NCBI RefSeq assembly: GCF_014202315.1 | Contig: NZ_JACHGN010000006.1 | Location: forward strand, 496,001 to 560,000 | DNA length: 64,000 nucleotides | Direction: 5' to 3' | Source of the DNA: Thermocatellispora tengchongensis | Lineage (GTDB): Bacteria; Actinomycetota; Actinomycetes; Streptosporangiales; Streptosporangiaceae | The notes under the pieces: generated by a model | The model's input: only the letters and a program-made list of their open reading frames with translations | What the model was told of the DNA's origin: nothing | The model's database searches: none | Part shown: one piece after another, positions 1-64,000 of the stretch | How the letters are laid out: each line of letters starts with the position of its first letter | Position numbering within the stretch: the stretch's first letter is position 1 | Translations under genes and position numbers: made by a program

Positions 1-30
1 TTTGCGGGTGCGCTCGGTGTCCCAGGCCAT
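1..30 (-). CDS. TetR-family regulator, N-terminal fragment (continues beyond the window)
   Basis: Only the first ten codons lie in the window. They read MAWDTERTRK, which matches the usual opening of many actinobacterial TetR/AcrR repressors. The ATG is at 30-28 on the minus strand. A TAGGCT box at 42-37 stands exactly 6 nt before the ATG, so a leaderless mRNA is likely. It diverges from the exported-protein gene at 170, with two operator-like palindromes between them, so it probably represses itself and that gene. Identification rests on a very short peptide. Confidence 0.5.
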   Translation of the reverse strand, partial: MAWDTERTRK

Positions 31-36
31 GGCCGC

Positions 37-42
37 AGCCTA
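37..42 (-). promoter_or_regulatory. Leaderless -10 box of the TetR gene
   Basis: TAGGCT (TANNNT type) on the minus strand, 6 nt before the ATG at 30. No clear -35 element; the first operator palindrome covers the place where one would be. Confidence 0.4.
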
Positions 43-47
43 TCAAT

Positions 48-67
48 CTCCAACCAAAAGGTTGGAG
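48..67. promoter_or_regulatory. Operator-like palindrome, upstream copy
   Basis: Perfect 8-bp arms CTCCAACC and GGTTGGAG around an AAAA spacer. The core is shared with a second copy at 104-121. The site overlaps the likely -35 element of the gene at 170 and lies upstream of the divergent TetR gene. TetR repressors commonly bind such sites in their own divergent promoter region. Confidence 0.6.
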
Positions 68-91
68 AGCCGGTCGCGCCGGTGTTATGGT
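62..91 (+). promoter_or_regulatory. Promoter of the exported-protein gene
   Basis: TTGGAG at 62-67 and TATGGT at 86-91, 18 bp apart, fit a housekeeping-type promoter with start near 97-99. One operator copy overlaps the -35 element and the other covers the first transcribed bases, so repressor binding at both would shut it off. Confidence 0.45.
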
Positions 92-103
92 CGAGGCGAG
101 AAG

Positions 104-121
104 TCCAACCAAACGGTTGGA
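104..121. promoter_or_regulatory. Operator-like palindrome, downstream copy
   Basis: Arms TCCAACC and GGTTGGA around AAAC. Its centre lies 55 bp from the centre of the copy at 48-67, and it sits just after the predicted transcription start of the gene at 170. Confidence 0.6.
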
Positions 122-169
122 AATGAGGCTCCCCGGGCCTCACGCCGAGGTCTGAAGAAGGGTGCGAAC

Positions 170-949
170 GTGCACAAGAAGGACGGGCGGCGGATCGCCG
201 CCGTGGCGGTGGCCGCCGTAGCGATGATCACAGGAGGTACGGCCATGACACTGTCGGAGCGGGGCGTGTCCGAGCGGGGGATGTCCGAGCGGGGCGTGTC
301 CGAGCGGGGCGCCGGCCCGCAGGCATCCGAGGACCGGCGACCGCGGACGCCCGCGGGCGGCGGGCAGACGGCCGAGGCCGTCCGGAAGATCCTCGCGGCG
401 GCGAACCTCGCGGTGCCGCACGGGTGGCGGCCGGCGGACATCCGCGAGGAGCGTCACGACGAGGTTCCCGTGACCGTGGTCCGGTACGAGCGCGACGGGC
501 GCCGGAGCCTCGGCGGCGAACACGTCTCGGCCGTGGTGGCGGACGACGGCACGCTCCTGGGATACACCCGGCTGGTCGCCGACACGCCCCCGGCGCGTCT
601 GTCCGAGGAACGCGCGCGTCAAGCCGCCCTCGGCTGGCTCCGGTCGTACGTCCCCGAGTACGCGCAGGGCCTGCGGGTGCAGTGGGTGGACCGCCACGAC
701 GAACGCGTCCGCACCCCCGATGGGCGTGAGCGGGTCGTCTCCGGCATGAAGGTGAAGGCCCACCACACGTCGGGCCGGTACGCCTGGGTGATCGTGGACG
801 GCGGCGGGCGGATCGTCACCTATGAACGAGACGTCCGCTGGGACGGGGCGGCGGGCCGGCGAGGCACCGAGATGTGGCTGCACGACAGTTGGATCGCCGC
901 GCGTGAGGGCACCGGGCCGCAACCGGGCGCGCCCTACGCGGTGGCGTAG
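170..949 (+). CDS. Exported protein of unknown function with a tandem SERG-repeat linker
   Basis: 259 residues from a GTG start preceded by AAGAAGGG; the frame stays open upstream but without a better start. An N-terminal basic stretch and hydrophobic segment (about residues 6-26) look like a signal peptide or membrane anchor. Four tandem SERG(V/M) units follow, then a Pro/Gly-rich linker. The C-terminal part (about 75-235) alternates charged strands and resembles PepSY/YcdB-like small domains of exported proteins, but I cannot name the family firmly. It faces a TetR gene across two operator copies, so it is probably an inducible envelope protein. It is convergent with the TetR gene at 953. 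Confidence 0.6.
   Translation: MHKKDGRRIAAVAVAAVAMITGGTAMTLSERGVSERGMSERGVSERGAGPQASEDRRPRTPAGGGQTAEAVRKILAAANLAVPHGWRPADIREERHDEVPVTVVRYERDGRRSLGGEHVSAVVADDGTLLGYTRLVADTPPARLSEERARQAALGWLRSYVPEYAQGLRVQWVDRHDERVRTPDGRERVVSGMKVKAHHTSGRYAWVIVDGGGRIVTYERDVRWDGAAGRRGTEMWLHDSWIAAREGTGPQPGAPYAVA
251..310 (+). repeat. 15-bp coding tandem repeat, four copies
   Basis: Four in-frame copies of a 15-bp unit (consensus GTGTCCGAGCGGGGC) encode the SERG(V/M) repeat just after the signal sequence. The copies differ by one to three bases, so copy number may vary between strains. Confidence 0.85.
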
Positions 950-952
950 AGA

Positions 953-1540
953 TCACCAGCCGAGGGCGTTCAGGACCAGGGCGGCGGTCCGGCGCATGGT
1001 CTCGCGGTCGTGTCCGGCGCGGGCCTGGACGGCGAAGCCGTCGGTGAGGGTGGTGACCAGGCGGACCAGGTCGGCGGGCGTGCAGCCGGGGGGCAGGTCG
1101 TCGGCTTCCTCCAGGCGCCGCGTCAGCGCCAGGTCGCCGGCCCGGCGGCGGGCGGCGACCTCGCGGCGTACCGGCTCGGCGTCCGGGCCGCAGGCGTGCA
1201 GGCCGCCCACGCTCAGGCAGCCGCCCACCGAGTCCTCGCCGGCGACCAGTTCGATCGCGCCGTACACGAGGCGTTCCACGACCTGGCGGGCGGTGGGCTC
1301 CTCCAGCGCCTCGGTGGCGAAGGCCCCGGGACCGGCGAGGTAGCGGTCGAGGACCCTGCCGAACAGCTCCTCCTTGTTGCCGAAGGCGGCGTAAAGGCTG
1401 GGCCGGTTGATGCCCATGGCCGCGGTCAGGTCGGCCAGCGAGGTCCCCTCGTACCCCTGCCGCCAGAACACCTCAAGCGCGCGATCGAGCGCGACGTCCG
1501 CGTCGAAGCCGCGGGGACGACCACCGGGCATGCCATCCAC
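953..1540 (-). CDS. TetR/AcrR-family transcriptional regulator
   Basis: 195 residues. The N-terminal helix-turn-helix is clear (residues about 10-58, with TSLADLTAAMGINRPSLY), followed by a ligand-binding helical domain. The ATG has GGAGGTGG upstream on the minus strand. The gene diverges from the oxidoreductase gene at 1639. Two copies of TACC-N4-GGTA lie between them, a spacing typical of autoregulated TetR repressors. Its likely role is to control the oxidoreductase/epimerase pair, perhaps in response to their substrate or a reactive small molecule. Confidence 0.9.
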   Translation of the reverse strand: MDGMPGGRPRGFDADVALDRALEVFWRQGYEGTSLADLTAAMGINRPSLYAAFGNKEELFGRVLDRYLAGPGAFATEALEEPTARQVVERLVYGAIELVAGEDSVGGCLSVGGLHACGPDAEPVRREVAARRRAGDLALTRRLEEADDLPPGCTPADLVRLVTTLTDGFAVQARAGHDRETMRRTAALVLNALGW

Positions 1541-1552
1541 CTCCGAATTTCC

Positions 1553-1564
1553 TACCTATCGGTA
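1553..1564. promoter_or_regulatory. TetR operator half-sites, copy 1
   Basis: TACCTATCGGTA: inverted TACC/GGTA arms with a 4-bp spacer, just upstream of the TetR gene. It shares its core with the site at 1607-1618. Confidence 0.6.
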
Positions 1565-1606
1565 CATTACCCCTTGCCCTGGGCCGGTGGGTGCGAGTAG
1601 GTTTCA

Positions 1607-1618
1607 TACCTGTCGGTA
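1607..1618. promoter_or_regulatory. TetR operator half-sites, copy 2
   Basis: TACCTGTCGGTA, one base different from the copy at 1553. It lies 20 bp before the start codon of the oxidoreductase gene, where binding would block transcription or elongation. Confidence 0.6.
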
Positions 1619-1638
1619 CAGAACTGGGGAGCGAACTC

Positions 1639-2721
1639 ATGATCCGAGTAGGTGTGGCCGGGGCCGGAGGCTGGGCGGAGGTGTCCCATCTGCCCGCGTT
1701 GCGGCGGATGCCGGAGTTCGAGGTGACGGCGGTGGCCACAACGCGCCGCGAGAGCGCCGAACGGGCGGCCGCCGCGTACGGTGCGCGGCACGCCTTCGCC
1801 GGCGCCGAGGCGATGGCCGCCCATCCCGAGGTGGACCTGGTCGTGGTGTCCGTCAAGGCCCCCGAGCACGCCAAGGTCATCCGGGCCGCGCTCGACGCGG
1901 GCAAGCACGTGCTGTCGGAGTGGCCCCTCGGGGCCGGCACCGCCGAGGCGGAAGAACTCGCCGCCGCCGCGGCGCGGGCGGGCGTGCTCAACGCCGTGGT
2001 GCTGCAGGGCCACCACCTGCCGGGCGCCCGCTACATGGCGGATCTCAGCGCAGAGGGCCGGATCGGGCGGATCGAGTCGCTTGCGCTGGTCGCCTCGGGC
2101 GCCCCGCTCGGCGGCGGCCGCATCCCCGAGTCCCTGGAGTGGAGCACCGACCCGGCCGCCGGCAACTCCGTCCTGACGGTCATGGCCGGGCACGCGGTGG
2201 CGACCCTGGAACGCCTGGCGGGCCCGTTCGCCGAACTGTCGGCGCGGCTGCCCCGCCACCACGACCGGGTCGCCGTCGGCGAGACCGGGCGCAGCGTTCC
2301 CAACGGCGTCGCCGGACAGGTGCTGGTGCACGGCCTGCTGGCGGGCGGCGCCTCGGCGTCGGTCATCGTCTACGGCGGCAACGGACCGGCCCCCGACCCC
2401 TTCCACCTGCGGATCGTGGGGGAGCGCGGCACCCTGACCGCCGCCCCGGCCCAGCCCGGCATGTACCTCAACTGGGCGGACTGGTCGATCGACCTGTCGG
2501 GCGAGCCGCTGCCGGTGCCCGGCTCCTACCGGACGGCGCCCGCCGACCTGCCCCCGGGGCCGGCCGCCAGCGTCGCCGCCGTCTACGCCGAGATCGCCCA
2601 GGCCGTCGCCGAGGGCCGCCCCGCGCGCCCCGACTTCGCCACCGCCGCGCGTTACCACCGTTTGCTGACGGCCATCGAGGAGTCCGCCGCCGCCGGCGGC
2701 GCTACCAAGGAGATCGCATGA
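1639..2721 (+). CDS. Gfo/Idh/MocA-family oxidoreductase, Gal80-like variant
   Basis: 360 residues from an ATG with GGGGAG upstream; the frame opens earlier but that start lacks a ribosome site. The N-terminal Rossmann fold has GAGGWA at 8-13. The C-terminal alpha/beta domain is of the usual size. Most family enzymes have EKP at the position that reads EWPL here (94-97). The Lys normally helps bind NAD(P) and catalyse hydride transfer; the Trp form is seen in Gal80-like proteins. It may therefore be an atypical dehydrogenase or a ligand-binding protein. It overlaps the next gene by ATGA, so the two are co-translated, and it is divergent from a TetR gene. Confidence 0.85.
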   Translation: MIRVGVAGAGGWAEVSHLPALRRMPEFEVTAVATTRRESAERAAAAYGARHAFAGAEAMAAHPEVDLVVVSVKAPEHAKVIRAALDAGKHVLSEWPLGAGTAEAEELAAAAARAGVLNAVVLQGHHLPGARYMADLSAEGRIGRIESLALVASGAPLGGGRIPESLEWSTDPAAGNSVLTVMAGHAVATLERLAGPFAELSARLPRHHDRVAVGETGRSVPNGVAGQVLVHGLLAGGASASVIVYGGNGPAPDPFHLRIVGERGTLTAAPAQPGMYLNWADWSIDLSGEPLPVPGSYRTAPADLPPGPAASVAAVYAEIAQAVAEGRPARPDFATAARYHRLLTAIEESAAAGGATKEIA

Positions 2722-3536
2722 ACGTCCTCGTCATCGGTGCCACCGGTTTCATCGGCGCGGTGGTCGCCGCCGCCCTGGCCGGCGCCGGCCACGATGTCTC
2801 CGCCCTGCGGCACTCGGGCGGCCGTGCCACGGAGTACCGTCCCGTGCCCGGCGACCTGACCGACCCGGTCTCGCTGACGCGGGCCGCCGCGGGGTTCGAC
2901 CGGGTGGTGCACGCCGGGCCGCCGCTGGGCGCGGACCTCGACCTGGCCGGGGTGGACGCGCTGCTGGCCTCCGGCAGCCCGCTCGTCTACACCACCGGCG
3001 CCGCCGTGCTCGGCGGCGGCTCTCACGACGAGGACAGCGAGCCCGACCCGCACCCCGTCGTCGCCTGGCGGGCCGAGGTCGAACGCCGGGTCCGCGCGGC
3101 GGGAGGCCGGGTGGTCCGGCCCGGCATGCTGTACGGCGAGGGCGGAGGAAGCGTACCGGCCCTGCTGGCGGCCAAGGCCGCCGAGCGCGGCACCGGCGTC
3201 TACATCGGCGAACCGGGCGTACGCTGGCCGGTCGTGCACGTCGCGGACCTGGCCGCCCTGTACGTCGCCGTGGTCGAACACGCCGAGCCCGGCACGGTCT
3301 GGCACGGGATGAGCGAGACCGTCCGCCTCGACGAGCTCGCCCGGGTGCTCGGCGGCGGCACGGCGGCCCCGTGGCCACTGGAGGAGGCGACCGCCGAACT
3401 GGGCCCCATCGCCGGCCTGTACACCCTCGACCAGGACATCTCATCGGACAAGACGCGCCGGCTCCTGGACTGGACGCCGAAGCACACCTCGATCCTCGCC
3501 CACCTGAGCGCCGAGCCGCCGTCCCCGGCCCGCTGA
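2718..3536 (+). CDS. NAD-dependent epimerase/dehydratase-family protein
   Basis: 272 residues starting with a Rossmann nucleotide-binding motif GATGFIG (7-13), as in extended short-chain dehydrogenases and nucleoside-diphosphate-sugar epimerases. The classical YxxxK pair is not obvious: the region after VYTTGAAVLGGG lacks it, so the chemistry is uncertain. The ATG overlaps the stop of the oxidoreductase gene (ATGA), implying coupled translation and a shared task, probably modification of a small molecule that the divergent TetR protein senses. Confidence 0.85.
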   Translation: MNVLVIGATGFIGAVVAAALAGAGHDVSALRHSGGRATEYRPVPGDLTDPVSLTRAAAGFDRVVHAGPPLGADLDLAGVDALLASGSPLVYTTGAAVLGGGSHDEDSEPDPHPVVAWRAEVERRVRAAGGRVVRPGMLYGEGGGSVPALLAAKAAERGTGVYIGEPGVRWPVVHVADLAALYVAVVEHAEPGTVWHGMSETVRLDELARVLGGGTAAPWPLEEATAELGPIAGLYTLDQDISSDKTRRLLDWTPKHTSILAHLSAEPPSPAR

Positions 3537-3563
3537 CCATCCTCACCCTGGGCACGATCCCGT

Positions 3564-3587
3564 CGGGCCCGGCGCTCGCTGGGCCCG
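3564..3587. terminator. Hairpin between convergent genes
   Basis: CGGGCCC and GGGCCCG (7-bp perfect stem) with a 10-nt loop, lying between the ends of the epimerase gene and the convergent ABC exporter gene. No long T-run; a bidirectional GC-type terminator is likely. Confidence 0.5.
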
Positions 3588-3588
3588 T

Positions 3589-5334
3589 TCACCGGGGGCC
3601 GGCCGGGGCGATGTGCCATCTGCGGGCGCTGTCGTACTGGTCGAACAGGCGGGCGAAGGCGCCGCCCGCGGTGCGAAGCCCGGCGGGGGTTCCGGCCTCG
3701 GTGACCTGGCCGGCGTCGAGGGTGATGACCTGGTCGGCGGCGGTCAGGGTGGCGGGGCGGTGCGCGATCACGATGACGGTGCGTTCCGGGTCGCGGGCGA
3801 GGCGGGCGATGGCGTAGCCGACGGCGCGCTCGCTCTCCGGGTCGAGCGCTGAGGCGGCCTCGTCGATGAGCACGATGCGGGCCCGCTTGAGGAAGGCCCT
3901 GGCGATGGAGACCCGTTGCCGCTCGCCGCCGGAGAGCTGGGCGCCGCCCTCGCCGACCCGGGTGTCCCAGCCGTCGGGCAGCCGCTCGACGACCTCGTCC
4001 AGGCGGGCCTCGCGGGCGGCGTCCTCCAGTTCGGCGCGGGTGGCGTCCGGGCGGGCCAGCCGCAGGTTCTCCTCGATGGTGGTGTCGAAGAGGTAGACGT
4101 CCTGGAAGACGATGGCGATCTCGTCGAGCAGCGCGGCGTGGTCGTAGTCGCGCACGTCGCGCCCGCCGACGCGTACGTGCCCGGAGCCGGCGTCGAAGAA
4201 GCGGGCGATCAGCCGGATGACGGTGGTCTTGCCCGAGCCGGACGGCCCGACCAGGGCCGTGGTGGTCCCGGGCCGGCAGCGGAAGGAGACGCCGGACAGC
4301 GCGGGCGCGGCCCCGTAGGAGAAGGTCACGTCGTCGAACTCGATGCCGGCGTCGGCCACCCGGCGCACCGGCCGGGGGCTGCGCGGCAGCTCCGGGACGT
4401 CCAGGATGGCCTCGACGCGGCCGATGCCGTTCTCCATGGCGCGCAGCGCCCCGATGAGCTCGATCAGCGTGCCGAGGGGTTCGAGGAACCGCACGGCGAG
4501 CACGAGCAGGGCGATGGTGTCGGGAACGGTGAGGGCCCCGGAGAGCAGGAGCTGCGCGCCGAGCGAGAGCACCGCGACGAAGCCGGCCATGACGACGCCG
4601 GTGAAGCTCAGGTCCGGCAGCAGGGAGCGGTCCAGGCCGCGGCGGTAGCTGCGGCGGTGCTCGTCGAGGGCCTCGCGCATGCGGTCGCCGCCCGTGCCGC
4701 CCTTGCCCGCGGCGCGCAGCACCGGCTGCGCCTGGCCGAGTTCGATGGCGCGGCCCGCGATCTCGGTCGCGGCCTGGTCCAGTTCCTTCTCCGCGATCGA
4801 GGAGACGCGCCCGGCGCGGCGCAGCGTCAGGTACGCGGCGGGCACGACGGCGAGGAACAGCAGCGCCAGGCGCCAGTCCACCGCGAACGTCACCGCGATG
4901 ACGGTGGCGGGCACGAGCACGGAGGTGATGGCCGGCTGCCCGATCGTCACGGCCAGCGTGCCGATCGCGCCGGCGTCGGCGGTGACCGTACGGGCGAGCC
5001 GCGCCTTGCGCTCGGTGGTGAACCAGCCCAGCGGCAGCGTGGTCACGTGCCGCATCAGGCGGTGGCGGAGCTGGGCGGTCATCTGCATGGACGCGGCGAA
5101 GCCCACCGGTGTGGCGATCACCGTGAGCACCCCGTACGCGGCCAGGCCGATGCCGCCCGCCACGAGCCACGGGCCGGCGGCGTCCAGGTCGGGCTCCGGG
5201 CGCAGCAGGGCCCGTACGATCGGCACCAGCGTCCCGAGCAACAGGCCCTGGAGGACGGCGAGGATGGCGGTGAGCAGGCCGAGGCGGGCCATGAGCCCGG
5301 CGTCCGGGCAGAGCCGGTACAGCTTGCGGATCAC
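3589..5334 (-). CDS. ABC exporter, fused permease-ATPase, second subunit
   Basis: 581 residues. Six transmembrane helices are expected in residues 1-310, then an ATPase domain with Walker A GPSGSGKT, signature LSGGERQR, Walker B IVLIDEAAS and the H-loop His in AHRPAT. The GTG start overlaps the stop of the upstream subunit (GTGA), so the pair is co-translated and most likely forms a heterodimer. Pairs of this layout include siderophore, lipid and drug exporters; the substrate cannot be told from sequence. The divergent MerR regulator suggests induction by a toxic compound or metal. Confidence 0.9.
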   Translation of the reverse strand: MIRKLYRLCPDAGLMARLGLLTAILAVLQGLLLGTLVPIVRALLRPEPDLDAAGPWLVAGGIGLAAYGVLTVIATPVGFAASMQMTAQLRHRLMRHVTTLPLGWFTTERKARLARTVTADAGAIGTLAVTIGQPAITSVLVPATVIAVTFAVDWRLALLFLAVVPAAYLTLRRAGRVSSIAEKELDQAATEIAGRAIELGQAQPVLRAAGKGGTGGDRMREALDEHRRSYRRGLDRSLLPDLSFTGVVMAGFVAVLSLGAQLLLSGALTVPDTIALLVLAVRFLEPLGTLIELIGALRAMENGIGRVEAILDVPELPRSPRPVRRVADAGIEFDDVTFSYGAAPALSGVSFRCRPGTTTALVGPSGSGKTTVIRLIARFFDAGSGHVRVGGRDVRDYDHAALLDEIAIVFQDVYLFDTTIEENLRLARPDATRAELEDAAREARLDEVVERLPDGWDTRVGEGGAQLSGGERQRVSIARAFLKRARIVLIDEAASALDPESERAVGYAIARLARDPERTVIVIAHRPATLTAADQVITLDAGQVTEAGTPAGLRTAGGAFARLFDQYDSARRWHIAPAGPR

Positions 5335-7181
5335 GCGTCGTCTCCGTTCCGCTGGGCGCGCCACATGCGCGCGTAGAGCCCGTCGCGGGCGATGAGGTCG
5401 TCGTGGGTGCCGGCCTCGGCGAGGCGTCCGCCGTCCAGGACGAGGATCCGGCCGGCGCCGCTGATGGTGTGCAGGCGGTGCGCGATGACCAGGACGGTCT
5501 TGCCCGCGACCAGTTTCGACAGCGCCTGCTGCACCGCGGTCTCGCTGTCGGGGTCGAGCGCGGCGGTGGCCTCGTCCAGGACGACGACGGGCGCCCCGGA
5601 CAGGATCGCGCGGGCGATGGTCAGGCGCTGGCGTTCGCCGCCCGACAGGCCGCCTCCGTCGGCGCCCAGCACGGTCTCGTAGCCCTGCGGAAGCCGCTCG
5701 ATCACCTCGTGGATCTGCGCCGCCATGGCGGCCCGGCGTACGTCCTCGTCGTCGGCGCCGGGGCGGCCGACGCGGATGTTCTCCGCGACGGTGTCGCGCA
5801 GGAGTGCCACGTCCTGGAACACCAGCGACATCGACGACAGCAGCGTCTGCGCCGGGATGTCCCGCACGTCGGCGCCCCCGATCCGGATCGCGCCGCCGGT
5901 CACGTCGTAGAACCGCGGCAGCAGGCTCGCGAGCGTGGACTTGCCGGCGCCCGACGGCCCGACGAGCGCGGTGACGGTGCCGGGCTCGCACACGGCGGTG
6001 ATGTCGCTGAGCGCGTCGGTGACCCCGTCGTAGGAGAAGGACACCCGGTCGAACTCGATGCGGTGGCCCTCGGGGCGCCGGGGGCGTACCGGCTCGGGCA
6101 GGGCCCGGCGGGCGAGCAGGGCGTCGATGTGGGAGGCCGCCATCCTGCCCTGGCGCAGCCCCTGGCCGCCCTGGATGGCCGGGGTGATCGAGGTCGGCAG
6201 GCCGATGCCGATGACGAGGAACGGCAGCAGGTCGGCCGCGGCGAGCTCGCCCGCGCCGATGAGCGGCACGCCGACGGCCATCACCGCGGCCAGCACCGCC
6301 ATCTCGCAGGACAGGAGCCGCGACGCGGCCGAACTGTAGCGGGTCTCGTTCACCCAGGCGCGCATCGCGGCGGTGTGCTCCCGCACGGCCTCGGCGAAGC
6401 GGTCCAGCACGCGCCCGCCGGTGCCGAACGCCTTGACCACGGTGATCCCGTCGGCGTACTCCACGGTGGCGGCGCTGATCCGTCCCGCCGCGGCGATCAG
6501 CCGGGTCATGTGGACGCTCATGGAACGCATCGCGGTCCGGTAGCAGATCACCATCGCGACCAGGACCCCGGCGGTGACCAGCGCCATGCGCCAGTCCACG
6601 AACGCCAGGTAGCCGAGGCCGACCGCGATGGCCGTCGCCGCGCCCACCATCTCACCCAGGGCGTGCGCGATGAGCTGGTGCATGTCCTCCAGGTCGTCGG
6701 TCAGCGCCTTCTTCACCTCGCCGGAGCCTGCTGCCCGGAACCAGCCCAGGGGCAGGGCGCCCAGGTGCCGGATGACCCGGACCCGGATGTGGTGCAGGAG
6801 CTCCGCGTCGGCGTAGTGCCCCAGACGCGAGGACGCGAAGACCAGGACCAGCCGCGCGCAGGCACCGGCAGCCCCGATGCCGACCCAGCCCCACACCGTG
6901 CCCGCCAGGCCCGTGGCGTCCGGGGCGGCGAGCGCGGCACGGGCGATCTCCGCGATGGCCACGTACGGGGCGAAGCCGGCCGCCGCGCCCGCCGCCGACA
7001 GGACGGCGCAGACGATCAGATGGGTGCGGACCGGGCGCAGCATGCGCGCCAGCGGGCCCGCGCGCAGCAGCCGCGCGGCGTTCTCCGGGGTCTGCGGCCT
7101 CCGCCCGGCGCCGGGAGACGGCGGCGCGGGCGGCCCCTGCCGCCCGGTGTCCCTGGCGGGCGTGGTGCCTGTGGTCGTCAT
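5331..7181 (-). CDS. ABC exporter, fused permease-ATPase, first subunit
   Basis: 616 residues from an ATG preceded by AGGAAGG. A Pro-rich cytoplasmic N-terminus of about 45 residues leads into the six-helix membrane domain. The ATPase domain has Walker A GPSGAGKS, signature LSGGERQR, Walker B VVVLDEATA and AHRLHT. All catalytic residues are present in both subunits, so neither ATP site is obviously dead. First gene of the two-gene operon; it faces the MerR gene at 7279. Confidence 0.9.
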   Translation of the reverse strand: MTTTGTTPARDTGRQGPPAPPSPGAGRRPQTPENAARLLRAGPLARMLRPVRTHLIVCAVLSAAGAAAGFAPYVAIAEIARAALAAPDATGLAGTVWGWVGIGAAGACARLVLVFASSRLGHYADAELLHHIRVRVIRHLGALPLGWFRAAGSGEVKKALTDDLEDMHQLIAHALGEMVGAATAIAVGLGYLAFVDWRMALVTAGVLVAMVICYRTAMRSMSVHMTRLIAAAGRISAATVEYADGITVVKAFGTGGRVLDRFAEAVREHTAAMRAWVNETRYSSAASRLLSCEMAVLAAVMAVGVPLIGAGELAAADLLPFLVIGIGLPTSITPAIQGGQGLRQGRMAASHIDALLARRALPEPVRPRRPEGHRIEFDRVSFSYDGVTDALSDITAVCEPGTVTALVGPSGAGKSTLASLLPRFYDVTGGAIRIGGADVRDIPAQTLLSSMSLVFQDVALLRDTVAENIRVGRPGADDEDVRRAAMAAQIHEVIERLPQGYETVLGADGGGLSGGERQRLTIARAILSGAPVVVLDEATAALDPDSETAVQQALSKLVAGKTVLVIAHRLHTISGAGRILVLDGGRLAEAGTHDDLIARDGLYARMWRAQRNGDDA

Positions 7182-7265
7182 GAGCCTTCCTCGTCCGGTG
7201 ATCGGTCCGGCCGGCCCGCCGGGGGAGACCCGTGGGGAAGGCCGGCCCTACCCGATCGTCGGAGT

Positions 7266-7271
7266 TAAAGT
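7266..7271 (+). promoter_or_regulatory. Leaderless -10 box of the MerR gene
   Basis: TAAAGT, 7 nt before the ATG at 7279. A GTCGG direct repeat flanks it (7254-7258 and 7270-7274) and could be part of the operator shared with the divergent exporter. Confidence 0.4.
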
Positions 7272-7278
7272 CGGCTTC

Positions 7279-7938
7279 ATGTCAAGCACATCGCCCTCAG
7301 GGGGCACCGCCGTGGGGATCGGGGAGGCCGCGGCCCTGTACGACCTGGCGCCGTCCACGCTGCGCTGGTGGGAGAGACAGGGCGTGCTCACCCCGTCGGA
7401 CCGCAACGGCGCCCAGCGGCTCTACCGCGAGGACGACCTGCGCCGCCTCGGCCTGGCCTACCTGTGCCGCGTCGTCGGCATGATGCCGCTGGAGGGCACG
7501 GCCGTCGTCACCTCCGGCAGGACCGACGTCGCGACGTGGCGGAACACCATCCGCGAGGAGATCGCCCGCCTGGAGGAACGCATCGAGCGCGCCTCGGCCG
7601 CGCGCGACTACCTCAGACACCTGCTGCAGTGCGAGGACGACGACATCACGCGATGCTCCCTGCTCGACGCCGAGCTCGCCACCCACACGCCCGTGGGCCG
7701 CGCCCGCCATCCGGACCTCGTCACCGCCGCCCGCGCGGCCCGCCGTTCGCGCGCCGCCGCGCCGCCCCGTGACGAAAAGCGCGACGGCCCGTGTGACGAA
7801 AACCCGGCCGTGCGGGTCTGCCCGGGGTGCGGCCGGCCGATCCCCCCGGCAACGCGAGGCCGGCCGCGCGCGTACTGCTCGCACGCCTGCCGCCAGCGCG
7901 CCTACCGCACCCGCCGCGGAACCGCGCCGACCGGTTGA
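7279..7938 (+). CDS. MerR-family regulator with C-terminal Cys-rich zinc-ribbon-like tail
   Basis: 219 residues. The N-terminal MerR winged helix spans about 12-80 (IGEAAALYDLAPSTLRWWER) and is followed by a coiled-coil dimerisation helix (about 90-120) with a single CEDDDITRC pair. The last 40 residues hold CPGC and CSHAC motifs followed by RQRAYR, a small putative zinc-binding, basic tail that ordinary MerR proteins lack. It is divergent from the ABC exporter, which it probably controls. The start is chosen because a TANNNT box stands 7 nt before it and no ribosome site fits. Confidence 0.85.
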   Translation: MSSTSPSGGTAVGIGEAAALYDLAPSTLRWWERQGVLTPSDRNGAQRLYREDDLRRLGLAYLCRVVGMMPLEGTAVVTSGRTDVATWRNTIREEIARLEERIERASAARDYLRHLLQCEDDDITRCSLLDAELATHTPVGRARHPDLVTAARAARRSRAAAPPRDEKRDGPCDENPAVRVCPGCGRPIPPATRGRPRAYCSHACRQRAYRTRRGTAPTG

Positions 7939-8007
7939 TGAACCCGGCCGCCGCGTGCCTGTCCTGGCCGGGACCGGGGCGCCGTCGCCGGTCCCGCCGA
8001 CGCGTGC

Positions 8008-8040
8008 GGGGCAGGCCGTCGTCGCGTGACGGCCTGCCCC
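8008..8040. terminator. Strong hairpin terminator between convergent genes
   Basis: A perfect 13-bp stem (GGGGCAGGCCGTC pairing with GACGGCCTGCCCC) with a 7-nt loop, between the MerR gene and the DUF1801 pseudogene. It would serve both strands. Confidence 0.75.
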
Positions 8041-8056
8041 GGGGACGGCGTGCGGA

Positions 8057-8427
8057 TCAGGTGGTCTGGGCGGCTTCCAGGTCGCGCGCCTGGGTGAGCC
8101 AGCCGGTGAACAGGGCCGGGTCGATGTCGCCGGGGCGCGGAGCTTGACCGAGGCCATCTCGCGGGTGCCGGGGACGAGGCGGCCGGAGGGGTCGGTGACG
8201 CGCAGGCCGCGCCAGAGTCCGAAGGTCAGGTGGCCCGGGTAGGACTTGATGAGGCAGACCGGGGAGGCGCCGGGCTTGTCGCCCAGGCTCCATACCGGGT
8301 GGCCGTGCCACAGCGCACCGGTGCCCGGCAGCACCTCCTCGATGAGCCGCACCAGGCGGCCGGCCATGTCGCGCTGGGCCTCGGGCAGGGAGGCGACGTA
8401 CTCGTCGATGGTGGCGAACTTCGGCAT
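8057..8427 (-). pseudogene. DUF1801-family protein, frameshifted
   Basis: From the ATG at 8427 (MPKFATIDEYVASLPEAQRD) the frame encodes a typical DUF1801 protein as far as ASVKLRAP. The rest (GDIDPALFTGWLTQARDL to the stop at 8057) continues in another frame. Inserting one base in the CCCCGG run near 8137-8142 restores a 123-residue protein, so this is a one-base deletion or a sequencing error. DUF1801 proteins often sit beside YCII proteins and ECF sigma factors, as here. It lies 38 bp behind the DUF998 gene and was probably co-transcribed with it. Confidence 0.8.
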
Positions 8428-8465
8428 GTCGGGGTTCCTTTCCGGTCGGGCGGTCGGTGGAGGGC

Positions 8466-9134
8466 TCACAGGGCGCGGAGGCAGCGGGCGGAGACCCAGG
8501 AGACCCAGAGCATGGCGGTGATGGCGCCGGCGGCCAGGGTCAGCGATCCGGCGGTGCCGCCGCTCATCGCCCAGACGTCGCCGAGCAGCAGCGCCGTGCC
8601 GGCGAGGTGGGAGGCCAGGGCGTGGCCGCGCCGGCCGGTACGGCGGAAGTGGTGGCCGAGCAGGTGGCAGGCGATGATCAGGGCGAGGAAGCTGATCGAG
8701 CCGGCGGCCATGTGGCCCAGGCCGTGCCAGCTCAGCGTCCCCGGCCCGGCCGGGGTGCCGGCGGGGAAGCCGTCGCCGGGGTCCATGACGAACACCCCGG
8801 CGGCGATCATGCCGATGCCGGTGACACGGACCAGCCGGGGCGCCCAGGCGCCGCCGGGGGTGCCGTGCAGGGCGCGGCGCAGCCCGGCCGCCCCCGCGAT
8901 CATGAGCACGCCGGCGAGGACGAAGTTGGCGATCTGGAGCCAGCCCAGCGGGCCGTTGCTGAGCGCGCTGAGCGGATGGCGGGTGAGGTCGAAGCCCTCG
9001 CGGGTGGCGGCCTGGGCCAGGGACACCGCGGCCCACAACGGCCCGGAGACGGCCGCGCAGGCGAGCAGGGAGCGGGTGGCCGCCGGAGCCGGCGAGGCGG
9101 TGGCGGCGGGCGCGGGGGCGTGGATCGCGGTCAT
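8466..9134 (-). CDS. DUF998-family membrane protein
   Basis: 222 residues, start at the second in-frame ATG, which has GAAAGG upstream. Five to six hydrophobic segments cover the protein after an Ala/Pro-rich N-terminus. The motifs HPLSALSNGPLGWLQ and FPAGTPAGPG are typical of DUF998 integral membrane proteins, whose function is unknown. It diverges from the YCII gene across a 60-bp palindrome, so both probably answer to the same regulator, most simply the ECF42-type sigma factor encoded at 9673. Confidence 0.8.
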   Translation of the reverse strand: MTAIHAPAPAATASPAPAATRSLLACAAVSGPLWAAVSLAQAATREGFDLTRHPLSALSNGPLGWLQIANFVLAGVLMIAGAAGLRRALHGTPGGAWAPRLVRVTGIGMIAAGVFVMDPGDGFPAGTPAGPGTLSWHGLGHMAAGSISFLALIIACHLLGHHFRRTGRRGHALASHLAGTALLLGDVWAMSGGTAGSLTLAAGAITAMLWVSWVSARCLRAL

Positions 9135-9171
9135 GAGGGGGCCTTTCTGCTCGGTTCGCTTCTCGCCCACA

Positions 9172-9231
9172 CGTCGATCCGGCGATGTGACAGGGAATCA
9201 CCGCGTTCCCTGTCGTATGCCAGGATCGACG
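9172..9231. promoter_or_regulatory. 60-bp imperfect palindrome in the DUF998/YCII divergent promoter region
   Basis: Two 26-nt arms (9172-9197 and 9206-9231) match at 20 of 26 positions around an 8-nt centre, with uninterrupted blocks CGTCGATCC and ACAGGGAA. Each arm reads outward as CCCTGTC...GGATCGACG toward one of the two genes, so this looks like the same promoter placed back to back. TGTCG and CGAC are elements reported for ECF42 promoters, but the 10-nt gap here is shorter than a normal -35/-10 spacer. Confidence 0.6.
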
Positions 9232-9266
9232 CTTGGGCACAGCGACCGAGAAAGGGAACGATCGAG

Positions 9267-9596
9267 ATGCGGTACCTGATGACCACGATTTCCACCGAGA
9301 CCACCCCGGCCCCGGACGAGAGGCTGTACGCGGAGATGGGCGCGTTCATCGAGGAGATGACGGCCAAGGGCATCCTGCTGGCCACCGGCGGGCTGGAGCC
9401 GGGCGGCGTCCGGGTGACCTCGCAGGGGGATGAGATCACGGTGATGGACGGGCCGTTCACCGAGGCCAAGGAGGCCGTCGCCGGGTTCGCGCTGGTGGAG
9501 GTGCGCTCGAAGGAGGAGATGATCGAGCTCGCCCGCCGCTTCCGGAAGATCGTCGGTGACGGGGTGAGCGAGATCCGGCAGGTGTTCGGCCCCTGA
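9267..9596 (+). CDS. YCII-related (DGPF-type) protein
   Basis: 109 residues from an ATG with AAAGGGA upstream. It has the DGPF motif (MDGPFTEAKEAVAGFAL) that marks the YCII/DGPF family, small alpha/beta proteins often controlled by ECF42 sigma factors. The sigma gene starts 76 bp downstream on the same strand, which supports a functional link. The enzymatic or binding role of DGPF proteins is not settled. Confidence 0.9.
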   Translation: MRYLMTTISTETTPAPDERLYAEMGAFIEEMTAKGILLATGGLEPGGVRVTSQGDEITVMDGPFTEAKEAVAGFALVEVRSKEEMIELARRFRKIVGDGVSEIRQVFGP

Positions 9597-9672
9597 CGCC
9601 CACACGGCGCCGCCTCCGCCCGGTGGTCCTTCGAGTTGCCGCCGCGGTGGGGGCGGTGTTGTCATCGTTGCC

Positions 9673-11718
9673 GTGACCGACCTCCATGGCGCCATCGACG
9701 CGGTCTGGAAGCTGGAGTCCGCGAAGATCATCGCCGGGCTGACCCGGCTGGTGCGCGATGTCGGCCTGGCCGAGGAGCTGGCCCAGGACGCCCTGGTCGC
9801 CGCGATGGAGCAGTGGCCGGCCTCCGGCGTGCCGGACAATCCCGGGGCCTGGCTGATGACCATCGCCAGGCGCCGCGCCGTCGATCACATCCGGCGCGCC
9901 CAGCGGCAGGAGCGCGCCCACGAGCAGATCGCGCACGACCTGCGCCGAGACGGCCACGCCGGCCCTCAGGACGAGCATGGCGAGTATGAGGAGCAGGACG
10001 AGCAGGACGAGCACGACGAGCAGGACGACACCCTGCGGCTGATGTTCCTGTCCTGCCATCCGGTGCTGCCGGCGCAGGCACGCGTCGCGCTCACGCTCAA
10101 ACTGCTGGGCGGGCTGAGCGCCGCGGAGATCGCGCGGGCGTTCCTGGTCACCGAGCAGACCATCGCCCGCCGCGTCGCCGAGGCCAAACGGACCCTGTCC
10201 GAGCACCGCGTACGGTTCGAGCTGCCCGGCCGCGAGCACACGGCCGAGCGGCTGTCGTCGGTGCTGGACGTCATCTACCTCATCTTCAACGAGGGGTACG
10301 CGGCGGCGTCCGGGGACGATCTGATGCGCCCCGGGCTGTGCCTGGAGGCGCTGCGGCTGGGCCACATGCTGGCCGGCCTGGCGCCGCACGAGGCCGAGGT
10401 GCACGGCCTGGTCGCGCTGATGGAGATCCAGGCGTCCCGCACGGCCGCGCGCACCGGCCCCTCCGGCGAGCCGATCCGGCTGCACGAGCAGAACCGGGGA
10501 CGCTGGGACCAGTTGCGCATCCGCCGCGGCTTCACCGCGATGCTGCGCGCCCGCGAGGCCGGAGGCACGCCCGGCCCGTACGTGCTGCAGGCCGCCATCG
10601 CGGTGTGCCACGCCCAGGCGCGTACGGCCGAGGACACCGACTGGGCCCGCATCGCGACCCTCTACCAGGCCCTCGCCCGGCTGATGCCCACGCCGATCGT
10701 ACGGCTGAACCAGGCCGTGGCGGTCTCGATGGCGCAGGGGCCGCAGGCGGGCCTGGAACTGGTCGAGGCCCTGACCGCCGACCCTTCGCTGCGGGACTAC
10801 CACCTGCTCCCCAGCGTCCGCGGCGACATGCTGCTGCGGCTGGGACGTCACGACGAGGCCAGGCTGGAGTTCCAGCGTGCGGCCTCCCTCGCCGCCAACG
10901 CCGCCGAACGGGCCTTTCTCCTGCGCCGTGTCGACGAGATCGCCGCCGAGGAGCCCGCGGGCGCCACCCTGGGCCAGGCCGTGCGCGACTTCCTCGGCCG
11001 CCGGGACCTGGACCCCCAGACGCTGCGCTCGTACGGCCAGACGCTGCGGCGCCTGTGCCGGTCCCTGGGCGAGGCGACTCCGCTGGCACGCGTCACCGCC
11101 GAGCAGGTGACCCGTGTGGTCACCGCGGCATGGGGCCGGGCGGCTGTGAAGACCTGGAACCGGCACCTGTCCGCCCTCCGCTCCTTCAGCGCCTGGGCCG
11201 GCCTGGAGGACCTGACCGCGCAGCTCCAGCGCCGCCCCGACACGCCCGCCACGGCCGAGCCCATCGGCCCGGCGCGGCTGGACCTGCTGTGGAGCCGTGC
11301 CGACCTGCCGCTGCGCGAACGCACCCTGTGGCGGCTGCTGCACGAGTCCGGGGCGCCGGTGAGCGCCGTCCTGTCGCTGAACGTCGAGGACATCGACCTC
11401 GACGACCGCCGGGCCCGCGCCGGCCGCACCTGGGTGACCTGGCGCTCCCAGACCGCGCTGCTGCTGCCCGCCCTGATCGCCGGCCGGACCCGCGGGCCGC
11501 TGTTCCTGTCCGACCGGCGTCCCGGCCCCGCCCGCACCCCGGCCGACGGCGACCTGTGCCCGCACACCGGCCGCCGCCGCCTGTCCTACGAGCGTGCCGA
11601 GTACCTGTTCAAGCAGGCCACCCGCCACCTGGACCCGTCGGGCAACGGCTACACGCTCCGCCGGCTCAAACCCCGCGACGTCCCGCCGGGGGAGCTGGAC
11701 GACGCCGTCCGGGCATAG
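9673..11718 (+). CDS. ECF42-type sigma factor fused to a tyrosine-recombinase-like domain
   Basis: 681 residues. Residues 1-190 carry sigma regions 2 and 4 (AEELAQDALVAAMEQWP; LSAAEIARAFLVTEQTIARR). Residues 191-425 match the long helical extension of ECF42 proteins (LIFNEGYAAASGDDL), which usually end there. About 250 more residues follow. Residues 433-525 look like a core-binding SAM-like domain (TLRSYGQTLRRL; WNRHLSALRSF) and 533-681 like a recombinase fold (SGAPVSAVLSLNVEDIDL). The catalytic box I Arg is Pro here, the HxxR box reads YTLRRLKP, and no catalytic Tyr is seen, so recombination is unlikely. An acidic repeat (99-119, EEQDEQDEHDEQDD) replaces the usual sigma linker. The GTG start lacks a good ribosome site but matches where family members begin. 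Confidence 0.85.
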   Translation: MTDLHGAIDAVWKLESAKIIAGLTRLVRDVGLAEELAQDALVAAMEQWPASGVPDNPGAWLMTIARRRAVDHIRRAQRQERAHEQIAHDLRRDGHAGPQDEHGEYEEQDEQDEHDEQDDTLRLMFLSCHPVLPAQARVALTLKLLGGLSAAEIARAFLVTEQTIARRVAEAKRTLSEHRVRFELPGREHTAERLSSVLDVIYLIFNEGYAAASGDDLMRPGLCLEALRLGHMLAGLAPHEAEVHGLVALMEIQASRTAARTGPSGEPIRLHEQNRGRWDQLRIRRGFTAMLRAREAGGTPGPYVLQAAIAVCHAQARTAEDTDWARIATLYQALARLMPTPIVRLNQAVAVSMAQGPQAGLELVEALTADPSLRDYHLLPSVRGDMLLRLGRHDEARLEFQRAASLAANAAERAFLLRRVDEIAAEEPAGATLGQAVRDFLGRRDLDPQTLRSYGQTLRRLCRSLGEATPLARVTAEQVTRVVTAAWGRAAVKTWNRHLSALRSFSAWAGLEDLTAQLQRRPDTPATAEPIGPARLDLLWSRADLPLRERTLWRLLHESGAPVSAVLSLNVEDIDLDDRRARAGRTWVTWRSQTALLLPALIAGRTRGPLFLSDRRPGPARTPADGDLCPHTGRRRLSYERAEYLFKQATRHLDPSGNGYTLRRLKPRDVPPGELDDAVRA

Positions 11719-11751
11719 CGCCCCCGACCGGCGAGATCAGGCCCGGGGCCC

Positions 11752-12396
11752 TCAGGGGAGGATGCCCTCGTGCAGGGCGCGCAGGACGGCGTTGGTGCGG
11801 TCGCGCGCGCCGAGCTTGAGCAGGATCGCGGACACGTGGTTCTTCACCGTGCCCTCGGCCAGGAACAGCGCCCCGGCGATCTCGCGGTTGCTGTACCCCT
11901 CCGCCACCAGCCGCAGCACCTCCAGCTCGCGTTCGGTGAGCTCCTGTTTCGGCAGCGCGCCGGTCCCGGCCGGCGGCGGGCCGGAGCGGATGGCGCGCAG
12001 CAGCCGGTCGGTGATCGAGGGCGCGATGAGCGTGCCGCCGTCGGCCAGGGTGCGCACCGCCCGGGTCAGTTGCTCCAGGGTCACGTCCTTGAGGAGATAG
12101 CCGCGCGCGCCCGCCCGCAGCGCCTCCAGGACGAGCGCGTCGTCGTTGAAGGTCGTCAGCACCAGGACCGGCGTCTCGACGCCGCGCTCCCGCAGGCGCC
12201 GGAGCGTCCAGATGCCGTCGTACCGGGGCATTCGCAGATCCAGCAGGACCACGTCCGGCCCGGCCGCCGCGATGACGTCGAGCGCCGCCCGCCCGTCGCC
12301 GGCCTCGCCCACGACCTCGACCTCGGCGACCTCCAGCAGGCTGCGGATCCCCTGACGGACGAGCGTCTGGTCATCGACCACCACGACCCGGGTCAC
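11752..12396 (-). CDS. NarL/FixJ-family response regulator
   Basis: 214 residues. The receiver domain has Asp8/Asp9 and the phospho-acceptor Asp53 (LLDLRMP), with Lys in LLKDVTLEQL. A LuxR-type helix-turn-helix at about 148-210 (LTERELEVLRLVAEGYSNREIAG) binds DNA. The GTG start overlaps the stop of the upstream histidine kinase (GTGA), so this is its partner. Likely targets include the divergent ABC-2 transporter genes at 13609-15110. Confidence 0.93.
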   Translation of the reverse strand: MTRVVVVDDQTLVRQGIRSLLEVAEVEVVGEAGDGRAALDVIAAAGPDVVLLDLRMPRYDGIWTLRRLRERGVETPVLVLTTFNDDALVLEALRAGARGYLLKDVTLEQLTRAVRTLADGGTLIAPSITDRLLRAIRSGPPPAGTGALPKQELTERELEVLRLVAEGYSNREIAGALFLAEGTVKNHVSAILLKLGARDRTNAVLRALHEGILP

Positions 12397-13496
12397 GACG
12401 CCGGCGCCCGGGCGATGACCTGGAAGCCCTTCCGGCCGTCGATGCTCACATCGCCGCCGAGCGCCTCGAACCGCTCCACGAGCCCGCTCAGCCCGTTGCC
12501 GAGCACCGGGGCGACCGCGCCGCGGCCGTCGTCGGTGGCGGTCAGGCGCACCCCGTCGCCGTCGGGCGCGATGTCGATCCACAGCTCCCGCGCTTCGGCG
12601 TGCCGGATCGTGTTGGTGACGACCTCCTGTACGGCCCGTACGAGCGCGACGGTCTGCTCCTCACCCACCCGTACCTCGGGCGCGACCTCGATCGACACCT
12701 CAAGGCCGGGCAGATCGCGCACGATCCGGCGCAGGGCCGCCGTGAGGTCGGGGGACTCGGTCCGCATCCGCCCGACGGTGGCGCGCACGTCGGCCAGCAG
12801 GTCGCGGGCCACCTGGCCGGCCCGCTCGACATGCTCCCGGGCCCGCTCCCCGTCACGGTGACGCGCCGCCTCCAGCTCCAGGGCGAGCACCGTGAGCTGA
12901 TGGCCGATGAGGTCGTGCAGGTCGCGGGAGATCCGCAGCCGCTCGGCGGTGCGCGCCGACTCCGACAGCAGCACGCTCGCCGCCTGCAGCTCGACGTGCG
13001 CCTCGGTCAGCTTCCGCCGCATCCGCTTCTCCCGCTCGATCGCCAGCGAGCTCAGCAGCGTCGCCACCTGGATCAGCGCGTAGAAGCCGGTGACGAGGGC
13101 CACGTCGGGGGCGCCGCCTCCCGCCCGCAGCATGACCAGGACGAGCACCACGGTGTTGAGCGCCACCACGGCCAGGCCCGCCCACACGGGCACGGCGTAC
13201 GCGCTCACCGCGGCGGCGACCACCAGCAGGACGGGCAGGAGCCCCGGCTGCGCCGCGGACGCCACCACCGCCCACGCGGCCACGACCGCCGCCGCGAGCG
13301 CCGAATGCCGGACCCATCGCGGACGGCCCGAGCCGCCCACGACGACGGTCGCGACGACGAACACCGCGAGCAGCGCGATCCACCATGGCCGGGGGATGGA
13401 CACCTCGATCGTGCCGAGTATGACCGGGCCGCCGACCACGGCCGACACGACGAACATCGCCAGGCCCGACCATTCCTCCGGCCCGAGTCGACGCAT
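12393..13496 (-). CDS. Sensor histidine kinase, NarL-partner type
   Basis: 367 residues: about five membrane helices (12-150) without a large outside sensor domain, a HisKA_3 dimerisation helix with the phospho-acceptor His194 in RISRDLHDLIGHQ, and an HATPase domain with N-box QEVVTNTIRH and GNGLSGLVER. The chosen ATG is 6 nt after a TATCGT box on the minus strand, indicating a leaderless mRNA. It shares its promoter region with the divergent ABC-2 genes, a common layout for sensors of cell-envelope stress or antibiotics. Confidence 0.92.
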   Translation of the reverse strand: MRRLGPEEWSGLAMFVVSAVVGGPVILGTIEVSIPRPWWIALLAVFVVATVVVGGSGRPRWVRHSALAAAVVAAWAVVASAAQPGLLPVLLVVAAAVSAYAVPVWAGLAVVALNTVVLVLVMLRAGGGAPDVALVTGFYALIQVATLLSSLAIEREKRMRRKLTEAHVELQAASVLLSESARTAERLRISRDLHDLIGHQLTVLALELEAARHRDGERAREHVERAGQVARDLLADVRATVGRMRTESPDLTAALRRIVRDLPGLEVSIEVAPEVRVGEEQTVALVRAVQEVVTNTIRHAEARELWIDIAPDGDGVRLTATDDGRGAVAPVLGNGLSGLVERFEALGGDVSIDGRKGFQVIARAPAS

Positions 13497-13502
13497 CGCA
13501 CC

Positions 13503-13508
13503 ACGATA
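13503..13508 (-). promoter_or_regulatory. Leaderless -10 box of the histidine kinase gene
   Basis: TATCGT on the minus strand, 6 nt before the ATG at 13496; no ribosome site present. Confidence 0.5.
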
Positions 13509-13595
13509 ACCCAGGGCGGATCGCCGCCTCGGGTGCCGGAAGTCATGGGTGGAGCGCCTGACCTCCGGCACAGGCGGGCGCCCCGCCGGGCTGCC

Positions 13596-13601
13596 TACCG
13601 T
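13596..13601 (+). promoter_or_regulatory. Leaderless -10 box of the ABC-2 ATPase gene
   Basis: TACCGT, 7 nt before the ATG at 13609, with no purine-rich ribosome site. It mirrors the leaderless start of the divergent kinase gene. Confidence 0.4.
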
Positions 13602-13608
13602 CGTGCCC

Positions 13609-14346
13609 ATGGAAGACGAATCAGCGGCGGTCGTCGCGCGGAACCTCGGCAAACGCTACGGCGGCACGGTCGCGGTGGACGACGTGAGCCTGCGTGTCGA
13701 GACGGGGGAGATCCTCGGCATCCTCGGCGCCAACGGCGCGGGCAAGACCACCACGGTGGAGATGATCGCGGGGCTGCGCAGGCCCGACAGGGGACACGTC
13801 CGCGTGCTCGGCCTCGATCCCCGGCGCGAGCGTGCGAAAGTCCGTCAGGTGCTCGGAATCCAGCTCCAGCAGGCCTCTTTGCACCATGCGCTGACCGTGC
13901 GCGAGCTCATCGAGATGTTCGCCGCCTTCTACCCGGACCCGAGACCCGCCGGGGAGCTCTTGGAGTTCGTCGGGCTGACCTCGCAGCGCGCGACCCGCTT
14001 CGAGAAGCTCTCCGGCGGCCAGCAGCAACGGCTGTCCATCGCGCTGGCCCTCATCGGGCGTCCCCGGGTCGCGATCCTCGACGAGCTGACGACCGGGCTG
14101 GACCCGCGAGCGCGCCGGCAGGTGTGGGCCATGATCGAGCGCCTCCGCGACGAGGAGGTCACGGTCATCCTCGTGTCGCACGCGATGGAGGAGGTGGAAC
14201 GGCTCTGCCATCGCGTCGCCCTTCTCGACGGCGGTCGCCTGACGGCGCTCGACACACCCGCCGGGCTGGTCGCCCGCGCGGGAGCCGGAAACCTCGACGA
14301 GGCGTTCGTCGCCCTGTCCGGGAAGGAACCGGAGGAACCCGCATGA
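13609..14346 (+). CDS. ABC transporter ATP-binding protein (ABC-2 exporter type)
   Basis: 245 residues with Walker A GANGAGKTT, signature LSGGQQQR, Walker B VAILDELTTGLDP and H-loop SHAME. The sequence type is that of DrrA-like ATPases that power drug or antibiotic export. It overlaps the permease gene by ATGA. It is divergent from a histidine kinase/response regulator pair that probably controls it. The ATG at 13609 is preferred over upstream in-frame ATG codons because of the family length and the -10 box. Confidence 0.92.
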   Translation: MEDESAAVVARNLGKRYGGTVAVDDVSLRVETGEILGILGANGAGKTTTVEMIAGLRRPDRGHVRVLGLDPRRERAKVRQVLGIQLQQASLHHALTVRELIEMFAAFYPDPRPAGELLEFVGLTSQRATRFEKLSGGQQQRLSIALALIGRPRVAILDELTTGLDPRARRQVWAMIERLRDEEVTVILVSHAMEEVERLCHRVALLDGGRLTALDTPAGLVARAGAGNLDEAFVALSGKEPEEPA

Positions 14347-15110
14347 GCTCCGCGATCGTCGCCCGCAGCCCCGGCCCCTGCGCGTGGCTGACCCTGATCC
14401 GGTGCGAGGCCAAGATGGTCGTCCGCGACACGGCCGGCCTCGTCGTGCCCATCGGGCTGCCGCTGCTGATCCTCGTGATGAACGCCGCGGCGGCCGGCGA
14501 GCAGGTCGTGGTCAACGGCCGCACCGCCCTGGACGTCCACGTCCTCCCGCTGGTGTTCACCGTTGTGCCGGCCACCATAGGCGTCGTCAACATGCCCAGC
14601 TTCGTGGCCTACTACCGGCGCGCGGGGATCCTGCGCCGGCTCTCGGTCACGCCGGCCTCGCCGGTCATGGTGCTGATCGCCCAGGCCGTGGTGAGCCTGA
14701 TCCAGACGCTCATCGGCATCGGCGCGGCGTTCGCCGTGGCCCTGCTCGTGTTCGACGCCAACCTCCCGGTACGTCCCGCCGCGGCGATCGGCGCCGCGCT
14801 GCTCGCGACGGCGGCGATGTACGCCACCGGCATGATCGTCGCCGCGACGGCGCCCACCCCGAACGCGGCCGTGGCGATCGGGCTCGTGGCCTTCTTCGCT
14901 CTCGGCGCCCTGGGCGGCCTGTTCGGCGGGCGCGAGGCCCTGCCGGAGCCCTTGGCCGTTCTGGGCGAACGGCTCCCGTTCGGAGCCACCGTCGAGTGCG
15001 TGCAGGCCGCCTGGGCCGGCTCGGCGATCGACCCGGTCCACCTGGTGAGCCTCGCCGCGACGATCGTCCTCGGCGGCGTCATCTCGGCGGTGTTCTTCCG
15101 CTGGGACTGA
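14343..15110 (+). CDS. ABC-2 type permease
   Basis: 255 residues with six expected membrane helices and the family motif at MPSFVAYYRRAGILRRLSVTPASP, typical of DrrB-like permeases. It is translated together with the ATPase through an ATGA overlap. The two proteins should form an exporter in the cytoplasmic membrane; the substrate is unknown but likely an amphipathic drug or lipid. Confidence 0.9.
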   Translation: MSSAIVARSPGPCAWLTLIRCEAKMVVRDTAGLVVPIGLPLLILVMNAAAAGEQVVVNGRTALDVHVLPLVFTVVPATIGVVNMPSFVAYYRRAGILRRLSVTPASPVMVLIAQAVVSLIQTLIGIGAAFAVALLVFDANLPVRPAAAIGAALLATAAMYATGMIVAATAPTPNAAVAIGLVAFFALGALGGLFGGREALPEPLAVLGERLPFGATVECVQAAWAGSAIDPVHLVSLAATIVLGGVISAVFFRWD

Positions 15111-15172
15111 CCGGGGCCGGGCACGTACGGAAGGCGCGCGTGGCGCCCCGCCGGCCCGCGCCCCGCATCTGG

Positions 15173-15556
15173 TCAGCCGGTGCGGAGAGAGCGGGCCAGG
15201 GCCAGCCCGCCGAGGACCATGGCGATCAGCCCCGCCGCCAGGGCCATGAAGCCCCCGACTATTCCGTAGCCGGTGCCGGGACCGCCCTCGGCCGCGGCCA
15301 CGACGAGCCCGCCGATGACCGCGCCGGCCAGTCCCGACGCCAGGGCCACGATGGCCCCCCTTCTCCCGGTGCCGGTACGACGCCGGGAGCGGGCCAGGGC
15401 CAGCCCGCCGATGACGATCCCGGCCAGCCCCAGCAGCGCGGCCACCAGGGACCACAGACGCCCGGTGGTCAAGGTGTACGCGCCGGCCGGTGCGGCGAGC
15501 CCGAGACCTCCGGGCAGGGCGGCTGCCGATGCGACGAGCAGGTGACGGACGGACAT
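15173..15556 (-). CDS. DUF6223-family small membrane protein
   Basis: 127 residues, ATG with GAAGGAG upstream. An N-terminal signal-like segment ends in APAGAYTLTTGRLW, followed by three hydrophobic helices. Two of them end in the repeated sequence GGLALARS, so the protein has an internal glycine-zipper-like repeat. DUF6223 proteins occur widely in actinomycetes next to two-component genes; their function is unknown. It diverges from the kinase gene at 15773, whose regulator may control it. Confidence 0.8.
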   Translation of the reverse strand: MSVRHLLVASAAALPGGLGLAAPAGAYTLTTGRLWSLVAALLGLAGIVIGGLALARSRRRTGTGRRGAIVALASGLAGAVIGGLVVAAAEGGPGTGYGIVGGFMALAAGLIAMVLGGLALARSLRTG

Positions 15557-15655
15557 GAGGTGCTCCTTCTCGACGAGGACCCAGTGGCCCGATCCTGTCC
15601 GCCGGACCTGCCGCCGGTCGTCGTGCGGACGCAGTCGATTCGGCGCTGCCGCCGC

Positions 15656-15713
15656 CGCGGTATCCGGCTGCCGCGGACGCGGCAGGAGCCGCGAAGGTAC
15701 CGCGCCCGCGGTA
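15656..15713. promoter_or_regulatory. CGCGGTA repeat cluster, possible response-regulator sites
   Basis: CGCGGTA at 15656-15662, and an inverted pair TACCGCG-CC-CGCGGTA at 15698-15713, in the 216-bp region between the DUF6223 gene and the kinase gene. Short GC-rich motifs recur by chance in such DNA, so this is tentative. Confidence 0.35.
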
Positions 15714-15760
15714 GGCGGCCGATCGTCCGTGCGCAGGAGCCGACCACGGGAGCACCCGGC

Positions 15761-15766
15761 TAGGGT
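15761..15766 (+). promoter_or_regulatory. Leaderless -10 box of the histidine kinase gene
   Basis: TAGGGT, 6 nt before the ATG at 15773; no ribosome site in between. Confidence 0.5.
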
Positions 15767-15772
15767 GCACGC

Positions 15773-16897
15773 ATGAGCAGGGGACGGATCGGTGTGCCGG
15801 CCGGTGTCAGAGACTGGGTCATCGCCGTCGGCGTGGCGGCGACCCTGCTGGTCACCGGGCTGTCCGGGCGGCACCCCGCCACGGACCTCGGCCTGCTCGG
15901 CTACGCGCTGCTGGTGGCCGGCGGCCTGGCCCTGGCCGCCGGCCGCCGGGCTCCGGTTCCCGTCCTGGCCGTCACCGGGCTGTGCGCGGTGGGTTACCAG
16001 GCGGCCGGTTTCGACGTGCCTGCCGTCGCGTTCCTGTTCGCGGTGTACGCCGCGATGCGGGCGGGACACCGCGTCGTCACGGTGGTGGTGAGCGTGATCA
16101 TGCTGGCCGCGCTGCCGCTCGCGGCCCTGGCCTCCCTGCACGACGTGGGCGAGGCGTTCGCGCAGGCCCGGGGCGCCCTCGAACTGGCCTGGCTGGTCGC
16201 CGCCGGTGCGGCGGGTGAGGCGCTGCGGCAGGCCGAGCGGCGGGCGGACGAGGCCGAGCGCACCCGCGAGGAGGCCGCCCGGCGCCGCGCCGACGAGGAG
16301 CGGCTGCACATCGCCCGCGAGCTGCACGATTCGCTCACCCACCAGATCTCGATCATCAAGGTGCAGGCCGAGGCCGCCGTCCACGTGGCCCGCAGGCGAG
16401 GCGAACCGGTGCCGGAGGCCCTGCTGGCGATCCGTGAGGCCAGTCGTGAGGCGGCCCGGGAACTGCGGGCGACCCTGGAGGCGCTGCGCGACGACGAGAA
16501 CCACCCCTCGCACGGGCTCGACCACGTCCCGGAGCTGGTGGAGCGGGCTCGCACCACCGGGCTGGACGCGAAGCTGACGATCGAGGGACAACGACATGAG
16601 GTGCCGGCCGCGGTGGACCGGACCGCTTACCGGATCGTTCAGGAGTCGTTGACCAACATCGCCCGCCACGCCGCCGCCGCGACGGCGTGGGTCCGGATCG
16701 ACTACCGTCCCGAGGCCCTGGTCATACGGGTCGATGACGACGGCGAGGCCACGCCGGGCACCGCGCCGGTGCCCGGCGTCGGGCTGCTCGGGATGCGCGA
16801 ACGCGTCACCGCCCTCGGCGGCCGCCTGCGGGCGGCGCCGCGCAGCGAGGGCGGCTTCTCCGTACTGGCCGAGCTTCCCGTGGACCGAACGTCATGA
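15773..16897 (+). CDS. Sensor histidine kinase
   Basis: 374 residues. Four to five membrane helices (15-147) lead into a charged coiled coil (RQAERRADEAERTREEAARR), then HisKA_3 with phospho-acceptor His185 in ARELHDSLTHQ and an HATPase domain with N-box QESLTNIARH and VGLLGMRERV. The stop overlaps the response regulator start by ATGA. With no large external domain, it probably senses a membrane signal or works with another protein, possibly the divergently encoded DUF6223 protein. Confidence 0.92.
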   Translation: MSRGRIGVPAGVRDWVIAVGVAATLLVTGLSGRHPATDLGLLGYALLVAGGLALAAGRRAPVPVLAVTGLCAVGYQAAGFDVPAVAFLFAVYAAMRAGHRVVTVVVSVIMLAALPLAALASLHDVGEAFAQARGALELAWLVAAGAAGEALRQAERRADEAERTREEAARRRADEERLHIARELHDSLTHQISIIKVQAEAAVHVARRRGEPVPEALLAIREASREAARELRATLEALRDDENHPSHGLDHVPELVERARTTGLDAKLTIEGQRHEVPAAVDRTAYRIVQESLTNIARHAAAATAWVRIDYRPEALVIRVDDDGEATPGTAPVPGVGLLGMRERVTALGGRLRAAPRSEGGFSVLAELPVDRTS

Positions 16898-17550
16898 TCC
16901 GTGTCCTGCTGGTGGACGACCAGCCGCTCATTCGCAGCGGGTTCCGCGCGCTGCTCGACCTCGAAGACGACATCGAGGTGGTGGCCGAGGCCGCCGACGG
17001 GAGGGAGGGCCTGGCGCTGGCCAGGGAGCTCCTGCCCGACATCGCGCTCATCGACATTCAGATGCCGGTCATCGACGGCATCGAGGCGACCCGGCGCATC
17101 GCCGCCGACCCGGCCCTGGCCGGGGTGCACGTCGTCATCCTGACGAACTACGGCTTGGACGAGTACGTCTTCAACGCGCTGCGCGCCGGTGCGGCCGGGT
17201 TCCTCGTCAAGGACATCGTGCCGGAGGACCTTCTGCACGCCGTACGCGTCGCCGCCCGGGGCGACGCCCTGCTCGCGCCGTCGATCACCCGCCGGCTGAT
17301 CGACCGGTACGTCACCCAGCCGCGCACCACCGGCACGGGGCCGGCGGAACTGACCAACCGCGAACGCGAGGCCGTGGCCCTGGTCGCGCAGGGCCTGTCC
17401 AACGACCAGATCGCCGCCCGCATGGTGATCAGCCCGCTGACCGCGAAGACCCACATCAACCGGGCCATGACCAAGCTCCACGCCCGCGACCGCGCCCAGC
17501 TCGTGGTTTTCGCCTACGAATCCGGCCTGGTGACCCCGGGCAACTCCTGA
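16894..17550 (+). CDS. NarL/FixJ-family response regulator
   Basis: 218 residues. The receiver has Asp8/Asp9, phospho-acceptor Asp54 (LIDIQMP) and FLVKDIVPEDL. The LuxR-type helix-turn-helix is at about 150-210 (LTNREREAVALVAQGLSNDQIA). Its ATG overlaps the kinase stop, making the two partners. Candidate binding sites are the CGCGGTA repeats at 15656-15713. Confidence 0.93.
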   Translation: MIRVLLVDDQPLIRSGFRALLDLEDDIEVVAEAADGREGLALARELLPDIALIDIQMPVIDGIEATRRIAADPALAGVHVVILTNYGLDEYVFNALRAGAAGFLVKDIVPEDLLHAVRVAARGDALLAPSITRRLIDRYVTQPRTTGTGPAELTNREREAVALVAQGLSNDQIAARMVISPLTAKTHINRAMTKLHARDRAQLVVFAYESGLVTPGNS

Positions 17551-17652
17551 CCCTCACGGGTGGGGCATGCCGCGATCGCCGGGCACACCGTCCGACCGTG
17601 GGGAGATGGCGGGTATCACCGTGGGTGGATGTGCGCGGAACCGGGCTGTTCC

Positions 17653-17658
17653 TACGAT
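17653..17658 (+). promoter_or_regulatory. Leaderless -10 box of the third histidine kinase gene
   Basis: TACGAT, 6 nt before the GTG at 17665. It is the main reason for choosing that start among several in-frame GTG codons. Confidence 0.45.
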
Positions 17659-17664
17659 GGGCGG

Positions 17665-18765
17665 GTGGTGGTGACTCCCCGCCGGCTGTTACCGGCCGGC
17701 CTCGGGCTGCTGACGCTGCTGGTCGGGTCGTCGTGGGCGCAGACGGTCGCGCGTGGCTGCGACCACCTCTGGCCGTTCGGCGGAGGCGTCGCCCTTGTCG
17801 TTCTCTGTCTGGTCATGGTGCGCACGACGCCGGGCCGTCCCGCCGAGGTGGCCGGTCTCCTGGCTCCCGCCGCCATCGCGGCGCTCACGGGGCTCGCGGT
17901 CAACAGCGTCGGCTGGTTCGTCCTGGTGCTCTACGTCGCGTTCGTCGCGCTGACCCAGCGGCTCTGGCCGGGCGTCGTCATGTGGCTCGCCTCGCTCTCC
18001 GTGGTGGTCGCGGCGGCGTTCGCCACGCCGGACCCCGGGTGGCCGAACTGGCTGGCCGCGCTGACGCTCGTGTTCTGGAGCGGCTGGGCCATGAGGTACC
18101 GCATCGAGGTGGGCGAGCGGTTGCACCGGGCGGAGAACGCCGCCACCGCTGCCGCCGCCCTGGCCGAGCGGCAGCGGCTCGCCGCCGATCTCCACGACAT
18201 CGTCGCGCACACCCTCGCCGTCACGGTGCTGCATCTGGGCGGAGTACGGCTGGCGCTCCAGCACGATCCCAAGGAGGCGGCGGCGGGGATCGCGGAGGCC
18301 GAGCGCCTGGCCCGGCAGAGCATGGCCGAACTGCGCACGGTCGTCCGGGTCCTCGCCGAGGAAGGCTCCGATCCCGCCGTGGTCGCTCCCCAGCCCACCG
18401 CGCCCCGGCTTCCCGAGCTTTTCGAGGAATACCGGACGGCGGGTCTGGAGCTGAAGTCCAGCGTTGACGGAGAGCTGTCGGCGGTGAGCCCGACGAACGG
18501 CATGGTGCTCTACCGGCTGGTGCAGGAGACCCTGGCCAACGCGAGCCGCCACGCTCCGCGGTGTTCGGTCGAGGTCCGGCTGCGCATATCGGACGAAGGC
18601 GCCGTGCGGGCCACGGTCACCAATCCACTGCCCGACCGCCTGCCACGGCACAATGGCGGCATGGGACTTCGCGCCATGGCCGACAGGGTGCGCATGGTCG
18701 GCGGCCACGTCACCGCCGGCCCCGAGGACGATCGGTGGGTCGTGCGGACGGAACTGCCGGCATGA
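17665..18765 (+). CDS. Sensor histidine kinase
   Basis: 366 residues if the GTG at 17665 is used; the open frame reaches back to 17560, but that part is not family-like. Four to five membrane helices are followed by HisKA_3 with phospho-acceptor His177 (LAADLHDIVAHTLA) and an HATPase domain with N-box QETLANASRH and GGMGLRAMADRV. The stop overlaps the next gene (ATGA). This is the third kinase-regulator pair within 8 kb and is clearly diverged from the other two, so a recent tandem duplication is unlikely. Confidence 0.88.
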   Translation: MVVTPRRLLPAGLGLLTLLVGSSWAQTVARGCDHLWPFGGGVALVVLCLVMVRTTPGRPAEVAGLLAPAAIAALTGLAVNSVGWFVLVLYVAFVALTQRLWPGVVMWLASLSVVVAAAFATPDPGWPNWLAALTLVFWSGWAMRYRIEVGERLHRAENAATAAAALAERQRLAADLHDIVAHTLAVTVLHLGGVRLALQHDPKEAAAGIAEAERLARQSMAELRTVVRVLAEEGSDPAVVAPQPTAPRLPELFEEYRTAGLELKSSVDGELSAVSPTNGMVLYRLVQETLANASRHAPRCSVEVRLRISDEGAVRATVTNPLPDRLPRHNGGMGLRAMADRVRMVGGHVTAGPEDDRWVVRTELPA

Positions 18766-19439
18766 TCTCCGTGGTGCTCGTCGATGACCAGGAACTCGCC
18801 AGGGCCGGACTGCGCACGATCCTGCGCGAGCCGTACGGATTCGAGGTGGTCGGCGAGGCGGCCGACGGCCAGGCCGCGCTGGCGGAGGTCGCACGGGCCC
18901 GGCCCGACGCCGTGGTCATGGACGTCCGCATGCCGCGCATGGACGGGGTCGAGGCCACCCGCGCCCTGCTCGCCGCGGATCCGGCGACCCGCATCCTGGT
19001 GCTCACCACCTTCGGCGAAGATGGCGTTCTCGCGGCGGCGCTGCGGGCCGGCGCGTCGGGGTTCTGCCTCAAGGACGCACCGGCCGAGGACATCCAGCGT
19101 GCCGTCCGGGCGGTCGCCGCAGGTGACGGCTGGCTGGATCCCGCCGTCTGCGGGCGGGTCCTGCGACGCTACCGCACCGATCCGGTGACCGACCCCGACG
19201 CGGTCCGGCGGCTCGGCGACCTCACCTCGCGCGAGCTCGACGTGCTCAGGCTCATCGGCCGGGGGCTCACCAACGCCGAGATCGCCCGTCATCTCGTGGT
19301 CGGCGAGGGCACGATCAAGACTCACGTCGGCCGGATCTTCACCAAGCTGGGGGTGCGCGACCGGGCCGCCGCGGTCGTCTTCGCGTTCGATCACGGCGTG
19401 GTCCACCCCGGGGAGCCGTCGCCTATGCCTGGGGTCTGA
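18762..19439 (+). CDS. NarL/FixJ-family response regulator
   Basis: 225 residues with Asp8/Asp9, phospho-acceptor Asp54 (VVMDVRMP), FCLKDAPAEDI, and a LuxR-type helix-turn-helix at about 155-215 (LTSRELDVLRLIGRGLTNAEIA). It is translated with the kinase through an ATGA overlap. No obvious target gene is adjacent; the glycosyltransferase pair downstream is a possibility. Confidence 0.93.
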   Translation: MISVVLVDDQELARAGLRTILREPYGFEVVGEAADGQAALAEVARARPDAVVMDVRMPRMDGVEATRALLAADPATRILVLTTFGEDGVLAAALRAGASGFCLKDAPAEDIQRAVRAVAAGDGWLDPAVCGRVLRRYRTDPVTDPDAVRRLGDLTSRELDVLRLIGRGLTNAEIARHLVVGEGTIKTHVGRIFTKLGVRDRAAAVVFAFDHGVVHPGEPSPMPGV

Positions 19440-19498
19440 CCCCACGTTCTGCTCCTGGCCAGACGACAGGCCGGGGCCTCGCCGGAGACCGTGAAGGC

Positions 19499-20977
19499 AT
19501 GCTTCTCCAAGCCCCCCGTCTCCAGATCACCGCTCCCTCGCTGCCGGCGACGGCCTGGCGGACCACCGGTCCCATCGCCGGCCTCGTCGTGCTCACCTTG
19601 CTGGTGCTGAGCCCGTGGTACGGGTACCACCGCGACGAGCTCTACTTCCGCATGCTCGGCGAGTCTCCCGGCTGGGGGTACTTCGACCAGCCTCCGCTGA
19701 CCCCGCTCCTGGCGCGGCTGTCCACGGAGCTGTTCGGGGACACCATCGCCGGGCTGCGGGTCGTCCCCGCGCTGTGCGCGGGACTGCTGGTCCTGATCGG
19801 CGCCGCGATCACGCGGGAGCTCGGCGGCGGCGCACGCGCGCAGACGCTCGCCGCGACCGGCGTCGGCACCGGGATGTTCCCCCTGGTGGCCGGGCACACC
19901 CTGCTGACCCAATCGGCCGACTTCGTGTTCTGGACGGCCTGCATCCTGTGCGTGCTGCGGGCCCTGCTGCGCGGCGACGGACGCTGGTGGGTGGCGGCCG
20001 GCATCGTCGCGGGCGCCGCCACGTTCAACAAGCACCTCATCATCCTGCTGCTGACCGGGCTGGCCACCGGCCTGCTCGTCACCGTCGGCCTGGCGGTGAA
20101 GGGGCCACGCGCCGTGTTCGGCGACAGATGGTTCTGGTCCGGCGCGTTCCTGGCCGCCGTCATCGCCTCGCCGAACCTCCTCTACCAGGCCGCCAACGGC
20201 TGGCCTCAGCTCACCATGGCCGGCACGCTCAGCGAACCGGTGAACCGGGTCATGTTCGTGCCCATGCTGGTGGCGCTGCTCAGCATGGGGGCGTTCGTGA
20301 TCGCCGTCGCCGGGTGGCTCTGGCTGCTGCGGCGGCAGGAGACCCGGGCACTGGCGGTCGCGGCCCTGGTGACCATCCTGCTCGGCTGGGTGTCGGGAGG
20401 ACGGGCGGACTACGTAACCGGAAGCCTGATCTTCGCCTTCGTGGCCGGCTGCGTGCCCGTCGCCGCCTGGATGGAGAGCCGGGCCGCCCGGCGCCGGACG
20501 GTGTGGTGGGGCCTGCTCGGCACCTCGGTCATCGGGATCGTCGTGGCGCTGCCGCTGCTCCCGCCGCAGGCGCTCGACGCCTCGCCCAACGAGGTGTCCA
20601 GGGAGTCGGTGGGCTGGCCGCGCTTCGTCGCCCAGGTGGCCGGGGTGCACCGGGCGCTGCCGCCGGGGACGATCGTGCTCACCTCGAACTATGGCGAGGC
20701 CGGAGCGCTGGACCGGTTCGCACCGGACATTCCCGTCTACAGCGGCCACAACGAGCTGTGGTACCAGGGGCCGCCGCCGGAAACGGCGCGGACGGTGGTC
20801 GCCGTGGGGTTGCCGCCCGAGCGGTTGCGGCTGCGCTTCGCGCGCTGCGAATCCGCCGGGGTCATCGATCACGGCACCGGGGTCGCCAACGAGGAGCAGG
20901 GCCTGCCCATCACGGTCTGCTCGGGGCCACGGGCTCCGTGGACGACCGCCTGGCCGGACTTCAAGCACGCGAGCTGA
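19499..20977 (+). CDS. Membrane glycosyltransferase, GT39/ArnT-like (PMT_2) type
   Basis: 492 residues with about nine to ten membrane helices. The first outside loop has [12 protein letters not shown] and [16 protein letters not shown], the acidic motifs that coordinate metal and polyprenyl-phosphate sugar in this superfamily. A soluble C-terminal domain follows from about 360. Such enzymes move a sugar from polyprenyl phosphate to a lipid, glycan or protein on the outer membrane face. The next gene encodes a polyprenyl-phosphate sugar synthase 8 bp downstream, so the two probably make and use the same lipid-linked sugar. Confidence 0.88.
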
Positions 20978-20985
20978 GGACGATC

Positions 20986-21957
20986 ATGAGCGATGTCCTG
21001 GTCATCACGCCGACCTATGACGAACGAGACAACCTGCCCGGCATCGTCGCCAGGATCCGCGCAGCCGTACCCGCCGCCCACGTTCTCGTCGTGGACGACA
21101 ACAGCCCCGACGGGACGGGCCTGCTCGCCGACAGGCTCGCGTCCGAGCTCGACGGGCTGCACGTCCTGCACCGGGAACGCAAGGAAGGGCTGGGCGCCGC
21201 GTACCTGGCGGGCTTCCGCTGGGGGCTCGCCCGGGGGTTCGACGTGCTGGTGGAGATCGACGCCGACGGCTCGCATCCTCCCGAGCGGCTGCCCGCCCTG
21301 CTGCACGCGGCCGAGCACGCCGACCTGGTCATCGGCTCCCGCTGGGCGGCCGGCGGCCGGGTGGCGAACTGGCCGCGCAGACGGGAGCTGCTGTCACGGC
21401 TGGCGAACCGTTACGTACGGCTGGCGCTCGGCCTGCCCGTCGCCGACGCCACGGCCGGGTTCCGCGCCTACCGGGCCGCCGCGCTGGAGAAGATCCTGCC
21501 GGGCGGCGTGGAGTCGCGGGGGTACTGCTTCCAGGTGGATCTCACCCGGCGAGCCGTACGTCGCGGGTTCACGGTGGCGGAGGTCCCGATCACCTTCGTC
21601 GATCGTACGGCCGGCGCGAGCAAGATGAGCATCGGTGTCCTGTTCGAGGCGCTCTGGCGGGTGACCGTATGGGCCCTGGCCCCGGCGCCTCTACCGGGAG
21701 CCCGGCTCCGGGGCGGGCTTCAGGACGCGGGCGAGCCACTCGGTGCGCGTCCGGCGGGCGGCGGCGGACAGGCCGGCCTGGGGGAAGATCGCGTCGAAGC
21801 CGTGGAAGCCGCCGGCCCAGACGTGCAGTTCGGCCTGGCCGCCCGCCGCCCAGATCCGGCCGGCGTAGGCGACGTCCTCGTCCCGGAAGACCTCGGCGGA
21901 GCCGGCGTCGATGTAGGTGGCCGGCAGGCCGGACAGGTCGTCGGCTCCGGCGGGTGA
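20986..21957 (+). CDS. Polyprenol-phosphate mannose synthase-like GT2 glycosyltransferase, with extended C-terminus
   Basis: 323 residues. Residues 1-230 match soluble dolichol/polyprenol-phosphate-mannose synthases: [32 protein letters not shown] and [10 protein letters not shown]. The enzyme transfers mannose (or glucose) from a nucleotide sugar to polyprenyl phosphate. Family members usually end near residue 240-260. Here the last ~85 residues run antisense through the decayed hydrolase gene and look like chance coding, so the original stop was probably lost when that region was rearranged. It forms a pair with the upstream membrane glycosyltransferase. Confidence 0.87.
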
Positions 21958-22069
21958 GACGTAGCCGGGGACCTCGTCGTCGGCGAGATCGCCCAGGAGC
22001 GCCCGCCAGGCGAACTCGTTGGTCTCCCGGGTCCACACGCCGGGCTCGCCCGAGTACTGGCGGCTGGAG
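21691..22069 (-). pseudogene. Alpha/beta hydrolase (HSL-type), 3' fragment
   Basis: The minus strand reads SSRQYSGEPGVWTRETNEF, then the usual C-terminal third of hormone-sensitive-lipase-type hydrolases ([33 protein letters not shown] with the catalytic His) to a TAG at 21691. The first ~190 residues, including HGG and the nucleophile Ser, are missing and no start codon precedes the fragment. It faces an AraC remnant, so the region between the two genes and both 5' ends appear to have been deleted. Confidence 0.8.
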
Positions 22070-22104
22070 CGGCCCCGGGGACCTGCCCCGCGCCAGGGGA
22101 GGAG

Positions 22105-22546
22105 CGCTGCCGGGCATCGCCGTCGGCGACATGACCGCCGACCTGCTCGACGCCGCGATCCGCCTGGTACGCCTGCTCGACCGGCCCCGCGACCAGGCAG
22201 TGCTGGCCCCCGCGAACACTACGCCGAACCGTTCCGCGTCGAGGACCTGGCACGGCTGTCCGGCATGAGCGCCTCGGCGTTCTACCGCAACTTCCAGACG
22301 GTGACCGCGATGAGCCCCATCCGGTTCCAGAAACAGATCCGGCTGCAGGAAGCCCGGCTGCTACTGGCCACTCACCCCCACGACATCACCGGAGTCGCCC
22401 ACCGCGTCGGCTACGACAGCCCCTCCCAGTTCAGCCGCGAATACCGCCGCCGGTTCGGCGTGCCGCCCAGCCACGACGCCGCCCGCCTCCGCCCTCGCCC
22501 GGCCAAGGGCCGCTCACCTTCCCCGCCTCGGTCATTTGTCGCATGA
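22105..22546 (+). pseudogene. AraC-family regulator, broken remnant
   Basis: Frame 1 (about 22105-22212) encodes IAVGDMTADLLDAAIRLVRL and then DRPRDQAVLAP, typical of the end of the AraC_N effector domain. The sequence then jumps near 22210 to another frame beginning REHYAEPFRVEDLARLSG, the start of the DNA-binding domain, which is complete to the stop at 22546 (NFQTVTAMSPIRFQKQIRLQ; VGYDSPSQFSREYRRRFG). About 40 residues usually lie between these points, so there is an internal deletion with frameshift. The N-terminal ~100 residues are also gone. An isolated DNA-binding domain could still be made from the ATG at 22265, but no promoter is evident. Confidence 0.8.
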
Positions 22547-22599
22547 AAGTCCGCCTTGTTGCCGACGAAACGCGAGCCCGGGACCGCTGTACTGACTGT

Positions 22600-22686
22600 A
22601 TGGGATTCGAAAGCCTCCAAGCCGAGCGCATGGCCCGCTACCAGCCGGGCACGCCACGCCGCCACCGACTCCGGGGGGACACGTGA
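22600..22686 (+). CDS. Small upstream ORF (28 residues) coupled to folD
   Basis: ATG at 22600, starting MGFESLQAERMARYQPGTPR and ending in TGA at 22684-22686. The stop overlaps the GTG start of folD in the pattern GTGA, as in the coupled genes elsewhere in this window. A TGTACT sequence lies 6 nt before the ATG, one base off the leaderless TANNNT pattern. The peptide is basic and of no known family. It may be a leader that couples or regulates folD translation, or a chance ORF. Confidence 0.4.
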   Translation: MGFESLQAERMARYQPGTPRRHRLRGDT

Positions 22687-23543
22687 CCGCGCGGATACTC
22701 GACGGCCGAGCCGTGTCGGCGGCGATACTCGACCGGGTCAGGCGCGAGGTGGCGGAGTTCACCGGCGAGCACGGCCGCACTCCGACCCTCGCGACCGTCC
22801 TCGTGGGCGACGATCCCGCATCCCACACCTACGTGCGCATGAAGGCCAACCGCTGTGCGCAGGTCGGCATGCACTCGCGCCGGATCGAGCTCGACGCCGC
22901 CATCGGCACCGAGACGCTCGTCGGCCGGATCCGGGAGCTGTCGGCCGATCCCGATGTCGATGGAATCCTCCTGCAGCATCCCGTGCCCGGCCACATCGAC
23001 GAGCGTGCCGCGTTCGAGGCGATCGACCCGGCCAAGGACGTGGACGGGGTCACCCGCGCCTCCTTCGCGATGATGGCCTTCGACGAGGGCGGGTTCCGCT
23101 CCGCGACCCCCGGCGGGATCATGGCGTTGCTGGACGCCTACGACGTGCCGCTGCCGGGCAGGCACGCCGTGGTCGTGGGCCGCAGCCCCATCCTCGGCAG
23201 GCCGGTGGGCATGCTGCTGCTGGCCCGCGACGCGACCGTCACCTACTGCCACTCCCGCACCGCCGGCCTCGCCGACCGGGTGGCCGAGGCCGACGTGCTG
23301 GTCGCCGCCGCGGGCCGTCCGGGACTGATCCGCGGCGAGTGGATCAAGCCCGGCGCCGTCGTGATCGACGCCGGATACGCCGGCAACACCGGCGACGTGG
23401 AGTACGCGGCGGCGGCCGAGCGGGCGTCGTACATCACCCCGGTGCCCGGCGGCGTCGGGCCCATGACCATCGCCACCCTGCTCGCGCAGACGATCAGGGC
23501 GGCACGAGACCACCAGACCAGACGCGTGGTGAGCGTTCCATGA
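22683..23543 (+). CDS. folD: FolD: methylenetetrahydrofolate dehydrogenase/cyclohydrolase
   Basis: 286 residues from a GTG with a GGGGG ribosome site. The catalytic residues fall at the same numbers as in E. coli FolD: Tyr50 and Lys54 (YVRMKANRC), Gln98 (LLQHPVP, where many enzymes have LPLP) and Asp121 (PAKDVDG). NADP-binding GRSPILGRPVG and PVPGGVGPMT are present. It interconverts methylene-, methenyl- and formyl-tetrahydrofolate in the cytoplasm. No other folate genes are nearby, so it may be a second copy. An alpha/beta hydrolase gene follows 34 bp downstream. Confidence 0.93.
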   Translation: MTARILDGRAVSAAILDRVRREVAEFTGEHGRTPTLATVLVGDDPASHTYVRMKANRCAQVGMHSRRIELDAAIGTETLVGRIRELSADPDVDGILLQHPVPGHIDERAAFEAIDPAKDVDGVTRASFAMMAFDEGGFRSATPGGIMALLDAYDVPLPGRHAVVVGRSPILGRPVGMLLLARDATVTYCHSRTAGLADRVAEADVLVAAAGRPGLIRGEWIKPGAVVIDAGYAGNTGDVEYAAAAERASYITPVPGGVGPMTIATLLAQTIRAARDHQTRRVVSVP

Positions 23544-23577
23544 TCATCTTCGATGCAGGTCCGGACAGGGGGCTGGT

Positions 23578-24285
23578 ATGACTACGTTCGTGCTGATCCA
23601 TGGGGCCTGGCACGGCGGCTGGGCCTGGCAGCGTGTGGTCCCGTCACTGCGCGCCGCCGGTCACGAGGTGCACACCCCGACCCTGACCGGGCTCAGCGAC
23701 CGCGCACACCTGCTCACCCCGTCCGTCGGCCTGAGCACCCACGTCCAGGACATCGTGGCGCTCATCGAGGCGTACGATCTGCGCGATGTCGTCCTGGTCG
23801 GGCACAGCTACGCCGGGCAGGTCGTCACCGGCGTCGCGGAGCGGATTCCCGGCCGTGCCGGCAAGCGCGTCTACCTCGACGCCTTCGTCGGCGACGACGG
23901 TGACGCCGCGATCGACCTGCTGCCCGAGACGGTCGCGGGTCACTACCGCGAGTCGGTGGCCGGGCCGGGATTCGGCTGGCTCATCCCCGTCCGCTCGCTG
24001 AGCGTCCTCGGCGTCTCCGAGGAGGCCGATCTCGCCTGGCTGACCCCGCGCCTGACCCCGCACCCCTGGCTCGCCTACACCGAGCCCCTGCGGCTGGCCG
24101 GGCGCGCGGAGTCCGTTCCGGCGGCGTTCATCGAGTGCACCGGCTGGATGCGGGTGTTCCGGCCGCACGCCGAGCGGGCCGAGGCCCGCGGCTGGCCGGT
24201 GCACCACCTCGCCACCGGCCACGAGGCGATGGTCACCGCGCCCAAGGAACTCGCCGACGTGCTGCTCGCCCTCGCCGCGGCCTGA
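23578..24285 (+). CDS. Alpha/beta hydrolase, esterase/hydroxynitrile-lyase-like
   Basis: 235 residues. Oxyanion-hole motif LIHGAWHGGWAW (6-17), nucleophile Ser77 in GHSYAG and a late His in HLATGHEAMVTAP form the usual triad; the acid may be the Asp of LDAFVGDD. The small lidded subgroup includes plant methyl-ester esterases and hydroxynitrile lyases as well as many bacterial esterases of unknown substrate. The ATG has GACAGGGGG upstream. It is convergent with the ECF41 sigma gene; such sigma genes usually sit beside a small enzyme gene. Confidence 0.87.
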   Translation: MTTFVLIHGAWHGGWAWQRVVPSLRAAGHEVHTPTLTGLSDRAHLLTPSVGLSTHVQDIVALIEAYDLRDVVLVGHSYAGQVVTGVAERIPGRAGKRVYLDAFVGDDGDAAIDLLPETVAGHYRESVAGPGFGWLIPVRSLSVLGVSEEADLAWLTPRLTPHPWLAYTEPLRLAGRAESVPAAFIECTGWMRVFRPHAERAEARGWPVHHLATGHEAMVTAPKELADVLLALAAA

Positions 24286-24332
24286 ACGGGCGAACGGCGG
24301 TGGGGGATCACGGCCGATCCGCCCGTGAGCGC

Positions 24333-24352
24333 CGGCCGGTCGGGACCGGCCG
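24333..24352. terminator. Hairpin between convergent genes
   Basis: CGGCCGGT and ACCGGCCG (8-bp perfect stem, 4-nt loop) directly before the stop codon of the sigma gene and after the hydrolase gene; likely bidirectional. Confidence 0.55.
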
Positions 24353-25291
24353 TCAGGCCGGCATCCAGGCCCGGAGCTTGTCCGGGTTGCGCACTGCCCA
24401 GATGTGCGTGATCCGGTCGCCCGCGACGTCGAACGCGAACACCGTCACGGTGACGCCGTCCTGCTGAGCCACCAGACCGGGCCGGCCGTTGACCGTGCGC
24501 TCCAGGATGGTCATGTCGTCGGGTGTCCTGTCGCTGATCTCGATGTAGTAACGCGCGATCTGCTCGGCGCCCCGGACCGGGTGGAGCGCGGCGCTGACGA
24601 GGCCGCCGCCGTCGGCGGTCGCCGTGGCGCCGGGGTCGAGCAGGCCGATGAGGGCGTCGATGTCCCTGGCTTCCCATGCCCGCTTGAAGTCCCTGACGAT
24701 GCCGGCCTGCCGGGCGGGCGGAGTCGCGGGAACCCGCGCGGCGCGAATGCGACGGCGGGCCGATGAGGCCAACTGGCGGCAGGCCGCGGGCGTACGGCCG
24801 GTGATCTCGGCGACCTCGGCGAAGGAGTAGCGGAAGACGTCGTGCAGGGTGAACGCGACGCGCTCGGCCGGGGTCATCGATTCGAGCACGACGAGGAAGG
24901 CCATGTTGACCGACTCGTCGAGGGTGACCCGGTCGGCGGGGTCGGCCGTGGTGCCGCCCGGCCGCCCGTTGATCCACTCCGTCGGTTCCGGCAGCGGCTC
25001 GGGGATCCATTCGCCCACGTAGCGCTCCCGCCGCGCCCGTGCCGAGCCGAGCAGGTCCAGGCAGATGCGACTGGCGACCTTCGTCAGCCAGGCGCCGGGG
25101 GCCGCGATGGCCTCCTGCCGCTGCCGCGACATGGCGTACCAGCGGGCGTAGGTCTCCTGGACGACGTCCTCCGCATCGGCCAGGGAGCCGAGGAGCCGGT
25201 AGGCGAGGTTGATCAACTGACTCCGCTCGCTCATGATCGCGCTCAGGCCCGGGTCGGGCCGGCCGTGTCCTGGCTCGGATCGGGTGCTCAT
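24353..25291 (-). CDS. ECF41-type (SigJ-like) sigma factor with SnoaL-like C-terminal domain
   Basis: 312 residues. Sigma region 2 has DAEDVVQETYARWYAMS and region 4 has YSFAEVAEITGRTPAACRQL. A SnoaL-like domain (about 195-300) follows, with the DGGG motif and the NPDKL motif at 302-306 that are diagnostic of ECF41. In this group the C-terminal domain controls sigma activity in place of a separate anti-sigma factor. The ATG at 25291 has AAGGGAG upstream. A promoter matching the ECF41 consensus lies upstream, implying autoregulation. The usual partner (carboxymuconolactone decarboxylase, oxidoreductase or epimerase) is not adjacent; a hydrolase gene is. Confidence 0.93.
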   Translation of the reverse strand: MSTRSEPGHGRPDPGLSAIMSERSQLINLAYRLLGSLADAEDVVQETYARWYAMSRQRQEAIAAPGAWLTKVASRICLDLLGSARARRERYVGEWIPEPLPEPTEWINGRPGGTTADPADRVTLDESVNMAFLVVLESMTPAERVAFTLHDVFRYSFAEVAEITGRTPAACRQLASSARRRIRAARVPATPPARQAGIVRDFKRAWEARDIDALIGLLDPGATATADGGGLVSAALHPVRGAEQIARYYIEISDRTPDDMTILERTVNGRPGLVAQQDGVTVTVFAFDVAGDRITHIWAVRNPDKLRAWMPA

Positions 25292-25333
25292 GGTGCCGGC
25301 GACTCCCTTGATCGCATCTGCCCTCACCGGTTC

Positions 25334-25360
25334 GACGAGACAGCACACCGATCTGTGAGG
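25334..25360 (-). promoter_or_regulatory. ECF41-type promoter of the sigma gene
   Basis: On the minus strand CCTCACA (25360-25354), exactly 16 nt, then CGTC (25337-25334). The reported ECF41 consensus is TGTCACA-N16-CGTC, so 9 of 11 fixed bases and the spacing agree. The -35 element is half of an 8-bp inverted repeat TGTGAGGC/GCCTCACA (25354-25378). Autoregulation is inferred. Confidence 0.7.
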
Positions 25361-25646
25361 CCGGCGCTTCGCCTCACATCCACAGGGGGTGGGTCGCCGG
25401 AATGCCGAGCGGGTTGGTCATGGTCACCCCCGAGCCCGGCCACTCCACCTCCGGGGGCTCAAGAACGCCGTCCACCACCCGCACGCGGCCTGTCCGCCCG
25501 GTTCGGGCGCGGTTCTCGCCGGGCGCATGGGGCCGGAGGGGAGGCCGTGCCGGACGTCTTCGGCCCGGCTGACCGCCGCGCGGCGTGGCGGCGGATGCCC
25601 AGGTCAGGCGGCGGACAGGTTAGTGTGCCGTAACAGCATAGCGGCG

Positions 25647-25652
25647 TATTGT
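25647..25652 (+). promoter_or_regulatory. Leaderless -10 box before the first SpoIIE-type gene unit
   Basis: TATTGT, 6 nt before an ATG at 25659, in a locally AT-richer stretch (25620-25670). The preceding ~270 bp, back to the ECF41 promoter, hold nothing else I can support. Confidence 0.5.
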
Positions 25653-25658
25653 GCCTAT

Positions 25659-25823
25659 ATGGGGGATATCCGGTCTGGCTGGTGCGGGGCCCGGCTGCCG
25701 GAGCCGGTCACCGCCGGCCGCCGGCGGCGCGCCGGAGCCGCCTGGGCGCCCATCGGGGCCGGACCGGGCATCACCGCCGAAGCCGCGCGCAGCCGCTTCC
25801 GCGTCACGGCCCGGGAAGGGTGA
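25659..25823 (+). CDS. Small leaderless ORF upstream of SpoIIE-type phosphatase gene
   Basis: 54 residues beginning MGDIRSGWCGARLPEPVTAG, Arg/Ala-rich, ending 4 bp before the phosphatase start codon. The phosphatase ribosome site (GGGAAGGGTGAGGG) covers its stop, so translation may be coupled. A comparable leaderless ORF also starting Met-Gly precedes the paralogous gene at 28634. It has no recognised family; the evidence is the -10 box spacing and the parallel arrangement. Confidence 0.4.
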   Translation: MGDIRSGWCGARLPEPVTAGRRRRAGAAWAPIGAGPGITAEAARSRFRVTAREG

Positions 25824-25827
25824 GGGC

Positions 25828-27957
25828 ATGCGCGGGCCGGCCGACGCCGATGTCGTCGAAGGCGCGATCCAGGACCAGATCGACGCCGCGCTGGCCGACG
25901 TCATGCGCCAGGCCGGCGCCTCGGTGGGCCTGCTGTACCTGCTGCCGGCGGATGAGCAGGTGCTGCGGCTGACGGTGGTGACCGGGATCGCCCATCGGAT
26001 CGCCACCCCCTGGACGCGGGTGACGCTGCACTCGCTGCTCCCGGTGGCCGACGCCGTACGCGAGCGGCGCCTGGTGTGCGTGGGCAGCCGGGAGGACATG
26101 GCGCGCCGCTATCCGATGCCCGCGCTGGTGCTCCCGTACGACTTCACCCTGGCCGCCGCCCCCATCCTCGCCGGCGGCCGTGCCTGGGGCGGGCTGGTGG
26201 TGCTGTGGCCCGGCTCCCACCCGCCGCAGCCGAGCAGAGCCGAACGCCGCGCGATCACCTCCGCCTGCCGCCGCATGGGCCTGCTCCTGCAACGCGCGCA
26301 CGACCAGGGGCGCCCGATCCTCCCCGGGCCCGCGCCCCGGACCCTGGCCCTGCCGCGCGCCCGCACTCCCGGCCCGGCCGAGGCGCTGGCCGCCGCCGAC
26401 TTCGCCGAGCGCCTGCCGGAGGGGTGCTGCGGACTGGACCTGGACGGCCGCATCACCTTCATCACCACCACCGCGGCCGCTCTCCTCGGGAGCGAGGTCC
26501 CCGACCTGCTGGGGGCGCTGCCGTGGGAGGTGCTGCCGTGGTTGCAGGGCCCGATGGTCGAAGACCGCTACCGGGCCGCCCTGGTCGCCCGCGGTCCCAC
26601 CTCCTGCACGGTGCTGCGCCCGCCGAAGCAGTGGCTGACCTTCTGGTTCCACCCGGACGCCTCCGGCGTCAGCGTCCGGATCGCTCCCGCGGCCTCACCC
26701 CAGGACCCGCGCGCAGAACGACTGGAGACGCCCGCGGACACCACTGCGCCGAGCCAGGCGAGCGCGCTGTACCACCTGATGCACCTGGCCGGCACCCTCG
26801 CCGAGGCCGTAGGGGTCGGGGACGTGGTCGAGCGGACCATGGACCAGCTCATCCCGGCCGTCGACGCCCAGGCCATGGCCGTGATGACGGCGCAGGAGGG
26901 GCGGTTGCGGATCATCGGCTACCGCGGCTACAGCGCCGAGCTCATGGCCAGGTTCGACGCCCAGCCCCTGGTCTCCAGAGCCCCGGCGTCCCATGTCCTG
27001 ACCACGGGCGTCCCGCTGTTCTTCGCCACCTTCGCCGATCTGAAGGACTTCTATCCGCCGGCGGTGCACCAGGACGACATGGGCTCCTGGGCGTTCCTGC
27101 CCCTGATCGCCTCCGGCCGCGTCGTCGGCTCGCTCGTCCTGGCCTTCGACCGGCCCCGCCCGTTCCCGCCGGCCGAACGCGCCGTGCTGACCTCCGTGGC
27201 CGGGCTGATCGCCCAGGCCCTGGACCGCGCCCGCCTGTACGACGCCAAGCACCATCTGGCGCACACGCTGCAGACCGGGCTGCTGCCCCGCACCCTGCCG
27301 CGCATCCCCGGGCTGGAGGTGGCCGCCCGCTACCTGCCCGCCGGGCACGGCATGGACATCGGCGGCGACTTCTACGACCTGATCCGCTGCGGCCCGGCCG
27401 CGGCCGCGGCGGCGATCGGCGACGTTCAGGGGCACAACCTCACCGCCGCGGCCCTGATGGGACAGGTCCGCACCGCGGTCCACGCCCACGCCACCGCCGG
27501 CGCCTCTCCCGGCGAGGTCCTCGACCGGACCAACCGCCTCCTCACCGATCTCGACCCCGGGCTGTTCACCAGTTGCCTGTACGCCTCCCTCGACCTCGCC
27601 CGCCACCGCGCTCACCTCGCCACCGCCGGGCACCCCCCGCCCCTCCTGCGCCACCCCGGCGGCCACGCCGAGCCCCTTCACCTGCCCCCGGGACTCCTGC
27701 TGGGCATCGACCCCGCCGCGGACTACACCACGACCGAGATCCCGTTCCCGCCCGGCAGCATGCTCGTGCTGTACACCGACGGCCTGGTGGAAGCCCCCGG
27801 AGCCGACATCGAGCAGGCCGCCGCCGAGCTGGCCGACCGCCTCACCCGGACGCCGGACCGGCCCCTGGACGCCTGCGCCGACACCCTCCTCGCCGAGGGG
27901 ATGGCACCCCGCAACGACGACATCGCCCTGCTGGTCATCCGGGCGGCCGCCCCCTGA
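25828..27957 (+). CDS. SpoIIE-type PP2C phosphatase with GAF and PAS sensor domains
   Basis: 709 residues: GAF-like domain (about 15-165), PAS-like domain (about 195-290, FAERLPEGCCGLDLDGRITF), second GAF domain (305-450) and a PP2C/RsbU catalytic domain (470-709). The metal-binding motifs are present: GGDFYDLI, GDVQGHN, TDGL and NDD. Such proteins dephosphorylate anti-sigma-factor antagonists in the partner-switching control of stress or developmental sigma factors. The gene at 28634 encodes a close paralogue with the same domain order. No anti-sigma antagonist gene is adjacent, so its targets lie elsewhere. Confidence 0.92.
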   Translation: MRGPADADVVEGAIQDQIDAALADVMRQAGASVGLLYLLPADEQVLRLTVVTGIAHRIATPWTRVTLHSLLPVADAVRERRLVCVGSREDMARRYPMPALVLPYDFTLAAAPILAGGRAWGGLVVLWPGSHPPQPSRAERRAITSACRRMGLLLQRAHDQGRPILPGPAPRTLALPRARTPGPAEALAAADFAERLPEGCCGLDLDGRITFITTTAAALLGSEVPDLLGALPWEVLPWLQGPMVEDRYRAALVARGPTSCTVLRPPKQWLTFWFHPDASGVSVRIAPAASPQDPRAERLETPADTTAPSQASALYHLMHLAGTLAEAVGVGDVVERTMDQLIPAVDAQAMAVMTAQEGRLRIIGYRGYSAELMARFDAQPLVSRAPASHVLTTGVPLFFATFADLKDFYPPAVHQDDMGSWAFLPLIASGRVVGSLVLAFDRPRPFPPAERAVLTSVAGLIAQALDRARLYDAKHHLAHTLQTGLLPRTLPRIPGLEVAARYLPAGHGMDIGGDFYDLIRCGPAAAAAAIGDVQGHNLTAAALMGQVRTAVHAHATAGASPGEVLDRTNRLLTDLDPGLFTSCLYASLDLARHRAHLATAGHPPPLLRHPGGHAEPLHLPPGLLLGIDPAADYTTTEIPFPPGSMLVLYTDGLVEAPGADIEQAAAELADRLTRTPDRPLDACADTLLAEGMAPRNDDIALLVIRAAAP

Positions 27958-28027
27958 CCGATCTCCCGGCCGTGGGTCAACGCATTACCCTGATCTCGGG
28001 ACGACCCGGACGGAGGCGCGAACGCAG

Positions 28028-28363
28028 ATGAGCCAGACCGATCCGCACATCCACGTCGAGCAGAAGGTGATGCAGGCCGGCGCCGGCTTCCGTAACGTGA
28101 TCGCGTCGTCGTTGGGGCGGGCGCCCGACGCGCCGAGTGTCGTCACCACCGGGTGCGGGCTCCAGGTGCCCTATGCGATGACCTCGCATCGCCCGGAGAG
28201 CGTCACCTGCCTCCCCTGCCGGGAACACGCTCACCGGGAGCACCTGCGCTTCGCCGAGCAGGTGGAGCGCCTGAGCCGGATGCCCGGCGCCCCCGTCGCC
28301 GGCGACCAGGCGGTCAAGGCCGCGCAATGGGCGCGGGACCGCGCGAAGAGGTTCTCCGGCTAG
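28028..28363 (+). CDS. Small conserved protein with a Cys-rich centre
   Basis: 111 residues. It has a central block TGCGLQVPYAMTSHRPESVT followed by CLPCREH, in which Cys and His could bind zinc, and a helical C-terminal half. Similar short proteins occur in actinomycetes, but I know no function. It lies between two paralogous SpoIIE-type genes on the same strand. A GGAGG lies about 15 nt before the ATG. A 13-bp tandem repeat begins 9 bp after its stop. Confidence 0.7.
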   Translation: MSQTDPHIHVEQKVMQAGAGFRNVIASSLGRAPDAPSVVTTGCGLQVPYAMTSHRPESVTCLPCREHAHREHLRFAEQVERLSRMPGAPVAGDQAVKAAQWARDRAKRFSG

Positions 28364-28372
28364 CACGCGCCC

Positions 28373-28443
28373 GGCGCCTTCGTGCGGCGCCTTCGTGCGG
28401 CGCCTTCGTGCGGCGCCTTCGTGCGGCGCCTTCGTGCGGCGCC
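28373..28443 (+). repeat. 13-bp tandem repeat, five copies plus a partial copy
   Basis: GGCGCCTTCGTGC is repeated five times without change from 28373 to 28437, then GGCGCC. Each unit contains the palindrome GGCGCC, so the RNA could form several alternative hairpins. It lies just after a stop codon and before the next promoter, where it might end transcription. Perfect identity suggests recent expansion. Confidence 0.9.
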
Positions 28444-28548
28444 CGCTCGGCCCGCCTGCCCGGCGAGCCCGCTTCCCGGCATGCCCGCCGGCGGACATCC
28501 GGGTGGAGGCGTGCCCCCCGGATCACCAGCTCTTTCATGCTATGGGGG

Positions 28549-28554
28549 TAATCT
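28549..28554 (+). promoter_or_regulatory. Leaderless -10 box before the second SpoIIE-type gene unit
   Basis: TAATCT, 6 nt before an ATG at 28561. The arrangement is the same as at 25647. Confidence 0.45.
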
Positions 28555-28560
28555 GCCCGT

Positions 28561-28614
28561 ATGGGGGGTTTTGGGTGCTTGGTGTACTCGCGGTTCACGG
28601 GCGAGGTGCGCTGA
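28561..28614 (+). CDS. Small leaderless ORF (17 residues) upstream of the second SpoIIE-type gene
   Basis: MGGFGCLVYSRFTGEVR, ATG at 28561 and TGA at 28612-28614, placed 19 bp before the phosphatase start. It parallels the ORF at 25659 in having a TANNNT box 6 nt upstream and a Met-Gly start. It is probably a leader peptide or the marker of a leaderless transcript start; a real peptide function is uncertain. Confidence 0.35.
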   Translation: MGGFGCLVYSRFTGEVR

Positions 28615-28633
28615 AGCGGTGCAGGACGGCGGT

Positions 28634-30736
28634 GTGTCGATCCCGAGCGCGGCGGATGAATCGTCTCGCCTGGACGAACTGCTGATCGGCGCCGTTTTCG
28701 ACACACAGGCCCACGTCGGCGTGATGTACGTCCTGGACGACAGCAGGCAGGTCCTGCACATGGAGACCGCGATGGGCCTTCCCGCCACGGTCGCCAGGGC
28801 GTGGGCCAGGCTCAGGACGAGCGACCCCATGCCGGTCTCGGTGGCGGTGCGCGAGCAGCGGCTGGTGTGGCTCTGCGACCGGGAAGCGCTGGCCCGTGAG
28901 TACCCGTCGATGGCGCTGGCACTGCCGTACCACTTCGCGCTGGCCGCCTTTCCCATCCACTCCGGCGGCACCGTCTGGGGCGGGTTCATCCTGATGTGGC
29001 CCACGGGGCGTGCGTCCGAGCTCACCTCGCGCCGGATCGACGTGATCAACGACGCCTGCGCCCGGATGGGCGACCTGCTCCGGCCGGCCCGCGAGCGCGG
29101 CCGGCCGAGCACCTCGGGGCTCCAGCCCCGGGTCCTGGACCCGCATCCCGCCCACAGCATTGATCCGCACTCCGAGCTGATCGCGCTGGAGTTGTTCAAC
29201 CGCCTGCCGGAGGGCTACTGCTGCCTGGACGCGCAGGGACGGGTGACCCTCATGACCGCGCCGGCCGCGGAACTGCTCGCCGTGAACCCGCCGGAGGTGG
29301 TCGGCAAACGCCTGTGCAAGGCCATGCCCTGGCTGGACGACCCCGTCTACGAAGACCGCTACCGTGCCGCGATCGTGAGCCACCAGGCCACCCGGTTCAT
29401 CGCCGGCCACCCTGACGGGCGGAAGCTGTCGTTCCAGTGCTACCCGGGCATCCCGGGCGTCACCATGCGGGTCACCCCGGTCGCCTCCACGCCCGAGGCC
29501 CCGCCCAGTGACGCCGAGCGGCATCCGCGGACGATCGGGCTGCACGAGATGCTGCACCTGGCGGTCTCCCTCGCGCGGGCGGTCACCGCGCAGGACGTGG
29601 TCGATCTGGTGGCCGACTTCGTCATGCCGGTCTGCGAGGCCCAGGCGGTGGCCATCCTGAGCTGGGAGAGCGGACGGATGCGCGTGGCCGCTTCGCGCGG
29701 CTACAGCCGGCAGGGCATCGAGAGGTTCAACGGCCGTCCGGTGGTCCAGGCCGCCCCGTCGGCGCCCGGCTACGAACGTGACAAGCCGTCCTTCTACGCC
29801 ACATGGGAGGAGTTCCGCGAGACGTTCCCGGACGCCCACCGCATCGACGACATGGGCGCCTGGGCTCTGCTGCCGCTGGTCGCGTCGGGACAGTCCATCG
29901 GGACGTGCGTCCTGGCCTACGACCGTCCCCATCGGTTCAGCGACAGTGAGCGGGCGATGTTCACCGCGCTCGGCGGGCTGATCGCCCAGGCGTTCGAGCG
30001 GGCCTGGCTGTACGACAAGAAGCACCGGCTCGCCGAGTCCTTGCAGGAGAGCCTGCTGCCGCGCGAGCTGCCCCAGATCCCCGGCCTGGACCTGGCCGCC
30101 AGGTACGTCCCCGCCACCCCCGGCATGGACATCGGCGGCGACTTCTACGACCTGATCCACCTCGGCGACACGATGGCCGCCGCCGTCATCGGCGACGTCC
30201 AGGGACACGACATGACCGCCGCCGCCCTCATGGGACAGGTGCGCACGGCCATCCACGCCCACGCCACCGCCGGGGCGACCCCCGGCGAGGTGCTCACGCA
30301 CACCAACCGGCTGCTCGCCGAACTGGCGTCCGACCGCTTCACGAGCTGCCTGTACCTGAGCCTCGATCTGGAGCAGCGCCTCACGTGCCTGGCGAGCGCC
30401 GGGCACCCGCCTCCGCTGCTCGCCCGCCCCGGCCACCCGACCCGGATCATCGACACCTCGCCCGGGTTGCTGCTCGGCATCGACCCCGACGCCCACTACA
30501 CCACCACGCAGGTGGCACTGCCTGCCGGGTCGATCCTGACGCTCTACACCGACGGCCTCATCGAACAGCCCGGCCACGACCTGGGCACGGCCATCGCCGA
30601 CCTCGCCCGCCGCTTCACCCCCTCGCACGGCCGGCCCCTGCGCGACCTTGCGCAGTCGCTCATCGAACGGAGCGGCCCCGACCAGCGCATCGACGACATA
30701 GCGGTGCTCCTCCTGCGGATCACCCCATTCCACTGA
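28634..30736 (+). CDS. SpoIIE-type PP2C phosphatase with GAF and PAS sensor domains, paralogue
   Basis: 700 residues from a GTG with AGGACGG upstream. This start makes the protein begin where its paralogue at 25828 begins, although the frame is open from 28382. Domain order is the same: GAF-like, PAS-like (LFNRLPEGYCCLDAQGRVTL), GAF, PP2C. Metal-binding motifs GGDFYDLI, GDVQGHD, TDGL and IDD are intact. The two proteins share long similar blocks in every domain and differ most in the first 40 residues and the linkers, which fits an old tandem duplication. They probably read different signals and act on related partner-switching targets. Confidence 0.9.
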   Translation: MSIPSAADESSRLDELLIGAVFDTQAHVGVMYVLDDSRQVLHMETAMGLPATVARAWARLRTSDPMPVSVAVREQRLVWLCDREALAREYPSMALALPYHFALAAFPIHSGGTVWGGFILMWPTGRASELTSRRIDVINDACARMGDLLRPARERGRPSTSGLQPRVLDPHPAHSIDPHSELIALELFNRLPEGYCCLDAQGRVTLMTAPAAELLAVNPPEVVGKRLCKAMPWLDDPVYEDRYRAAIVSHQATRFIAGHPDGRKLSFQCYPGIPGVTMRVTPVASTPEAPPSDAERHPRTIGLHEMLHLAVSLARAVTAQDVVDLVADFVMPVCEAQAVAILSWESGRMRVAASRGYSRQGIERFNGRPVVQAAPSAPGYERDKPSFYATWEEFRETFPDAHRIDDMGAWALLPLVASGQSIGTCVLAYDRPHRFSDSERAMFTALGGLIAQAFERAWLYDKKHRLAESLQESLLPRELPQIPGLDLAARYVPATPGMDIGGDFYDLIHLGDTMAAAVIGDVQGHDMTAAALMGQVRTAIHAHATAGATPGEVLTHTNRLLAELASDRFTSCLYLSLDLEQRLTCLASAGHPPPLLARPGHPTRIIDTSPGLLLGIDPDAHYTTTQVALPAGSILTLYTDGLIEQPGHDLGTAIADLARRFTPSHGRPLRDLAQSLIERSGPDQRIDDIAVLLLRITPFH

Positions 30737-30767
30737 CCGGTGACGGGCAGGGGCCGCGCACCGGCTC

Positions 30768-33626
30768 CTACCCGGGCCGGGGCACGGCGCCCGGCTCGCA
30801 CCCGCCGTCCCCCAGGGGCAGCTCCGCCCAGATGATCTTGCCGCGGCGCGTGTAGCGGGTGCCCCAGCGTTCGGCGAGCTGCGCGACCAGATACAGCCCG
30901 CGCCCGCCCTCGTCGGTGTCCGCGGCCCGCCGGGGGCGCGGGGCGGTCTCGCCGGCGTCGGAGACCTCGCAGATCAGGCTCCGGTCCAGGAGGAGCCGCG
31001 CCCCGAGGGGCTCGCTGCCGTACCGGATCGCGTTCGTCACCAGCTCGCTGAAGATCAGTTCGGCGCTGAAGGTCAGCTCCTCCAGATTCCACTCGGCCAG
31101 GCGCCGGGCGACCTCGTCGCGGATGCGGCCCACCGCCGCCGGGTCCGGCGGCACCTCCCACTCGGCGACGCAGTGGCGCGGCAGGGCCCGGGTGCGGGCG
31201 GCCAGCACGGTGAACTCCCCGGGCATGCGGCCGGACGGCAGGGCGTCCAGTAGCGCGGAGCAGGTCTGCTCGGCGGTGCGGCCGGCACCGGTCAGGGCCC
31301 TGCGCAGCCGTTCCCTGTCGCCGCCCTGGCCCGGCGGCGCGTGCTCGCCGATCAGCCCCTTGGTGTACAGCACGATCGTGCTGCCCTCGGGCAGGTCCAC
31401 CTCGGCCGTCTCGAACACCGGGCCGCCACGCCCGAGCGGCTCCCCGGCGGGCACCTCCAGGAACTCCACGGCGCCGTCGGGCCGCACGAGCGCGGGCGCC
31501 GGGTGGCCGGCCGAGGCGATGGTGCAGCGCTGAGAGGCCGGGTCGTAGACGGCGTACACGCAGGTCGTGCCGGTGACGCCGTCGTCCGCGCCCGCGTCGG
31601 TCCCACCGTCGGCCTCACCGCCGGCCTGGGCGGCGCGTCCGGCGCTCTCGCGGTCGAGGCCGCGTACCAGGTCGTCCAGGTAACCGAGGATGTCTCCGGG
31701 CGGCATGTCGAGTGCGGAGAAGTTGCCGACGGTCGTACGCAGCCGGCCCATGGCGGCCGTGGAGTGCGGCCCCCGGCCGCACTGCTCGCCCACGACGAGG
31801 GCGACGCGAGCGCCCGACAGGGGGATGACGTCGTACCAGTCGCCACTCGTCCCGGAGCGGGCCGGCATGTAGCAGTGCGCGGCCTCGACGGCGTTCTGCT
31901 CCGGCAGGTTCCAGGGCAGCAGGCTGCGCCGCAGGGCGCGCACCATGGCGCGCTCGCGGGTGAAGCGGCGGGCGTTGTCCAGGCATAGCGCCGTGCGGCG
32001 GGCCAGCTCCTCCGCCAGCCAGGCATCCTCGTCCTCGAACGGGCCGGAGGAGGCCGTACGGGTGAAGGTCACCAGGCCCATGGCCATGCCGTGGGCGAGC
32101 AGCGGCACGGCGATGCCCGAGGAGAACCCCGTGCCGGACGATGGCCCGCCAGAGGCACCGGCGATGTCGGGGCCGCGCCAGAGAAGCGCCTGCTGGTCGC
32201 TCAGGCAACGCGCCTGCGGGGAGGAGGCGATGTAGTGGACCGGCTCGCCCACCGCCACCGGGCTCACGCTCCCGTGTACGCCCAGGGCCGCGACGCGCCG
32301 CAGGTCCAGGCTGCCGGCCGTGGGGCAGGACTCCTCCCCGCGCACCACACAGTCGTCCAGATCGACCGTGACCAGGTCGGCGAACGGGACCGTGGCCTCG
32401 GTGAGCTCCTCGGCCGTCCGTACGACGTCCAGCGTCCGGCCGATGCTCAGGGCGGCGTCGCACAGCAGCCTGAGCCTCTTGCGCGCGGAGGCGGCGATGC
32501 GGCCGACCCCCGGCTCCCCCAGGAGGAACAACCCCTGATCCGGGCCAGGGTCCGGGCCGGGACCGGTCCTGGTCGACGCCTCCCGCTCCCCGCCCGCCGG
32601 AGCGCCGCCGACCGCCACCGCCGCAGCGGCCCGCGCCGCCGCGGCGTCCAGTGCCGTCCGAGGTGTGGCCGGAGGGCCCGGGAGCAGGGCGGGCGCCGGG
32701 GGGACGGCGACCTCGGCCAGCGGTTCCCACGGGCCGTCCTGGATTCTGACCTGGGCCACGACCCCGACCACGCCCACGGTGCCGGTCCTGGGCAGCGACC
32801 GCAACGTGGCCACCCGGCCCCGGGACAGCGGAACCTCGACGGCGGCCCGCTGTCCGTGGGCGATCAGCTCGGCGGCCCGCTCCTCCAGGAGCAGGCGGTC
32901 GGCCCGGCCCAGATCCGCCAGCAGCGGGCCCGCCTTCCGGGACGGCAGCAGAGAGGGGACGTCACCGGCTCGCAGGAACGCCTCGAACAGGGCCCGCTCG
33001 CGCGCCGTGCTCTGCTCCAGGAGCCGCCGCTCGATGGCCTCGGCGGCCTGACGGGCCAGGACGTCCATCGCGGGATGCGCGCGTCCGTACAGGCAGGCGA
33101 TCGTCACCACGCCGCGCGCGTGCCCGGTCAGCGGGTCCAGGATCGGGACCCCGGTGGCGGAGAACGGCTGCACGCACCGGGCCAGGTGCTCGAAGCCCGA
33201 GACGTGGATCATCCGCTTCTCCAGCAGCGGAGTGCCGCCCGCGGTGGTGCCGAGCGACTCCTCGGCGTACCCCACTCCGGGCAGGGCGTGGGTGCGGTCC
33301 AGCACCCTCGCCAACTGCGGATCGCTCTCATAGCGCAGCAGCATCCTGGCCTGCTCGTCCAGCAGCACCATGGTCACGTCCGCGTCCGCGATGGCGGGCC
33401 GGAGGCGCTCGAACACCGGCCTGGCCGCACGGACGAGCACGCTGTCGAAGTCCACCTCGACCGGCTCGGAGAAGTCCAGCTTCTCCGGGTCGAGCCCGGC
33501 GGACCGGCACCGCCGCCACGACCTCAGGATCGCAGGGCGTACGCGCTCGCCCACCGGCTCACCTTCGAGGAACAGCTCGAAAACGCGCTCGGTGGGTGCC
33601 GTGTCATCCCCCCGGAAACGTGCCAC
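30768..33626 (-). CDS. GAF-PP2C-HATPase signalling protein with degenerate phosphatase domain
   Basis: 952 residues from a GTG with AGGAG upstream. Residues 25-240 resemble the N-terminal sensor region of AcoR-like activators (VRPAILRSWRRCRSAGLDPE). A GAF domain (about 385-545), a PP2C-like domain (about 565-800) and an HATPase_c domain (about 815-940) follow. The HATPase N-box (ELIFSELVTNAIRYG) and GGRGLYLVAQLAERWG are intact. In the PP2C domain SGDWYDV is kept, but the GDVxGHG motif reads GEQCGRG, TDGL reads TKGL, and the final acidic pair reads GE. Phosphatase activity is therefore doubtful. Proteins of this layout act like combined anti-sigma kinases and phosphatases. It is convergent with the paralogue gene at 28634. 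Confidence 0.9.
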   Translation of the reverse strand: MARFRGDDTAPTERVFELFLEGEPVGERVRPAILRSWRRCRSAGLDPEKLDFSEPVEVDFDSVLVRAARPVFERLRPAIADADVTMVLLDEQARMLLRYESDPQLARVLDRTHALPGVGYAEESLGTTAGGTPLLEKRMIHVSGFEHLARCVQPFSATGVPILDPLTGHARGVVTIACLYGRAHPAMDVLARQAAEAIERRLLEQSTARERALFEAFLRAGDVPSLLPSRKAGPLLADLGRADRLLLEERAAELIAHGQRAAVEVPLSRGRVATLRSLPRTGTVGVVGVVAQVRIQDGPWEPLAEVAVPPAPALLPGPPATPRTALDAAAARAAAAVAVGGAPAGGEREASTRTGPGPDPGPDQGLFLLGEPGVGRIAASARKRLRLLCDAALSIGRTLDVVRTAEELTEATVPFADLVTVDLDDCVVRGEESCPTAGSLDLRRVAALGVHGSVSPVAVGEPVHYIASSPQARCLSDQQALLWRGPDIAGASGGPSSGTGFSSGIAVPLLAHGMAMGLVTFTRTASSGPFEDEDAWLAEELARRTALCLDNARRFTRERAMVRALRRSLLPWNLPEQNAVEAAHCYMPARSGTSGDWYDVIPLSGARVALVVGEQCGRGPHSTAAMGRLRTTVGNFSALDMPPGDILGYLDDLVRGLDRESAGRAAQAGGEADGGTDAGADDGVTGTTCVYAVYDPASQRCTIASAGHPAPALVRPDGAVEFLEVPAGEPLGRGGPVFETAEVDLPEGSTIVLYTKGLIGEHAPPGQGGDRERLRRALTGAGRTAEQTCSALLDALPSGRMPGEFTVLAARTRALPRHCVAEWEVPPDPAAVGRIRDEVARRLAEWNLEELTFSAELIFSELVTNAIRYGSEPLGARLLLDRSLICEVSDAGETAPRPRRAADTDEGGRGLYLVAQLAERWGTRYTRRGKIIWAELPLGDGGCEPGAVPRPG

Positions 33627-33679
33627 CCAGGTCGCTCCTGAGACACCTCTTCACGATCAGTAGTGCCTACCCGCCTCCC

Positions 33680-33685
33680 AGTATA
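33680..33685 (-). promoter_or_regulatory. -10 box of the GAF-PP2C-HATPase gene
   Basis: TATACT on the minus strand, about 54 nt before the GTG at 33626; no convincing -35 element at normal spacing. Confidence 0.4.
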
Positions 33686-33821
33686 AGCTGGACATTTCTC
33701 CCCAAATCGCCACAAACATCTTGAGAGGCGGGCTTCACCGAGGGGGCGTGCCCGGTCGCCGTACGTGAGCGGGGGGACGAGCCGCGTGAGCGGACGGCGA
33801 GCGCACGCCGGAGCCGGTCGT

Positions 33822-33984
33822 GAGGAAGGCTCGAAAGCTGGATGCCAGTGGACCCTGCCGGGCCCACCTGGATTCGAACCAGGTGAGAAGGAAGCCCTCG
33901 AATGGCCTCACGAACGGGCGAGGAAGGCGGGAAGGCTGGATTTCAATTCTGGGAAAATTGAGAAGGAAGCCCTCCCATGGCCTC
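33822..33984. repeat. Two imperfect direct repeats flanking different hairpins
   Basis: Unit 1 (33822-33909) and unit 2 (33920-33984) both start GAGGAAGGC, contain the identical 16-mer TGAGAAGGAAGCCCTC (33884 and 33959) and end ATGGCCTC. Their centres differ: unit 1 holds a T-arm-like hairpin, unit 2 an AT-rich stem (CAATT/AATTG). The rest of the 373-bp gene-free stretch 33627-33999 holds only the promoter at 33680. Confidence 0.7.
33860..33885 (-). other. tRNA T-arm-like hairpin without the rest of a tRNA
   Basis: On the minus strand CCTGG-TTCGAAT-CCAGG has the exact 5-bp stem and TTCGAAT loop of a tRNA T-arm, extended by two pairs and followed by GGGCCC. No matching 5' acceptor strand, D-arm or anticodon arm lies upstream, so it is not a working tRNA gene. 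It could be the left-over attachment site of an integrated element or a coincidence. Confidence 0.4.
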
Positions 33985-33999
33985 GCCGACCGGATCGTA

Positions 34000-36111
34000 T
34001 CAGGCGGGGATCAGCTCGTGCAGCGTCGCCGGGGTGAACACCCGCGCGTCCGGGGGCAGGGTGGCCGGGGGCCGCAGGCCGATGTAGGTGGTGTGCCCGG
34101 TCTGCGACGCCTTGGCGCGCAGCAGGCCGGCGAGGTGGCGCACGCGCAGGTAGTCGCGTTCCACGATCGAGCGCACCAGCGCGGAGGTGGTGAGCCGGTT
34201 GCCCTCCACCTGGTTGAACGCGGGGTGACCCTTGAGGTACAGGTGCACCCACTTCACCCGCCACCCGCCGTCCTCGCCGCGGAGGAAGACCAGCGGCAGG
34301 GTGACCCGGCCGGAGCCGCGCAGGTCCGACTTCATGCGTACGGTCCGCGGCTCGAACGGCATGCCCTCCTGCGCGGGGTCCCTGGTCATGTACCCGAAGA
34401 ACGCCTCGGCGGCCTCGTCGAACCTCTCCCCGGCGTAGATGTGCACCTGGGGGACGATGATCGGCTGGGTGGCGGCGGCGAGGTCGATGTCGATGAACTC
34501 CGACGCGCCCTCGGACGCCTCGGTGAGGTCGCCGGAGTACGAGGCGAAGTCGTTGGCGTAGTTCGTCCAGGAGATGTGCGTGGCGTTGCCGTAGGCCGCG
34601 TCGAGCATCAGCGCGGACAGGTCGTAGTCGGTACGCCGCTGCGCCTGCCGCCAGTGGACGAAGAAGCGCAGCAGGTCCCCTTCCACGGCGGTCACCGAGC
34701 CGCGGGGCAGCATGCCGAGGCCGGGCGCGACGGCCTTGCCCGACAGCGGCAGGGCGACGTCCAGCACCTCGGGATCGACTATCAGCTCACCGGGGTCGGG
34801 GAGGCGGCGGGTGATCTCCTCATCCAGCATGGCCAGCGCCCGCGACAGCACCTTCTCCTCCAGCGGCGCGCGGAAGTCGGGGCTCGTCCACGCGCGGCCG
34901 TACCGGTTGGTGAACACCCGGCCGGCGGCCGGGGCGAGCCGGTTCTGCAGGTGCTCGCGCAGCGACAGCAGGACCCGGCCGGACGCGCCCGCCGCGGCCT
35001 GTTCCGCGACCTCCAGCACGGCCGACGCGTCGGACCCGGTCCGTAGCAGGTGGTCCAGGCGGCGCAGCAGCGCGCCGGGCGCGGCCCGCAACAGCTCCAC
35101 GGCCTCGCCGGTACGGCCCGACGCCAGGGCGGCCTCGACCCGGCCGTCCAGGCTCGGGGCCCGGCGCACGCCCCTGGCCACCTCGAAGACGTGGCCGGCA
35201 CGCGGGAACTGCGGGTACTCGTGCGGATGCAGCCGCTCGCCGAGCCGCTTCCACTGCTCCCGGTGGCGCGTCACGTCGCCGAGCTTGGCCGGGGAGGCGA
35301 CCGCGTCCAGGGCCTGCAACAGGGCGCGGCGCTCGGCCCGGCGGAAGGAGCGCAGCCGGGTCGGGGTGGCCAGGGTGACGTCGCCGCCGGAGCAGCCGCA
35401 GGCGAGCCGGAGCACGTCGGTCACCGTGTCGACCAGCAGCGGCAGGCCCGCGGCCAGCCGCACCTCGTTCACCACCGCGCGGTTCTCGCGCACGGGGATG
35501 TCCTCGGGCCGGTCGGCGCAGTATGCGGCCAGCGTGCGCAGCGCCGCCAGATCCTCGGCCGCCAGGGGCGTCTGCGAGCCCGCCAGCGAGAAGTACAGCT
35601 CGCGCGCCTCGGACTCCAGGCTCCCGCCCAGGTCGAGCACGGTCACCCGGTCGCCGGCCAGCGGGATCAGCTCCGCGTGCGCGGCCAGCAGGTCGGCGTA
35701 GGAGTGCTGGTAGCGACCGTAGCGCGGCAGGGCCAGCAGGTTGAGCGCGGGCCCCTGGACCTCCGCCGCGGCGACCGGGTCGAGCATGGCCTCGCGCAGC
35801 AGCCCGGCCCAGAACTCCAGCGTGTCGGGCACGTTGGCGGGGAAGTCGATGAAGTACGCGTTGTGCCGGACATGGTCGCCCACCAGCGTGCGGACGGCGG
35901 CCAGGACCCGCACGCCGAGATCCACCACGCTCTCGCCGGGCAACGTCGCCAGCCGTTCGAGCAGAGCCGGCGAGCAGGTGAAGCCGACGCTCAGCAGCGC
36001 GGCGTCGAGCTGCCGCGCGGCCACCTCGCCCCACCCCGGCCCGGACTCCGCGGGAGCGCCGACGGGAACCCGCAGCCGCCTGGCGATGATGAGGCCCTCA
36101 AGATTGTCCAC
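34000..36111 (-). CDS. MXAN_6230/SCO0854-type protein with TerD-like C-terminal domain
   Basis: 703 residues from a GTG placed 6 nt after a TATGGT box. The body matches the large MXAN_6230/SCO0854 family: REHLQNRLAPAAGRVFTNRYG, LDVALPLSGKAVAPGLGMLP and EGDLLRFFVHWRQAQRRTDY. The C-terminal third resembles TerD folds (GASEFIDIDL; PQVHIYAGERFDEA; RTVRMKSDLRGSGRVTLPL). Family members often have a RING-like Cys cluster; none is visible here. TerD-linked proteins are associated with tellurite and chemical stress, but the activity of this family is unknown. Confidence 0.8.
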   Translation of the reverse strand: MDNLEGLIIARRLRVPVGAPAESGPGWGEVAARQLDAALLSVGFTCSPALLERLATLPGESVVDLGVRVLAAVRTLVGDHVRHNAYFIDFPANVPDTLEFWAGLLREAMLDPVAAAEVQGPALNLLALPRYGRYQHSYADLLAAHAELIPLAGDRVTVLDLGGSLESEARELYFSLAGSQTPLAAEDLAALRTLAAYCADRPEDIPVRENRAVVNEVRLAAGLPLLVDTVTDVLRLACGCSGGDVTLATPTRLRSFRRAERRALLQALDAVASPAKLGDVTRHREQWKRLGERLHPHEYPQFPRAGHVFEVARGVRRAPSLDGRVEAALASGRTGEAVELLRAAPGALLRRLDHLLRTGSDASAVLEVAEQAAAGASGRVLLSLREHLQNRLAPAAGRVFTNRYGRAWTSPDFRAPLEEKVLSRALAMLDEEITRRLPDPGELIVDPEVLDVALPLSGKAVAPGLGMLPRGSVTAVEGDLLRFFVHWRQAQRRTDYDLSALMLDAAYGNATHISWTNYANDFASYSGDLTEASEGASEFIDIDLAAATQPIIVPQVHIYAGERFDEAAEAFFGYMTRDPAQEGMPFEPRTVRMKSDLRGSGRVTLPLVFLRGEDGGWRVKWVHLYLKGHPAFNQVEGNRLTTSALVRSIVERDYLRVRHLAGLLRAKASQTGHTTYIGLRPPATLPPDARVFTPATLHELIPA

Positions 36112-36117
36112 GGACGC

Positions 36118-36123
36118 ACCATA
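36118..36123 (-). promoter_or_regulatory. Leaderless -10 box of the MXAN_6230-type gene
   Basis: TATGGT on the minus strand, 6 nt before the GTG at 36111. Confidence 0.5.
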
Positions 36124-36211
36124 TAGTCGCCCCTCGCCCACACGCTGCGGGTTTTCCGCATGCGCGGGATTCTCGGCGCCGTCGTGGCGGTCATGACGGC
36201 CGGCCGCGCCG

Positions 36212-36430
36212 TCAGCGCCGACCACGCTGAGAGACAGACAGGCGGCTCCCGCACCAGGGGCAGAAGTCGATGACGATGACCGAGGTTCCGCCATCGTGCA
36301 CGATCAGACCGTACTCCTGGGATCGGGCGTTGAAGCTCACCAGGGCATCCGGACAGTCGAACGCATCCTCGTGATCGTCGCAGTGCCACGCCATCTGGCG
36401 GGCCATCGACTCGCAGCAGTGCCCGTTCAT
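36212..36430 (-). CDS. DUF6980-like small Cys-rich protein
   Basis: 72 residues. It has CCESM, CDDHEDAFDCPDALV, YGLIVHDGGTSVIVIDFCPWC and GSRL, the conserved layout of small bacterial CCE...CPWCG proteins (DUF6980-like). The Cys and His residues could bind zinc. Its ATG overlaps the stop of the upstream gene (ATGA), so the pair is co-translated. Function unknown. Confidence 0.75.
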   Translation of the reverse strand: MNGHCCESMARQMAWHCDDHEDAFDCPDALVSFNARSQEYGLIVHDGGTSVIVIDFCPWCGSRLSVSQRGRR

Positions 36431-36831
36431 GAGGCGATCCTCTCGGGCCGGCTGCCGCAGTCCTCCGCGGAGGCGGAGACGTAGACGGGAGTGGCCGGCT
36501 CGATGAGCGCGATCAGGACGAGCACGCCTGAGGTGCGCCGCCCCGCCCTCCGCGGCTCCCGGCGGCCCATACAGGCGGCGAACCCCGCCAGGACGAGCAG
36601 TGCGGGGACGCCCCACGCCACCACGTTCTCCAGGATTCGGGCGAGATCGCCTCGCAGCGGGTCCAGCGGAGACGTCTCCCACGGCCCGAAGCCGCCCAGG
36701 CAGGCGCGCGTCTCAAGCCACTCCGGACGGAGCCGGGAGCGCCACTCCTCCCACGTCGGGAAGGCGGCGACGGCCGCGGCCGCCGTCCACGGCAGCAGCG
36801 CCGATCGGGAGAACTGGAGGGAGTGCGACAA
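36427..36831 (-). CDS. Small membrane protein of unknown function
   Basis: 134 residues if the TTG at 36831 is used, chosen for the GAAAGGA about 7 nt upstream; a GTG at 36858 is the alternative. Two to three hydrophobic segments (about 8-24, 68-90, 101-120) surround a Trp/Arg-rich loop (WEEWRSRLRPEW). No family recognised. Co-translated with the DUF6980-like gene and divergent from the gene at 36909. Confidence 0.6.
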   Translation of the reverse strand: MSHSLQFSRSALLPWTAAAAVAAFPTWEEWRSRLRPEWLETRACLGGFGPWETSPLDPLRGDLARILENVVAWGVPALLVLAGFAACMGRREPRRAGRRTSGVLVLIALIEPATPVYVSASAEDCGSRPERIAS

Positions 36832-36896
36832 GGCGGTCCTTTCACCGGCTGGGCACACCTTAACGATCTCGCGGCCAGGCCCAGCACCGCCGCCGA

Positions 36897-36902
36897 TAGT
36901 GT
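36897..36902 (+). promoter_or_regulatory. Leaderless -10 box
   Basis: TAGTGT, 6 nt before the ATG at 36909. Confidence 0.5.
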
Positions 36903-36908
36903 GCGGCC

Positions 36909-37403
36909 ATGAGTCACCACATCTGCGCTCTCGTCGTGGCCGGTCCGGTGGACGCCGAGCAGGCCGCCTCGGTGGGGCTGCACGCGCGGCTCGTGCACGA
37001 CGACATCACGGTGTTCCCGATCGATCACTACTTCTCGGCCTACTGGGCCGCGAAACGGGGCACCAGCGCACGGTTGGACCTGCCGGACGGCCTTCCCGCC
37101 ACATTTCCCGGCGAGGCCGTACTGCGCGACCTCGTACGCGAGGTGACCGGCACGGACGAGCCGCGATTCGCGATCATCAAGACGGACTACTTCGCCGGCA
37201 TCGGCGACCAGTGGGCCGCGGCGTTCGCCGGCGAAAGACGACTGACGGCCGGTACGGCGTCGATCAACGAGGCGCTCGCCGCGCTCGGCGTACGGGCGTC
37301 CGCTTCGGCGGACGAGTTCGACGTGATCGGTCTCGGCGGCTTCCGGAACAACCCGGATCACCTCGATCGCTACGTCGACCTGTGCGACGAGCTCGGCGTC
37401 TGA
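36909..37403 (+). CDS. Conserved cytoplasmic protein of unknown function
   Basis: 164 residues with no signal peptide or membrane helix. Typical alternating strands and helices suggest an alpha/beta fold; blocks such as IKTDYFAGIGDQWAAAF and VIGLGGFRNNPDHLDRY look conserved. I do not recognise the family. The leaderless start is supported by the TAGTGT box. The gene diverges from the small membrane protein gene and lies at the edge of the sugar island. Confidence 0.7.
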   Translation: MSHHICALVVAGPVDAEQAASVGLHARLVHDDITVFPIDHYFSAYWAAKRGTSARLDLPDGLPATFPGEAVLRDLVREVTGTDEPRFAIIKTDYFAGIGDQWAAAFAGERRLTAGTASINEALAALGVRASASADEFDVIGLGGFRNNPDHLDRYVDLCDELGV

Positions 37404-37483
37404 GAAACCCCGTCGGCGGTGAGGACGGACGGCGCCCGCCCTCACCGCGGGGCGGCCGAGGAGTTCGGCCAGGGCGTGCGGGG

Positions 37484-37573
37484 TCAGCCGAGGGGCGCGG
37501 CGATCTGAATCCGGTCCAGGTCGGGGGCGAAGCCGGCCGAGGCGTTGCCGAACCTGATCGTGTTGCCGCCCGG
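37484..37573 (-). pseudogene. Carbohydrate-binding module (CBM6/35-like), C-terminal remnant
   Basis: The minus strand encodes GGNTIRFGNASAGFAPDLDR followed by IQI and a TGA at 37484. This is the typical last strand pair of CBM6/CBM35 domains (NTIRFGN...APDLDRI). Upstream codons do not continue the domain. It is the tail of a lost secreted glycanase and abuts a permease remnant on the other strand. Confidence 0.55.
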
Positions 37574-37681
37574 CCCCTGCTGCGGCCGGTGTCGGCCACC
37601 GCGACCATCCTGATCTGCCTGTATGTCTGGAACGACGTCTGCAGGATCATCTCCGGGATCACCGGCGGCGCCGTCAAGTAG
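37574..37681 (+). pseudogene. MalG-type sugar permease, C-terminal remnant with internal deletion
   Basis: The plus strand reads PLLRPVSATATILICLYVWN, the fifth-helix region of carbohydrate ABC permeases. It is followed within a few residues by ISGITGGAVK and a stop, which matches the extreme C-terminus of such permeases. About 60 residues normally between these parts are missing. The remnant lies next to the intact importer operon on the opposite strand. Confidence 0.55.
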
Positions 37682-37686
37682 GCCGC

Positions 37687-39300
37687 TCATCTGCCGGCCG
37701 CGTGCTCGGCCGCGAGCTCGTCGGCGATCTTCGCGCCGCCACCGTCGCGCCACCTGCGCGCCGCGGCGTCCCAGGTGGACATGCCGGCTCGCCCGGTGAT
37801 GATCGCATTGACCGCGTCGGCCAGCTCCCGGGTGAGCCGTTCGCCGTCGGCGTCCATCGTGGGCGAGGCCAGGCCGTCGGCGGGGTTGGCGATGCCCTTG
37901 CTCAGCAAGGTGTTCTGGATGTCGAAGGCGTGACGAACCTGCTGTTCCTTACCGGGAATGAAGATGTATTCGGGCGCGCAGCAGATGTACCGGCCGATCG
38001 GCAGGCTGTTGCGGTTCTCGGCGGCGGCCGGCTCGGTCGGCTGGAGCAGGCCGTCGCCCCGGGTGAAGTGCACGCCCTCGACACCGTGGTTGACCAGCTC
38101 GTGTTCCTTGGTGCCGAACGGGGCGGCGAGGAAGTCGCAGATGCGCAGCAGCATCTTGACGCGCTCGGGCGACGCCTTCTTGAAGACCGTGTATCCGAAC
38201 AGTCCGGTGCCCAGCCAGTGGCCGTCACCGTAGGACAGCGCGAGATCGGTGGTGAAGCGGTCGCCGACCCGATCGATGTAGATGCCGTTGGCGTAGTTCA
38301 TGAAGTTGCCCATGACCGCGCCGACGTTCTGGCTGTAGTACAGGTTCATGATGTCGGCGAGGGTGCCGGTCTTCGAGGACGGGTGGTAGTAGCCGGCCTG
38401 GAAGCACTTCGCGGCGAACTCGATCGCCGCGCGGTACTCCTCGGTGGCGCTCATGTGAACGAACGCGCCGCCTTCCAGCCTCCACTGCTGCGGCGCCTTG
38501 TGCGACGCCGCGTGGTACGGCATGCCGAGGTCCTCGCTGACCGCGCCGAATCCGTACATCCGGCCGCCGGTGACCGCCTTCAGGGACTCGAAGAACTGCT
38601 CGGCGGTCCACTGGAGGGGCGCGCCGGCGGCGTCGTAGGCGGTGCGGTTGATGTGCAGCGCGTTGCCGGCCCGCGCCCGGCTCAGCGGGACGCCGTAGAT
38701 CTTCCCGCCGATGCGGCCCATCGACTGCCAGCTCACCGTGGGGAGGTTGGCCAGGTTGGGATAGTCGGCGACGCGGTTTCCGCCGACGTAGTCGGAGATG
38801 TCCGCGCAGGAGGCGGCGATGAACTCGCGCACTCGCGGCACCGGCATGATCATGATGATGTCGGGCAGGTCGTTCGACGCCATCAAGGTGGTGAGCTTGG
38901 ACTTGTACTCGGAGATGGGCACCAGGTTGAGCTTGATGTTCACTCCCAACGCCTGGTTGATCGCCTGCCAGAGGCGGTTGCTCTCCACGGGCGCCGGCGG
39001 CGGGCCGTAGGTGGGTATGAAGGCCGTGACGTCGGAGCCGTCGCCGGGTTGGTCCGCCGACCGGCTGAGCGTCGCCGGGTACCGGAAGAACGCGTCCAGC
39101 GCGCCGTCCACGCCGGCCTTGAGGTCGGGGGCCGGGCCCTCCAGTCGCCGGTGGACCGGCCAGGGCGTGCGGTCCCTGCCGGTGTTGCTCACCGAACCCG
39201 TGCCGCCGGACGCGCACCCGGTCAGCGACGGCACTCCCCAGGCGGCGAGTGACGCGATTCCCGCGAATCTGAGCAGGGTGCGGCGATCGATTGCGGACAT
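37687..39300 (-). CDS. Sugar ABC transporter substrate-binding lipoprotein (importer 1)
   Basis: 537 residues. The N-terminus combines a twin-arginine-like DRRTLLRF with a lipobox LTGC (Cys29), so the protein should be exported and lipid-anchored. The size and body (LPDIIMIMPVP; GVPLSRARAGNALHINR; FGTKEHELVNHGVEGVHFT) match large oligosaccharide-binding proteins used with LplB/LplC-type permeases (YtcQ/LipO group). Third gene of a three-gene operon with the two permeases. Its likely ligand is an acidic or branched oligosaccharide, judging from the neighbouring lyases. Confidence 0.9.
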   Translation of the reverse strand: MSAIDRRTLLRFAGIASLAAWGVPSLTGCASGGTGSVSNTGRDRTPWPVHRRLEGPAPDLKAGVDGALDAFFRYPATLSRSADQPGDGSDVTAFIPTYGPPPAPVESNRLWQAINQALGVNIKLNLVPISEYKSKLTTLMASNDLPDIIMIMPVPRVREFIAASCADISDYVGGNRVADYPNLANLPTVSWQSMGRIGGKIYGVPLSRARAGNALHINRTAYDAAGAPLQWTAEQFFESLKAVTGGRMYGFGAVSEDLGMPYHAASHKAPQQWRLEGGAFVHMSATEEYRAAIEFAAKCFQAGYYHPSSKTGTLADIMNLYYSQNVGAVMGNFMNYANGIYIDRVGDRFTTDLALSYGDGHWLGTGLFGYTVFKKASPERVKMLLRICDFLAAPFGTKEHELVNHGVEGVHFTRGDGLLQPTEPAAAENRNSLPIGRYICCAPEYIFIPGKEQQVRHAFDIQNTLLSKGIANPADGLASPTMDADGERLTRELADAVNAIITGRAGMSTWDAAARRWRDGGGAKIADELAAEHAAGR

Positions 39301-39332
39301 GGTGAAACCTCGTTCCGCTTGAGAGGGATTGA

Positions 39333-40238
39333 TCAGGACTTGATGGCTCCCGTGAGGACGCCCTTGACGAAGTGCCGCTGGATGAACGGGTAGACGATCA
39401 CGATGGGCAGCATGGCGAGCACCAGGACCGCCATCTGAATGGAGTTCTCCGCGTTCACCCGTGTCTCGGCCGAGGCGATGGAGCCGGCCAGGGGCGCTCC
39501 GTCGAGGACGTACTGCCGCAGCACCACCTGGATCGGCCACATGGTGGAGTCGTTGAGGTAGAGGATCGCGTGGAAGAAGGAGTTCCAGTAGGCGACCGCG
39601 TAGAACAGGCCGACCACCGCGATGGCGGCCTTGGACAGGGGCGCGATGACGCGCACCAGGATGCGCAGCTCGCCCGCGCCGTCGATCCGCGCGGCCTCGT
39701 AGAGATCTTCCGGGATGTTCTGAAAGAACCCCCGCAACACGATCAGGTTGAACGCGTTGACGAGCACCGGCAGCACGAGCGCGGCGTACGTGTCCAGCAG
39801 CCCCAGGGACTGCACGACGAGATAGGACGGGATCATCCCGGGTGTGAACAGGAACGTGAGGAGGACCATCAGCAGGATCGGCCTGCCGCCGGGCAGGCGG
39901 GGCCGTGCCAGCGCGTAGGCCATGGCGATCGTGCAGGTCAGCGACAGGGCGGTGCCGATCAACGTGACGCCGGCGCTCACCAGGGTCGCCCGGGTCACCA
40001 CCCCGCCGGAGAGGATGTCCTGGTACGCCTGGAAGGTGATGGAGTCCGGCCACACCACCCAGCCGCCCTTGTCGAGCACCTCTTCCTGCGGAGCGAGGCT
40101 GGTCGAGACCACTACCAGGCACGGGAACAGCACCAGCGCCGTGATGACGGTCAGCGCGACCGCCTTGGCCGCGACCACCAACGGGCCGGGCGCCGGCATC
40201 CACGCCGGCCGTGAGGTCCGCCTGATCGTCGTGTTCAC
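39333..40238 (-). CDS. Sugar ABC transporter permease, LplC/MalG type (importer 1)
   Basis: 301 residues with six membrane helices. The EAA loop is AARIDGAGELRILVRVIAPL and the C-terminus RHFVKGVLTGAIKS is typical of the family. The GTG start overlaps the stop of the other permease gene (GTGA). It forms the membrane channel with the 40235-41206 product and depends on an ATPase encoded elsewhere. Confidence 0.93.
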   Translation of the reverse strand: MNTTIRRTSRPAWMPAPGPLVVAAKAVALTVITALVLFPCLVVVSTSLAPQEEVLDKGGWVVWPDSITFQAYQDILSGGVVTRATLVSAGVTLIGTALSLTCTIAMAYALARPRLPGGRPILLMVLLTFLFTPGMIPSYLVVQSLGLLDTYAALVLPVLVNAFNLIVLRGFFQNIPEDLYEAARIDGAGELRILVRVIAPLSKAAIAVVGLFYAVAYWNSFFHAILYLNDSTMWPIQVVLRQYVLDGAPLAGSIASAETRVNAENSIQMAVLVLAMLPIVIVYPFIQRHFVKGVLTGAIKS

Positions 40239-41206
40239 CGGTACACCCCTTGCTCTCCCATGCGGTGGGCGACCCGGTTGGCGGCATACACCAGCACCGC
40301 GCCCACGATCCCTTTGAGCAGGCCGACCGCTGTCGCGTAGCCCCAGTCGCCGCCGAGCACGCCGGCGTAGTAGACGAAGGTGTCGAGCACCTCGGCGGCC
40401 TCCGGCCCGACCGCGTTGCGCTGCAGGAAGATCTGCTCGAAGCCGACCGACAGGATGTCGCCGAGCTTGAGGATGAACAGCAACACGATGATGGGCCGGA
40501 TGGCGGGCAGTGTGACGTGCCACAGCCGGCGCCACCAGCCGGCGCCGTCGATGGCCGACGCCTCGTAGAGATGCTCGTCCACGGTGTGCAGCGCGGCCAG
40601 GAAGATGATGGTCCCCCAGCCGCAGTCCTTCCAGATGATCTGCGCCACCACGAGCGGCTTGAACGCGTCGGGATTGCCGATGATGTCGACGGTGCGCAGG
40701 CCGTTGTCCGCGAGCCAGGTGTTGAGCAGACCGGCGCCGCCGAGGATCTCCTGGAACAGGGCGACGACGATCACCCATGAGATGAAGTGCGGCAGGTACA
40801 CGACGCTCTGCACGAAGCGGCGCAGCACGTCATGGGTGACGCTGTGCAGCAGCAGGGCCAGCGCGAGCGGCGCGGGGAAGTAGAACACCAGCTGCAGCGC
40901 CGATATCGCCAGGGTGTTGCCCACCGCGGACCACACCGCGGGATCGGCCAGCAGCCGGATGAAGTGGGACAAGCCCGTCCACTTCGATTCGGTGAGGCCG
41001 AGAAACGGCACGTAGTCCTGGAAGGCGATCGCGTACCCCGTGAGCGCGCCGTAATGGAAGATCAGGAAGTACAGCAGGCCGGGCGCCACGAGCACCAGCG
41101 ACATCGCGTCCCGGCGGAGCCGGCGTCGCGTCCCCGGCTCGCGGCGGCGCCCGGCCGCCGGACCGGCGGCCGGCATAGTTTCCCGGGGTCCCCGCAGCGT
41201 CGTCAT
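40235..41206 (-). CDS. Sugar ABC transporter permease, LplB type (importer 1)
   Basis: 323 residues with an Arg/Pro-rich N-terminal tail and six membrane helices. The EAA loop is ASAIDGAGWWRRLWHVTLP and the C-terminus reads RMGEQGVYR, the hallmark of the LplB group. First gene of the importer 1 operon, divergent from the AraC gene at 41320, which probably activates it. Confidence 0.93.
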   Translation of the reverse strand: MTTLRGPRETMPAAGPAAGRRREPGTRRRLRRDAMSLVLVAPGLLYFLIFHYGALTGYAIAFQDYVPFLGLTESKWTGLSHFIRLLADPAVWSAVGNTLAISALQLVFYFPAPLALALLLHSVTHDVLRRFVQSVVYLPHFISWVIVVALFQEILGGAGLLNTWLADNGLRTVDIIGNPDAFKPLVVAQIIWKDCGWGTIIFLAALHTVDEHLYEASAIDGAGWWRRLWHVTLPAIRPIIVLLFILKLGDILSVGFEQIFLQRNAVGPEAAEVLDTFVYYAGVLGGDWGYATAVGLLKGIVGAVLVYAANRVAHRMGEQGVYR

Positions 41207-41306
41207 GCCCGCTCCGGCACTGGGTCTTCTCCGGCCTCGTCGCGGCTGCTCACAGGAGGGAAGCGCGGTTGAGCCGGGCTCACTGGAGAGATCGGGTGTG
41301 GAATGC

Positions 41307-41312
41307 TACGTT
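41307..41312 (+). promoter_or_regulatory. Leaderless -10 box of the AraC gene
   Basis: TACGTT, 7 nt before the ATG at 41320; no ribosome site in between. Confidence 0.45.
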
Positions 41313-41319
41313 GCCGCCG

Positions 41320-42141
41320 ATGGGACAAGGTTCGGCCGTGGAGATCGCGGCGGATTTCTACGACTTCGTGGTCACCGACATCGGTTATGTCATCGACCGC
41401 GCCCCCGACCCCGGCTGGCGGGTGACCGCGTTCGCCAATCCCCGCCTGCACATCCTCGCCGTCGCCGTCACCGGCAAGGCCGGCTACGAGATCGGCGGGG
41501 TGCCGTACGCGATCCGGCCGGGCGACGTCATCTTCATGCCCAAGGGCCTGCCGCACACCGGCCGGAGCGACGCGGCCGACCCCTGGCGATTCATCTCCGT
41601 CGGGTTCGACGTCCGCAGCGACACCGGCGACGTGACGGCCCAGCTCGGCACGCTTCCCCATGTGACCCGCGATGCGTCGCCGCACGGCGCTGCGGCGGCC
41701 TTCGCCGAGCTCCACACGGCGTGGAACGACAGGTCGCCCGGCTACCTCGTGCAGATCCGCGGCATCGTCTCCGGCATCATGCACGGCCTGATCCGCGCGC
41801 ACAGCCTGCCGCACCTGCGCCACCCGCACACCAGGCGCATCATGGCGGTGACGGAGATGATCAGGGAGAACCACCATCGGACCTTCTCCGTCGCCGAGCT
41901 CGCGGCCGTCGCGGGGTTGAGCCCGTCGCACTTCCGCGCGATGTTCAAACGGCTCACCGGGCAGACCGTCGTCGAGTACCAGCAGGGGGTGAGGATAGGC
42001 AAGGCCACGGAGCTGCTGCTCAGCGGCGAGTGCAACGTCTCGGAGGCGGCGCTGCGGGCCGGCTTCCGCGATGTGTACTACTTCAGCCGGCTGTTCAAGA
42101 AGGTGACCGGCACCAATCCGTCGGAGCTCACCAGAGGTTGA
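41320..42141 (+). CDS. AraC-family transcriptional regulator with cupin sensor
   Basis: 273 residues. A cupin-type sugar-sensing domain (about 20-130, GDVIFMPKGLPHTGR) precedes two helix-turn-helix motifs (about 170-270, FSVAELAAVAGLSPSHFRAM; VSEAALRAGFRDVYYFSRLF). It lies between the importer 1 operon (divergent) and the RraA-to-heparinase operon (convergent, overlapping its 3' end by 14 bp), and most likely activates uptake when the oligosaccharide is present. Confidence 0.92.
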   Translation: MGQGSAVEIAADFYDFVVTDIGYVIDRAPDPGWRVTAFANPRLHILAVAVTGKAGYEIGGVPYAIRPGDVIFMPKGLPHTGRSDAADPWRFISVGFDVRSDTGDVTAQLGTLPHVTRDASPHGAAAAFAELHTAWNDRSPGYLVQIRGIVSGIMHGLIRAHSLPHLRHPHTRRIMAVTEMIRENHHRTFSVAELAAVAGLSPSHFRAMFKRLTGQTVVEYQQGVRIGKATELLLSGECNVSEAALRAGFRDVYYFSRLFKKVTGTNPSELTRG

Positions 42142-44122
42142 TGGTGGCATCGGTCACGCCTTCCACCGCGATCCCCGTTTCGGTGAGTGACACGGCCAGA
42201 GCGGTCCCGCCGGGCCCGGTCACATGGCAGCCATCGGGCCTCGCGGTCACCTGCCAGGCCGTGATCCCCGGTTCGGTGTCCATCACGATGGCGTACAGGG
42301 CGGTATGACGTGTCTCGTGGCCGGCACCCGCGAAGGTATGGATCTCCGCGGAACCTTCGCGGCCTTGCCCGCGCCGGTTGGGCCGGGGATCGTACACGTC
42401 GTGCATGTAGCCCCAGGACCGGAGCAGCTCGTACCGGGCGTCACCGGCACACCGGGTCAGGGTCACCGCGCTGCCGCCGCGCCGGAACGCCATCGCGCCC
42501 TCGGCGGTGGATCGCGTCCGAAGTGCGCCGTCGCGGTCGTTCAGCACGAAATGGGTGTCCACGGCCACCGGCTCGTCCGCTTCGATCCGGTCGGCGACCA
42601 CGACGACGTGTGGCAGTACGGCGATCCAGGTGCGCTCCGCTCTCCGGATCGGCGGTCCGTACGCGGCCGCGGCGTCGCAGCGCACCACGGTCAGGCCGCC
42701 GTCCTGTTCGAGCAGGACGCGCCTGTTCAACGGCGGGTGGCCGGGGCCGCGTGGCCGGGTGTGCTGCCAGAGCGTCGTCGCGTCCGGCAGCCGGAACGTC
42801 CAGGTGTTGTGCATGGCGGAGGTGCTGGAGACCGCCTGGGTGGTGAGGCGGTAGCAGCAGTGGCCGGGATCGGCGAAGAACCGCTCGCCCCGATGGCTGA
42901 GGATGAAGCTCGCTTCGTCGGCGTGCCGGTGGATGGCGGTCCGCAGCCGGCCCGTACCGCCTTGGACGCCGAGGACCGTGAGGGCTTGCGGCCAGGTGTC
43001 GCGGATCGCGACGGTGCCGCAGGCGAAACCGCGGGTGGTGGGCTCCTTCGCCTCCTCGGGAGTGACGGGGCCGGCCGCGTCCGGCAGCAGCGTCAGGCTT
43101 CGCCACTGCACCTGGTTGAAGAAGCCGAAGCCACCGCCGTCGAGCGGCTCCAGCGCCACGTCGTGATAGGTGACGTCGAACAACCACCGGGCCAGCCCCG
43201 CCTCGCGGGGGTGGGAGTGCCGTGCCCGTGCCGCGATGTGCAGCAGCAGGTCGGCGCTCGGCCGGAAGAGGGCGCTGGAGTCGCCGAAGTTCAGCGACCT
43301 GGGGTACCGTCCCTCACCCCAGCCCGCCAGCGGCTTGACGTACAGCAGTGAGTGCACGGCCCACGGGACACAGCGGGTGTAGCACGACAGGTCCAGGCGC
43401 TCGTGCAGCGACGGGTCGTGCCGCAGCAGCACCTCGCGCAGGTGGGCCAGGTGCGCGCCGGCATAGCTCCAGTACTGCAACGACTCGCCGTAACTGTCCT
43501 CCTCGAACGCCCCGGCCGCCACCGCATGGCGCTCCACGGTCCGCGCCACCGCTTCGGCGTCGCCCAGGAACGCCGACACGGTGCCGTACCCGTCGAGCAA
43601 CACCATGAACCAGTTGCACGGGTCCGCCACGCGGAGGTCCAGGGCGCGTCGGCACGGCGCCTGGCAGTTGTCCCGCAGCACGCGGCGGATTCGGTCGTGC
43701 TCGCCGGCGGTGAACAGGTCCGGGCAGAGCGAGACCGCTTCCGCGACGGCCAGCCCGATGTGGGCGGTCTCCAGAGTCCCCAGCGACGGTGACGTGCGCG
43801 GCCGGAAGTCCGGGCCGATCCAGTCATCGGCCGGCCGGTCGCAGATCGCGAGGACCTCGGTGCGCAGCCACCGCCCGTACGCCTCGGCCTCCTCGGGCTC
43901 CTCCTCGGCCTCGCTGAGGCGATGGGCGAAGGCGACGTCGCACAGCCGCTGGGAGACGACGTGCCACCAGCCCGCCGGCTCATCGCGCGCGACGACCCCG
44001 GGCCGCCGGACGAGCCGTTCGGCGCGCCGGCGCAGTGCCTGCCGGATTTCGGCGGCCTTGCCGCCGCGGGCCACCTCGTCGCGCACGCGCTGCACGTCCT
44101 GGCCGGTGACGAGGCTGATCAT
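42128..44122 (-). CDS. Heparinase II/III-family polysaccharide or oligouronide lyase
   Basis: 664 residues, ATG with GAGGAG upstream and overlapping the previous stop. An alpha-toroid N-terminal half (WNFMV-like CNWFMVLLDGYG; EDSYGESLQYWSYAGAHL, with candidate catalytic Tyr residues) is followed by the C-terminal beta-sandwich signature IHRHADEASFILSHRGERFF and ADPGHC (about 395-420), where the His is part of the metal/catalytic site in heparinase II/III relatives. There is no signal peptide, so it should act on imported oligosaccharides, cutting next to uronic acids. The exact linkage cannot be told. Confidence 0.87.
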   Translation of the reverse strand: MISLVTGQDVQRVRDEVARGGKAAEIRQALRRRAERLVRRPGVVARDEPAGWWHVVSQRLCDVAFAHRLSEAEEEPEEAEAYGRWLRTEVLAICDRPADDWIGPDFRPRTSPSLGTLETAHIGLAVAEAVSLCPDLFTAGEHDRIRRVLRDNCQAPCRRALDLRVADPCNWFMVLLDGYGTVSAFLGDAEAVARTVERHAVAAGAFEEDSYGESLQYWSYAGAHLAHLREVLLRHDPSLHERLDLSCYTRCVPWAVHSLLYVKPLAGWGEGRYPRSLNFGDSSALFRPSADLLLHIAARARHSHPREAGLARWLFDVTYHDVALEPLDGGGFGFFNQVQWRSLTLLPDAAGPVTPEEAKEPTTRGFACGTVAIRDTWPQALTVLGVQGGTGRLRTAIHRHADEASFILSHRGERFFADPGHCCYRLTTQAVSSTSAMHNTWTFRLPDATTLWQHTRPRGPGHPPLNRRVLLEQDGGLTVVRCDAAAAYGPPIRRAERTWIAVLPHVVVVADRIEADEPVAVDTHFVLNDRDGALRTRSTAEGAMAFRRGGSAVTLTRCAGDARYELLRSWGYMHDVYDPRPNRRGQGREGSAEIHTFAGAGHETRHTALYAIVMDTEPGITAWQVTARPDGCHVTGPGGTALAVSLTETGIAVEGVTDATINLW

Positions 44123-45192
44123 CGTGACTCCTCGGCCGCGGCCCGCAGCGACACATCGGCGATGCCGGCCAGGTGGGCTTCGACCATCGCCAGCATCAGC
44201 GGGCCGCAGCCGTGGGGCTCGTCCCGGTAGGGCAGGCACAAGGTCATGTACGCCGCGACGGTGCCCTTCTCGTCTCCCTCGCCCGGGCACAGCGTCCCGG
44301 GGCAACTGCGCTCGGTGGAGAAGTCGTCGTTGACGCACACCCGCGCGAGCCCTTCGACGCCGCGCCGGAACGCCGGGGCGTAGGTGGCCGGGTCGAGCAG
44401 GCCGTGACGGATGCCGACCCCGATGCCGTAAAGGATCAGACCGGTGCCGGAGGACTCCTCATACGACAGCGGCTGCGGGATCTCCTGGCGCCACAGGCCA
44501 CGCCGGGACTGATGCGGCAGCAGCGCGGCGGACAGGCCGGTGAACCGCTTCGTCACCTCCGCACGGTGCGCGGACTCCGGGGGCAGTCCACGGGCCAGTT
44601 CGGCGAGGGCGAAGTACCCCCAGCCGTTGCCGCGCGACCAATGATCCCGCGAATACGCACCCGGCGCCACGAAGCCGCGGCACTGGTGCAGCAGGCCGTA
44701 CTCCGGATCCAGCAACTCGTCATGCAGCCGGACGGCCTGACACACCGCCTCGGCGAGGTAGCGCTCGTCCCGGAGGGCGAGCCCCGCGTACAGCAGGTAC
44801 GGAGAGACGGCCATCGCTGTATCGATCCAGATCTTCTCGGCGTCCCTGTCGCAGGGGTGCTTCATGATCCCCGCAGGGTCGCGCGGCGCGGTGAGCATCT
44901 CCTCGGCGTACTCGCGCACGACCCCGATCCGGTGCGGCATGCGGCCTTCGGCGACCAGGAACGCCTGCGGGATCCCGCCGATGGTGTAGTTCGGGAAGTT
45001 GTAGACGGGATGGGTGATCTCATCGGGGAAGCGGCTGAGGATCGCCTCACACCGCCGCGTCGACGCCTCGTCCTCGCCGGCCTGCGCGGCCCGGGCGAGG
45101 GCGTATATCGCCAGCAGCCCGTAATAGTGCTTGACCTCGGCGAGGGACGCGTAGTGATCGTAAAGGCCGTAGGCGACATCCAGCGGCTTCAT
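44119..45192 (-). CDS. Unsaturated uronyl hydrolase, GH88/GH105 family
   Basis: 357 residues, no signal peptide. The (alpha/alpha)6-barrel motifs of GH105/GH88 are visible: WIDTAMAVSPYLLYAG (about 125, carrying a candidate catalytic Asp), HWSRGNGWGYFALAELA and SYEESSGTGLILYGI. These enzymes hydrate the 4,5-double bond left by polysaccharide lyases and release a keto-uronic acid. It is embedded between the SDR and heparinase genes with ATGA overlaps on both sides, so it is made together with a lyase, as expected for its role. Confidence 0.9.
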   Translation of the reverse strand: MKPLDVAYGLYDHYASLAEVKHYYGLLAIYALARAAQAGEDEASTRRCEAILSRFPDEITHPVYNFPNYTIGGIPQAFLVAEGRMPHRIGVVREYAEEMLTAPRDPAGIMKHPCDRDAEKIWIDTAMAVSPYLLYAGLALRDERYLAEAVCQAVRLHDELLDPEYGLLHQCRGFVAPGAYSRDHWSRGNGWGYFALAELARGLPPESAHRAEVTKRFTGLSAALLPHQSRRGLWRQEIPQPLSYEESSGTGLILYGIGVGIRHGLLDPATYAPAFRRGVEGLARVCVNDDFSTERSCPGTLCPGEGDEKGTVAAYMTLCLPYRDEPHGCGPLMLAMVEAHLAGIADVSLRAAAEESR

Positions 45193-45923
45193 CTGCGCCT
45201 CCCGGCGGACTCGAAGGAGATGTCGTGCACGGACATGTACGGGGGCCGGGTGAGCACGAAGACGACCACCTCCGCGACATCGACCGCGGCCAGCATGCGG
45301 GTTCGATCCACCGCCCGGTCGCCCCAGAACGCGGTGTCCACCCCGCCCGGGTTGACGGTGGTGACCCGGATGCCGCGCTCCCGGACCTGAAGCGCGAACG
45401 CCTCCGAGAACATGGCCACCGCCGCCTTGGCGGCGCAGTACAGCGGCGCGACCGGGTTGGCGCGCTTGGCGGCCATCGAGGCGACGTTCACGACGAGCCC
45501 GCCCGTCCCGGGATGGACGAGGGGGACGAAGTGCTTGCAGGACAGGAAGGTGCCGGCGAGGTTGACATCGAGGCCGCGGTGGAAAGCCTCGGCGGTGGTG
45601 TCGGCGATCCGGCCCGGATCGGCGCGGCCGGCCAGGTTGACCAGGGCGTCGGCGCCGCCCCAACGGTCGCCGACCTCCTTGAAGAACGCCGACACCTCAG
45701 CCTCGTCGGTGATGTCGGCGGCGCGATGGATTGGCGCTTCCGCCGGCTCGGCGCGCGCGAGCCCCGAAACGAGGGCCGCGAGCCTGGCGGGAGACGAAGC
45801 GGTCAGGGCCAGCCGGGCACCGGCCCGCGCCAGCAGCGTGCACAGCTCGGTTCCGATGCCTCCGGTGGCTCCGGTGACCACGATGCGCCGCCCGCGCAAC
45901 GTGGTGCCGTCACGTGCGTCCAC
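45189..45923 (-). CDS. Short-chain dehydrogenase/reductase
   Basis: 244 residues if the second of two adjacent GTG codons is used (GGGGGG six bases upstream); the first at 45926 is possible. It has GATGGIG for NAD(P) binding, NLAG, the catalytic Ser in VNVASMAAK and Tyr/Lys in YCAAK. In uronate pathways such enzymes reduce keto-uronic acids (for example 5-keto-4-deoxyuronate-derived compounds), which fits its place beside the unsaturated uronyl hydrolase. The substrate is inferred from context only. Confidence 0.88.
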   Translation of the reverse strand: MDARDGTTLRGRRIVVTGATGGIGTELCTLLARAGARLALTASSPARLAALVSGLARAEPAEAPIHRAADITDEAEVSAFFKEVGDRWGGADALVNLAGRADPGRIADTTAEAFHRGLDVNLAGTFLSCKHFVPLVHPGTGGLVVNVASMAAKRANPVAPLYCAAKAAVAMFSEAFALQVRERGIRVTTVNPGGVDTAFWGDRAVDRTRMLAAVDVAEVVVFVLTRPPYMSVHDISFESAGRRR

Positions 45924-45934
45924 CACGCGCCCCC

Positions 45935-46648
45935 CTAGAAGTACCCGCCGCGAGCGACGACCTCGGACGGGGACAGCCCGTCCAGGATGAGCTGCTTGAT
46001 CTCCTCCTCCTTCGCCCTGACCCGCTCGGCGGTCAGCAGCACGTCCACCGCGAGGCGCCGGGGGACCACGATGACGCCGTCCACGTCCCCGAAGATCAGG
46101 TCGCCGGGGTGGATGGTGACGCCGGCGATGCGGATCGGGATCTGCCAATCCGTGACCCGGAAGCGGCCGAGCATCCCGTTGGACGTCCGGTAGCGGCAGA
46201 AGATCGGGAATCCCATGTCCAGGACCCGGTCGGTGTCGCGGACCCCACCGTCGATCACGGCGCCGCGGCACCCGTGCTGCCGCGACGCCATCGTCATGAC
46301 CTCGCCCCACTGCGCCGAGGTGTCGTCGCCGCCGGTGTCCCAGACGCACACCGCGTTGGGCGGGATGGCGTCCAGCATCTCCGCCCGCTGCCGCATCTCG
46401 TCATCGAGCACCGGGCTCTTGGCGCCCTTGACGGTGAAGGCCAGGCCGGCGACCTTGGTGCCGTGCCGCAGCGGCAGGATGGCCGGCGGCAGCGCCTGGC
46501 AGAGCAGGCCCTTCTCGCGCAGCACGTCGTTGACCGCGGCGGTGAACAGTTGCTCGTAGCGGTCGCAGAGCTCGGTCTCTGCGATGCCGGCATTCGACGA
46601 ATCGCCGTCGATGCCCGCGGGTGCCGGCTGGCCTGTGTTGACGGTCAC
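45935..46648 (-). CDS. RraA-family protein (HMG/CHA aldolase-like)
   Basis: 237 residues from a GTG with GGAG upstream. It shows RraA-fold motifs: GAVIDGGVRDTDRV, with the Arg and Asp that bind substrate and metal in 4-hydroxy-4-methyl-2-oxoglutarate aldolases, and GDLIFGDVDGVIVVPR. In catabolic operons these proteins usually split or decarboxylate 2-oxo acids, not regulate RNase E. First gene of a four-gene operon and probably a late step of uronic-acid breakdown. Confidence 0.88.
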   Translation of the reverse strand: MTVNTGQPAPAGIDGDSSNAGIAETELCDRYEQLFTAAVNDVLREKGLLCQALPPAILPLRHGTKVAGLAFTVKGAKSPVLDDEMRQRAEMLDAIPPNAVCVWDTGGDDTSAQWGEVMTMASRQHGCRGAVIDGGVRDTDRVLDMGFPIFCRYRTSNGMLGRFRVTDWQIPIRIAGVTIHPGDLIFGDVDGVIVVPRRLAVDVLLTAERVRAKEEEIKQLILDGLSPSEVVARGGYF

Positions 46649-46814
46649 AGGACTCCAATCTCAGACCGGGATTCGGCGCCGTGACCAGCGCCGTCATGGC
46701 TCACTGGTTACGTGCCGAAGACGTGGGTGTTACCAGGATTCTGGGTCCGGGCGCCGCGCAGGGCCATTGACGGTGCGACGAATCTTTGCACGATCCGCTG
46801 ATATGTTCCTGCGA
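46649..46814. other. 166-bp intergenic region with a possible operator
   Basis: It lies upstream of the RraA operon and downstream of the PL8 gene. An imperfect palindrome with GTGC/GCAC arms (46771-46789) may be a regulator site. No clear -35/-10 pair could be assigned. Confidence 0.3.
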
Positions 46815-48695
46815 TCACCACCTGGCGTGGACCGTGGCTCCCGCGCCGGGCCCGTCGGGAAGGTCGAGGCGGACCTCTCGCCGCTTCCCGCCGCGGCGCG
46901 CGTCGATGACGAGGCCGCCGCCCCTGGCCATGGGGCAGGCGGCGGCGATGTCCGAGGCTCCCGAGAACTGGAGGAGGATCGGCCGATCGACGGTGACCGC
47001 GTCCCCGCCCGGCAGGCCGAGCGTCCCCGGCCGGTGGAAAACGATCTGCGTGACGTCCGCTCCGCCGTGCCGTACGGCCTGCGCCCTTGGCGTGTTGGCG
47101 AGCACGGTCACCGGCCTGGGCTCGTCGATCCGTTCCGGCGGGATGCCGGGGATCGTGAGGTAGGCGTACGTGGCCCCGTCGGGACGGGGACCGTGGTCGA
47201 TCCACATCTCCAGGACCCGGGCGGAGACCTGCCTGCCGGACTGGGAGCGGTTGATGCCGGCCCAACTGCCCGACCGCAGGCCGGCCCGGATCGTCACCGG
47301 GGCCGGCTCGGGGAACCGGTAGCCGACGCCGTTGTGGTGGATCGCCTGAGCAGTGTGGCGGACCTCGCCGTGCAGAGCCGTCTGGTCGATGGTGGTGTGC
47401 AGGGGGGTGCCGGCATCGGTTCCGGTGATCCCGGTGCCGAGCGCCACGAACTCCTCCATGAAGAAGAACCATGCCTTGCGCGCCTCCACGCCGTCGCGCC
47501 GCAGGTGCATGGCGGCCATGCCGTACCGGCCGTCGGAGAGCACGCCCGCGAACTCCGAGCCCCCGGTGTGGTCGCCGAAGTCGCTCAAGGGCAACGGCCC
47601 GCCGCGGTAGGCGACGGTGGCGCCCGGCAGGTGCCGCCAGTCCTGGACCGGCCAGAGCTCGTGGTACTCCTCGCCGGTGCGCCACAGGTGGCAGACACCG
47701 TCGCACAGGTGCCATCCGGCCAGCCCTTCGCCGTTGCCGGCCTCGGAGAGCACGGTGCGGGACGAGGACACCTTGACCGCCGCCGACCAGGCCGGACGGT
47801 GGACGGCCAGGTAGTCGGAACGCCAGAAGGCGCGCGTGCCCGTGGGCGGGTGCCCGCCTTCCACGAAGGCGCGCAGCTCGTCCGCGCGGGGCGCGCCGGC
47901 GTCGGCCAGCGCCCGTGCCGCCGAGGCGAGCCGGGCGGCGTGCGCCGCGTTGCCCTCGCGCGAGCTCTCCCGCCCCATGCAGGTGATGTCGTAGCGGCCG
48001 GCATGGACCATCCACCGCTGCCCGTCGAGCAGGAAGTCCGACAGCACGGCGAGCGCCTCGCCGGAGAACGCCAGCGGTGTGCCGGCGCACAGCGCGGCGA
48101 GGGCCGCCGTCTCCATGGCGAAGGTGTGGCCGTACCCACCGGAGTAGAGCTGCGCGCCGTGCTGGTGGAAGCTGTAGTCGGGCTGGATGCCCTCCTCGCA
48201 CGTGGTGACCAGGAGGCCCGCCGCGCGGCGGAACGCTTCGGCCAGGCCGGCGAGGTCTTCGGCGAGCAGACTGCGGCGGATGGCGACCTGGGCCGTCCAC
48301 AGCAGGTTCTGACCCGTCATCCGGTCCCAGGTCGCCCTGCCGAGCAGCTCGCCCACCCGTTCACGCTGGGCGGCCGTCAGACGGGGATGGAGCAGCAGGG
48401 CGGCGTCGCCCAGGCGACGGGGGACGCCGAGCTGGTTGTACCACCAGTTGGGGCAGACGGGGTCGAGCCGCAGCCAGGCGTCCAGGGCCCGCATCGCCTG
48501 GCCGGGCCGGTCTCGCGCGAGGTGGGCGAGCCTGGTCACGTGCTCGAAGGGAGCCCACGTGGCCACGCTCCGGTCGGTGTAGTCGATGTCGGGCCAGGTG
48601 CCGTCGCCGGCGGGGGGTGTGACCGGTGTTCCCGGCTCCTCCTGGCGTAACGCGGCCAGCAGCCGCGCCCGGATGACGGCGGCCGCCTCGCTCAC
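46815..48695 (-). CDS. PL8-family polysaccharide lyase, intracellular form
   Basis: 626 residues from a GTG overlapping the GH38 stop (GTGA). The toroid domain has PNWWYNQLGVPRRL (82-95), typical of hyaluronate, chondroitin AC and xanthan lyases. The catalytic set is present: Asn130, His179 and Tyr188 (FHQHGAQLYSGGYG), with a downstream Arg in GRESSREGN. The N-to-His and His-to-Tyr spacing matches known PL8 enzymes. There is no signal peptide and the protein is shorter than most secreted PL8 lyases, so it should cut imported oligosaccharides by beta-elimination at glucuronate. Pairing with an alpha-mannosidase favours a xanthan-lyase-like role. Confidence 0.9.
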   Translation of the reverse strand: MSEAAAVIRARLLAALRQEEPGTPVTPPAGDGTWPDIDYTDRSVATWAPFEHVTRLAHLARDRPGQAMRALDAWLRLDPVCPNWWYNQLGVPRRLGDAALLLHPRLTAAQRERVGELLGRATWDRMTGQNLLWTAQVAIRRSLLAEDLAGLAEAFRRAAGLLVTTCEEGIQPDYSFHQHGAQLYSGGYGHTFAMETAALAALCAGTPLAFSGEALAVLSDFLLDGQRWMVHAGRYDITCMGRESSREGNAAHAARLASAARALADAGAPRADELRAFVEGGHPPTGTRAFWRSDYLAVHRPAWSAAVKVSSSRTVLSEAGNGEGLAGWHLCDGVCHLWRTGEEYHELWPVQDWRHLPGATVAYRGGPLPLSDFGDHTGGSEFAGVLSDGRYGMAAMHLRRDGVEARKAWFFFMEEFVALGTGITGTDAGTPLHTTIDQTALHGEVRHTAQAIHHNGVGYRFPEPAPVTIRAGLRSGSWAGINRSQSGRQVSARVLEMWIDHGPRPDGATYAYLTIPGIPPERIDEPRPVTVLANTPRAQAVRHGGADVTQIVFHRPGTLGLPGGDAVTVDRPILLQFSGASDIAAACPMARGGGLVIDARRGGKRREVRLDLPDGPGAGATVHARW

Positions 48696-51685
48696 GCCGC
48701 CCTCCTGATGCGCAGGGTGCGGATCTGGAACGGGCGCAGCGTGAGCGGGATGCCCGCGCGGTCGTGAACGAGATCCGCGATGGGGCGTTCGAGCAGGTCG
48801 GTCTCGGCGGCCGACCGGATCGCGGCCGAGACGTGGAGATGGGCGCGCGCCCGGGTGCCGTGGGCCTCGTACACCCGCACCACCAGATCGCCCGAGCCGT
48901 CGTCGGCCAGCTTCACGGCCTCGACGATCACGGCGTCGTGGCCGACGCTCACCAGCGGCTCGACCTCTCCCGTCCCCAGGACATGACGAGCCGGCAGGTT
49001 GAGACGGTAGCCCTCGCGGACCGCGTCGCCGATGCCCGCGCCGGGGACCACCGTGTAGCGGAAGCGATGCCGCCCCTGGTCGGTCTCGGGATCCGGGAAG
49101 CGAGGGGCGCGGAGCAGGGACAGCCGGACCGTCGTGGTCGTCCCCTCGTCAGCGCGACGATCCCTGGTGACGTCGTGGCCGTAGGTGGAGTCGTTCACCA
49201 CGGCCACCCCCCAGTCCGGCTCTCCGACGTGGATCCACCGGTGCGCGCAGATCTCGAACTTGGCGGCCTCCCAGGAGGTGTTGGTGTGGGTGGGGCGGTG
49301 GATGTGGCCGTACTGGGTCTCCGCGGCCGAGCGTTCGGCGTGCAGGTCGAACGGGAAGGCGACCTTGAGCAGTTTCTCCCGTTCGTGCCAGTCCACCTCG
49401 CACTCCAGGAAGACGGTCCGCTCCCCGGGGCGCAGCGAGATCACCTGCGTGAAGGCGGAGGCCCCGTGCGTCCGCTCCACCCGCAGCGCGTCATCGAGGA
49501 GCGTCATGGACGCGACGTGGGTGATGTCGTGCCCGACGTTGCGGTAGTGGGCGTCGATGTCCCAGGCGTCCCACTCGTTGGGCAGGTCGGGGTGGATCTG
49601 CAGGAGGTTGGCCGCCTGTCCCGGGGCCACGGCATCCCGCCCGGTGGCCGCGTCCACGATCGACACGATGAGCCCACGCTGGTCCACGGTGACGCGGACC
49701 AGCCCGTTGTCCAGCGCGTACCCGCCGCCGGGCGGCTTCTCCGCCCGCACCTGGGCGTGGTCACCGGCCCGTGGGGTGGACGCGCCGAGCGCGGCGACGC
49801 CGTTCCTGGGATGCGGGGCGGCGTTGAAGGCGACGGGAACCCGCCCGCGTCCGGCGCCGAGCGCCCGCAGGGCGTCACCGATGATGCCCTCCAGCTCCTG
49901 TTGGGCCGCGGTGAGGTGCTCCATGGTCTCCCGGTTCACCCATCTGATGGACGACCCGGGCAGGATGTCGTGGAAGTGGTGGAGCAGCAGTGTCTTCCAC
50001 AGCCGGTCCAGGGCGGCGTAGGGGTAGGCGAAACCGGCGCGGACGGCCGCGGTCGCCGACCAGAGTTCCGCTTCGCGCAGAAGGTGCTCGGTGCGGCGGC
50101 CGGCCTGTTTGATCTTGGCTTGGGTCGTGTAGGTGCCGCGGTGGATCTCCAGGTACAGCTCACCCACCCACACCGGTGCCTGCGGGTGCTCGGCCTCGGC
50201 CGCGGCGAAGAACGCCGCCGGGCTCTCGACCGTCACGCGCGGTGAGCCCTCCAGATCCGCCAGCCGCGCGGCTCGGGCCAGGATCTCCCGGGTGGGCCCG
50301 CCTCCGCCGTCGCCCCAGCCGAAGGGCGCCAGCGACCGGGAGGCCACGCCCTTGTCGGCGAAGTTGCGCGCGGCATGCGCCACCTGCGCTCCGGAAAGCT
50401 CGGAGTTGTAGTTGTCGACAGGGGGGAAGTGGGCGAAGACCCGGGTCCCGTCGATCCCCTCCCAGCGGAACGTGTGGTGGGGGAAGCGGTTGGTGGTGTT
50501 CCATGACAGCTTGGTGCTGAGGAACCAGCGCGACCCCGAGAGCTTGATGAGCTGCGGCAGGGCGCCCGAGAGGCCGAAGGAGTCGGGCAGCCAGACCTCC
50601 TGGGTCTCGATGCCGAACTCCTCCAGGAAGAAGCGCTTGCCGTGCACGAACTGCCTGGCCAGGGCCTCGCCGCCGGGGAGGTTGGTGTCGGACTCCACCC
50701 ACATGCCGCCGACCGGGACGAACTGCCCGGAGGCGATCTTCTTCTTGACGTGCGTGTAGATCTCGGGCCGGTGCTCCCGCAGCCAGGCCAACTGCTGCGC
50801 CTGCGACATCGCGAAGACGAATTCGGGATGGTCGTCCATGAGCGCGGTGACGTTCGCCGCGGTGCGCGCCACCTTGCGCACCGTCTCGCGGGCCGGCCAC
50901 AACCACGCGGAGTCGATGTGCGCGTGACCCACCGCGGAGATCCGGTGCGCGGTCGCGTGGGCCGGGGCCGACAGCACACCCTCTAGCCGATGACGTGCGA
51001 GAACCGCGGTGCCGGGCACGTCGTCCAGATCCACGGCGTCGAGGGCGTCGCCGATGGCGCGCAGGATCGTCCATCGCCGGGCATCGGCGAGGTCGAGCTC
51101 GCGCATCAGCTGGCCGAGGACCTCCAGGTCCTGGACGAGGTGCCAGACCGTCTCGTCGAAGAGCGTCAGGTCCGCGCGGACGATGCGGTAAAGAGGCTCG
51201 TCACCGGCGGTCAGCGGGTCGCCCAGACGCGTGACCGGACCCTCGATGAGCGGATTGGCGGCCGCTTCGACGTGGAACCGCACGCGCCCGTCGCTCGCCG
51301 GCCGTATTCTGAGCCAGGTGTTGCGCGGGTTGAGCCCCTTGATCGGTGTCCCGTCCGGCCGGTAGGCGAGCCCTTCTGCGGAGAAACCGGGCCGGTCCAT
51401 CGCGAAGCCGAGATCGACGATGGCCTCCACCGTGCGGTCGCGCCAGGATTCCGGCACCAGCCCGGTGAAACGGAACCAGGCGGTCGCCCAGGGGGCGCCC
51501 CAGGGCTCGCCCGCGGACGCGGGACGGTAGGGGGCCGAGAGTCCCGCGGCGACCGGGACCGGCCCGTCCGGCGACGTCCACAGCGCGATCTCCATGGGGA
51601 TGGGGGATCGGTGGACCGCTGGGCGGATGCGTTCGCGTAAGACCCGTTCGAGACGTCCTTCGATCAGCTTGCGGTCGTCGTGCAT
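48692..51685 (-). CDS. GH38-family alpha-mannosidase
   Basis: 997 residues, cytoplasmic (no signal peptide). The zinc-binding motif VGHAHIDSAWLWP lies near residue 251 and the catalytic nucleophile Asp in EVWLPDSFGLSGALPQL near 365. The four domains of large GH38 enzymes are complete. It removes alpha-linked mannose from oligosaccharides. It is encoded 22 bp after the GntR-type regulator and co-translated with the PL8 lyase, which suggests that lyase and mannosidase act in sequence on the same side chain. Confidence 0.94.
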   Translation of the reverse strand: MHDDRKLIEGRLERVLRERIRPAVHRSPIPMEIALWTSPDGPVPVAAGLSAPYRPASAGEPWGAPWATAWFRFTGLVPESWRDRTVEAIVDLGFAMDRPGFSAEGLAYRPDGTPIKGLNPRNTWLRIRPASDGRVRFHVEAAANPLIEGPVTRLGDPLTAGDEPLYRIVRADLTLFDETVWHLVQDLEVLGQLMRELDLADARRWTILRAIGDALDAVDLDDVPGTAVLARHRLEGVLSAPAHATAHRISAVGHAHIDSAWLWPARETVRKVARTAANVTALMDDHPEFVFAMSQAQQLAWLREHRPEIYTHVKKKIASGQFVPVGGMWVESDTNLPGGEALARQFVHGKRFFLEEFGIETQEVWLPDSFGLSGALPQLIKLSGSRWFLSTKLSWNTTNRFPHHTFRWEGIDGTRVFAHFPPVDNYNSELSGAQVAHAARNFADKGVASRSLAPFGWGDGGGGPTREILARAARLADLEGSPRVTVESPAAFFAAAEAEHPQAPVWVGELYLEIHRGTYTTQAKIKQAGRRTEHLLREAELWSATAAVRAGFAYPYAALDRLWKTLLLHHFHDILPGSSIRWVNRETMEHLTAAQQELEGIIGDALRALGAGRGRVPVAFNAAPHPRNGVAALGASTPRAGDHAQVRAEKPPGGGYALDNGLVRVTVDQRGLIVSIVDAATGRDAVAPGQAANLLQIHPDLPNEWDAWDIDAHYRNVGHDITHVASMTLLDDALRVERTHGASAFTQVISLRPGERTVFLECEVDWHEREKLLKVAFPFDLHAERSAAETQYGHIHRPTHTNTSWEAAKFEICAHRWIHVGEPDWGVAVVNDSTYGHDVTRDRRADEGTTTTVRLSLLRAPRFPDPETDQGRHRFRYTVVPGAGIGDAVREGYRLNLPARHVLGTGEVEPLVSVGHDAVIVEAVKLADDGSGDLVVRVYEAHGTRARAHLHVSAAIRSAAETDLLERPIADLVHDRAGIPLTLRPFQIRTLRIRRAA

Positions 51686-51707
51686 GTTCCTCCGTTCGCG
51701 GGAGAGG

Positions 51708-52787
51708 TCAGCGGGCGCCTTCGCGCACCTCGATGGGCAGAACGATGTGCCGCGCCCCGTCCTCCTGAAGCAGCTCGACGGCTGCCCGGCCCATCTCCTT
51801 GGACGGCAGGACCGCGGCCGCGGTGATGAAGGGCACGATGTCGAACGGCGCGACGTCGTCCATGCTCGCCAGGGCGAGCCGGTCCAGCAGGGCGGGGTCC
51901 AGGTCGCGCAGGTCCTGCATGGCGGTGGCGAGGGCGTAGCCGTGCGCGCACAGCAGCGCCGTGGGGGGTTCGGGGCCGTCCAGCAGCCCGGCGAGGTACT
52001 GCCGCCGAGTCGCCTCAGGCATCTTCTGGTAGGAGCGGAGCACGGTGAGCTCGGGGTCCTCCGGCACCTTGTAGGACACCAACGCCTGCTTGTGGCCGGT
52101 GAGCCGGTCGCGGACGCTGGTGCAGTCGATCTCGTCCCAGAGCGTCGCGATGCGCCGGTGCCCCTGCTCGATGAGCTTCTCGGTGACCCGGTAGCCGACG
52201 GCCACGTTGTCGGCGGTGACCGCGCTGGTGGCGATCTCGGGAAGGTAGCGGTCCACCATGACCACGGGGATGCCCGACTGGCGGATCTCCTCGATGGCCA
52301 GCGCGTTGGAACTCCCCTCGACGGGGAACAGGACGATGCCCGACACTCCGTCCTGCCGAGCCTGCCGCAGCGCGAGGAGTTCCTGTTCCGGCGACCATTC
52401 GGAGTTGGACAGCAGGAGCCGGTATCCCATCTCCTTGCACATCGCCTCGACCCCGCTGAGCATCCCGCTCACATGACCGCTGCCCAGGCCGAACAGCACG
52501 CAGGCGATGGTGGCCGTCTCGCGCTCGCCCGGCGTCGCGGCGGCGCGGACGTCCCGCTCGGCGACGAACGTGCCGCGGCCGCGCTGCCTGATCAGGATGC
52601 CCTGGCCGACCATCTCGTTCAGCGCGCGCACGGCGGTCGCGGTGCTGACGCCGAATCGCTCGCACACCTCGCGCTGCGAGATGAACGGCTTACCGGGCAC
52701 GTACTCGTTCCGCAGGATCGCCGCGTGCAGTTCGTTGACGATCTGCCGATACAGCGGCAGGCCTTCACCAGGGGAGGTCGCTGTCAT
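51708..52787 (-). CDS. GntR/LacI-hybrid (AraR-like) transcriptional regulator
   Basis: 359 residues. A GntR-type winged helix is at 1-78 (LYRQIVNELHAAILRNEYVP; ISQREVCERFGVSTATAVRA), followed by a LacI-type periplasmic-binding-like sugar sensor (about 92-359). This is the AraR architecture. It is the first gene of the unit with GH38 and PL8 and diverges from the ADP-ribosylglycohydrolase/GH5/importer 2 operon. Two 20-bp direct repeats between the units are its probable operators, so it should repress both until a sugar binds. Confidence 0.93.
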   Translation of the reverse strand: MTATSPGEGLPLYRQIVNELHAAILRNEYVPGKPFISQREVCERFGVSTATAVRALNEMVGQGILIRQRGRGTFVAERDVRAAATPGERETATIACVLFGLGSGHVSGMLSGVEAMCKEMGYRLLLSNSEWSPEQELLALRQARQDGVSGIVLFPVEGSSNALAIEEIRQSGIPVVMVDRYLPEIATSAVTADNVAVGYRVTEKLIEQGHRRIATLWDEIDCTSVRDRLTGHKQALVSYKVPEDPELTVLRSYQKMPEATRRQYLAGLLDGPEPPTALLCAHGYALATAMQDLRDLDPALLDRLALASMDDVAPFDIVPFITAAAVLPSKEMGRAAVELLQEDGARHIVLPIEVREGAR

Positions 52788-52791
52788 GGGC

Positions 52792-52811
52792 GACAGGTTA
52801 GCAGGTTATCT
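52792..52811. promoter_or_regulatory. GntR-type operator, copy 1
   Basis: GACAGGTTAGCAGGTTATCT, five bases upstream of the regulator start codon. It matches copy 2 at 17 of 20 positions and has an internal AGGTTA direct repeat. Confidence 0.6.
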
Positions 52812-52844
52812 GCTCGCGATGCCATTGCCTGATGGCCTGATGCC

Positions 52845-52873
52845 TTGACAGGTTAGGCGGTTATTTCTACTGT
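52845..52873 (+). promoter_or_regulatory. Consensus housekeeping promoter of the GH5/importer 2 operon
   Basis: TTGACA (52845-52850), a 17-bp spacer and TACTGT (52868-52873): the best consensus promoter in the window. Operator copy 2 fills its spacer, so repressor and polymerase should compete. The untranslated leader to the ATG at 53050 is about 170 nt and shows no feature I can name. Confidence 0.7.
52847..52866. promoter_or_regulatory. GntR-type operator, copy 2
   Basis: GACAGGTTAGGCGGTTATTT, same strand as copy 1 and 55 bp away start to start. It lies within the promoter spacer. Confidence 0.6.
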
Positions 52874-53049
52874 CCGTGTTGCGCCGGAATGTGATGACGG
52901 TTACCGGTGCGTGAACTTCCTTGAGACGGGATCCGGCCCATGACCAGCCCTCCCTGCCCGGCCAGCCTCGGACCACGCACTCGCCCCGGCGGCGAGGCGG
53001 TCGCCTTCGGCACCGGGGCCTGGACCTTCCGCACCCCTTGAGGAGTCCC

Positions 53050-54873
53050 ATGCTGGAAATCGACCTTCGCGGCGACCTGTACGCCGACAAGGTGCACGGA
53101 TGCTGGCTCGGCAAGAACGCCGGCGGCACGCTCGGCGCGCCCGTCGAGCAACTGTACGGCCGGCCGGAACCGCTGGACGTGCGCTGGTATCCCGAGCTGC
53201 GCGAGGGCGGCATCCCCAACGACGACCTGGAGTTACAGCTCATCTGGCTGCTGGCGCTGGAAGAGGTGGGACCCGCGCTCACCGCTCGGGACCTGGCCCG
53301 CTACTGGCTCGACCATGTCGGCTACAACTTCGACGAGTACGGCATGGCCAAGGCCAACCTCAGGCTGGGCCTGGAGCCGCCGCTGACCGGCAGTCACAAC
53401 AACTGGTTCGCCGACTGCATGGGCTGCCCGATCCGCGCCGAGATCTGGGCCTGCGTCGCGCCGGGCGCGCCCAGGACCGCCGCCCGCTACGCCTTCCAGG
53501 ACGCCATCCTGGACCACGCCGGGGGCGAGTCGGTCTACGGCGAGCTGTTCAACGCCGCGCTGGAGTCGGCCGCGTTCGTGGTCGGCGACAGACGCAAGCT
53601 CGTCGATATCGGCCTGTCCTACGTGCCCGAGTCCAGCAGGACGGCGGCGGCCATCCGCGCGGCGGTGGCGGGCTTCGAGGCGGGGCTGGATCGGCTGGAG
53701 ACCCGGCGGCGGGTCATCGCCGCCGCGCCGCACCACGTGGCCCAGTACTCCCCGATCAACCTCGGTTTCCAGGTCATCGGCCTGCTGTACGGCGACGACT
53801 TCGGCGACGCGCTGTGCACCACGGTCAACTGCGGCTACGACACCGACTCCTCGGGCGCGGCGGTCGGCGCCTTCCTGGGCATCCTGGCCGGACGGTCCGG
53901 ACTCCCCGAGAAGTGGACCGCGCCGCTCGGCGAGCAGATCGCCACCAACGAGTCGTGGGGCGGCGTGCGTGGCCTGGCCGGGCTCGTTCCGGACACCCTG
54001 ACCGAGCTCACCGAGCGGATCCGGGCCGTCGCGCTGCGGCTGAACGGCCAGGTGGTACGGACGCCGGAGGCCGACCTCTACGCCGACTCCTCCATCGCCG
54101 ACCTGTGGAACCGCAGCCCGACCACCGTCGTGCACTCCGGGCCCGACGTGCACGTCTCCGTCGCCCACGGTGACGGCCCGGTAGTGATCCCCGGCCAGGT
54201 CAAGGAGTTGACCACCGTCGTGCGCAACACGCGCCGCGTGCCGATCACCGTCCGGGCGGCGCTCGCCGTACCCGACGGCTGGAAGGCGCCCGGCCGGCAG
54301 GAGGTGGAGCTGCCGGCCGGCGCGAGCGCGACCCTGACCTGGCAGGTGGAGGCGCCGGACCGGACGGTGCTCGACGTGAGCAACCGGCTCTTCCTGAGCC
54401 TGTCCCCGGCCGGCAGGCCGGAGCCTCCCGCCGTGCCGATCGTGCTGCTCGGCGCCTCCGCCTACCGGGTCAGCGGCCAGGACCGGAGCTGGCGCGAGGT
54501 GTACGCGACCGGCAACGCGGTGCCGGTGGATCCCGGCGTGCGGTATCTGCAGACCTTCGCGCACGCGCCGCGGGCCGTGGACGCCTGGCTCGCGGTCGAG
54601 GCCACCTGCGCCGTACGGCTGTGGGCCAACGGCGCGCTGGTGGCCGAGGCGCCCGGCCCACGGGAGATCCGGCCCTGCCACCGCGGCACGCCCGGCTCGT
54701 CGGGGCCGGTCGGCTTGCGCGAGGGCTGGAACGAAATCCGCATCGAGCTCGTCCGCGGCGAGGGGGCGCCGCCGGCCGAATGCCATGTCCTGTTCGCCAC
54801 CGATGACCGTTTCCGCGCCGCGCTCACCGAGCTCGGCCGAACCCGCTTCCCGTGGGATCTCACCAGGAGGTAA
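53050..54873 (+). CDS. ADP-ribosylglycohydrolase-fold protein with C-terminal beta domains
   Basis: 607 residues, ATG with GAGGAG upstream, no signal peptide. Residues 5-320 have the DraG-type metal sites: PNDDLELQ (about 56-63) and CGYDTDSSGAAVGAFLG (about 260), which hold two Mg ions in ADP-ribosyl-acceptor hydrolases. A beta-rich part follows (from about 360, including a filamin/Ig-like segment and a jelly-roll-like end). DraG-fold proteins are repeatedly found in sugar operons, where they may act on N-glycosidic or sugar-phosphate compounds, not on proteins. First gene of a six-gene operon; true substrate unknown. Confidence 0.85.
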   Translation: MLEIDLRGDLYADKVHGCWLGKNAGGTLGAPVEQLYGRPEPLDVRWYPELREGGIPNDDLELQLIWLLALEEVGPALTARDLARYWLDHVGYNFDEYGMAKANLRLGLEPPLTGSHNNWFADCMGCPIRAEIWACVAPGAPRTAARYAFQDAILDHAGGESVYGELFNAALESAAFVVGDRRKLVDIGLSYVPESSRTAAAIRAAVAGFEAGLDRLETRRRVIAAAPHHVAQYSPINLGFQVIGLLYGDDFGDALCTTVNCGYDTDSSGAAVGAFLGILAGRSGLPEKWTAPLGEQIATNESWGGVRGLAGLVPDTLTELTERIRAVALRLNGQVVRTPEADLYADSSIADLWNRSPTTVVHSGPDVHVSVAHGDGPVVIPGQVKELTTVVRNTRRVPITVRAALAVPDGWKAPGRQEVELPAGASATLTWQVEAPDRTVLDVSNRLFLSLSPAGRPEPPAVPIVLLGASAYRVSGQDRSWREVYATGNAVPVDPGVRYLQTFAHAPRAVDAWLAVEATCAVRLWANGALVAEAPGPREIRPCHRGTPGSSGPVGLREGWNEIRIELVRGEGAPPAECHVLFATDDRFRAALTELGRTRFPWDLTRR

Positions 54874-54879
54874 CCCGTC

Positions 54880-56520
54880 ATGTCCCCCCACGTGACCCGC
54901 CGCTCCCTCATCCGGGGCCTGGGTGGCGCCGCGCTCTTCGCGGCCCTGCCGGGCCCGCTGCTGGCCGCCTGTTCCACCCAGCCCGCCGGAACCTCGGCGC
55001 CGTCCTCGAACGCCAAGGTCAGGTTGCCGTCCCACCTTCCGTACGCGGGGGTCAAGCCGGACCTGGCGCCCACCACGAACGGCGTGGACGCCGGGTATCT
55101 GACCTACCCGGCCGATCCGGCCGCGGCCATCACGCAGCCGCCGGGCCGGGGCGGCACCGTCACCGCCATGACGCTCACCTACGGCGCCGTGCCGCCGGCC
55201 GTCGGCCAGAACGCCTACTGGCAGGAACTCAACAAGCGCCTGGGCGCCACCCTGAACCTCAACATCGTCCCCAACGCGGACTACGCCAACAAGCTGACCA
55301 CGGTGGTGGCGGGAGGGGACCTGCCGGACATGGTGTTCTTCTTCGCCGCGTTGAAGCCACCGCAGTTCCCGGCGCTCCTCCGCGCGAAATTTCAGGATTT
55401 GTCGGAATTCTTGGGGGGTGACGCCGTCAAGGAGTACCCCTTCCTGGCCAACATCCCCACACCGAGCTGGCGCAACGTCACCTTCAACGGCGGGATCTAC
55501 GGCATCCCCGTGCCGCGAGGCATCGTCGGGACGGTCATGTTCGTCCGCGACGACCTCATCCGCGAGAAAGGGCTGCAGCGCCAGCCGGGGAGCTTCGAGG
55601 AGTTCCGCGAGCTGTGCAAGGCCCTCACCGACACCAAGAGAAACCGCTGGGCGCTCGGCCAGCCGGACACCCTGCTGCCCTTCCTGGAGCAGATGAGCGG
55701 TGCGCCCAACATGTGGCAGGTCGAGAACGGCACGTTCACCCACCACTACGAGACCGAGCAGGCCAAGCAGGCGATCAGCGACATGCTCACGCTGTTCAAG
55801 GACGGCGTGTTCCACCCCGACTCGATCGGTTCCGACACCGTCCAGGTCAAGCAGTGGCTCCAGGGCGGCTCCATCGCCGTCAACCGGGACGGCTTCGCCG
55901 CGTGGGCGAGCAACGCGCCCGCGGGAGTCACCGACCCGGAGAACTACGTGGGCGCGATCCTGCCTCCCGGCCGCGACGGCGGCCAGGGCGTGCACTGGGC
56001 GGGCGGCGGCGCGCTGGGCCTCATCTCCCTGCGCAAGGCCGGCAAGGAGCGGATCGCCGAACTGCTGCGCATCTGCGACTGGCTGGCGGCGCCGTTCGGC
56101 ACGGCCGAGCACAGGTTCCGCAAGTACGGCGTGCAGGGAGTGCACCACGAGCCGAGCGGCTCCGATCTGACGCTCACCGAGCTGGGCAAGACGGAGGTCA
56201 CGGTGCCGATCAACTACCTCACCGACTCGCCGCAGGTGCTCTACACGCCCGGCATGCCGGCCCTCACCAAGACCCAGCACGCCTTCCAGCAGCAGCTCGT
56301 GGCGCTGGCCGTACCCGACCCCTCGATCGGGCTGTTCTCCGAGACGCTCAACAGCAAGCTCGCCCAACTGGACAAGCACTACACCGACACGCTGCGCGAC
56401 ATCTACGCAGGACGCAAGCCCTTCTCCGCCTGGGACGAAGCGGTCCGCGAGTGGCGCAGCAGGGGCGGCGACCAGATCAAGGCCGAGTTCGCCAAGGCGT
56501 ATGAGGAGGCCAACGGATGA
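54880..56520 (+). CDS. Sugar ABC transporter substrate-binding lipoprotein (importer 2)
   Basis: 546 residues, ATG after a strong AGGAGGT. A TRRSLIRG twin-arginine-like start and the lipobox LAAC (Cys31) mark a lipoprotein. The body is of the same large LplA/LipO type as the importer 1 protein, with shared blocks (LLRICDWLAAPFGTAEH; YGVQGVHHEPSG) but clearly diverged, so the two importers probably take up related oligosaccharides. Its stop overlaps the GH5 start by ATGA. Confidence 0.9.
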   Translation: MSPHVTRRSLIRGLGGAALFAALPGPLLAACSTQPAGTSAPSSNAKVRLPSHLPYAGVKPDLAPTTNGVDAGYLTYPADPAAAITQPPGRGGTVTAMTLTYGAVPPAVGQNAYWQELNKRLGATLNLNIVPNADYANKLTTVVAGGDLPDMVFFFAALKPPQFPALLRAKFQDLSEFLGGDAVKEYPFLANIPTPSWRNVTFNGGIYGIPVPRGIVGTVMFVRDDLIREKGLQRQPGSFEEFRELCKALTDTKRNRWALGQPDTLLPFLEQMSGAPNMWQVENGTFTHHYETEQAKQAISDMLTLFKDGVFHPDSIGSDTVQVKQWLQGGSIAVNRDGFAAWASNAPAGVTDPENYVGAILPPGRDGGQGVHWAGGGALGLISLRKAGKERIAELLRICDWLAAPFGTAEHRFRKYGVQGVHHEPSGSDLTLTELGKTEVTVPINYLTDSPQVLYTPGMPALTKTQHAFQQQLVALAVPDPSIGLFSETLNSKLAQLDKHYTDTLRDIYAGRKPFSAWDEAVREWRSRGGDQIKAEFAKAYEEANG

Positions 56521-58406
56521 CCGGCACGAGCCGGCGGCGCTTCCTCCAGCTCAGCGGCGCCGTCGCCGTCGGCGGTGCCCTCGCCCACCAGACCGGCACC
56601 GCGTACGCGGCTCCGCTGCGCGAGGGCTTCCACCCGCCCCGGATCCGCGGCGTCAACTGCGTACGCGTCAGCGAGTTCGGCCGGGCCAGGAACCGGTTCG
56701 GCGTCAACGCGGTCCGCTACTACCTCAACCCGCAGTCGGTGGCGACATCGCGTGGCACCACGGTGGCACAGGCATGGCAGTCGCAGTTGGACTCGCTGGA
56801 GTCGGCCGTGCGGGAGGCGGCCCGGCAGGGCCTGTGGAGCGTCATCGACCTGCACGAGCCGCCCAACCCCGACCGGATCGCGGCGCAGCGGCCGGAGTTC
56901 TGGGCCGACGACGCCAACCTGGACGTCCTGGTCAACGCGTGGCGTGACATCGTCGAGCGCGTCACGCCGTATCGCGCCTACATCTGGGGCTACGACCTGC
57001 TCAACGAGCCGCACAACCGCGCCGAACTGCCCCTGGGCGCGAGCAAGTGGCCCGCCTGGGCGCAGGCCATCACGGACGACATCCGGACCCGCGACACCGC
57101 CACTCCCATCGTGCTGGAACCGGGACCGGGAGCGCTGCCGCGGGGTTTCATCGAGAACGAGTGGATCGACGCCGGACCCGGCTACCCGGTCCTGTACCAG
57201 GGTGACTTCCCGCTGCTGAACGACCCCAAGGTCATCTACAGCCCGCACGTCTACGACCCCCACTCCTACACCCACCAGGGCCTGAGCACCTTCAACAAGG
57301 CGCCGGCCGCCACTGACTGGCCCGACAGAAGGACGTACCCGGGCCTCCTCAAGGAGCCCTACGGCGACGCGCACTGGGACAAGGACCGCCTCAGGGAACT
57401 GCTCAAGCCGATACGCAGGATCCAGTCGAAGTACCGGGTGCCGATCTACGTCGGCGAGTACAGCGCCATTCGCTGGGCCCCCGGCGCGGCCGGCTACATC
57501 AACGACCTCACGGAGCTGTTCGAGGAGTACGGCTGGAGCTGGACCTACCACGCCTTCACCGAGTGGCACGGCTGGGACGTCGAGTACACCGAGCAGATGA
57601 CCAGCGATGCCAACCGGCTGGCCGCGAAGGCCACGCAGCCCACGGACCGGGAGCTGATCCTCAAGGGCTACCTCGCGCGCAACGCCTTCCCCGACCCCGC
57701 CGCCCTGCCCGCCCCCAGCCTCCTGGCCAACGGAGACTTCACCAGGGACGCCGACGCCGACGGCCTGGCCGACGGGTGGAGCAAGGGGAGCCAGGCGACG
57801 GTCACGCTCGCCGGCGGCGTTCAGCGGGTGTCCTGCCCGGCGGCGGGCAAGGGCGTCGACCAGGAGTGGGTCACGATCAGCGACGAGAACCGCTACAGGC
57901 TCACGGCACGCTTCCGCGTGGACGGTCCGGGCTCGGTCCGCTTCTGGACCTACGCCGTCGATGACGCCTACGGCCACGCCGGCAGCAAGATCATCGCGGA
58001 CGCGTCGCCCACCGGCCAGTACACCACCCGGCAGCTCGAGTTCGTGCCTCCGGCGGGCGCCGCCAGGATCAGCGTCCGCTTCTGGGCCAACAGCGCCACC
58101 GCCTTCCTGCTCGACCAGGCGGAGCTGGTGGATCTCGGCCCCGACCCGGCCCGGCGCCCGCCGGAGACGACGGCCGTGGTCACCGGCGCCGATCACGTCC
58201 GCTTCACCGCCGAGGCGTACAACGGCGCGGCGGTGGCCCGGACCGAGTACCGCATCGTCGGCCAGGGCTCGGGCTGGCAGGCAGTACCGGATGGCGGGCT
58301 CACGATCAACCCCGGCGACGCCACGGTCGTCGGCTACCGCTCGATCGACACGGCCGGGATCGTGGAGCCGGCCAAGGCGATCGTCATGGGCTCGCACGCC
58401 CGCTGA
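56517..58406 (+). CDS. Secreted GH5-family glycoside hydrolase
   Basis: 629 residues with a twin-arginine signal (SRRRFLQLSG, cleavage after TAYA), so it is exported folded. The TIM barrel (about 40-395) has acid/base Glu in LLNEPHNR (about 163) and nucleophile Glu in YVGEYSAIRW (about 313). After the barrel lie a beta-sandwich resembling a carbohydrate-binding module (about 405-545) and a short Ig-like end. GH5 enzymes cut beta-linked glucans and mannans. Here it is the only secreted hydrolase of the island and is co-translated with the binding protein of importer 2, so it probably makes the oligosaccharides that are taken up. Confidence 0.9.
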   Translation: MTGTSRRRFLQLSGAVAVGGALAHQTGTAYAAPLREGFHPPRIRGVNCVRVSEFGRARNRFGVNAVRYYLNPQSVATSRGTTVAQAWQSQLDSLESAVREAARQGLWSVIDLHEPPNPDRIAAQRPEFWADDANLDVLVNAWRDIVERVTPYRAYIWGYDLLNEPHNRAELPLGASKWPAWAQAITDDIRTRDTATPIVLEPGPGALPRGFIENEWIDAGPGYPVLYQGDFPLLNDPKVIYSPHVYDPHSYTHQGLSTFNKAPAATDWPDRRTYPGLLKEPYGDAHWDKDRLRELLKPIRRIQSKYRVPIYVGEYSAIRWAPGAAGYINDLTELFEEYGWSWTYHAFTEWHGWDVEYTEQMTSDANRLAAKATQPTDRELILKGYLARNAFPDPAALPAPSLLANGDFTRDADADGLADGWSKGSQATVTLAGGVQRVSCPAAGKGVDQEWVTISDENRYRLTARFRVDGPGSVRFWTYAVDDAYGHAGSKIIADASPTGQYTTRQLEFVPPAGAARISVRFWANSATAFLLDQAELVDLGPDPARRPPETTAVVTGADHVRFTAEAYNGAAVARTEYRIVGQGSGWQAVPDGGLTINPGDATVVGYRSIDTAGIVEPAKAIVMGSHAR

Positions 58407-58427
58407 CCGTTCACGATGGAGGGTTGG

Positions 58428-59363
58428 ATGTCCGTCACGCACCGGATGCCGCGGCGCGGCGCGTTGCGCAGGGATCGCTTCCTGCTCTGGCTCGGCCTGC
58501 CGGGCCTGGCGGTGATCGTGCTGTTCCACTACGTGCCGCTGCTCGGCAACGTCATCGCGTTCAAGGACTACCAGCCCTTCATCGGCATCCTGGAATCGCC
58601 GTGGGTGGGGCTGGAGAACTTCCGGGTGATCTTCAACGGCGACCCGGACTTCCTCAACGCGCTGGCCAACACGCTGATCATCTCCTTCATCCAGGTCGTG
58701 CTGGTGTTCCCGGTGCCGATCGCGCTGGCGCTGCTGCTGAACTCGCTGCTGTCGGAACGGCTCAAGCGCGCCGTGCAGTCGGTGCTCTACCTGCCGCACT
58801 TCATGTCCTGGGTGATCGTCGTGGCCGTCTTCCAGCAGATGCTCGGCAACGCGGGCCTGCTCAACACCTGGCTGCGGGCCCGCGGGCTGGAGGGCTTCCA
58901 GATCATCGGCGATCCGTCGCTGTTCAAGGCGCTGATCACCTCACAGGTGATCTGGAAGGACGCCGGGTGGGGCACGATCCTCTTCCTGGCCGCCCTCTCG
59001 CGGGTGGACCTGCACCTGTACGAGGCCGCCGCCGTGGACGGCGCCTCGCGCGGGCGGCAACTGTGGCACATCACCCTGCCCGGCATCAGGGGCGTCATCG
59101 TGCTGCTGCTCATACTCAAGCTGGGCGACGTGCTCACCGTCGGCTTCGAGCAGATCATCCTCCAGCAGCGGGCCGTCGGCCTGGAAGCCTCTGAGGTCCT
59201 GGACACCTACGTCTACACCAACGGCGTCCTGGGCGGGAACTGGGGCGTCTCCGCCGCGGTGGGCCTGGTCAAGGGTCTCGTGGGGGTGGCCATGGTGCTC
59301 GGCGCCAACAAGATCGCGCACATGCTCGGGGAGCGCGGTGTGTACTCCAAGGAGGCTCGATGA
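58428..59363 (+). CDS. Sugar ABC transporter permease, LplB type (importer 2)
   Basis: 311 residues; the second ATG is chosen for the GGAGGG upstream. Six membrane helices, EAA loop AAAVDGASRGRQLWHITLPG, C-terminal MLGERGVYSKEAR. It pairs with the next gene product, resembles the importer 1 permease at 40235 throughout, and overlaps the next gene by ATGA. Confidence 0.93.
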   Translation: MSVTHRMPRRGALRRDRFLLWLGLPGLAVIVLFHYVPLLGNVIAFKDYQPFIGILESPWVGLENFRVIFNGDPDFLNALANTLIISFIQVVLVFPVPIALALLLNSLLSERLKRAVQSVLYLPHFMSWVIVVAVFQQMLGNAGLLNTWLRARGLEGFQIIGDPSLFKALITSQVIWKDAGWGTILFLAALSRVDLHLYEAAAVDGASRGRQLWHITLPGIRGVIVLLLILKLGDVLTVGFEQIILQQRAVGLEASEVLDTYVYTNGVLGGNWGVSAAVGLVKGLVGVAMVLGANKIAHMLGERGVYSKEAR

Positions 59364-60283
59364 GCATCATCCTCGCTGCCGGGCGGCGATCCCGCCGCGC
59401 CGCCGTCACCGGTATCGTCCCGCCCTCGCTGCCGGTACGCGCGCTCAAGGGCGTGGTGCTGCTCGTGTGCTGCGCCGTCGTGATCCTGCCCTTCATGTCG
59501 GTGATCTCCACGAGCCTGGCCGGCCAGCAGGAGATCAGCGAGGCGGGCGGCCTGGTGCTCTGGCCGCGGCAGCCCAGCCTGGACGCCTACCGCGCCATCT
59601 TCGCCGGGGGAGTGGTCACCCGGGCGCTGCTGGTCTCGATCGGGATCACCGTCGTCGGCTCGCTGCTGTCGCTCACGGCCACGGCCTGCCTGGCCTACTC
59701 GCTGTCCCGGCCCGGCAGCTTCGCCCACCGGCCGCTGCTGCTGACGGTGCTCTTCACGCTGCTCTTCTCGCCGGGCATCATCCCGAGCTACCTGATCGTC
59801 AAGCAGCTCGGCCTGCTCGACTCCTACTGGTCGCTGATCCTGCCCGTGCTGGTGAACGGCTTCAACGTCGTCGTCATGCGGGCGTTCTTCATGGACCTGC
59901 CGCGGGAGCTGATCGACTCGGCCCGCATCGACGGCGCCGGGGAGCTGCAGATCATGCTCAGGGTCGTGGTGCCCCTGTCCAAGGCGGTGCTCGCGGTCGT
60001 CGGCCTGTTCTACGCCGTCGCCTACTGGAACAGCTTCTTCACCGCGATGCTCTACATCAACGACACCAGCAAGTGGCCGTTGCAGCTCGTGCTGCGGACC
60101 TACGTGGTGGACAACGCCGCGCTCGGAGCCGACCAGCTCAACCTCGCCGCCGAGCTGCCTCCGCCGCAGCAGGCCCTCCAGATGGCCATCCTCGTCGTCA
60201 GCCTCGTGCCGATCCTGCTCGTGTACCCCTTCCTGCAGCGTCACTTCGCCAAGGGCGTGCTCCTCGGGGCGGTGAAGGGGTGA
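59360..60283 (+). CDS. Sugar ABC transporter permease, LplC/MalG type (importer 2)
   Basis: 307 residues, six membrane helices, EAA loop SARIDGAGELQIMLRVVVPL and the C-terminus RHFAKGVLLGAVKG. The stop overlaps the GTG of the dehydrogenase gene (GTGA). As in importer 1, no ATPase gene is linked, so a shared MsiK-like ATPase encoded elsewhere is likely. Confidence 0.93.
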   Translation: MSIILAAGRRSRRAAVTGIVPPSLPVRALKGVVLLVCCAVVILPFMSVISTSLAGQQEISEAGGLVLWPRQPSLDAYRAIFAGGVVTRALLVSIGITVVGSLLSLTATACLAYSLSRPGSFAHRPLLLTVLFTLLFSPGIIPSYLIVKQLGLLDSYWSLILPVLVNGFNVVVMRAFFMDLPRELIDSARIDGAGELQIMLRVVVPLSKAVLAVVGLFYAVAYWNSFFTAMLYINDTSKWPLQLVLRTYVVDNAALGADQLNLAAELPPPQQALQMAILVVSLVPILLVYPFLQRHFAKGVLLGAVKG

Positions 60284-61218
60284 AGACGTTCCTCGCCATG
60301 AACGAGGTGACCGTGCGCCGCCTCTTCGACGAGCGTTCCTACGCCACCCTGCGCTCGCTGACCACCCTGGTCGCGACTCCCGGCGAGGCCGAGATCATGA
60401 TCACCACGTGGGGCAGCCCGCCCGTGGACGTGGCCGCGGCCCCGCGGGTCCGCGCCGTCTTCCACGGCGCCGGCTCGATCCGCGGCCTGATATCCGACGC
60501 CTGCTGGGACCGCGGCATCGTCGTCGTGTCCGCCGCCGCGGCCAACGCCGTACCCGTCGCGGAGTTCACCCTCGCGTCGATCGTGTACGCGGGCAAGCGC
60601 ATCCCCTGGTACACCCGCACGTACGCCGCCTGTCCCGGCCGGGCGTGGGAAGGCCGCGTCCATGTGCCCTCGGCCTCCAACCACCGCCGCGTCGTCGGGC
60701 TCGTCGGCCTGTCGCGGGTAGGGGCCCGGGTCCTGGAACTGCTGCGCCCCTTCGACTTCGAGGTGCTCGTCGCCGATCCCTATGCCGTCCCCGCTCCCGG
60801 CTTCACCCTGGCCGGCCTGGACGAGCTGCTACGGCGCAGCGACATCGTCTCCCTCCACGCCCCGCTGCTGCCCGAGACCCGGCACATGATCGACGCCCGT
60901 CGTCTCGCCCTGATGCCCGACGGCGCCACCCTCATCAACACCGCCCGCGGCGGGCTGGTGGACACCGACGCCCTCGTACGCGAGCTGGTCACCGGTCGCC
61001 TCCACGCCATCCTCGACGTCACCGACCCGGAGCCGCTCCCGCCGGACTCGCCGCTGTTCGGGCTGCCCAACGTCCAGCTCACGCCGCACATCAGCGGATC
61101 GCTCGGCACCGAGACCCAGCGCCTCGGGGCTCTCGTCGTCGCCGAGCTGAAGCGCTATCTCACCGGGCGGCCGCTGCTGCATCAGGTGCGGCGGGAGGAT
61201 CTCGGCAGGCTCGCCTGA
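60280..61218 (+). CDS. D-isomer-specific 2-hydroxyacid dehydrogenase
   Basis: 312 residues from a GTG with GAAGG upstream. The NAD-binding motif GLVGLSRVGARVLE is near 139-152. The catalytic Arg (NTARGG), Glu (DVTDPEPL) and His (LTPHISGS) are all present. The last gene of the importer 2 operon, it probably reduces or oxidises a 2-keto/hydroxy acid derived from the uronic acid. Substrate not evident. Confidence 0.88.
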   Translation: MKTFLAMNEVTVRRLFDERSYATLRSLTTLVATPGEAEIMITTWGSPPVDVAAAPRVRAVFHGAGSIRGLISDACWDRGIVVVSAAAANAVPVAEFTLASIVYAGKRIPWYTRTYAACPGRAWEGRVHVPSASNHRRVVGLVGLSRVGARVLELLRPFDFEVLVADPYAVPAPGFTLAGLDELLRRSDIVSLHAPLLPETRHMIDARRLALMPDGATLINTARGGLVDTDALVRELVTGRLHAILDVTDPEPLPPDSPLFGLPNVQLTPHISGSLGTETQRLGALVVAELKRYLTGRPLLHQVRREDLGRLA

Positions 61219-61235
61219 CCGGGAGCGCGATCCGG

Positions 61236-61589
61236 TCAGCCGTCCAGTCGCACGGTCACGGTGACGCGGCCTCTGTCATCACGCCGGGCGACGGCGTGCC
61301 CCGCGTGATGGGCTCCGCCCAGCTCCAGCGAGATCGGGCCACCGGCGCCGGTGAAGTTGCGCCACCACTTCTTGACGTCGGGCAGGGCGACGGGGATCCG
61401 GACGATGTCGCCCTCGCGCTGGTAGGCGACAGGGGTGCTGAAGGTCCGTCCTGACCGCCGGCCCGTGTAGGTGATGACGGTGAGGTGCCGGCTGACCAAC
61501 CGGCCCCACCGGGGAGAGGAGCGCAGAGCCACCATCCAGGAGTTGAACCCACCGACCACGCGCTTCGTCAACGCTACACCGAGACCCAT
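61236..61589 (-). CDS. Deazaflavin-dependent nitroreductase-family protein (DDN-like)
   Basis: 117 residues, ATG with AGGGAGG upstream. HLTVITYTGRRSGRTFSTPV and DIVRIPVALPDVKKWWRNF match the split-barrel F420-dependent nitroreductase/DDN family common in actinomycetes. It may use F420H2 to reduce quinones or other small molecules. Convergent with the dehydrogenase gene and unrelated to the sugar island. Confidence 0.8.
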   Translation of the reverse strand: MGLGVALTKRVVGGFNSWMVALRSSPRWGRLVSRHLTVITYTGRRSGRTFSTPVAYQREGDIVRIPVALPDVKKWWRNFTGAGGPISLELGGAHHAGHAVARRDDRGRVTVTVRLDG

Positions 61590-61658
61590 ACGCCCTCCCT
61601 GACGTCATTTCCTCCGGCCGGGACCACACTAACCGGGTAAGTGGAGAGGGCCGTCCGG

Positions 61659-63752
61659 TTATTCGGAAGTGAGAAGTTCGGGTGACGAGATGTCTCGGAT
61701 GGGAGGCGGCGCGCGGCGGACGTCAGGGGCGGCGGTGCGATCGTCGGGCGGGGTGAGCCGGCCCGGAGGCAGTGGGATGACCGCTTCTACCACTGTGCCG
61801 CCCTGCTCGCCCGGCGCGATCAGGCAGGTGCCGCCCAGTTCGGCCGCCCGCTCGCGCATCGACGTCAGGCCGGCGCCCAGGACGGGGCGCTCCGGCAGGC
61901 CGGTTCCGTCGTCCGCGATCCGGACCCGCACCCGCTCGGCGTCGCCGCTCAGCTCCACCGTGATCCTGCTCGCTCCGGCGTGGCGCCGGGCGTTCGTCAC
62001 GGCCTCCTGCACGATGCGGTACGCGGCGGTCTCGATCGCGGGTGGCAGAGCGGTCAGGTCGCCCGTGGCGCGCACGTCGGCGGGTGGTCCCGCCTCGGCC
62101 GCCAGCGACCGTACCGCCGCCTCCAGGCGCAGCTCCTTCAGGCCCGGCGGGTGCAGGTCGTAGACCAGGGCGCGGATCTCGGCGGTGACGCTGTTCATGC
62201 TCAGGCGCAGGTCCGTCAGCAGGCGGTAGGCGTGCTCCGGCGAGTCGTCCAGCGAGCGGCGGGCGGCGTCCAGGGACATGGCCATCGCGGTGAGCGCCGT
62301 GCCCAGGCCGTCGTGCAGATCGCGGTGCAGGCGGCGGCGCTCCTCGTCGCGCGCCACGGCCGCGCGCTCCCGATGGTGTCGCAGGTCCTCGGCCAGCCTG
62401 ACCGCATGGGCCACGTCGGCCACGATCGGGACCAGGACGGCGAGCATCCGGCGCTCGTACGCGGGCGGGAAACGCCGCCGTCCGGGCGCGCCGATCAACA
62501 GCGTGCCGACCTGTTCGCCATGCCAGACCAGGGGGATCTCACGCGGCGACGGGCCGAGTTCCCCGCAGGCCACCTGCCTGCCCGCCGTCACCGTGGCGCC
62601 GGTGACCGCCAGTCCGTTCATCACGGCCTGCACGGCGGCGGCCAGGGCCTCGGCCGGGCCGGCCCGCTGGATCTGTCGTTGCAGCGCCCGCGCGTGCGTG
62701 CGCGGGTCGCCGCTGCGGCCGTACAGCATGCGGTCGAGACCGCGCTGCAACGTGGCGTGCACCGGGCGGAAGGCCAGCCCGGCGAGGATGCCCGCGACCG
62801 CGGCGACCACCTCGCCCCGCCCGGAGAGCACGACGCCGGTCAGCGCGCTCGCGGGGAGGTACGCCACGGCGACGAACCCCAGCAGCGCCGCGCCGAGCAC
62901 GGCCCGGCTGACCAGGGTGTCGATCGCGTACAGGCGGTAGCGCAGCACCGCGACCGCGATCGCGACGGGCACGGCCGCCTCGCTCAGCACGGTCGGCCAC
63001 AGGTGGCCGGACTCGTAGGTGGGCACGGCCCCGATGGCCATGGCGAGCAGCAGCCAGCCGATCTGGCGGCGTACGTCCGGGCCGGAGTACCGGAATCGGA
63101 TGAGCAACGGCACCAGGCTCAGCCACGGCAGCACGACGTTGACCTGGCGCATCACGTCGAGCACCACCGCCAGCGCGGGGCCGGGCTCCAGCACGGCCCA
63201 AGGCGGCGGCCCCATCCCGCCGGACGGCACCGGGGCCAGGGTCAGCACCACGATCTGCCCCAGGCACCACACGGCGAGGGCGAGGCACACCCATCGCCAG
63301 CGCGATCGCCGCAGGGATACGTCCGGGTACAGCAGCGGGATGAGCAGCCAGAGCAGATAGCCGGCGGTCCGGCTCACCACCCCACCGGTCGTGACCGCCT
63401 GGAGCGCCCACGGCGGATCGCCGGCGAGCTCGACCAATCCGGCCAGCGAGCCCATCAGCCAGCGCAGCGCGGAGCAGGCGCCGAAGGCGAGCAGCAGCCA
63501 GGCCACGAGCAGCCGCGGCCGGCGGAACACGATCAGCATGCCCAGCAACGCGCACAGACCAGGGGCCAGCAACTCCGCCCCGCCGTACCCGGCAGGCCGC
63601 ACCTCCGGTGGCAGGTTCACCGCCACCAGCACGTACGCGGCCATCACAAGGTAGGCGAACACGCAGCCGGCGGCGGCGGCGATCCGCGCGGTGCGCGCGG
63701 ACAAGCGCCGGGCAGAATGCTCGGTAGCCCGCCTGGTGTCCTGCCGCGCCAT
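61659..63752 (-). CDS. Large membrane sensor histidine kinase
   Basis: 697 residues. About nine membrane helices cover residues 20-310, followed by a GAF-like segment (about 345-455), HisKA_3 with its phospho-acceptor His in LHRDLHDGLGTALT (about 478) and HATPase with N-box QEAVTNARRH and GAGLTSMRERAAELGG. No response regulator gene is adjacent within the window, so it is an orphan here unless its partner lies beyond the right end. A 17-bp palindrome lies just upstream of its start. Confidence 0.9.
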   Translation of the reverse strand: MARQDTRRATEHSARRLSARTARIAAAAGCVFAYLVMAAYVLVAVNLPPEVRPAGYGGAELLAPGLCALLGMLIVFRRPRLLVAWLLLAFGACSALRWLMGSLAGLVELAGDPPWALQAVTTGGVVSRTAGYLLWLLIPLLYPDVSLRRSRWRWVCLALAVWCLGQIVVLTLAPVPSGGMGPPPWAVLEPGPALAVVLDVMRQVNVVLPWLSLVPLLIRFRYSGPDVRRQIGWLLLAMAIGAVPTYESGHLWPTVLSEAAVPVAIAVAVLRYRLYAIDTLVSRAVLGAALLGFVAVAYLPASALTGVVLSGRGEVVAAVAGILAGLAFRPVHATLQRGLDRMLYGRSGDPRTHARALQRQIQRAGPAEALAAAVQAVMNGLAVTGATVTAGRQVACGELGPSPREIPLVWHGEQVGTLLIGAPGRRRFPPAYERRMLAVLVPIVADVAHAVRLAEDLRHHRERAAVARDEERRRLHRDLHDGLGTALTAMAMSLDAARRSLDDSPEHAYRLLTDLRLSMNSVTAEIRALVYDLHPPGLKELRLEAAVRSLAAEAGPPADVRATGDLTALPPAIETAAYRIVQEAVTNARRHAGASRITVELSGDAERVRVRIADDGTGLPERPVLGAGLTSMRERAAELGGTCLIAPGEQGGTVVEAVIPLPPGRLTPPDDRTAAPDVRRAPPPIRDISSPELLTSE

Positions 63753-63761
63753 CTGTGTCCC

Positions 63762-63778
63762 GCCCTTCGTCGAAGGGC
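63762..63778. promoter_or_regulatory. Operator-like palindrome upstream of the sensor kinase gene
   Basis: GCCCTTCG-T-CGAAGGGC, perfect 8-bp arms, about 10 bp before the start codon at 63752. It could be an operator or an mRNA hairpin next to the ribosome site. Confidence 0.45.
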
Positions 63779-63884
63779 ATACTGGCCACCTGCGGCCATG
63801 CCGGCAACACGGCCCCCCGGCCGTCCGGCGGGTTCGGGGGCGGTCCCGCGTCCGCTGACGGCCGGCGACGGCTCAAGCGGCGAC

Positions 63885-64000
63885 TCATTCACTCGCCGCC
63901 GGGGTCAGGGAGATGTTCCAGTAGCCGGCGTAGCGGCCGCCGCGGCGCAGCAGGTCGTCGTGGCCGCCTTCCTCCACGATCCGGCCGCCGTCCAGGAAGA
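63885..64000 (-). CDS. ABC transporter ATP-binding domain, C-terminal end (partial)
   Basis: The last 37 codons are present: FLDGGRIVEEGGHDDLLRR, then GGRYAGYWNISLTPAASE and a stop. This is the usual end of a fused permease-ATPase exporter or other ABC ATPase (the DGGRIVEEGGHDDLL stretch follows the H-loop). The rest lies beyond the window. Confidence 0.85.
   Translation of the reverse strand, partial: FLDGGRIVEEGGHDDLLRRGGRYAGYWNISLTPAASE

Follow-up and report, generated by a model that had tools for sequence, protein, structure and literature searches.

A candidate two-module island for acidic heteropolysaccharide use in Thermocatellispora tengchongensis

Which polymer is served by a gene cluster that encodes a PL8 polysaccharide lyase, a GH88-family hydrolase, a GH38 α-mannosidase and a GH5 enzyme? 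A stretch of 64,000 nucleotides of the T. tengchongensis genome (the window) raises this question. An earlier note, made from the sequence letters, had read the cluster as an island for xanthan. All genes that it named are there, in a set of 17 genes between 37687 and 61218 that includes two importers and two regulators, as recognised by Pfam families (Table 1). As to the polymer, xanthan is an unproven candidate: the parts list agrees with it, whereas the key lyase lies outside the known xanthan type.

Table 1. Features of the island (positions in the window).
Feature	Position	Strand	Evidence
SBP1, importer 1 solute-binding protein	37687..39300	-	SBP_bac_1 E 7.8e-9; Tat/lipobox leader
permB1, ABC sugar permease	39333..40238	-	BPD_transp_1
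permA1, ABC sugar permease	40235..41206	-	BPD_transp_1
AraC-family regulator	41269..42141	+	HTH_18, AraC_binding
Heparinase II/III-like (HepII/III), leaderless, putative second oligosaccharide lyase	42128..44122	-	Hepar_II_III_C E 1.8e-10
GH88-family, GH105-like putative unsaturated uronyl hydrolase, leaderless	44119..45192	-	Glyco_hydro_88 E 1.7e-38
SDR oxidoreductase, putative DEHU dehydrogenase/reductase	45189..45941, start provisional	-	adh_short E 5.4e-47
RraA-family enzyme, 237 aa	45935..46648	-	RraA-like E 3.6e-35
PL8 lyase, leaderless, chondroitinase-AC-side clade	46815..48695	-	Pfam, PDB 1cb8, tree, fold, catalytic residues
GH38 α-mannosidase, leaderless	48692..51685	-	GH38 E 4.9e-90; PDB 7ufs 780 bits
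GntR DNA-binding + LacI-type effector regulator	51708..52787	-	GntR E 4.3e-13; Peripla_BP_4 E 6.5e-16
Candidate operator copy 1, GACAGGTTAGCAGGTTAT	52792..52809	+	repeat search
Candidate operator copy 2, GACAGGTTAGGCGGTTAT	52847..52864	+	repeat search
ADP-ribosylglycohydrolase-family protein (ADPRGH), NEW3 domain	53050..54873	+	ADP_ribosyl_GH E 5e-39; NPCBM_assoc E 1e-6
SBP2, importer 2 solute-binding protein	54880..56520	+	SBP_bac_1 E 9.7e-18; Tat/lipobox leader
GH5, Tat-secreted, C-terminal extension	56517..58406	+	Cellulase E 6.9e-16; PDB 8b3y 159 bits
permA2, ABC sugar permease	58416..59363	+	BPD_transp_1; 60% to permA1
permB2, ABC sugar permease	59360..60283	+	57% to permB1
D-2-hydroxyacid dehydrogenase-family protein	60280..61218	+	2-Hacid_dh_C E 8.3e-48

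Gene content and layout

Each of the 17 genes is an open frame whose codon GC is that expected of a GC-rich actinomycete (0.89-0.97 at the third position), and the GC content of the island is 0.70-0.71, compared with 0.735 in its flanks within the window. The Pfam scan covered 16 of the 17; permB2 was identified by its identity to permB1. Leaders were called by a simple motif and hydropathy check, with no trained predictor. By this check GH5 has a Tat-type leader and PL8, GH38, the GH105-like enzyme and HepII/III have none, which agrees with the note's view that GH5 is the only secreted enzyme; both solute-binding proteins carry Tat and lipobox motifs. Three features add to the note's list: the ADPRGH, the D-2-hydroxyacid dehydrogenase and, in the gap between the divergent genes, an 18-bp repeat in two copies.

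The genes fall into two modules. Module U (37687-46648) comprises importer 1, the AraC-family regulator, HepII/III, the GH105-like hydrolase, the SDR and the RraA-family enzyme. Module X (46815-61218) comprises PL8, GH38, the GntR/LacI-type regulator and, divergently, ADPRGH, SBP2, GH5, the permeases and the hydroxyacid dehydrogenase. Allowing up to one mismatch, the 18-bp repeat has only two sites in the 11.65 Mb genome and its reversed control has none. Judging from the sequence, module X is probably controlled through this pair; the repeat is absent from module U and so gives no sign that U and X are regulated together. A Streptomyces plasmid places a homolog of the GntR-type regulator (46% identity) about 4 kb from a GH38 homolog (65%).

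We consider it somewhat probable that the island is a composite, in which U and X have been joined for an acidic heteropolysaccharide containing glucuronate and α-mannose. Because we found no other locus carrying both modules among those compared, adjacency is the one argument for their cooperation.

The PL8 lyase and the case for xanthan

If xanthan were the natural substrate, GH5 would act as the endo-xanthanase, imported pentasaccharides would lose their outer mannose to PL8, their unsaturated glucuronate to the GH105-like enzyme and their inner mannose to GH38, and a β-glucosidase encoded elsewhere would finish the task. These four activities fit the structure of xanthan, and the set of parts resembles two described loci. 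Going by the excerpted account of the Ruminococcaceae UCG13 (R.UCG13) xanthan locus (PMC10881899), a GH5 endo-enzyme, PL8, a uronyl hydrolase, GH38 and ABC importer genes are common to both, GH5 and PL8 being likened by family only, and the R.UCG13 PL8 is active on oligosaccharides and inactive on the polymer. That locus has GH88, GH94, two GH38 and two esterases, whereas the island has one GH38, no recognised GH94 or esterase, and, in addition, HepII/III, SDR, RraA, ADPRGH and a second importer. The cluster of Paenibacillus taichungensis I5, as far as the extract describes it (PMC12827396), likewise combines a uronyl hydrolase, GH38 and two binding proteins with a leaderless PL8, whose proposed substrates are xanthan oligosaccharides taken up by the cell, and this organism relies on a gene distant from the cluster for the glucose disaccharide. 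Unlike the island, with its GH5 and a PL8 on the chondroitinase AC side, that cluster has GH9, two GH88, GH92 and a further PL8 that is secreted.

A third likeness concerns the hydroxyacid dehydrogenase. Together with PL8, GH38 and ABC importers, such a gene, near ABC permeases, is reported for Microbacterium XT11 and Paenarthrobacter ilicis 6C in the available portion of PMC12772297; their regions have GH9, GH3, a secreted PL8 and no GH88, in contrast to the GH5, leaderless PL8 and GH88-family enzyme here. On an Arthrobacter plasmid, the gene flanked by those for an ABC permease and PL8 encodes a 46% relative of the dehydrogenase, which also speaks for xanthan.

The lyase itself argues against it. 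All three of its domains score above the Pfam cut-off (Lyase_8_N, E 1.4e-24; Lyase_8, E 5.8e-66; Lyase_8_C, E 4.4e-10), and the catalytic residues picked out earlier, Asn130, His179 and Tyr188, are confirmed, as is Arg242. They align with residues of chondroitinase AC from Flavobacterium heparinum (1cb8) that are provisionally numbered N175, H225, Y234 and R288. All four are unchanged in the nine other rows of one PL8 alignment; in another, of 21 rows, Tyr188 and Arg242 never vary and Asn130 and His179 hardly do. Rather than being of the xanthan type, as had been proposed, the enzyme groups with chondroitinase AC: a 100/100 branch parts it from both xanthan lyases in the tree (6f2p and 2e24, the R.UCG13 PL8 and P. 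taichungensis PL8a being left out), it scores 298 bits against 1cb8 versus 146 against xanthan lyase, and its confidently predicted fold (mean pLDDT 91.8) matches 1cb8 with Z 48.6 over 616 residues versus Z 42.2 for xanthan lyase. Grouping of PL8 and GH5 with enzymes of unrelated substrates was what the earlier note had said would overturn its reading, and for PL8 the grouping away from both xanthan lyases tested is what we observed.

Since chondroitinase AC is the nearest characterised PL8 by sequence, tree and fold, glycosaminoglycan use has to be weighed, with PL8 as a chondroitin or hyaluronan oligosaccharide lyase and the GH88-family enzyme acting on unsaturated disaccharides. Elsewhere in the same genome is another PL8 gene, which would suit such use: its product has a Tat-like leader and is closest to 2wco/2wda, the title of 2wda being chondroitin AC lyase. 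Nevertheless, we regard this explanation as quite improbable: as the note had held, it leaves GH38 and GH5 unexplained, and no sulfatase or hexosaminidase was recognised in the 16 of 17 cluster genes scanned. Moreover, the window PL8 shares only 30-33% identity with 1cb8 and falls in an actinomycete subclade that has no characterised member in the tree, and because the family also holds the alginate lyase 7r2x, the clade does not fix the substrate.

The surroundings of related lyases loosen the link further. Among 41 named PL8 loci, several of them on short contigs, none had homologs of the window GH38, GH5, HepII/III, RraA or importers; on the supporting side, four (L055, L063, L066 and L068) had a GH105 homolog near PL8. 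Because its nearest actinomycete relatives lack the other 16 genes nearby, save for one SDR match in L067, the role of PL8 may not be tied to the proposed polymer.

The remaining enzymes add little support for xanthan. The hydrolase scores 60-55 bits against 4q88, 3k11 and 3qwt and only 23 bits against the unsaturated glucuronyl hydrolase 2ahf. As 5noa, whose chain is named 'Family 88 glycosyl hydrolase', reaches 54 bits and rivals the 55 bits of the named GH105 3qwt, 'GH88/105' was the right level of naming (the Glyco_hydro_88 model spans both families); the distance from 2ahf weighs somewhat against xanthan. GH38 is present, but because relatives of 50-65% identity occur on actinomycete plasmids in varied settings, it says little on xanthan. 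For GH5, the nearest solved relatives (8b3y, 8ag9 and 8anx) are all named 'Endoglucanase', and we saw no xanthanase assignment among them. No GH3, GH9, GH94 or esterase was recognised in the 16 of 17 cluster genes scanned, though a distant gene is possible; three GH9 genes lie elsewhere in the genome, a point on the side of xanthan. On balance, we hold xanthan as the natural substrate to be doubtful.

Module U in other actinomycetes

We compared module U with loci of four other actinomycetes, examining 34-40 kb at each. The locus in G1122 shares the GH105-like, SDR and RraA genes; G1148 shares these and AraC; G1218 these, AraC and HepII/III; and G1203 these, AraC and importer 1 (SBP1 47%, permB1 71% and permA1 78% identity). 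Thus, in the island and in all four loci, the SDR and RraA genes sit beside that of a putative uronate-releasing enzyme. The RraA-SDR-GH105 order of the window recurs in three of the four, the SDR being turned round in G1203. RraA is 63-66% identical in the four, and the AraC regulator 51-52% in G1218, G1148 and G1203. HepII/III is 53% identical in G1218 and about 35% on a Spirosoma plasmid, where SDR, RraA and HepII/III are consecutive and adjoin SusCD. Two further RraA relatives examined (40% and 36%), however, lie amid amino-acid and peptide genes.

Within the 34-40 kb, all four loci lack homologs of PL8 and GH38, and none matches the window GH5 over its full length. G1218 has only a 91-residue patch of the latter and carries a different GH5 with a Tat-like leader (236 bits to endoglucanase 4lx4). 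The partners are instead a GH78 rhamnosidase, CBM9 and β-helix proteins in G1148, and CBM9 and β-helix proteins in G1122. Module U would therefore be a portable unsaturated-uronate cassette, to judge by gene content; its GH105-like, SDR, RraA and HepII/III genes form a separate module that stands beside other enzymes in other actinomycetes.

A combination of PL8, GH105 and GH38 would also dismantle chains with 4-linked glucuronate on α-mannose, which favors a glucuronate/mannose polymer other than xanthan. Candidates are glucuronomannans of plant gums or algae, fungal glycans of the glucuronoxylomannan type and other bacterial exopolysaccharides. The presence of HepII/III and a second importer hints that there is more than one uronate linkage; this is in line with such a polymer, as are the different partners of module U in G1148 and G1122. 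On the other hand, none of the 17 genes points to xylose, fucose or rhamnose, and the GH5 relatives are named endoglucanases. We therefore treat this substrate as possible, although on the unlikely side.

A proposed route and its implications

We infer all reactions, the substrate and the regulation of the island as follows. Outside the cell, the Tat-secreted GH5 would cut the backbone of a glucuronate/mannose heteropolysaccharide, and the charged oligosaccharides would enter via the binding-protein ABC importers. In the cytosol, PL8 would eliminate the residue on O4 of glucuronate to leave an unsaturated uronate, which the GH105-like enzyme would then take off, while GH38 would take off α-mannose. 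The freed 4-deoxy-5-keto-uronate (DEHU) would pass to the SDR and the RraA-family enzyme, a putative keto-deoxy-sugar-acid dehydratase/decarboxylase or aldolase. The probable route is oxidative, from DEHU via 2-keto-3-deoxy-glucarate to α-ketoglutarate semialdehyde; alternatively, DEHU would undergo reduction and then aldol cleavage. The oxidative route is modeled on Flavobacterium UMI-01, in which, according to the excerpts of PMC8563752, FlRed (an SDR) and FlDet (of the RraA family) act in succession on DEHU downstream of unsaturated uronate release. There, DEHU derives from alginate and the genes lie in separate regions, whereas the island, likened by family, has SDR and RraA beside the hydrolase gene.

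Tentatively, and with low confidence, we put forward a broader reading: a two-lyase cytosolic route, with a PL8 of the uncharacterised subclade that has its own glucuronate-oligosaccharide specificity and the HepII/III-like enzyme, may feed a portable, kinase-free, oxidative GH105-SDR-RraA cassette, which actinomycetes would combine with different depolymerases for different acidic polymers. The polymer would then be one whose pathway has not been described.

These results carry a warning: because the lyase clade disagrees, a parts list of PL8, a GH88-family enzyme, GH38 and GH5 is insufficient for calling xanthan. If our reading is right, the leaderless PL8 subclade on the chondroitinase AC side, whose other members examined lack these partner genes, gains a functional setting, and the compact GH105-SDR-RraA cassette, often with AraC, would mark actinomycete loci for acidic polysaccharides, whatever the depolymerase.

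Gene content and the lyase

Between positions 37687 and 61218 of the window, the 11.65-Mb host genome carries 17 genes, of which 16 were scanned against Pfam and one, permB2, was assigned through its BLAST match to permB1. The Pfam scan recovered every component that the earlier note had listed (PL8, GH88/105, GH38, GH5, importers and regulators). The genes form two modules with a 166-base gap between module U and the PL8 gene that opens module X. GC content is 0.70-0.71 in the island against 0.735 in the window flanks (the right flank measuring only 2.8 kb), and matches from promoter and terminator scans were not above chance. In a simple leader-motif and hydropathy test, only GH5 and both solute-binding proteins (SBPs) carry Tat-type export signals, with lipoboxes on the SBPs; the same test found no export signal in PL8, GH38, the GH105-like protein, HepII/III, RraA, ADPRGH or the hydroxyacid dehydrogenase. 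This predicted leader pattern agrees with the earlier proposal that the polymer would be cut outside and trimmed inside.

Coordinates of the features discussed (L-numbers are compared loci)
Feature	Sequence	Position	Description
Module U	window	37687-46648	importer 1 (SBP1, permA1, permB1), AraC, HepII/III, GH105-like, SDR, RraA
Module X	window	46815-61218	PL8, GH38, GntR/LacI; divergent ADPRGH, SBP2, GH5, permA2, permB2, hydroxyacid dehydrogenase
18-bp direct repeat pair	window	52792-52864	GACAGGTTAGCAGGTTAT at 52792 and GACAGGTTAGGCGGTTAT at 52847, 55 bases apart; divergent promoter gap; from repeat search; candidate operator
ADPRGH gene	window	53050-54873	ADP-ribosylglycohydrolase-family protein
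Second PL8 gene	L046 (contig C16, same genome)	8758-11070	Tat-like leader
PL8 gene and importer	L037 (genome G118)	6754-13583	Tat-like leader on PL8
391-399 aa protein	L123	9012-10187	near module U genes
391-399 aa protein	L125	8496-9671	near module U genes
391-399 aa protein	L127	15181-16380	near module U genes

Asn130, His179 and Tyr188, which the earlier note had picked out in PL8, are indeed present and, together with Arg242, have the same letter in nine other PL8 rows. In phmmer searches of the PDB, the window PL8 matched chondroitinase AC of Flavobacterium heparinum (1cb8) with 298 bits over residues 30-623, against at most 146 bits, split in three pieces, for xanthan lyases and 124 bits for Streptomyces 2wco. 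A 31-row maximum-likelihood tree divides the family by a 100/100 branch into 8 rows (xanthan lyases, Arthrobacter and Streptomyces lyases, and the same genome's second PL8) and 23 rows (the window PL8, 1cb8 and rows from six phyla). Within the larger side the window PL8 forms a 100/100 subclade with three Nonomuraea rows, its nearest named relatives being Nonomuraea species, and genome G140; none of the 31 rows places a characterised enzyme in this subclade. The 31 rows are a 39-row set minus L016 (an error), L023, L056, L062, L066, L072, L081 and L084. The 39-row tree, in which L016 was read in the wrong frame and forms a very long branch, and which lacks L013 and L018 (no frame obtained) as well as L045, likewise separates the window PL8 from the xanthan lyases (91/100). 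The predicted structure (pLDDT 91.8, from a 21-row alignment) aligns to 1cb8 with Z 48.6 and rmsd 2.1 over 616 residues, ahead of 2wda (Z 43.2), 2x03 (Z 43.1) and xanthan lyase 1x1h (Z 42.2), and Foldseek also ranks 1cb8 first. Because search scores, tree branch and modelled structure all favour 1cb8, we place the window PL8 on the chondroitinase-AC side of its family, apart from the xanthan lyases compared. This placement does not make it a chondroitinase, since the family also counts an alginate lyase, 7r2x, among its members and the window protein shares only 30-33% identity with 1cb8.

The second PL8 of the same genome carries a Tat-like leader, belongs to the other half of the family and is nearest to 2wco. 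Its scores reverse the pattern of the window enzyme (2wco 752 bits, Arthrobacter lyase 479, xanthan lyase 6f2p 352, 1cb8 114). PL8 matches occur in 59 of 200 family genomes (E <= 1e-20), and among these 59, own gene aside, only G140 (66%) and G195 (45%) exceed 40% identity to the window PL8; apart from a weak dehydrogenase match in G140, no other window gene lies near PL8 in the stretches taken from these two. In all 41 named PL8 loci, several of them on short contigs, PL8 stands without homologs of the window GH38, GH5, HepII, RraA, ADPRGH or importers (E <= 1e-8). At that threshold, a GH105 homolog lies near PL8 in four loci (L055, L063, L066 and L068) and an SDR match in three (L050, L067 and L068). 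In L037, a PL8 of the other family half adjoins an importer, and the permeases of this importer share 52-58% identity with the window permeases.

Module U as a portable cassette

Genes of module U recur together in four actinomycete genomes. The neighbourhood in G1218 combines AraC (51%), GH105-like (67%), SDR (48%), RraA (65%) and HepII (53%) homologs, the GH105-like protein being found in 4 of the 22 genomes of the family to which G1218 belongs. In G1148 we found GH105-like (68%), SDR (52%), RraA (66%) and AraC (52%), in G1122 GH105-like (67%), SDR (52%) and RraA (65%), and in G1203 AraC (52%), SDR (56%), RraA (63%) and GH105-like (56%) together with permA1 (78%), permB1 (71%) and SBP1 (47%). 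The order RraA-SDR-GH105 is conserved in three of these four loci, SDR being divergent in G1203. On none of the four stretches did we find PL8 or GH38, or any protein matching the window GH5 over its full length. The partners differ: another GH5, scoring 236 bits against endoglucanase 4lx4, in G1218; GH78, CBM9 and beta-helix proteins in G1148; CBM9 and beta-helix in G1122; and a weak melibiase-type match in G1203, with a beta-helix protein at greater distance. On a Spirosoma plasmid, SDR (37%, unannotated and spread over two frames) stands in a row with RraA (49%) and a split HepII (35%) beside SusCD, with a weak ADPRGH match 9 kb beyond. Because its genes recur together in four actinomycetes and on this plasmid with differing partner enzymes, module U is, on sequence comparison, a portable cassette.

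Three of the four actinomycete loci also encode, near the module U genes, proteins of 391-399 amino acids with similar N-termini; the two of these three that were scanned have no Pfam match. The polysaccharide utilisation locus on the plasmid (L093, Spirosoma sp. KNUC1025, NZ_CP087141.1) holds SDR, RraA, two heparinase II/III genes, and GH39/GH5-like and GH38C-like proteins.

The sole Pfam domain of the HepII/III protein is the C-terminal one, and it has no PDB match at E <= 0.01. Its homologs are rare: own genome alone among 200 family genomes, two of 345 class genomes (own genome and G1218), one plasmid record, and none of 247 Bacteroidota-phylum genomes at E <= 1e-20 in a search run without a positive control. 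The GH88-family protein scores 60 bits to 4q88, 58 to 3k11, 55 to 3qwt (GH105) and 54 to 5noa, with the unsaturated glucuronyl hydrolase 2ahf far behind at 23; we call it GH105-like with caution, the family-88-named 5noa scoring nearly level with 3qwt.

Unsaturated uronate freed by a GH88/105 enzyme becomes 4-deoxy-5-keto-uronate (DEHU), and for this reason SDR and RraA genes next to a GH105-like gene fit a DEHU path. By analogy, the module U enzymes probably process DEHU along an oxidative path of the FlRed/FlDet type. In Flavobacterium UMI-01, passages of one study report, the SDR FlRed oxidises DEHU to 2-keto-3-deoxy-glucarate, which the RraA-family FlDet converts to alpha-ketoglutarate semialdehyde (PMC8563752). 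The nearest plasmid RraA relatives (49%; Runella and Microvirga plasmids) accompany genes for the use of sugar acids (lactonase, dehydratase and SDR), a setting that an aldolase role for RraA would also suit; two weaker relatives (40% and 36%) lie among amino-acid and peptide genes.

Module X and its candidate operator

The 18-bp direct repeat pair lies in the 262 bases that separate the GntR/LacI gene from the divergent ADPRGH operon. A longer form of the pattern, derived from these very sites, has two window sites at up to three mismatches versus 0.03 in shuffles, and AGGTTAGNNGGTTAT, allowing one mismatch, occurs at two sites genome-wide against none for the reversed control. The pair is a candidate operator, from sequence pattern, joining GntR-GH38-PL8 with ADPRGH-SBP2-GH5-permeases-dehydrogenase; a pattern search of the window found no copy in module U. 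ADPRGH, the first gene of the importer-2 operon, is fused to a NEW3 domain.

The whole of module X was found in none of the other genomes examined, nor was the entire locus conserved in any; the host genus is represented by one genome in the collection, and comparisons were made at family, class and phylum level. The sole partial echo is a Streptomyces sp. NBC_01237 plasmid (L094), where a GntR homolog (46%) and a GH38 homolog (65%) lie about 4 kb apart. GH38, nearest to 7ufs (780 bits), has relatives at 50-65% identity on actinomycete plasmids; of three annotated neighbourhoods, one is without sugar genes and two hold other sugar importers and glycosidases. GH5 is nearest to 8b3y, 8ag9 and 8anx (157-159 bits), all named Endoglucanase. 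One published table assigns 8AG9 to Thermogutta terrifontis, and a study of that organism proposes GH5 enzymes for xanthan, among which 8AG9 may or may not be. GH5 homologs were confined to own genome among 396 phylum genomes (E <= 1e-30), and occurred in 2 of 26 genomes with PL8 loci (E <= 1e-12; from 27 of the 41 loci, L067 left out) and 4 of 199 genomes of a planctomycete's phylum. Around five of these GH5 genes, tblastn with the window proteins detected nothing beyond GH5 and, in L105, a weak GntR match. A GH5 structure predicted from one sequence was set aside (mean pLDDT 37).

Candidate substrates

SBP matches in the PDB were weak and gave no hint of substrate. The xanthan reading of the earlier note holds for the parts list, and the hydroxyacid dehydrogenase adds a likeness: passages of PMC12772297 place such a gene near ABC permeases in the xanthan regions of Microbacterium XT11 and Paenarthrobacter, as in module X, and the window protein is 46% identical to the product of a gene that, on an Arthrobacter plasmid, has ABC permeases on one side and PL8 on the other. 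Xanthan is nevertheless only one candidate, because the lyase lies in another clade, the GH105-like hydrolase is far from 2ahf, no GH3, GH9 or GH94 was recognised among the 16 cluster genes scanned, and module U is independent elsewhere. In the one open library covered, we found no paper on the combination of RraA, heparinase and GH105, and this layout was described by none of the titles listed on xanthan with PL8, GH105 and GH38 (12 of 17) or on xanthan lyase in Streptosporangiaceae (10 of 30). Glycosaminoglycan use is less likely: the 16 genes scanned include no recognised sulfatase or hexosaminidase, and, as the earlier note had argued, this reading leaves GH38 and GH5 unexplained. The set of genes would suit a heteropolysaccharide containing glucuronate and mannose that is cut by a secreted endo-enzyme, imported and then trimmed in the cytosol.
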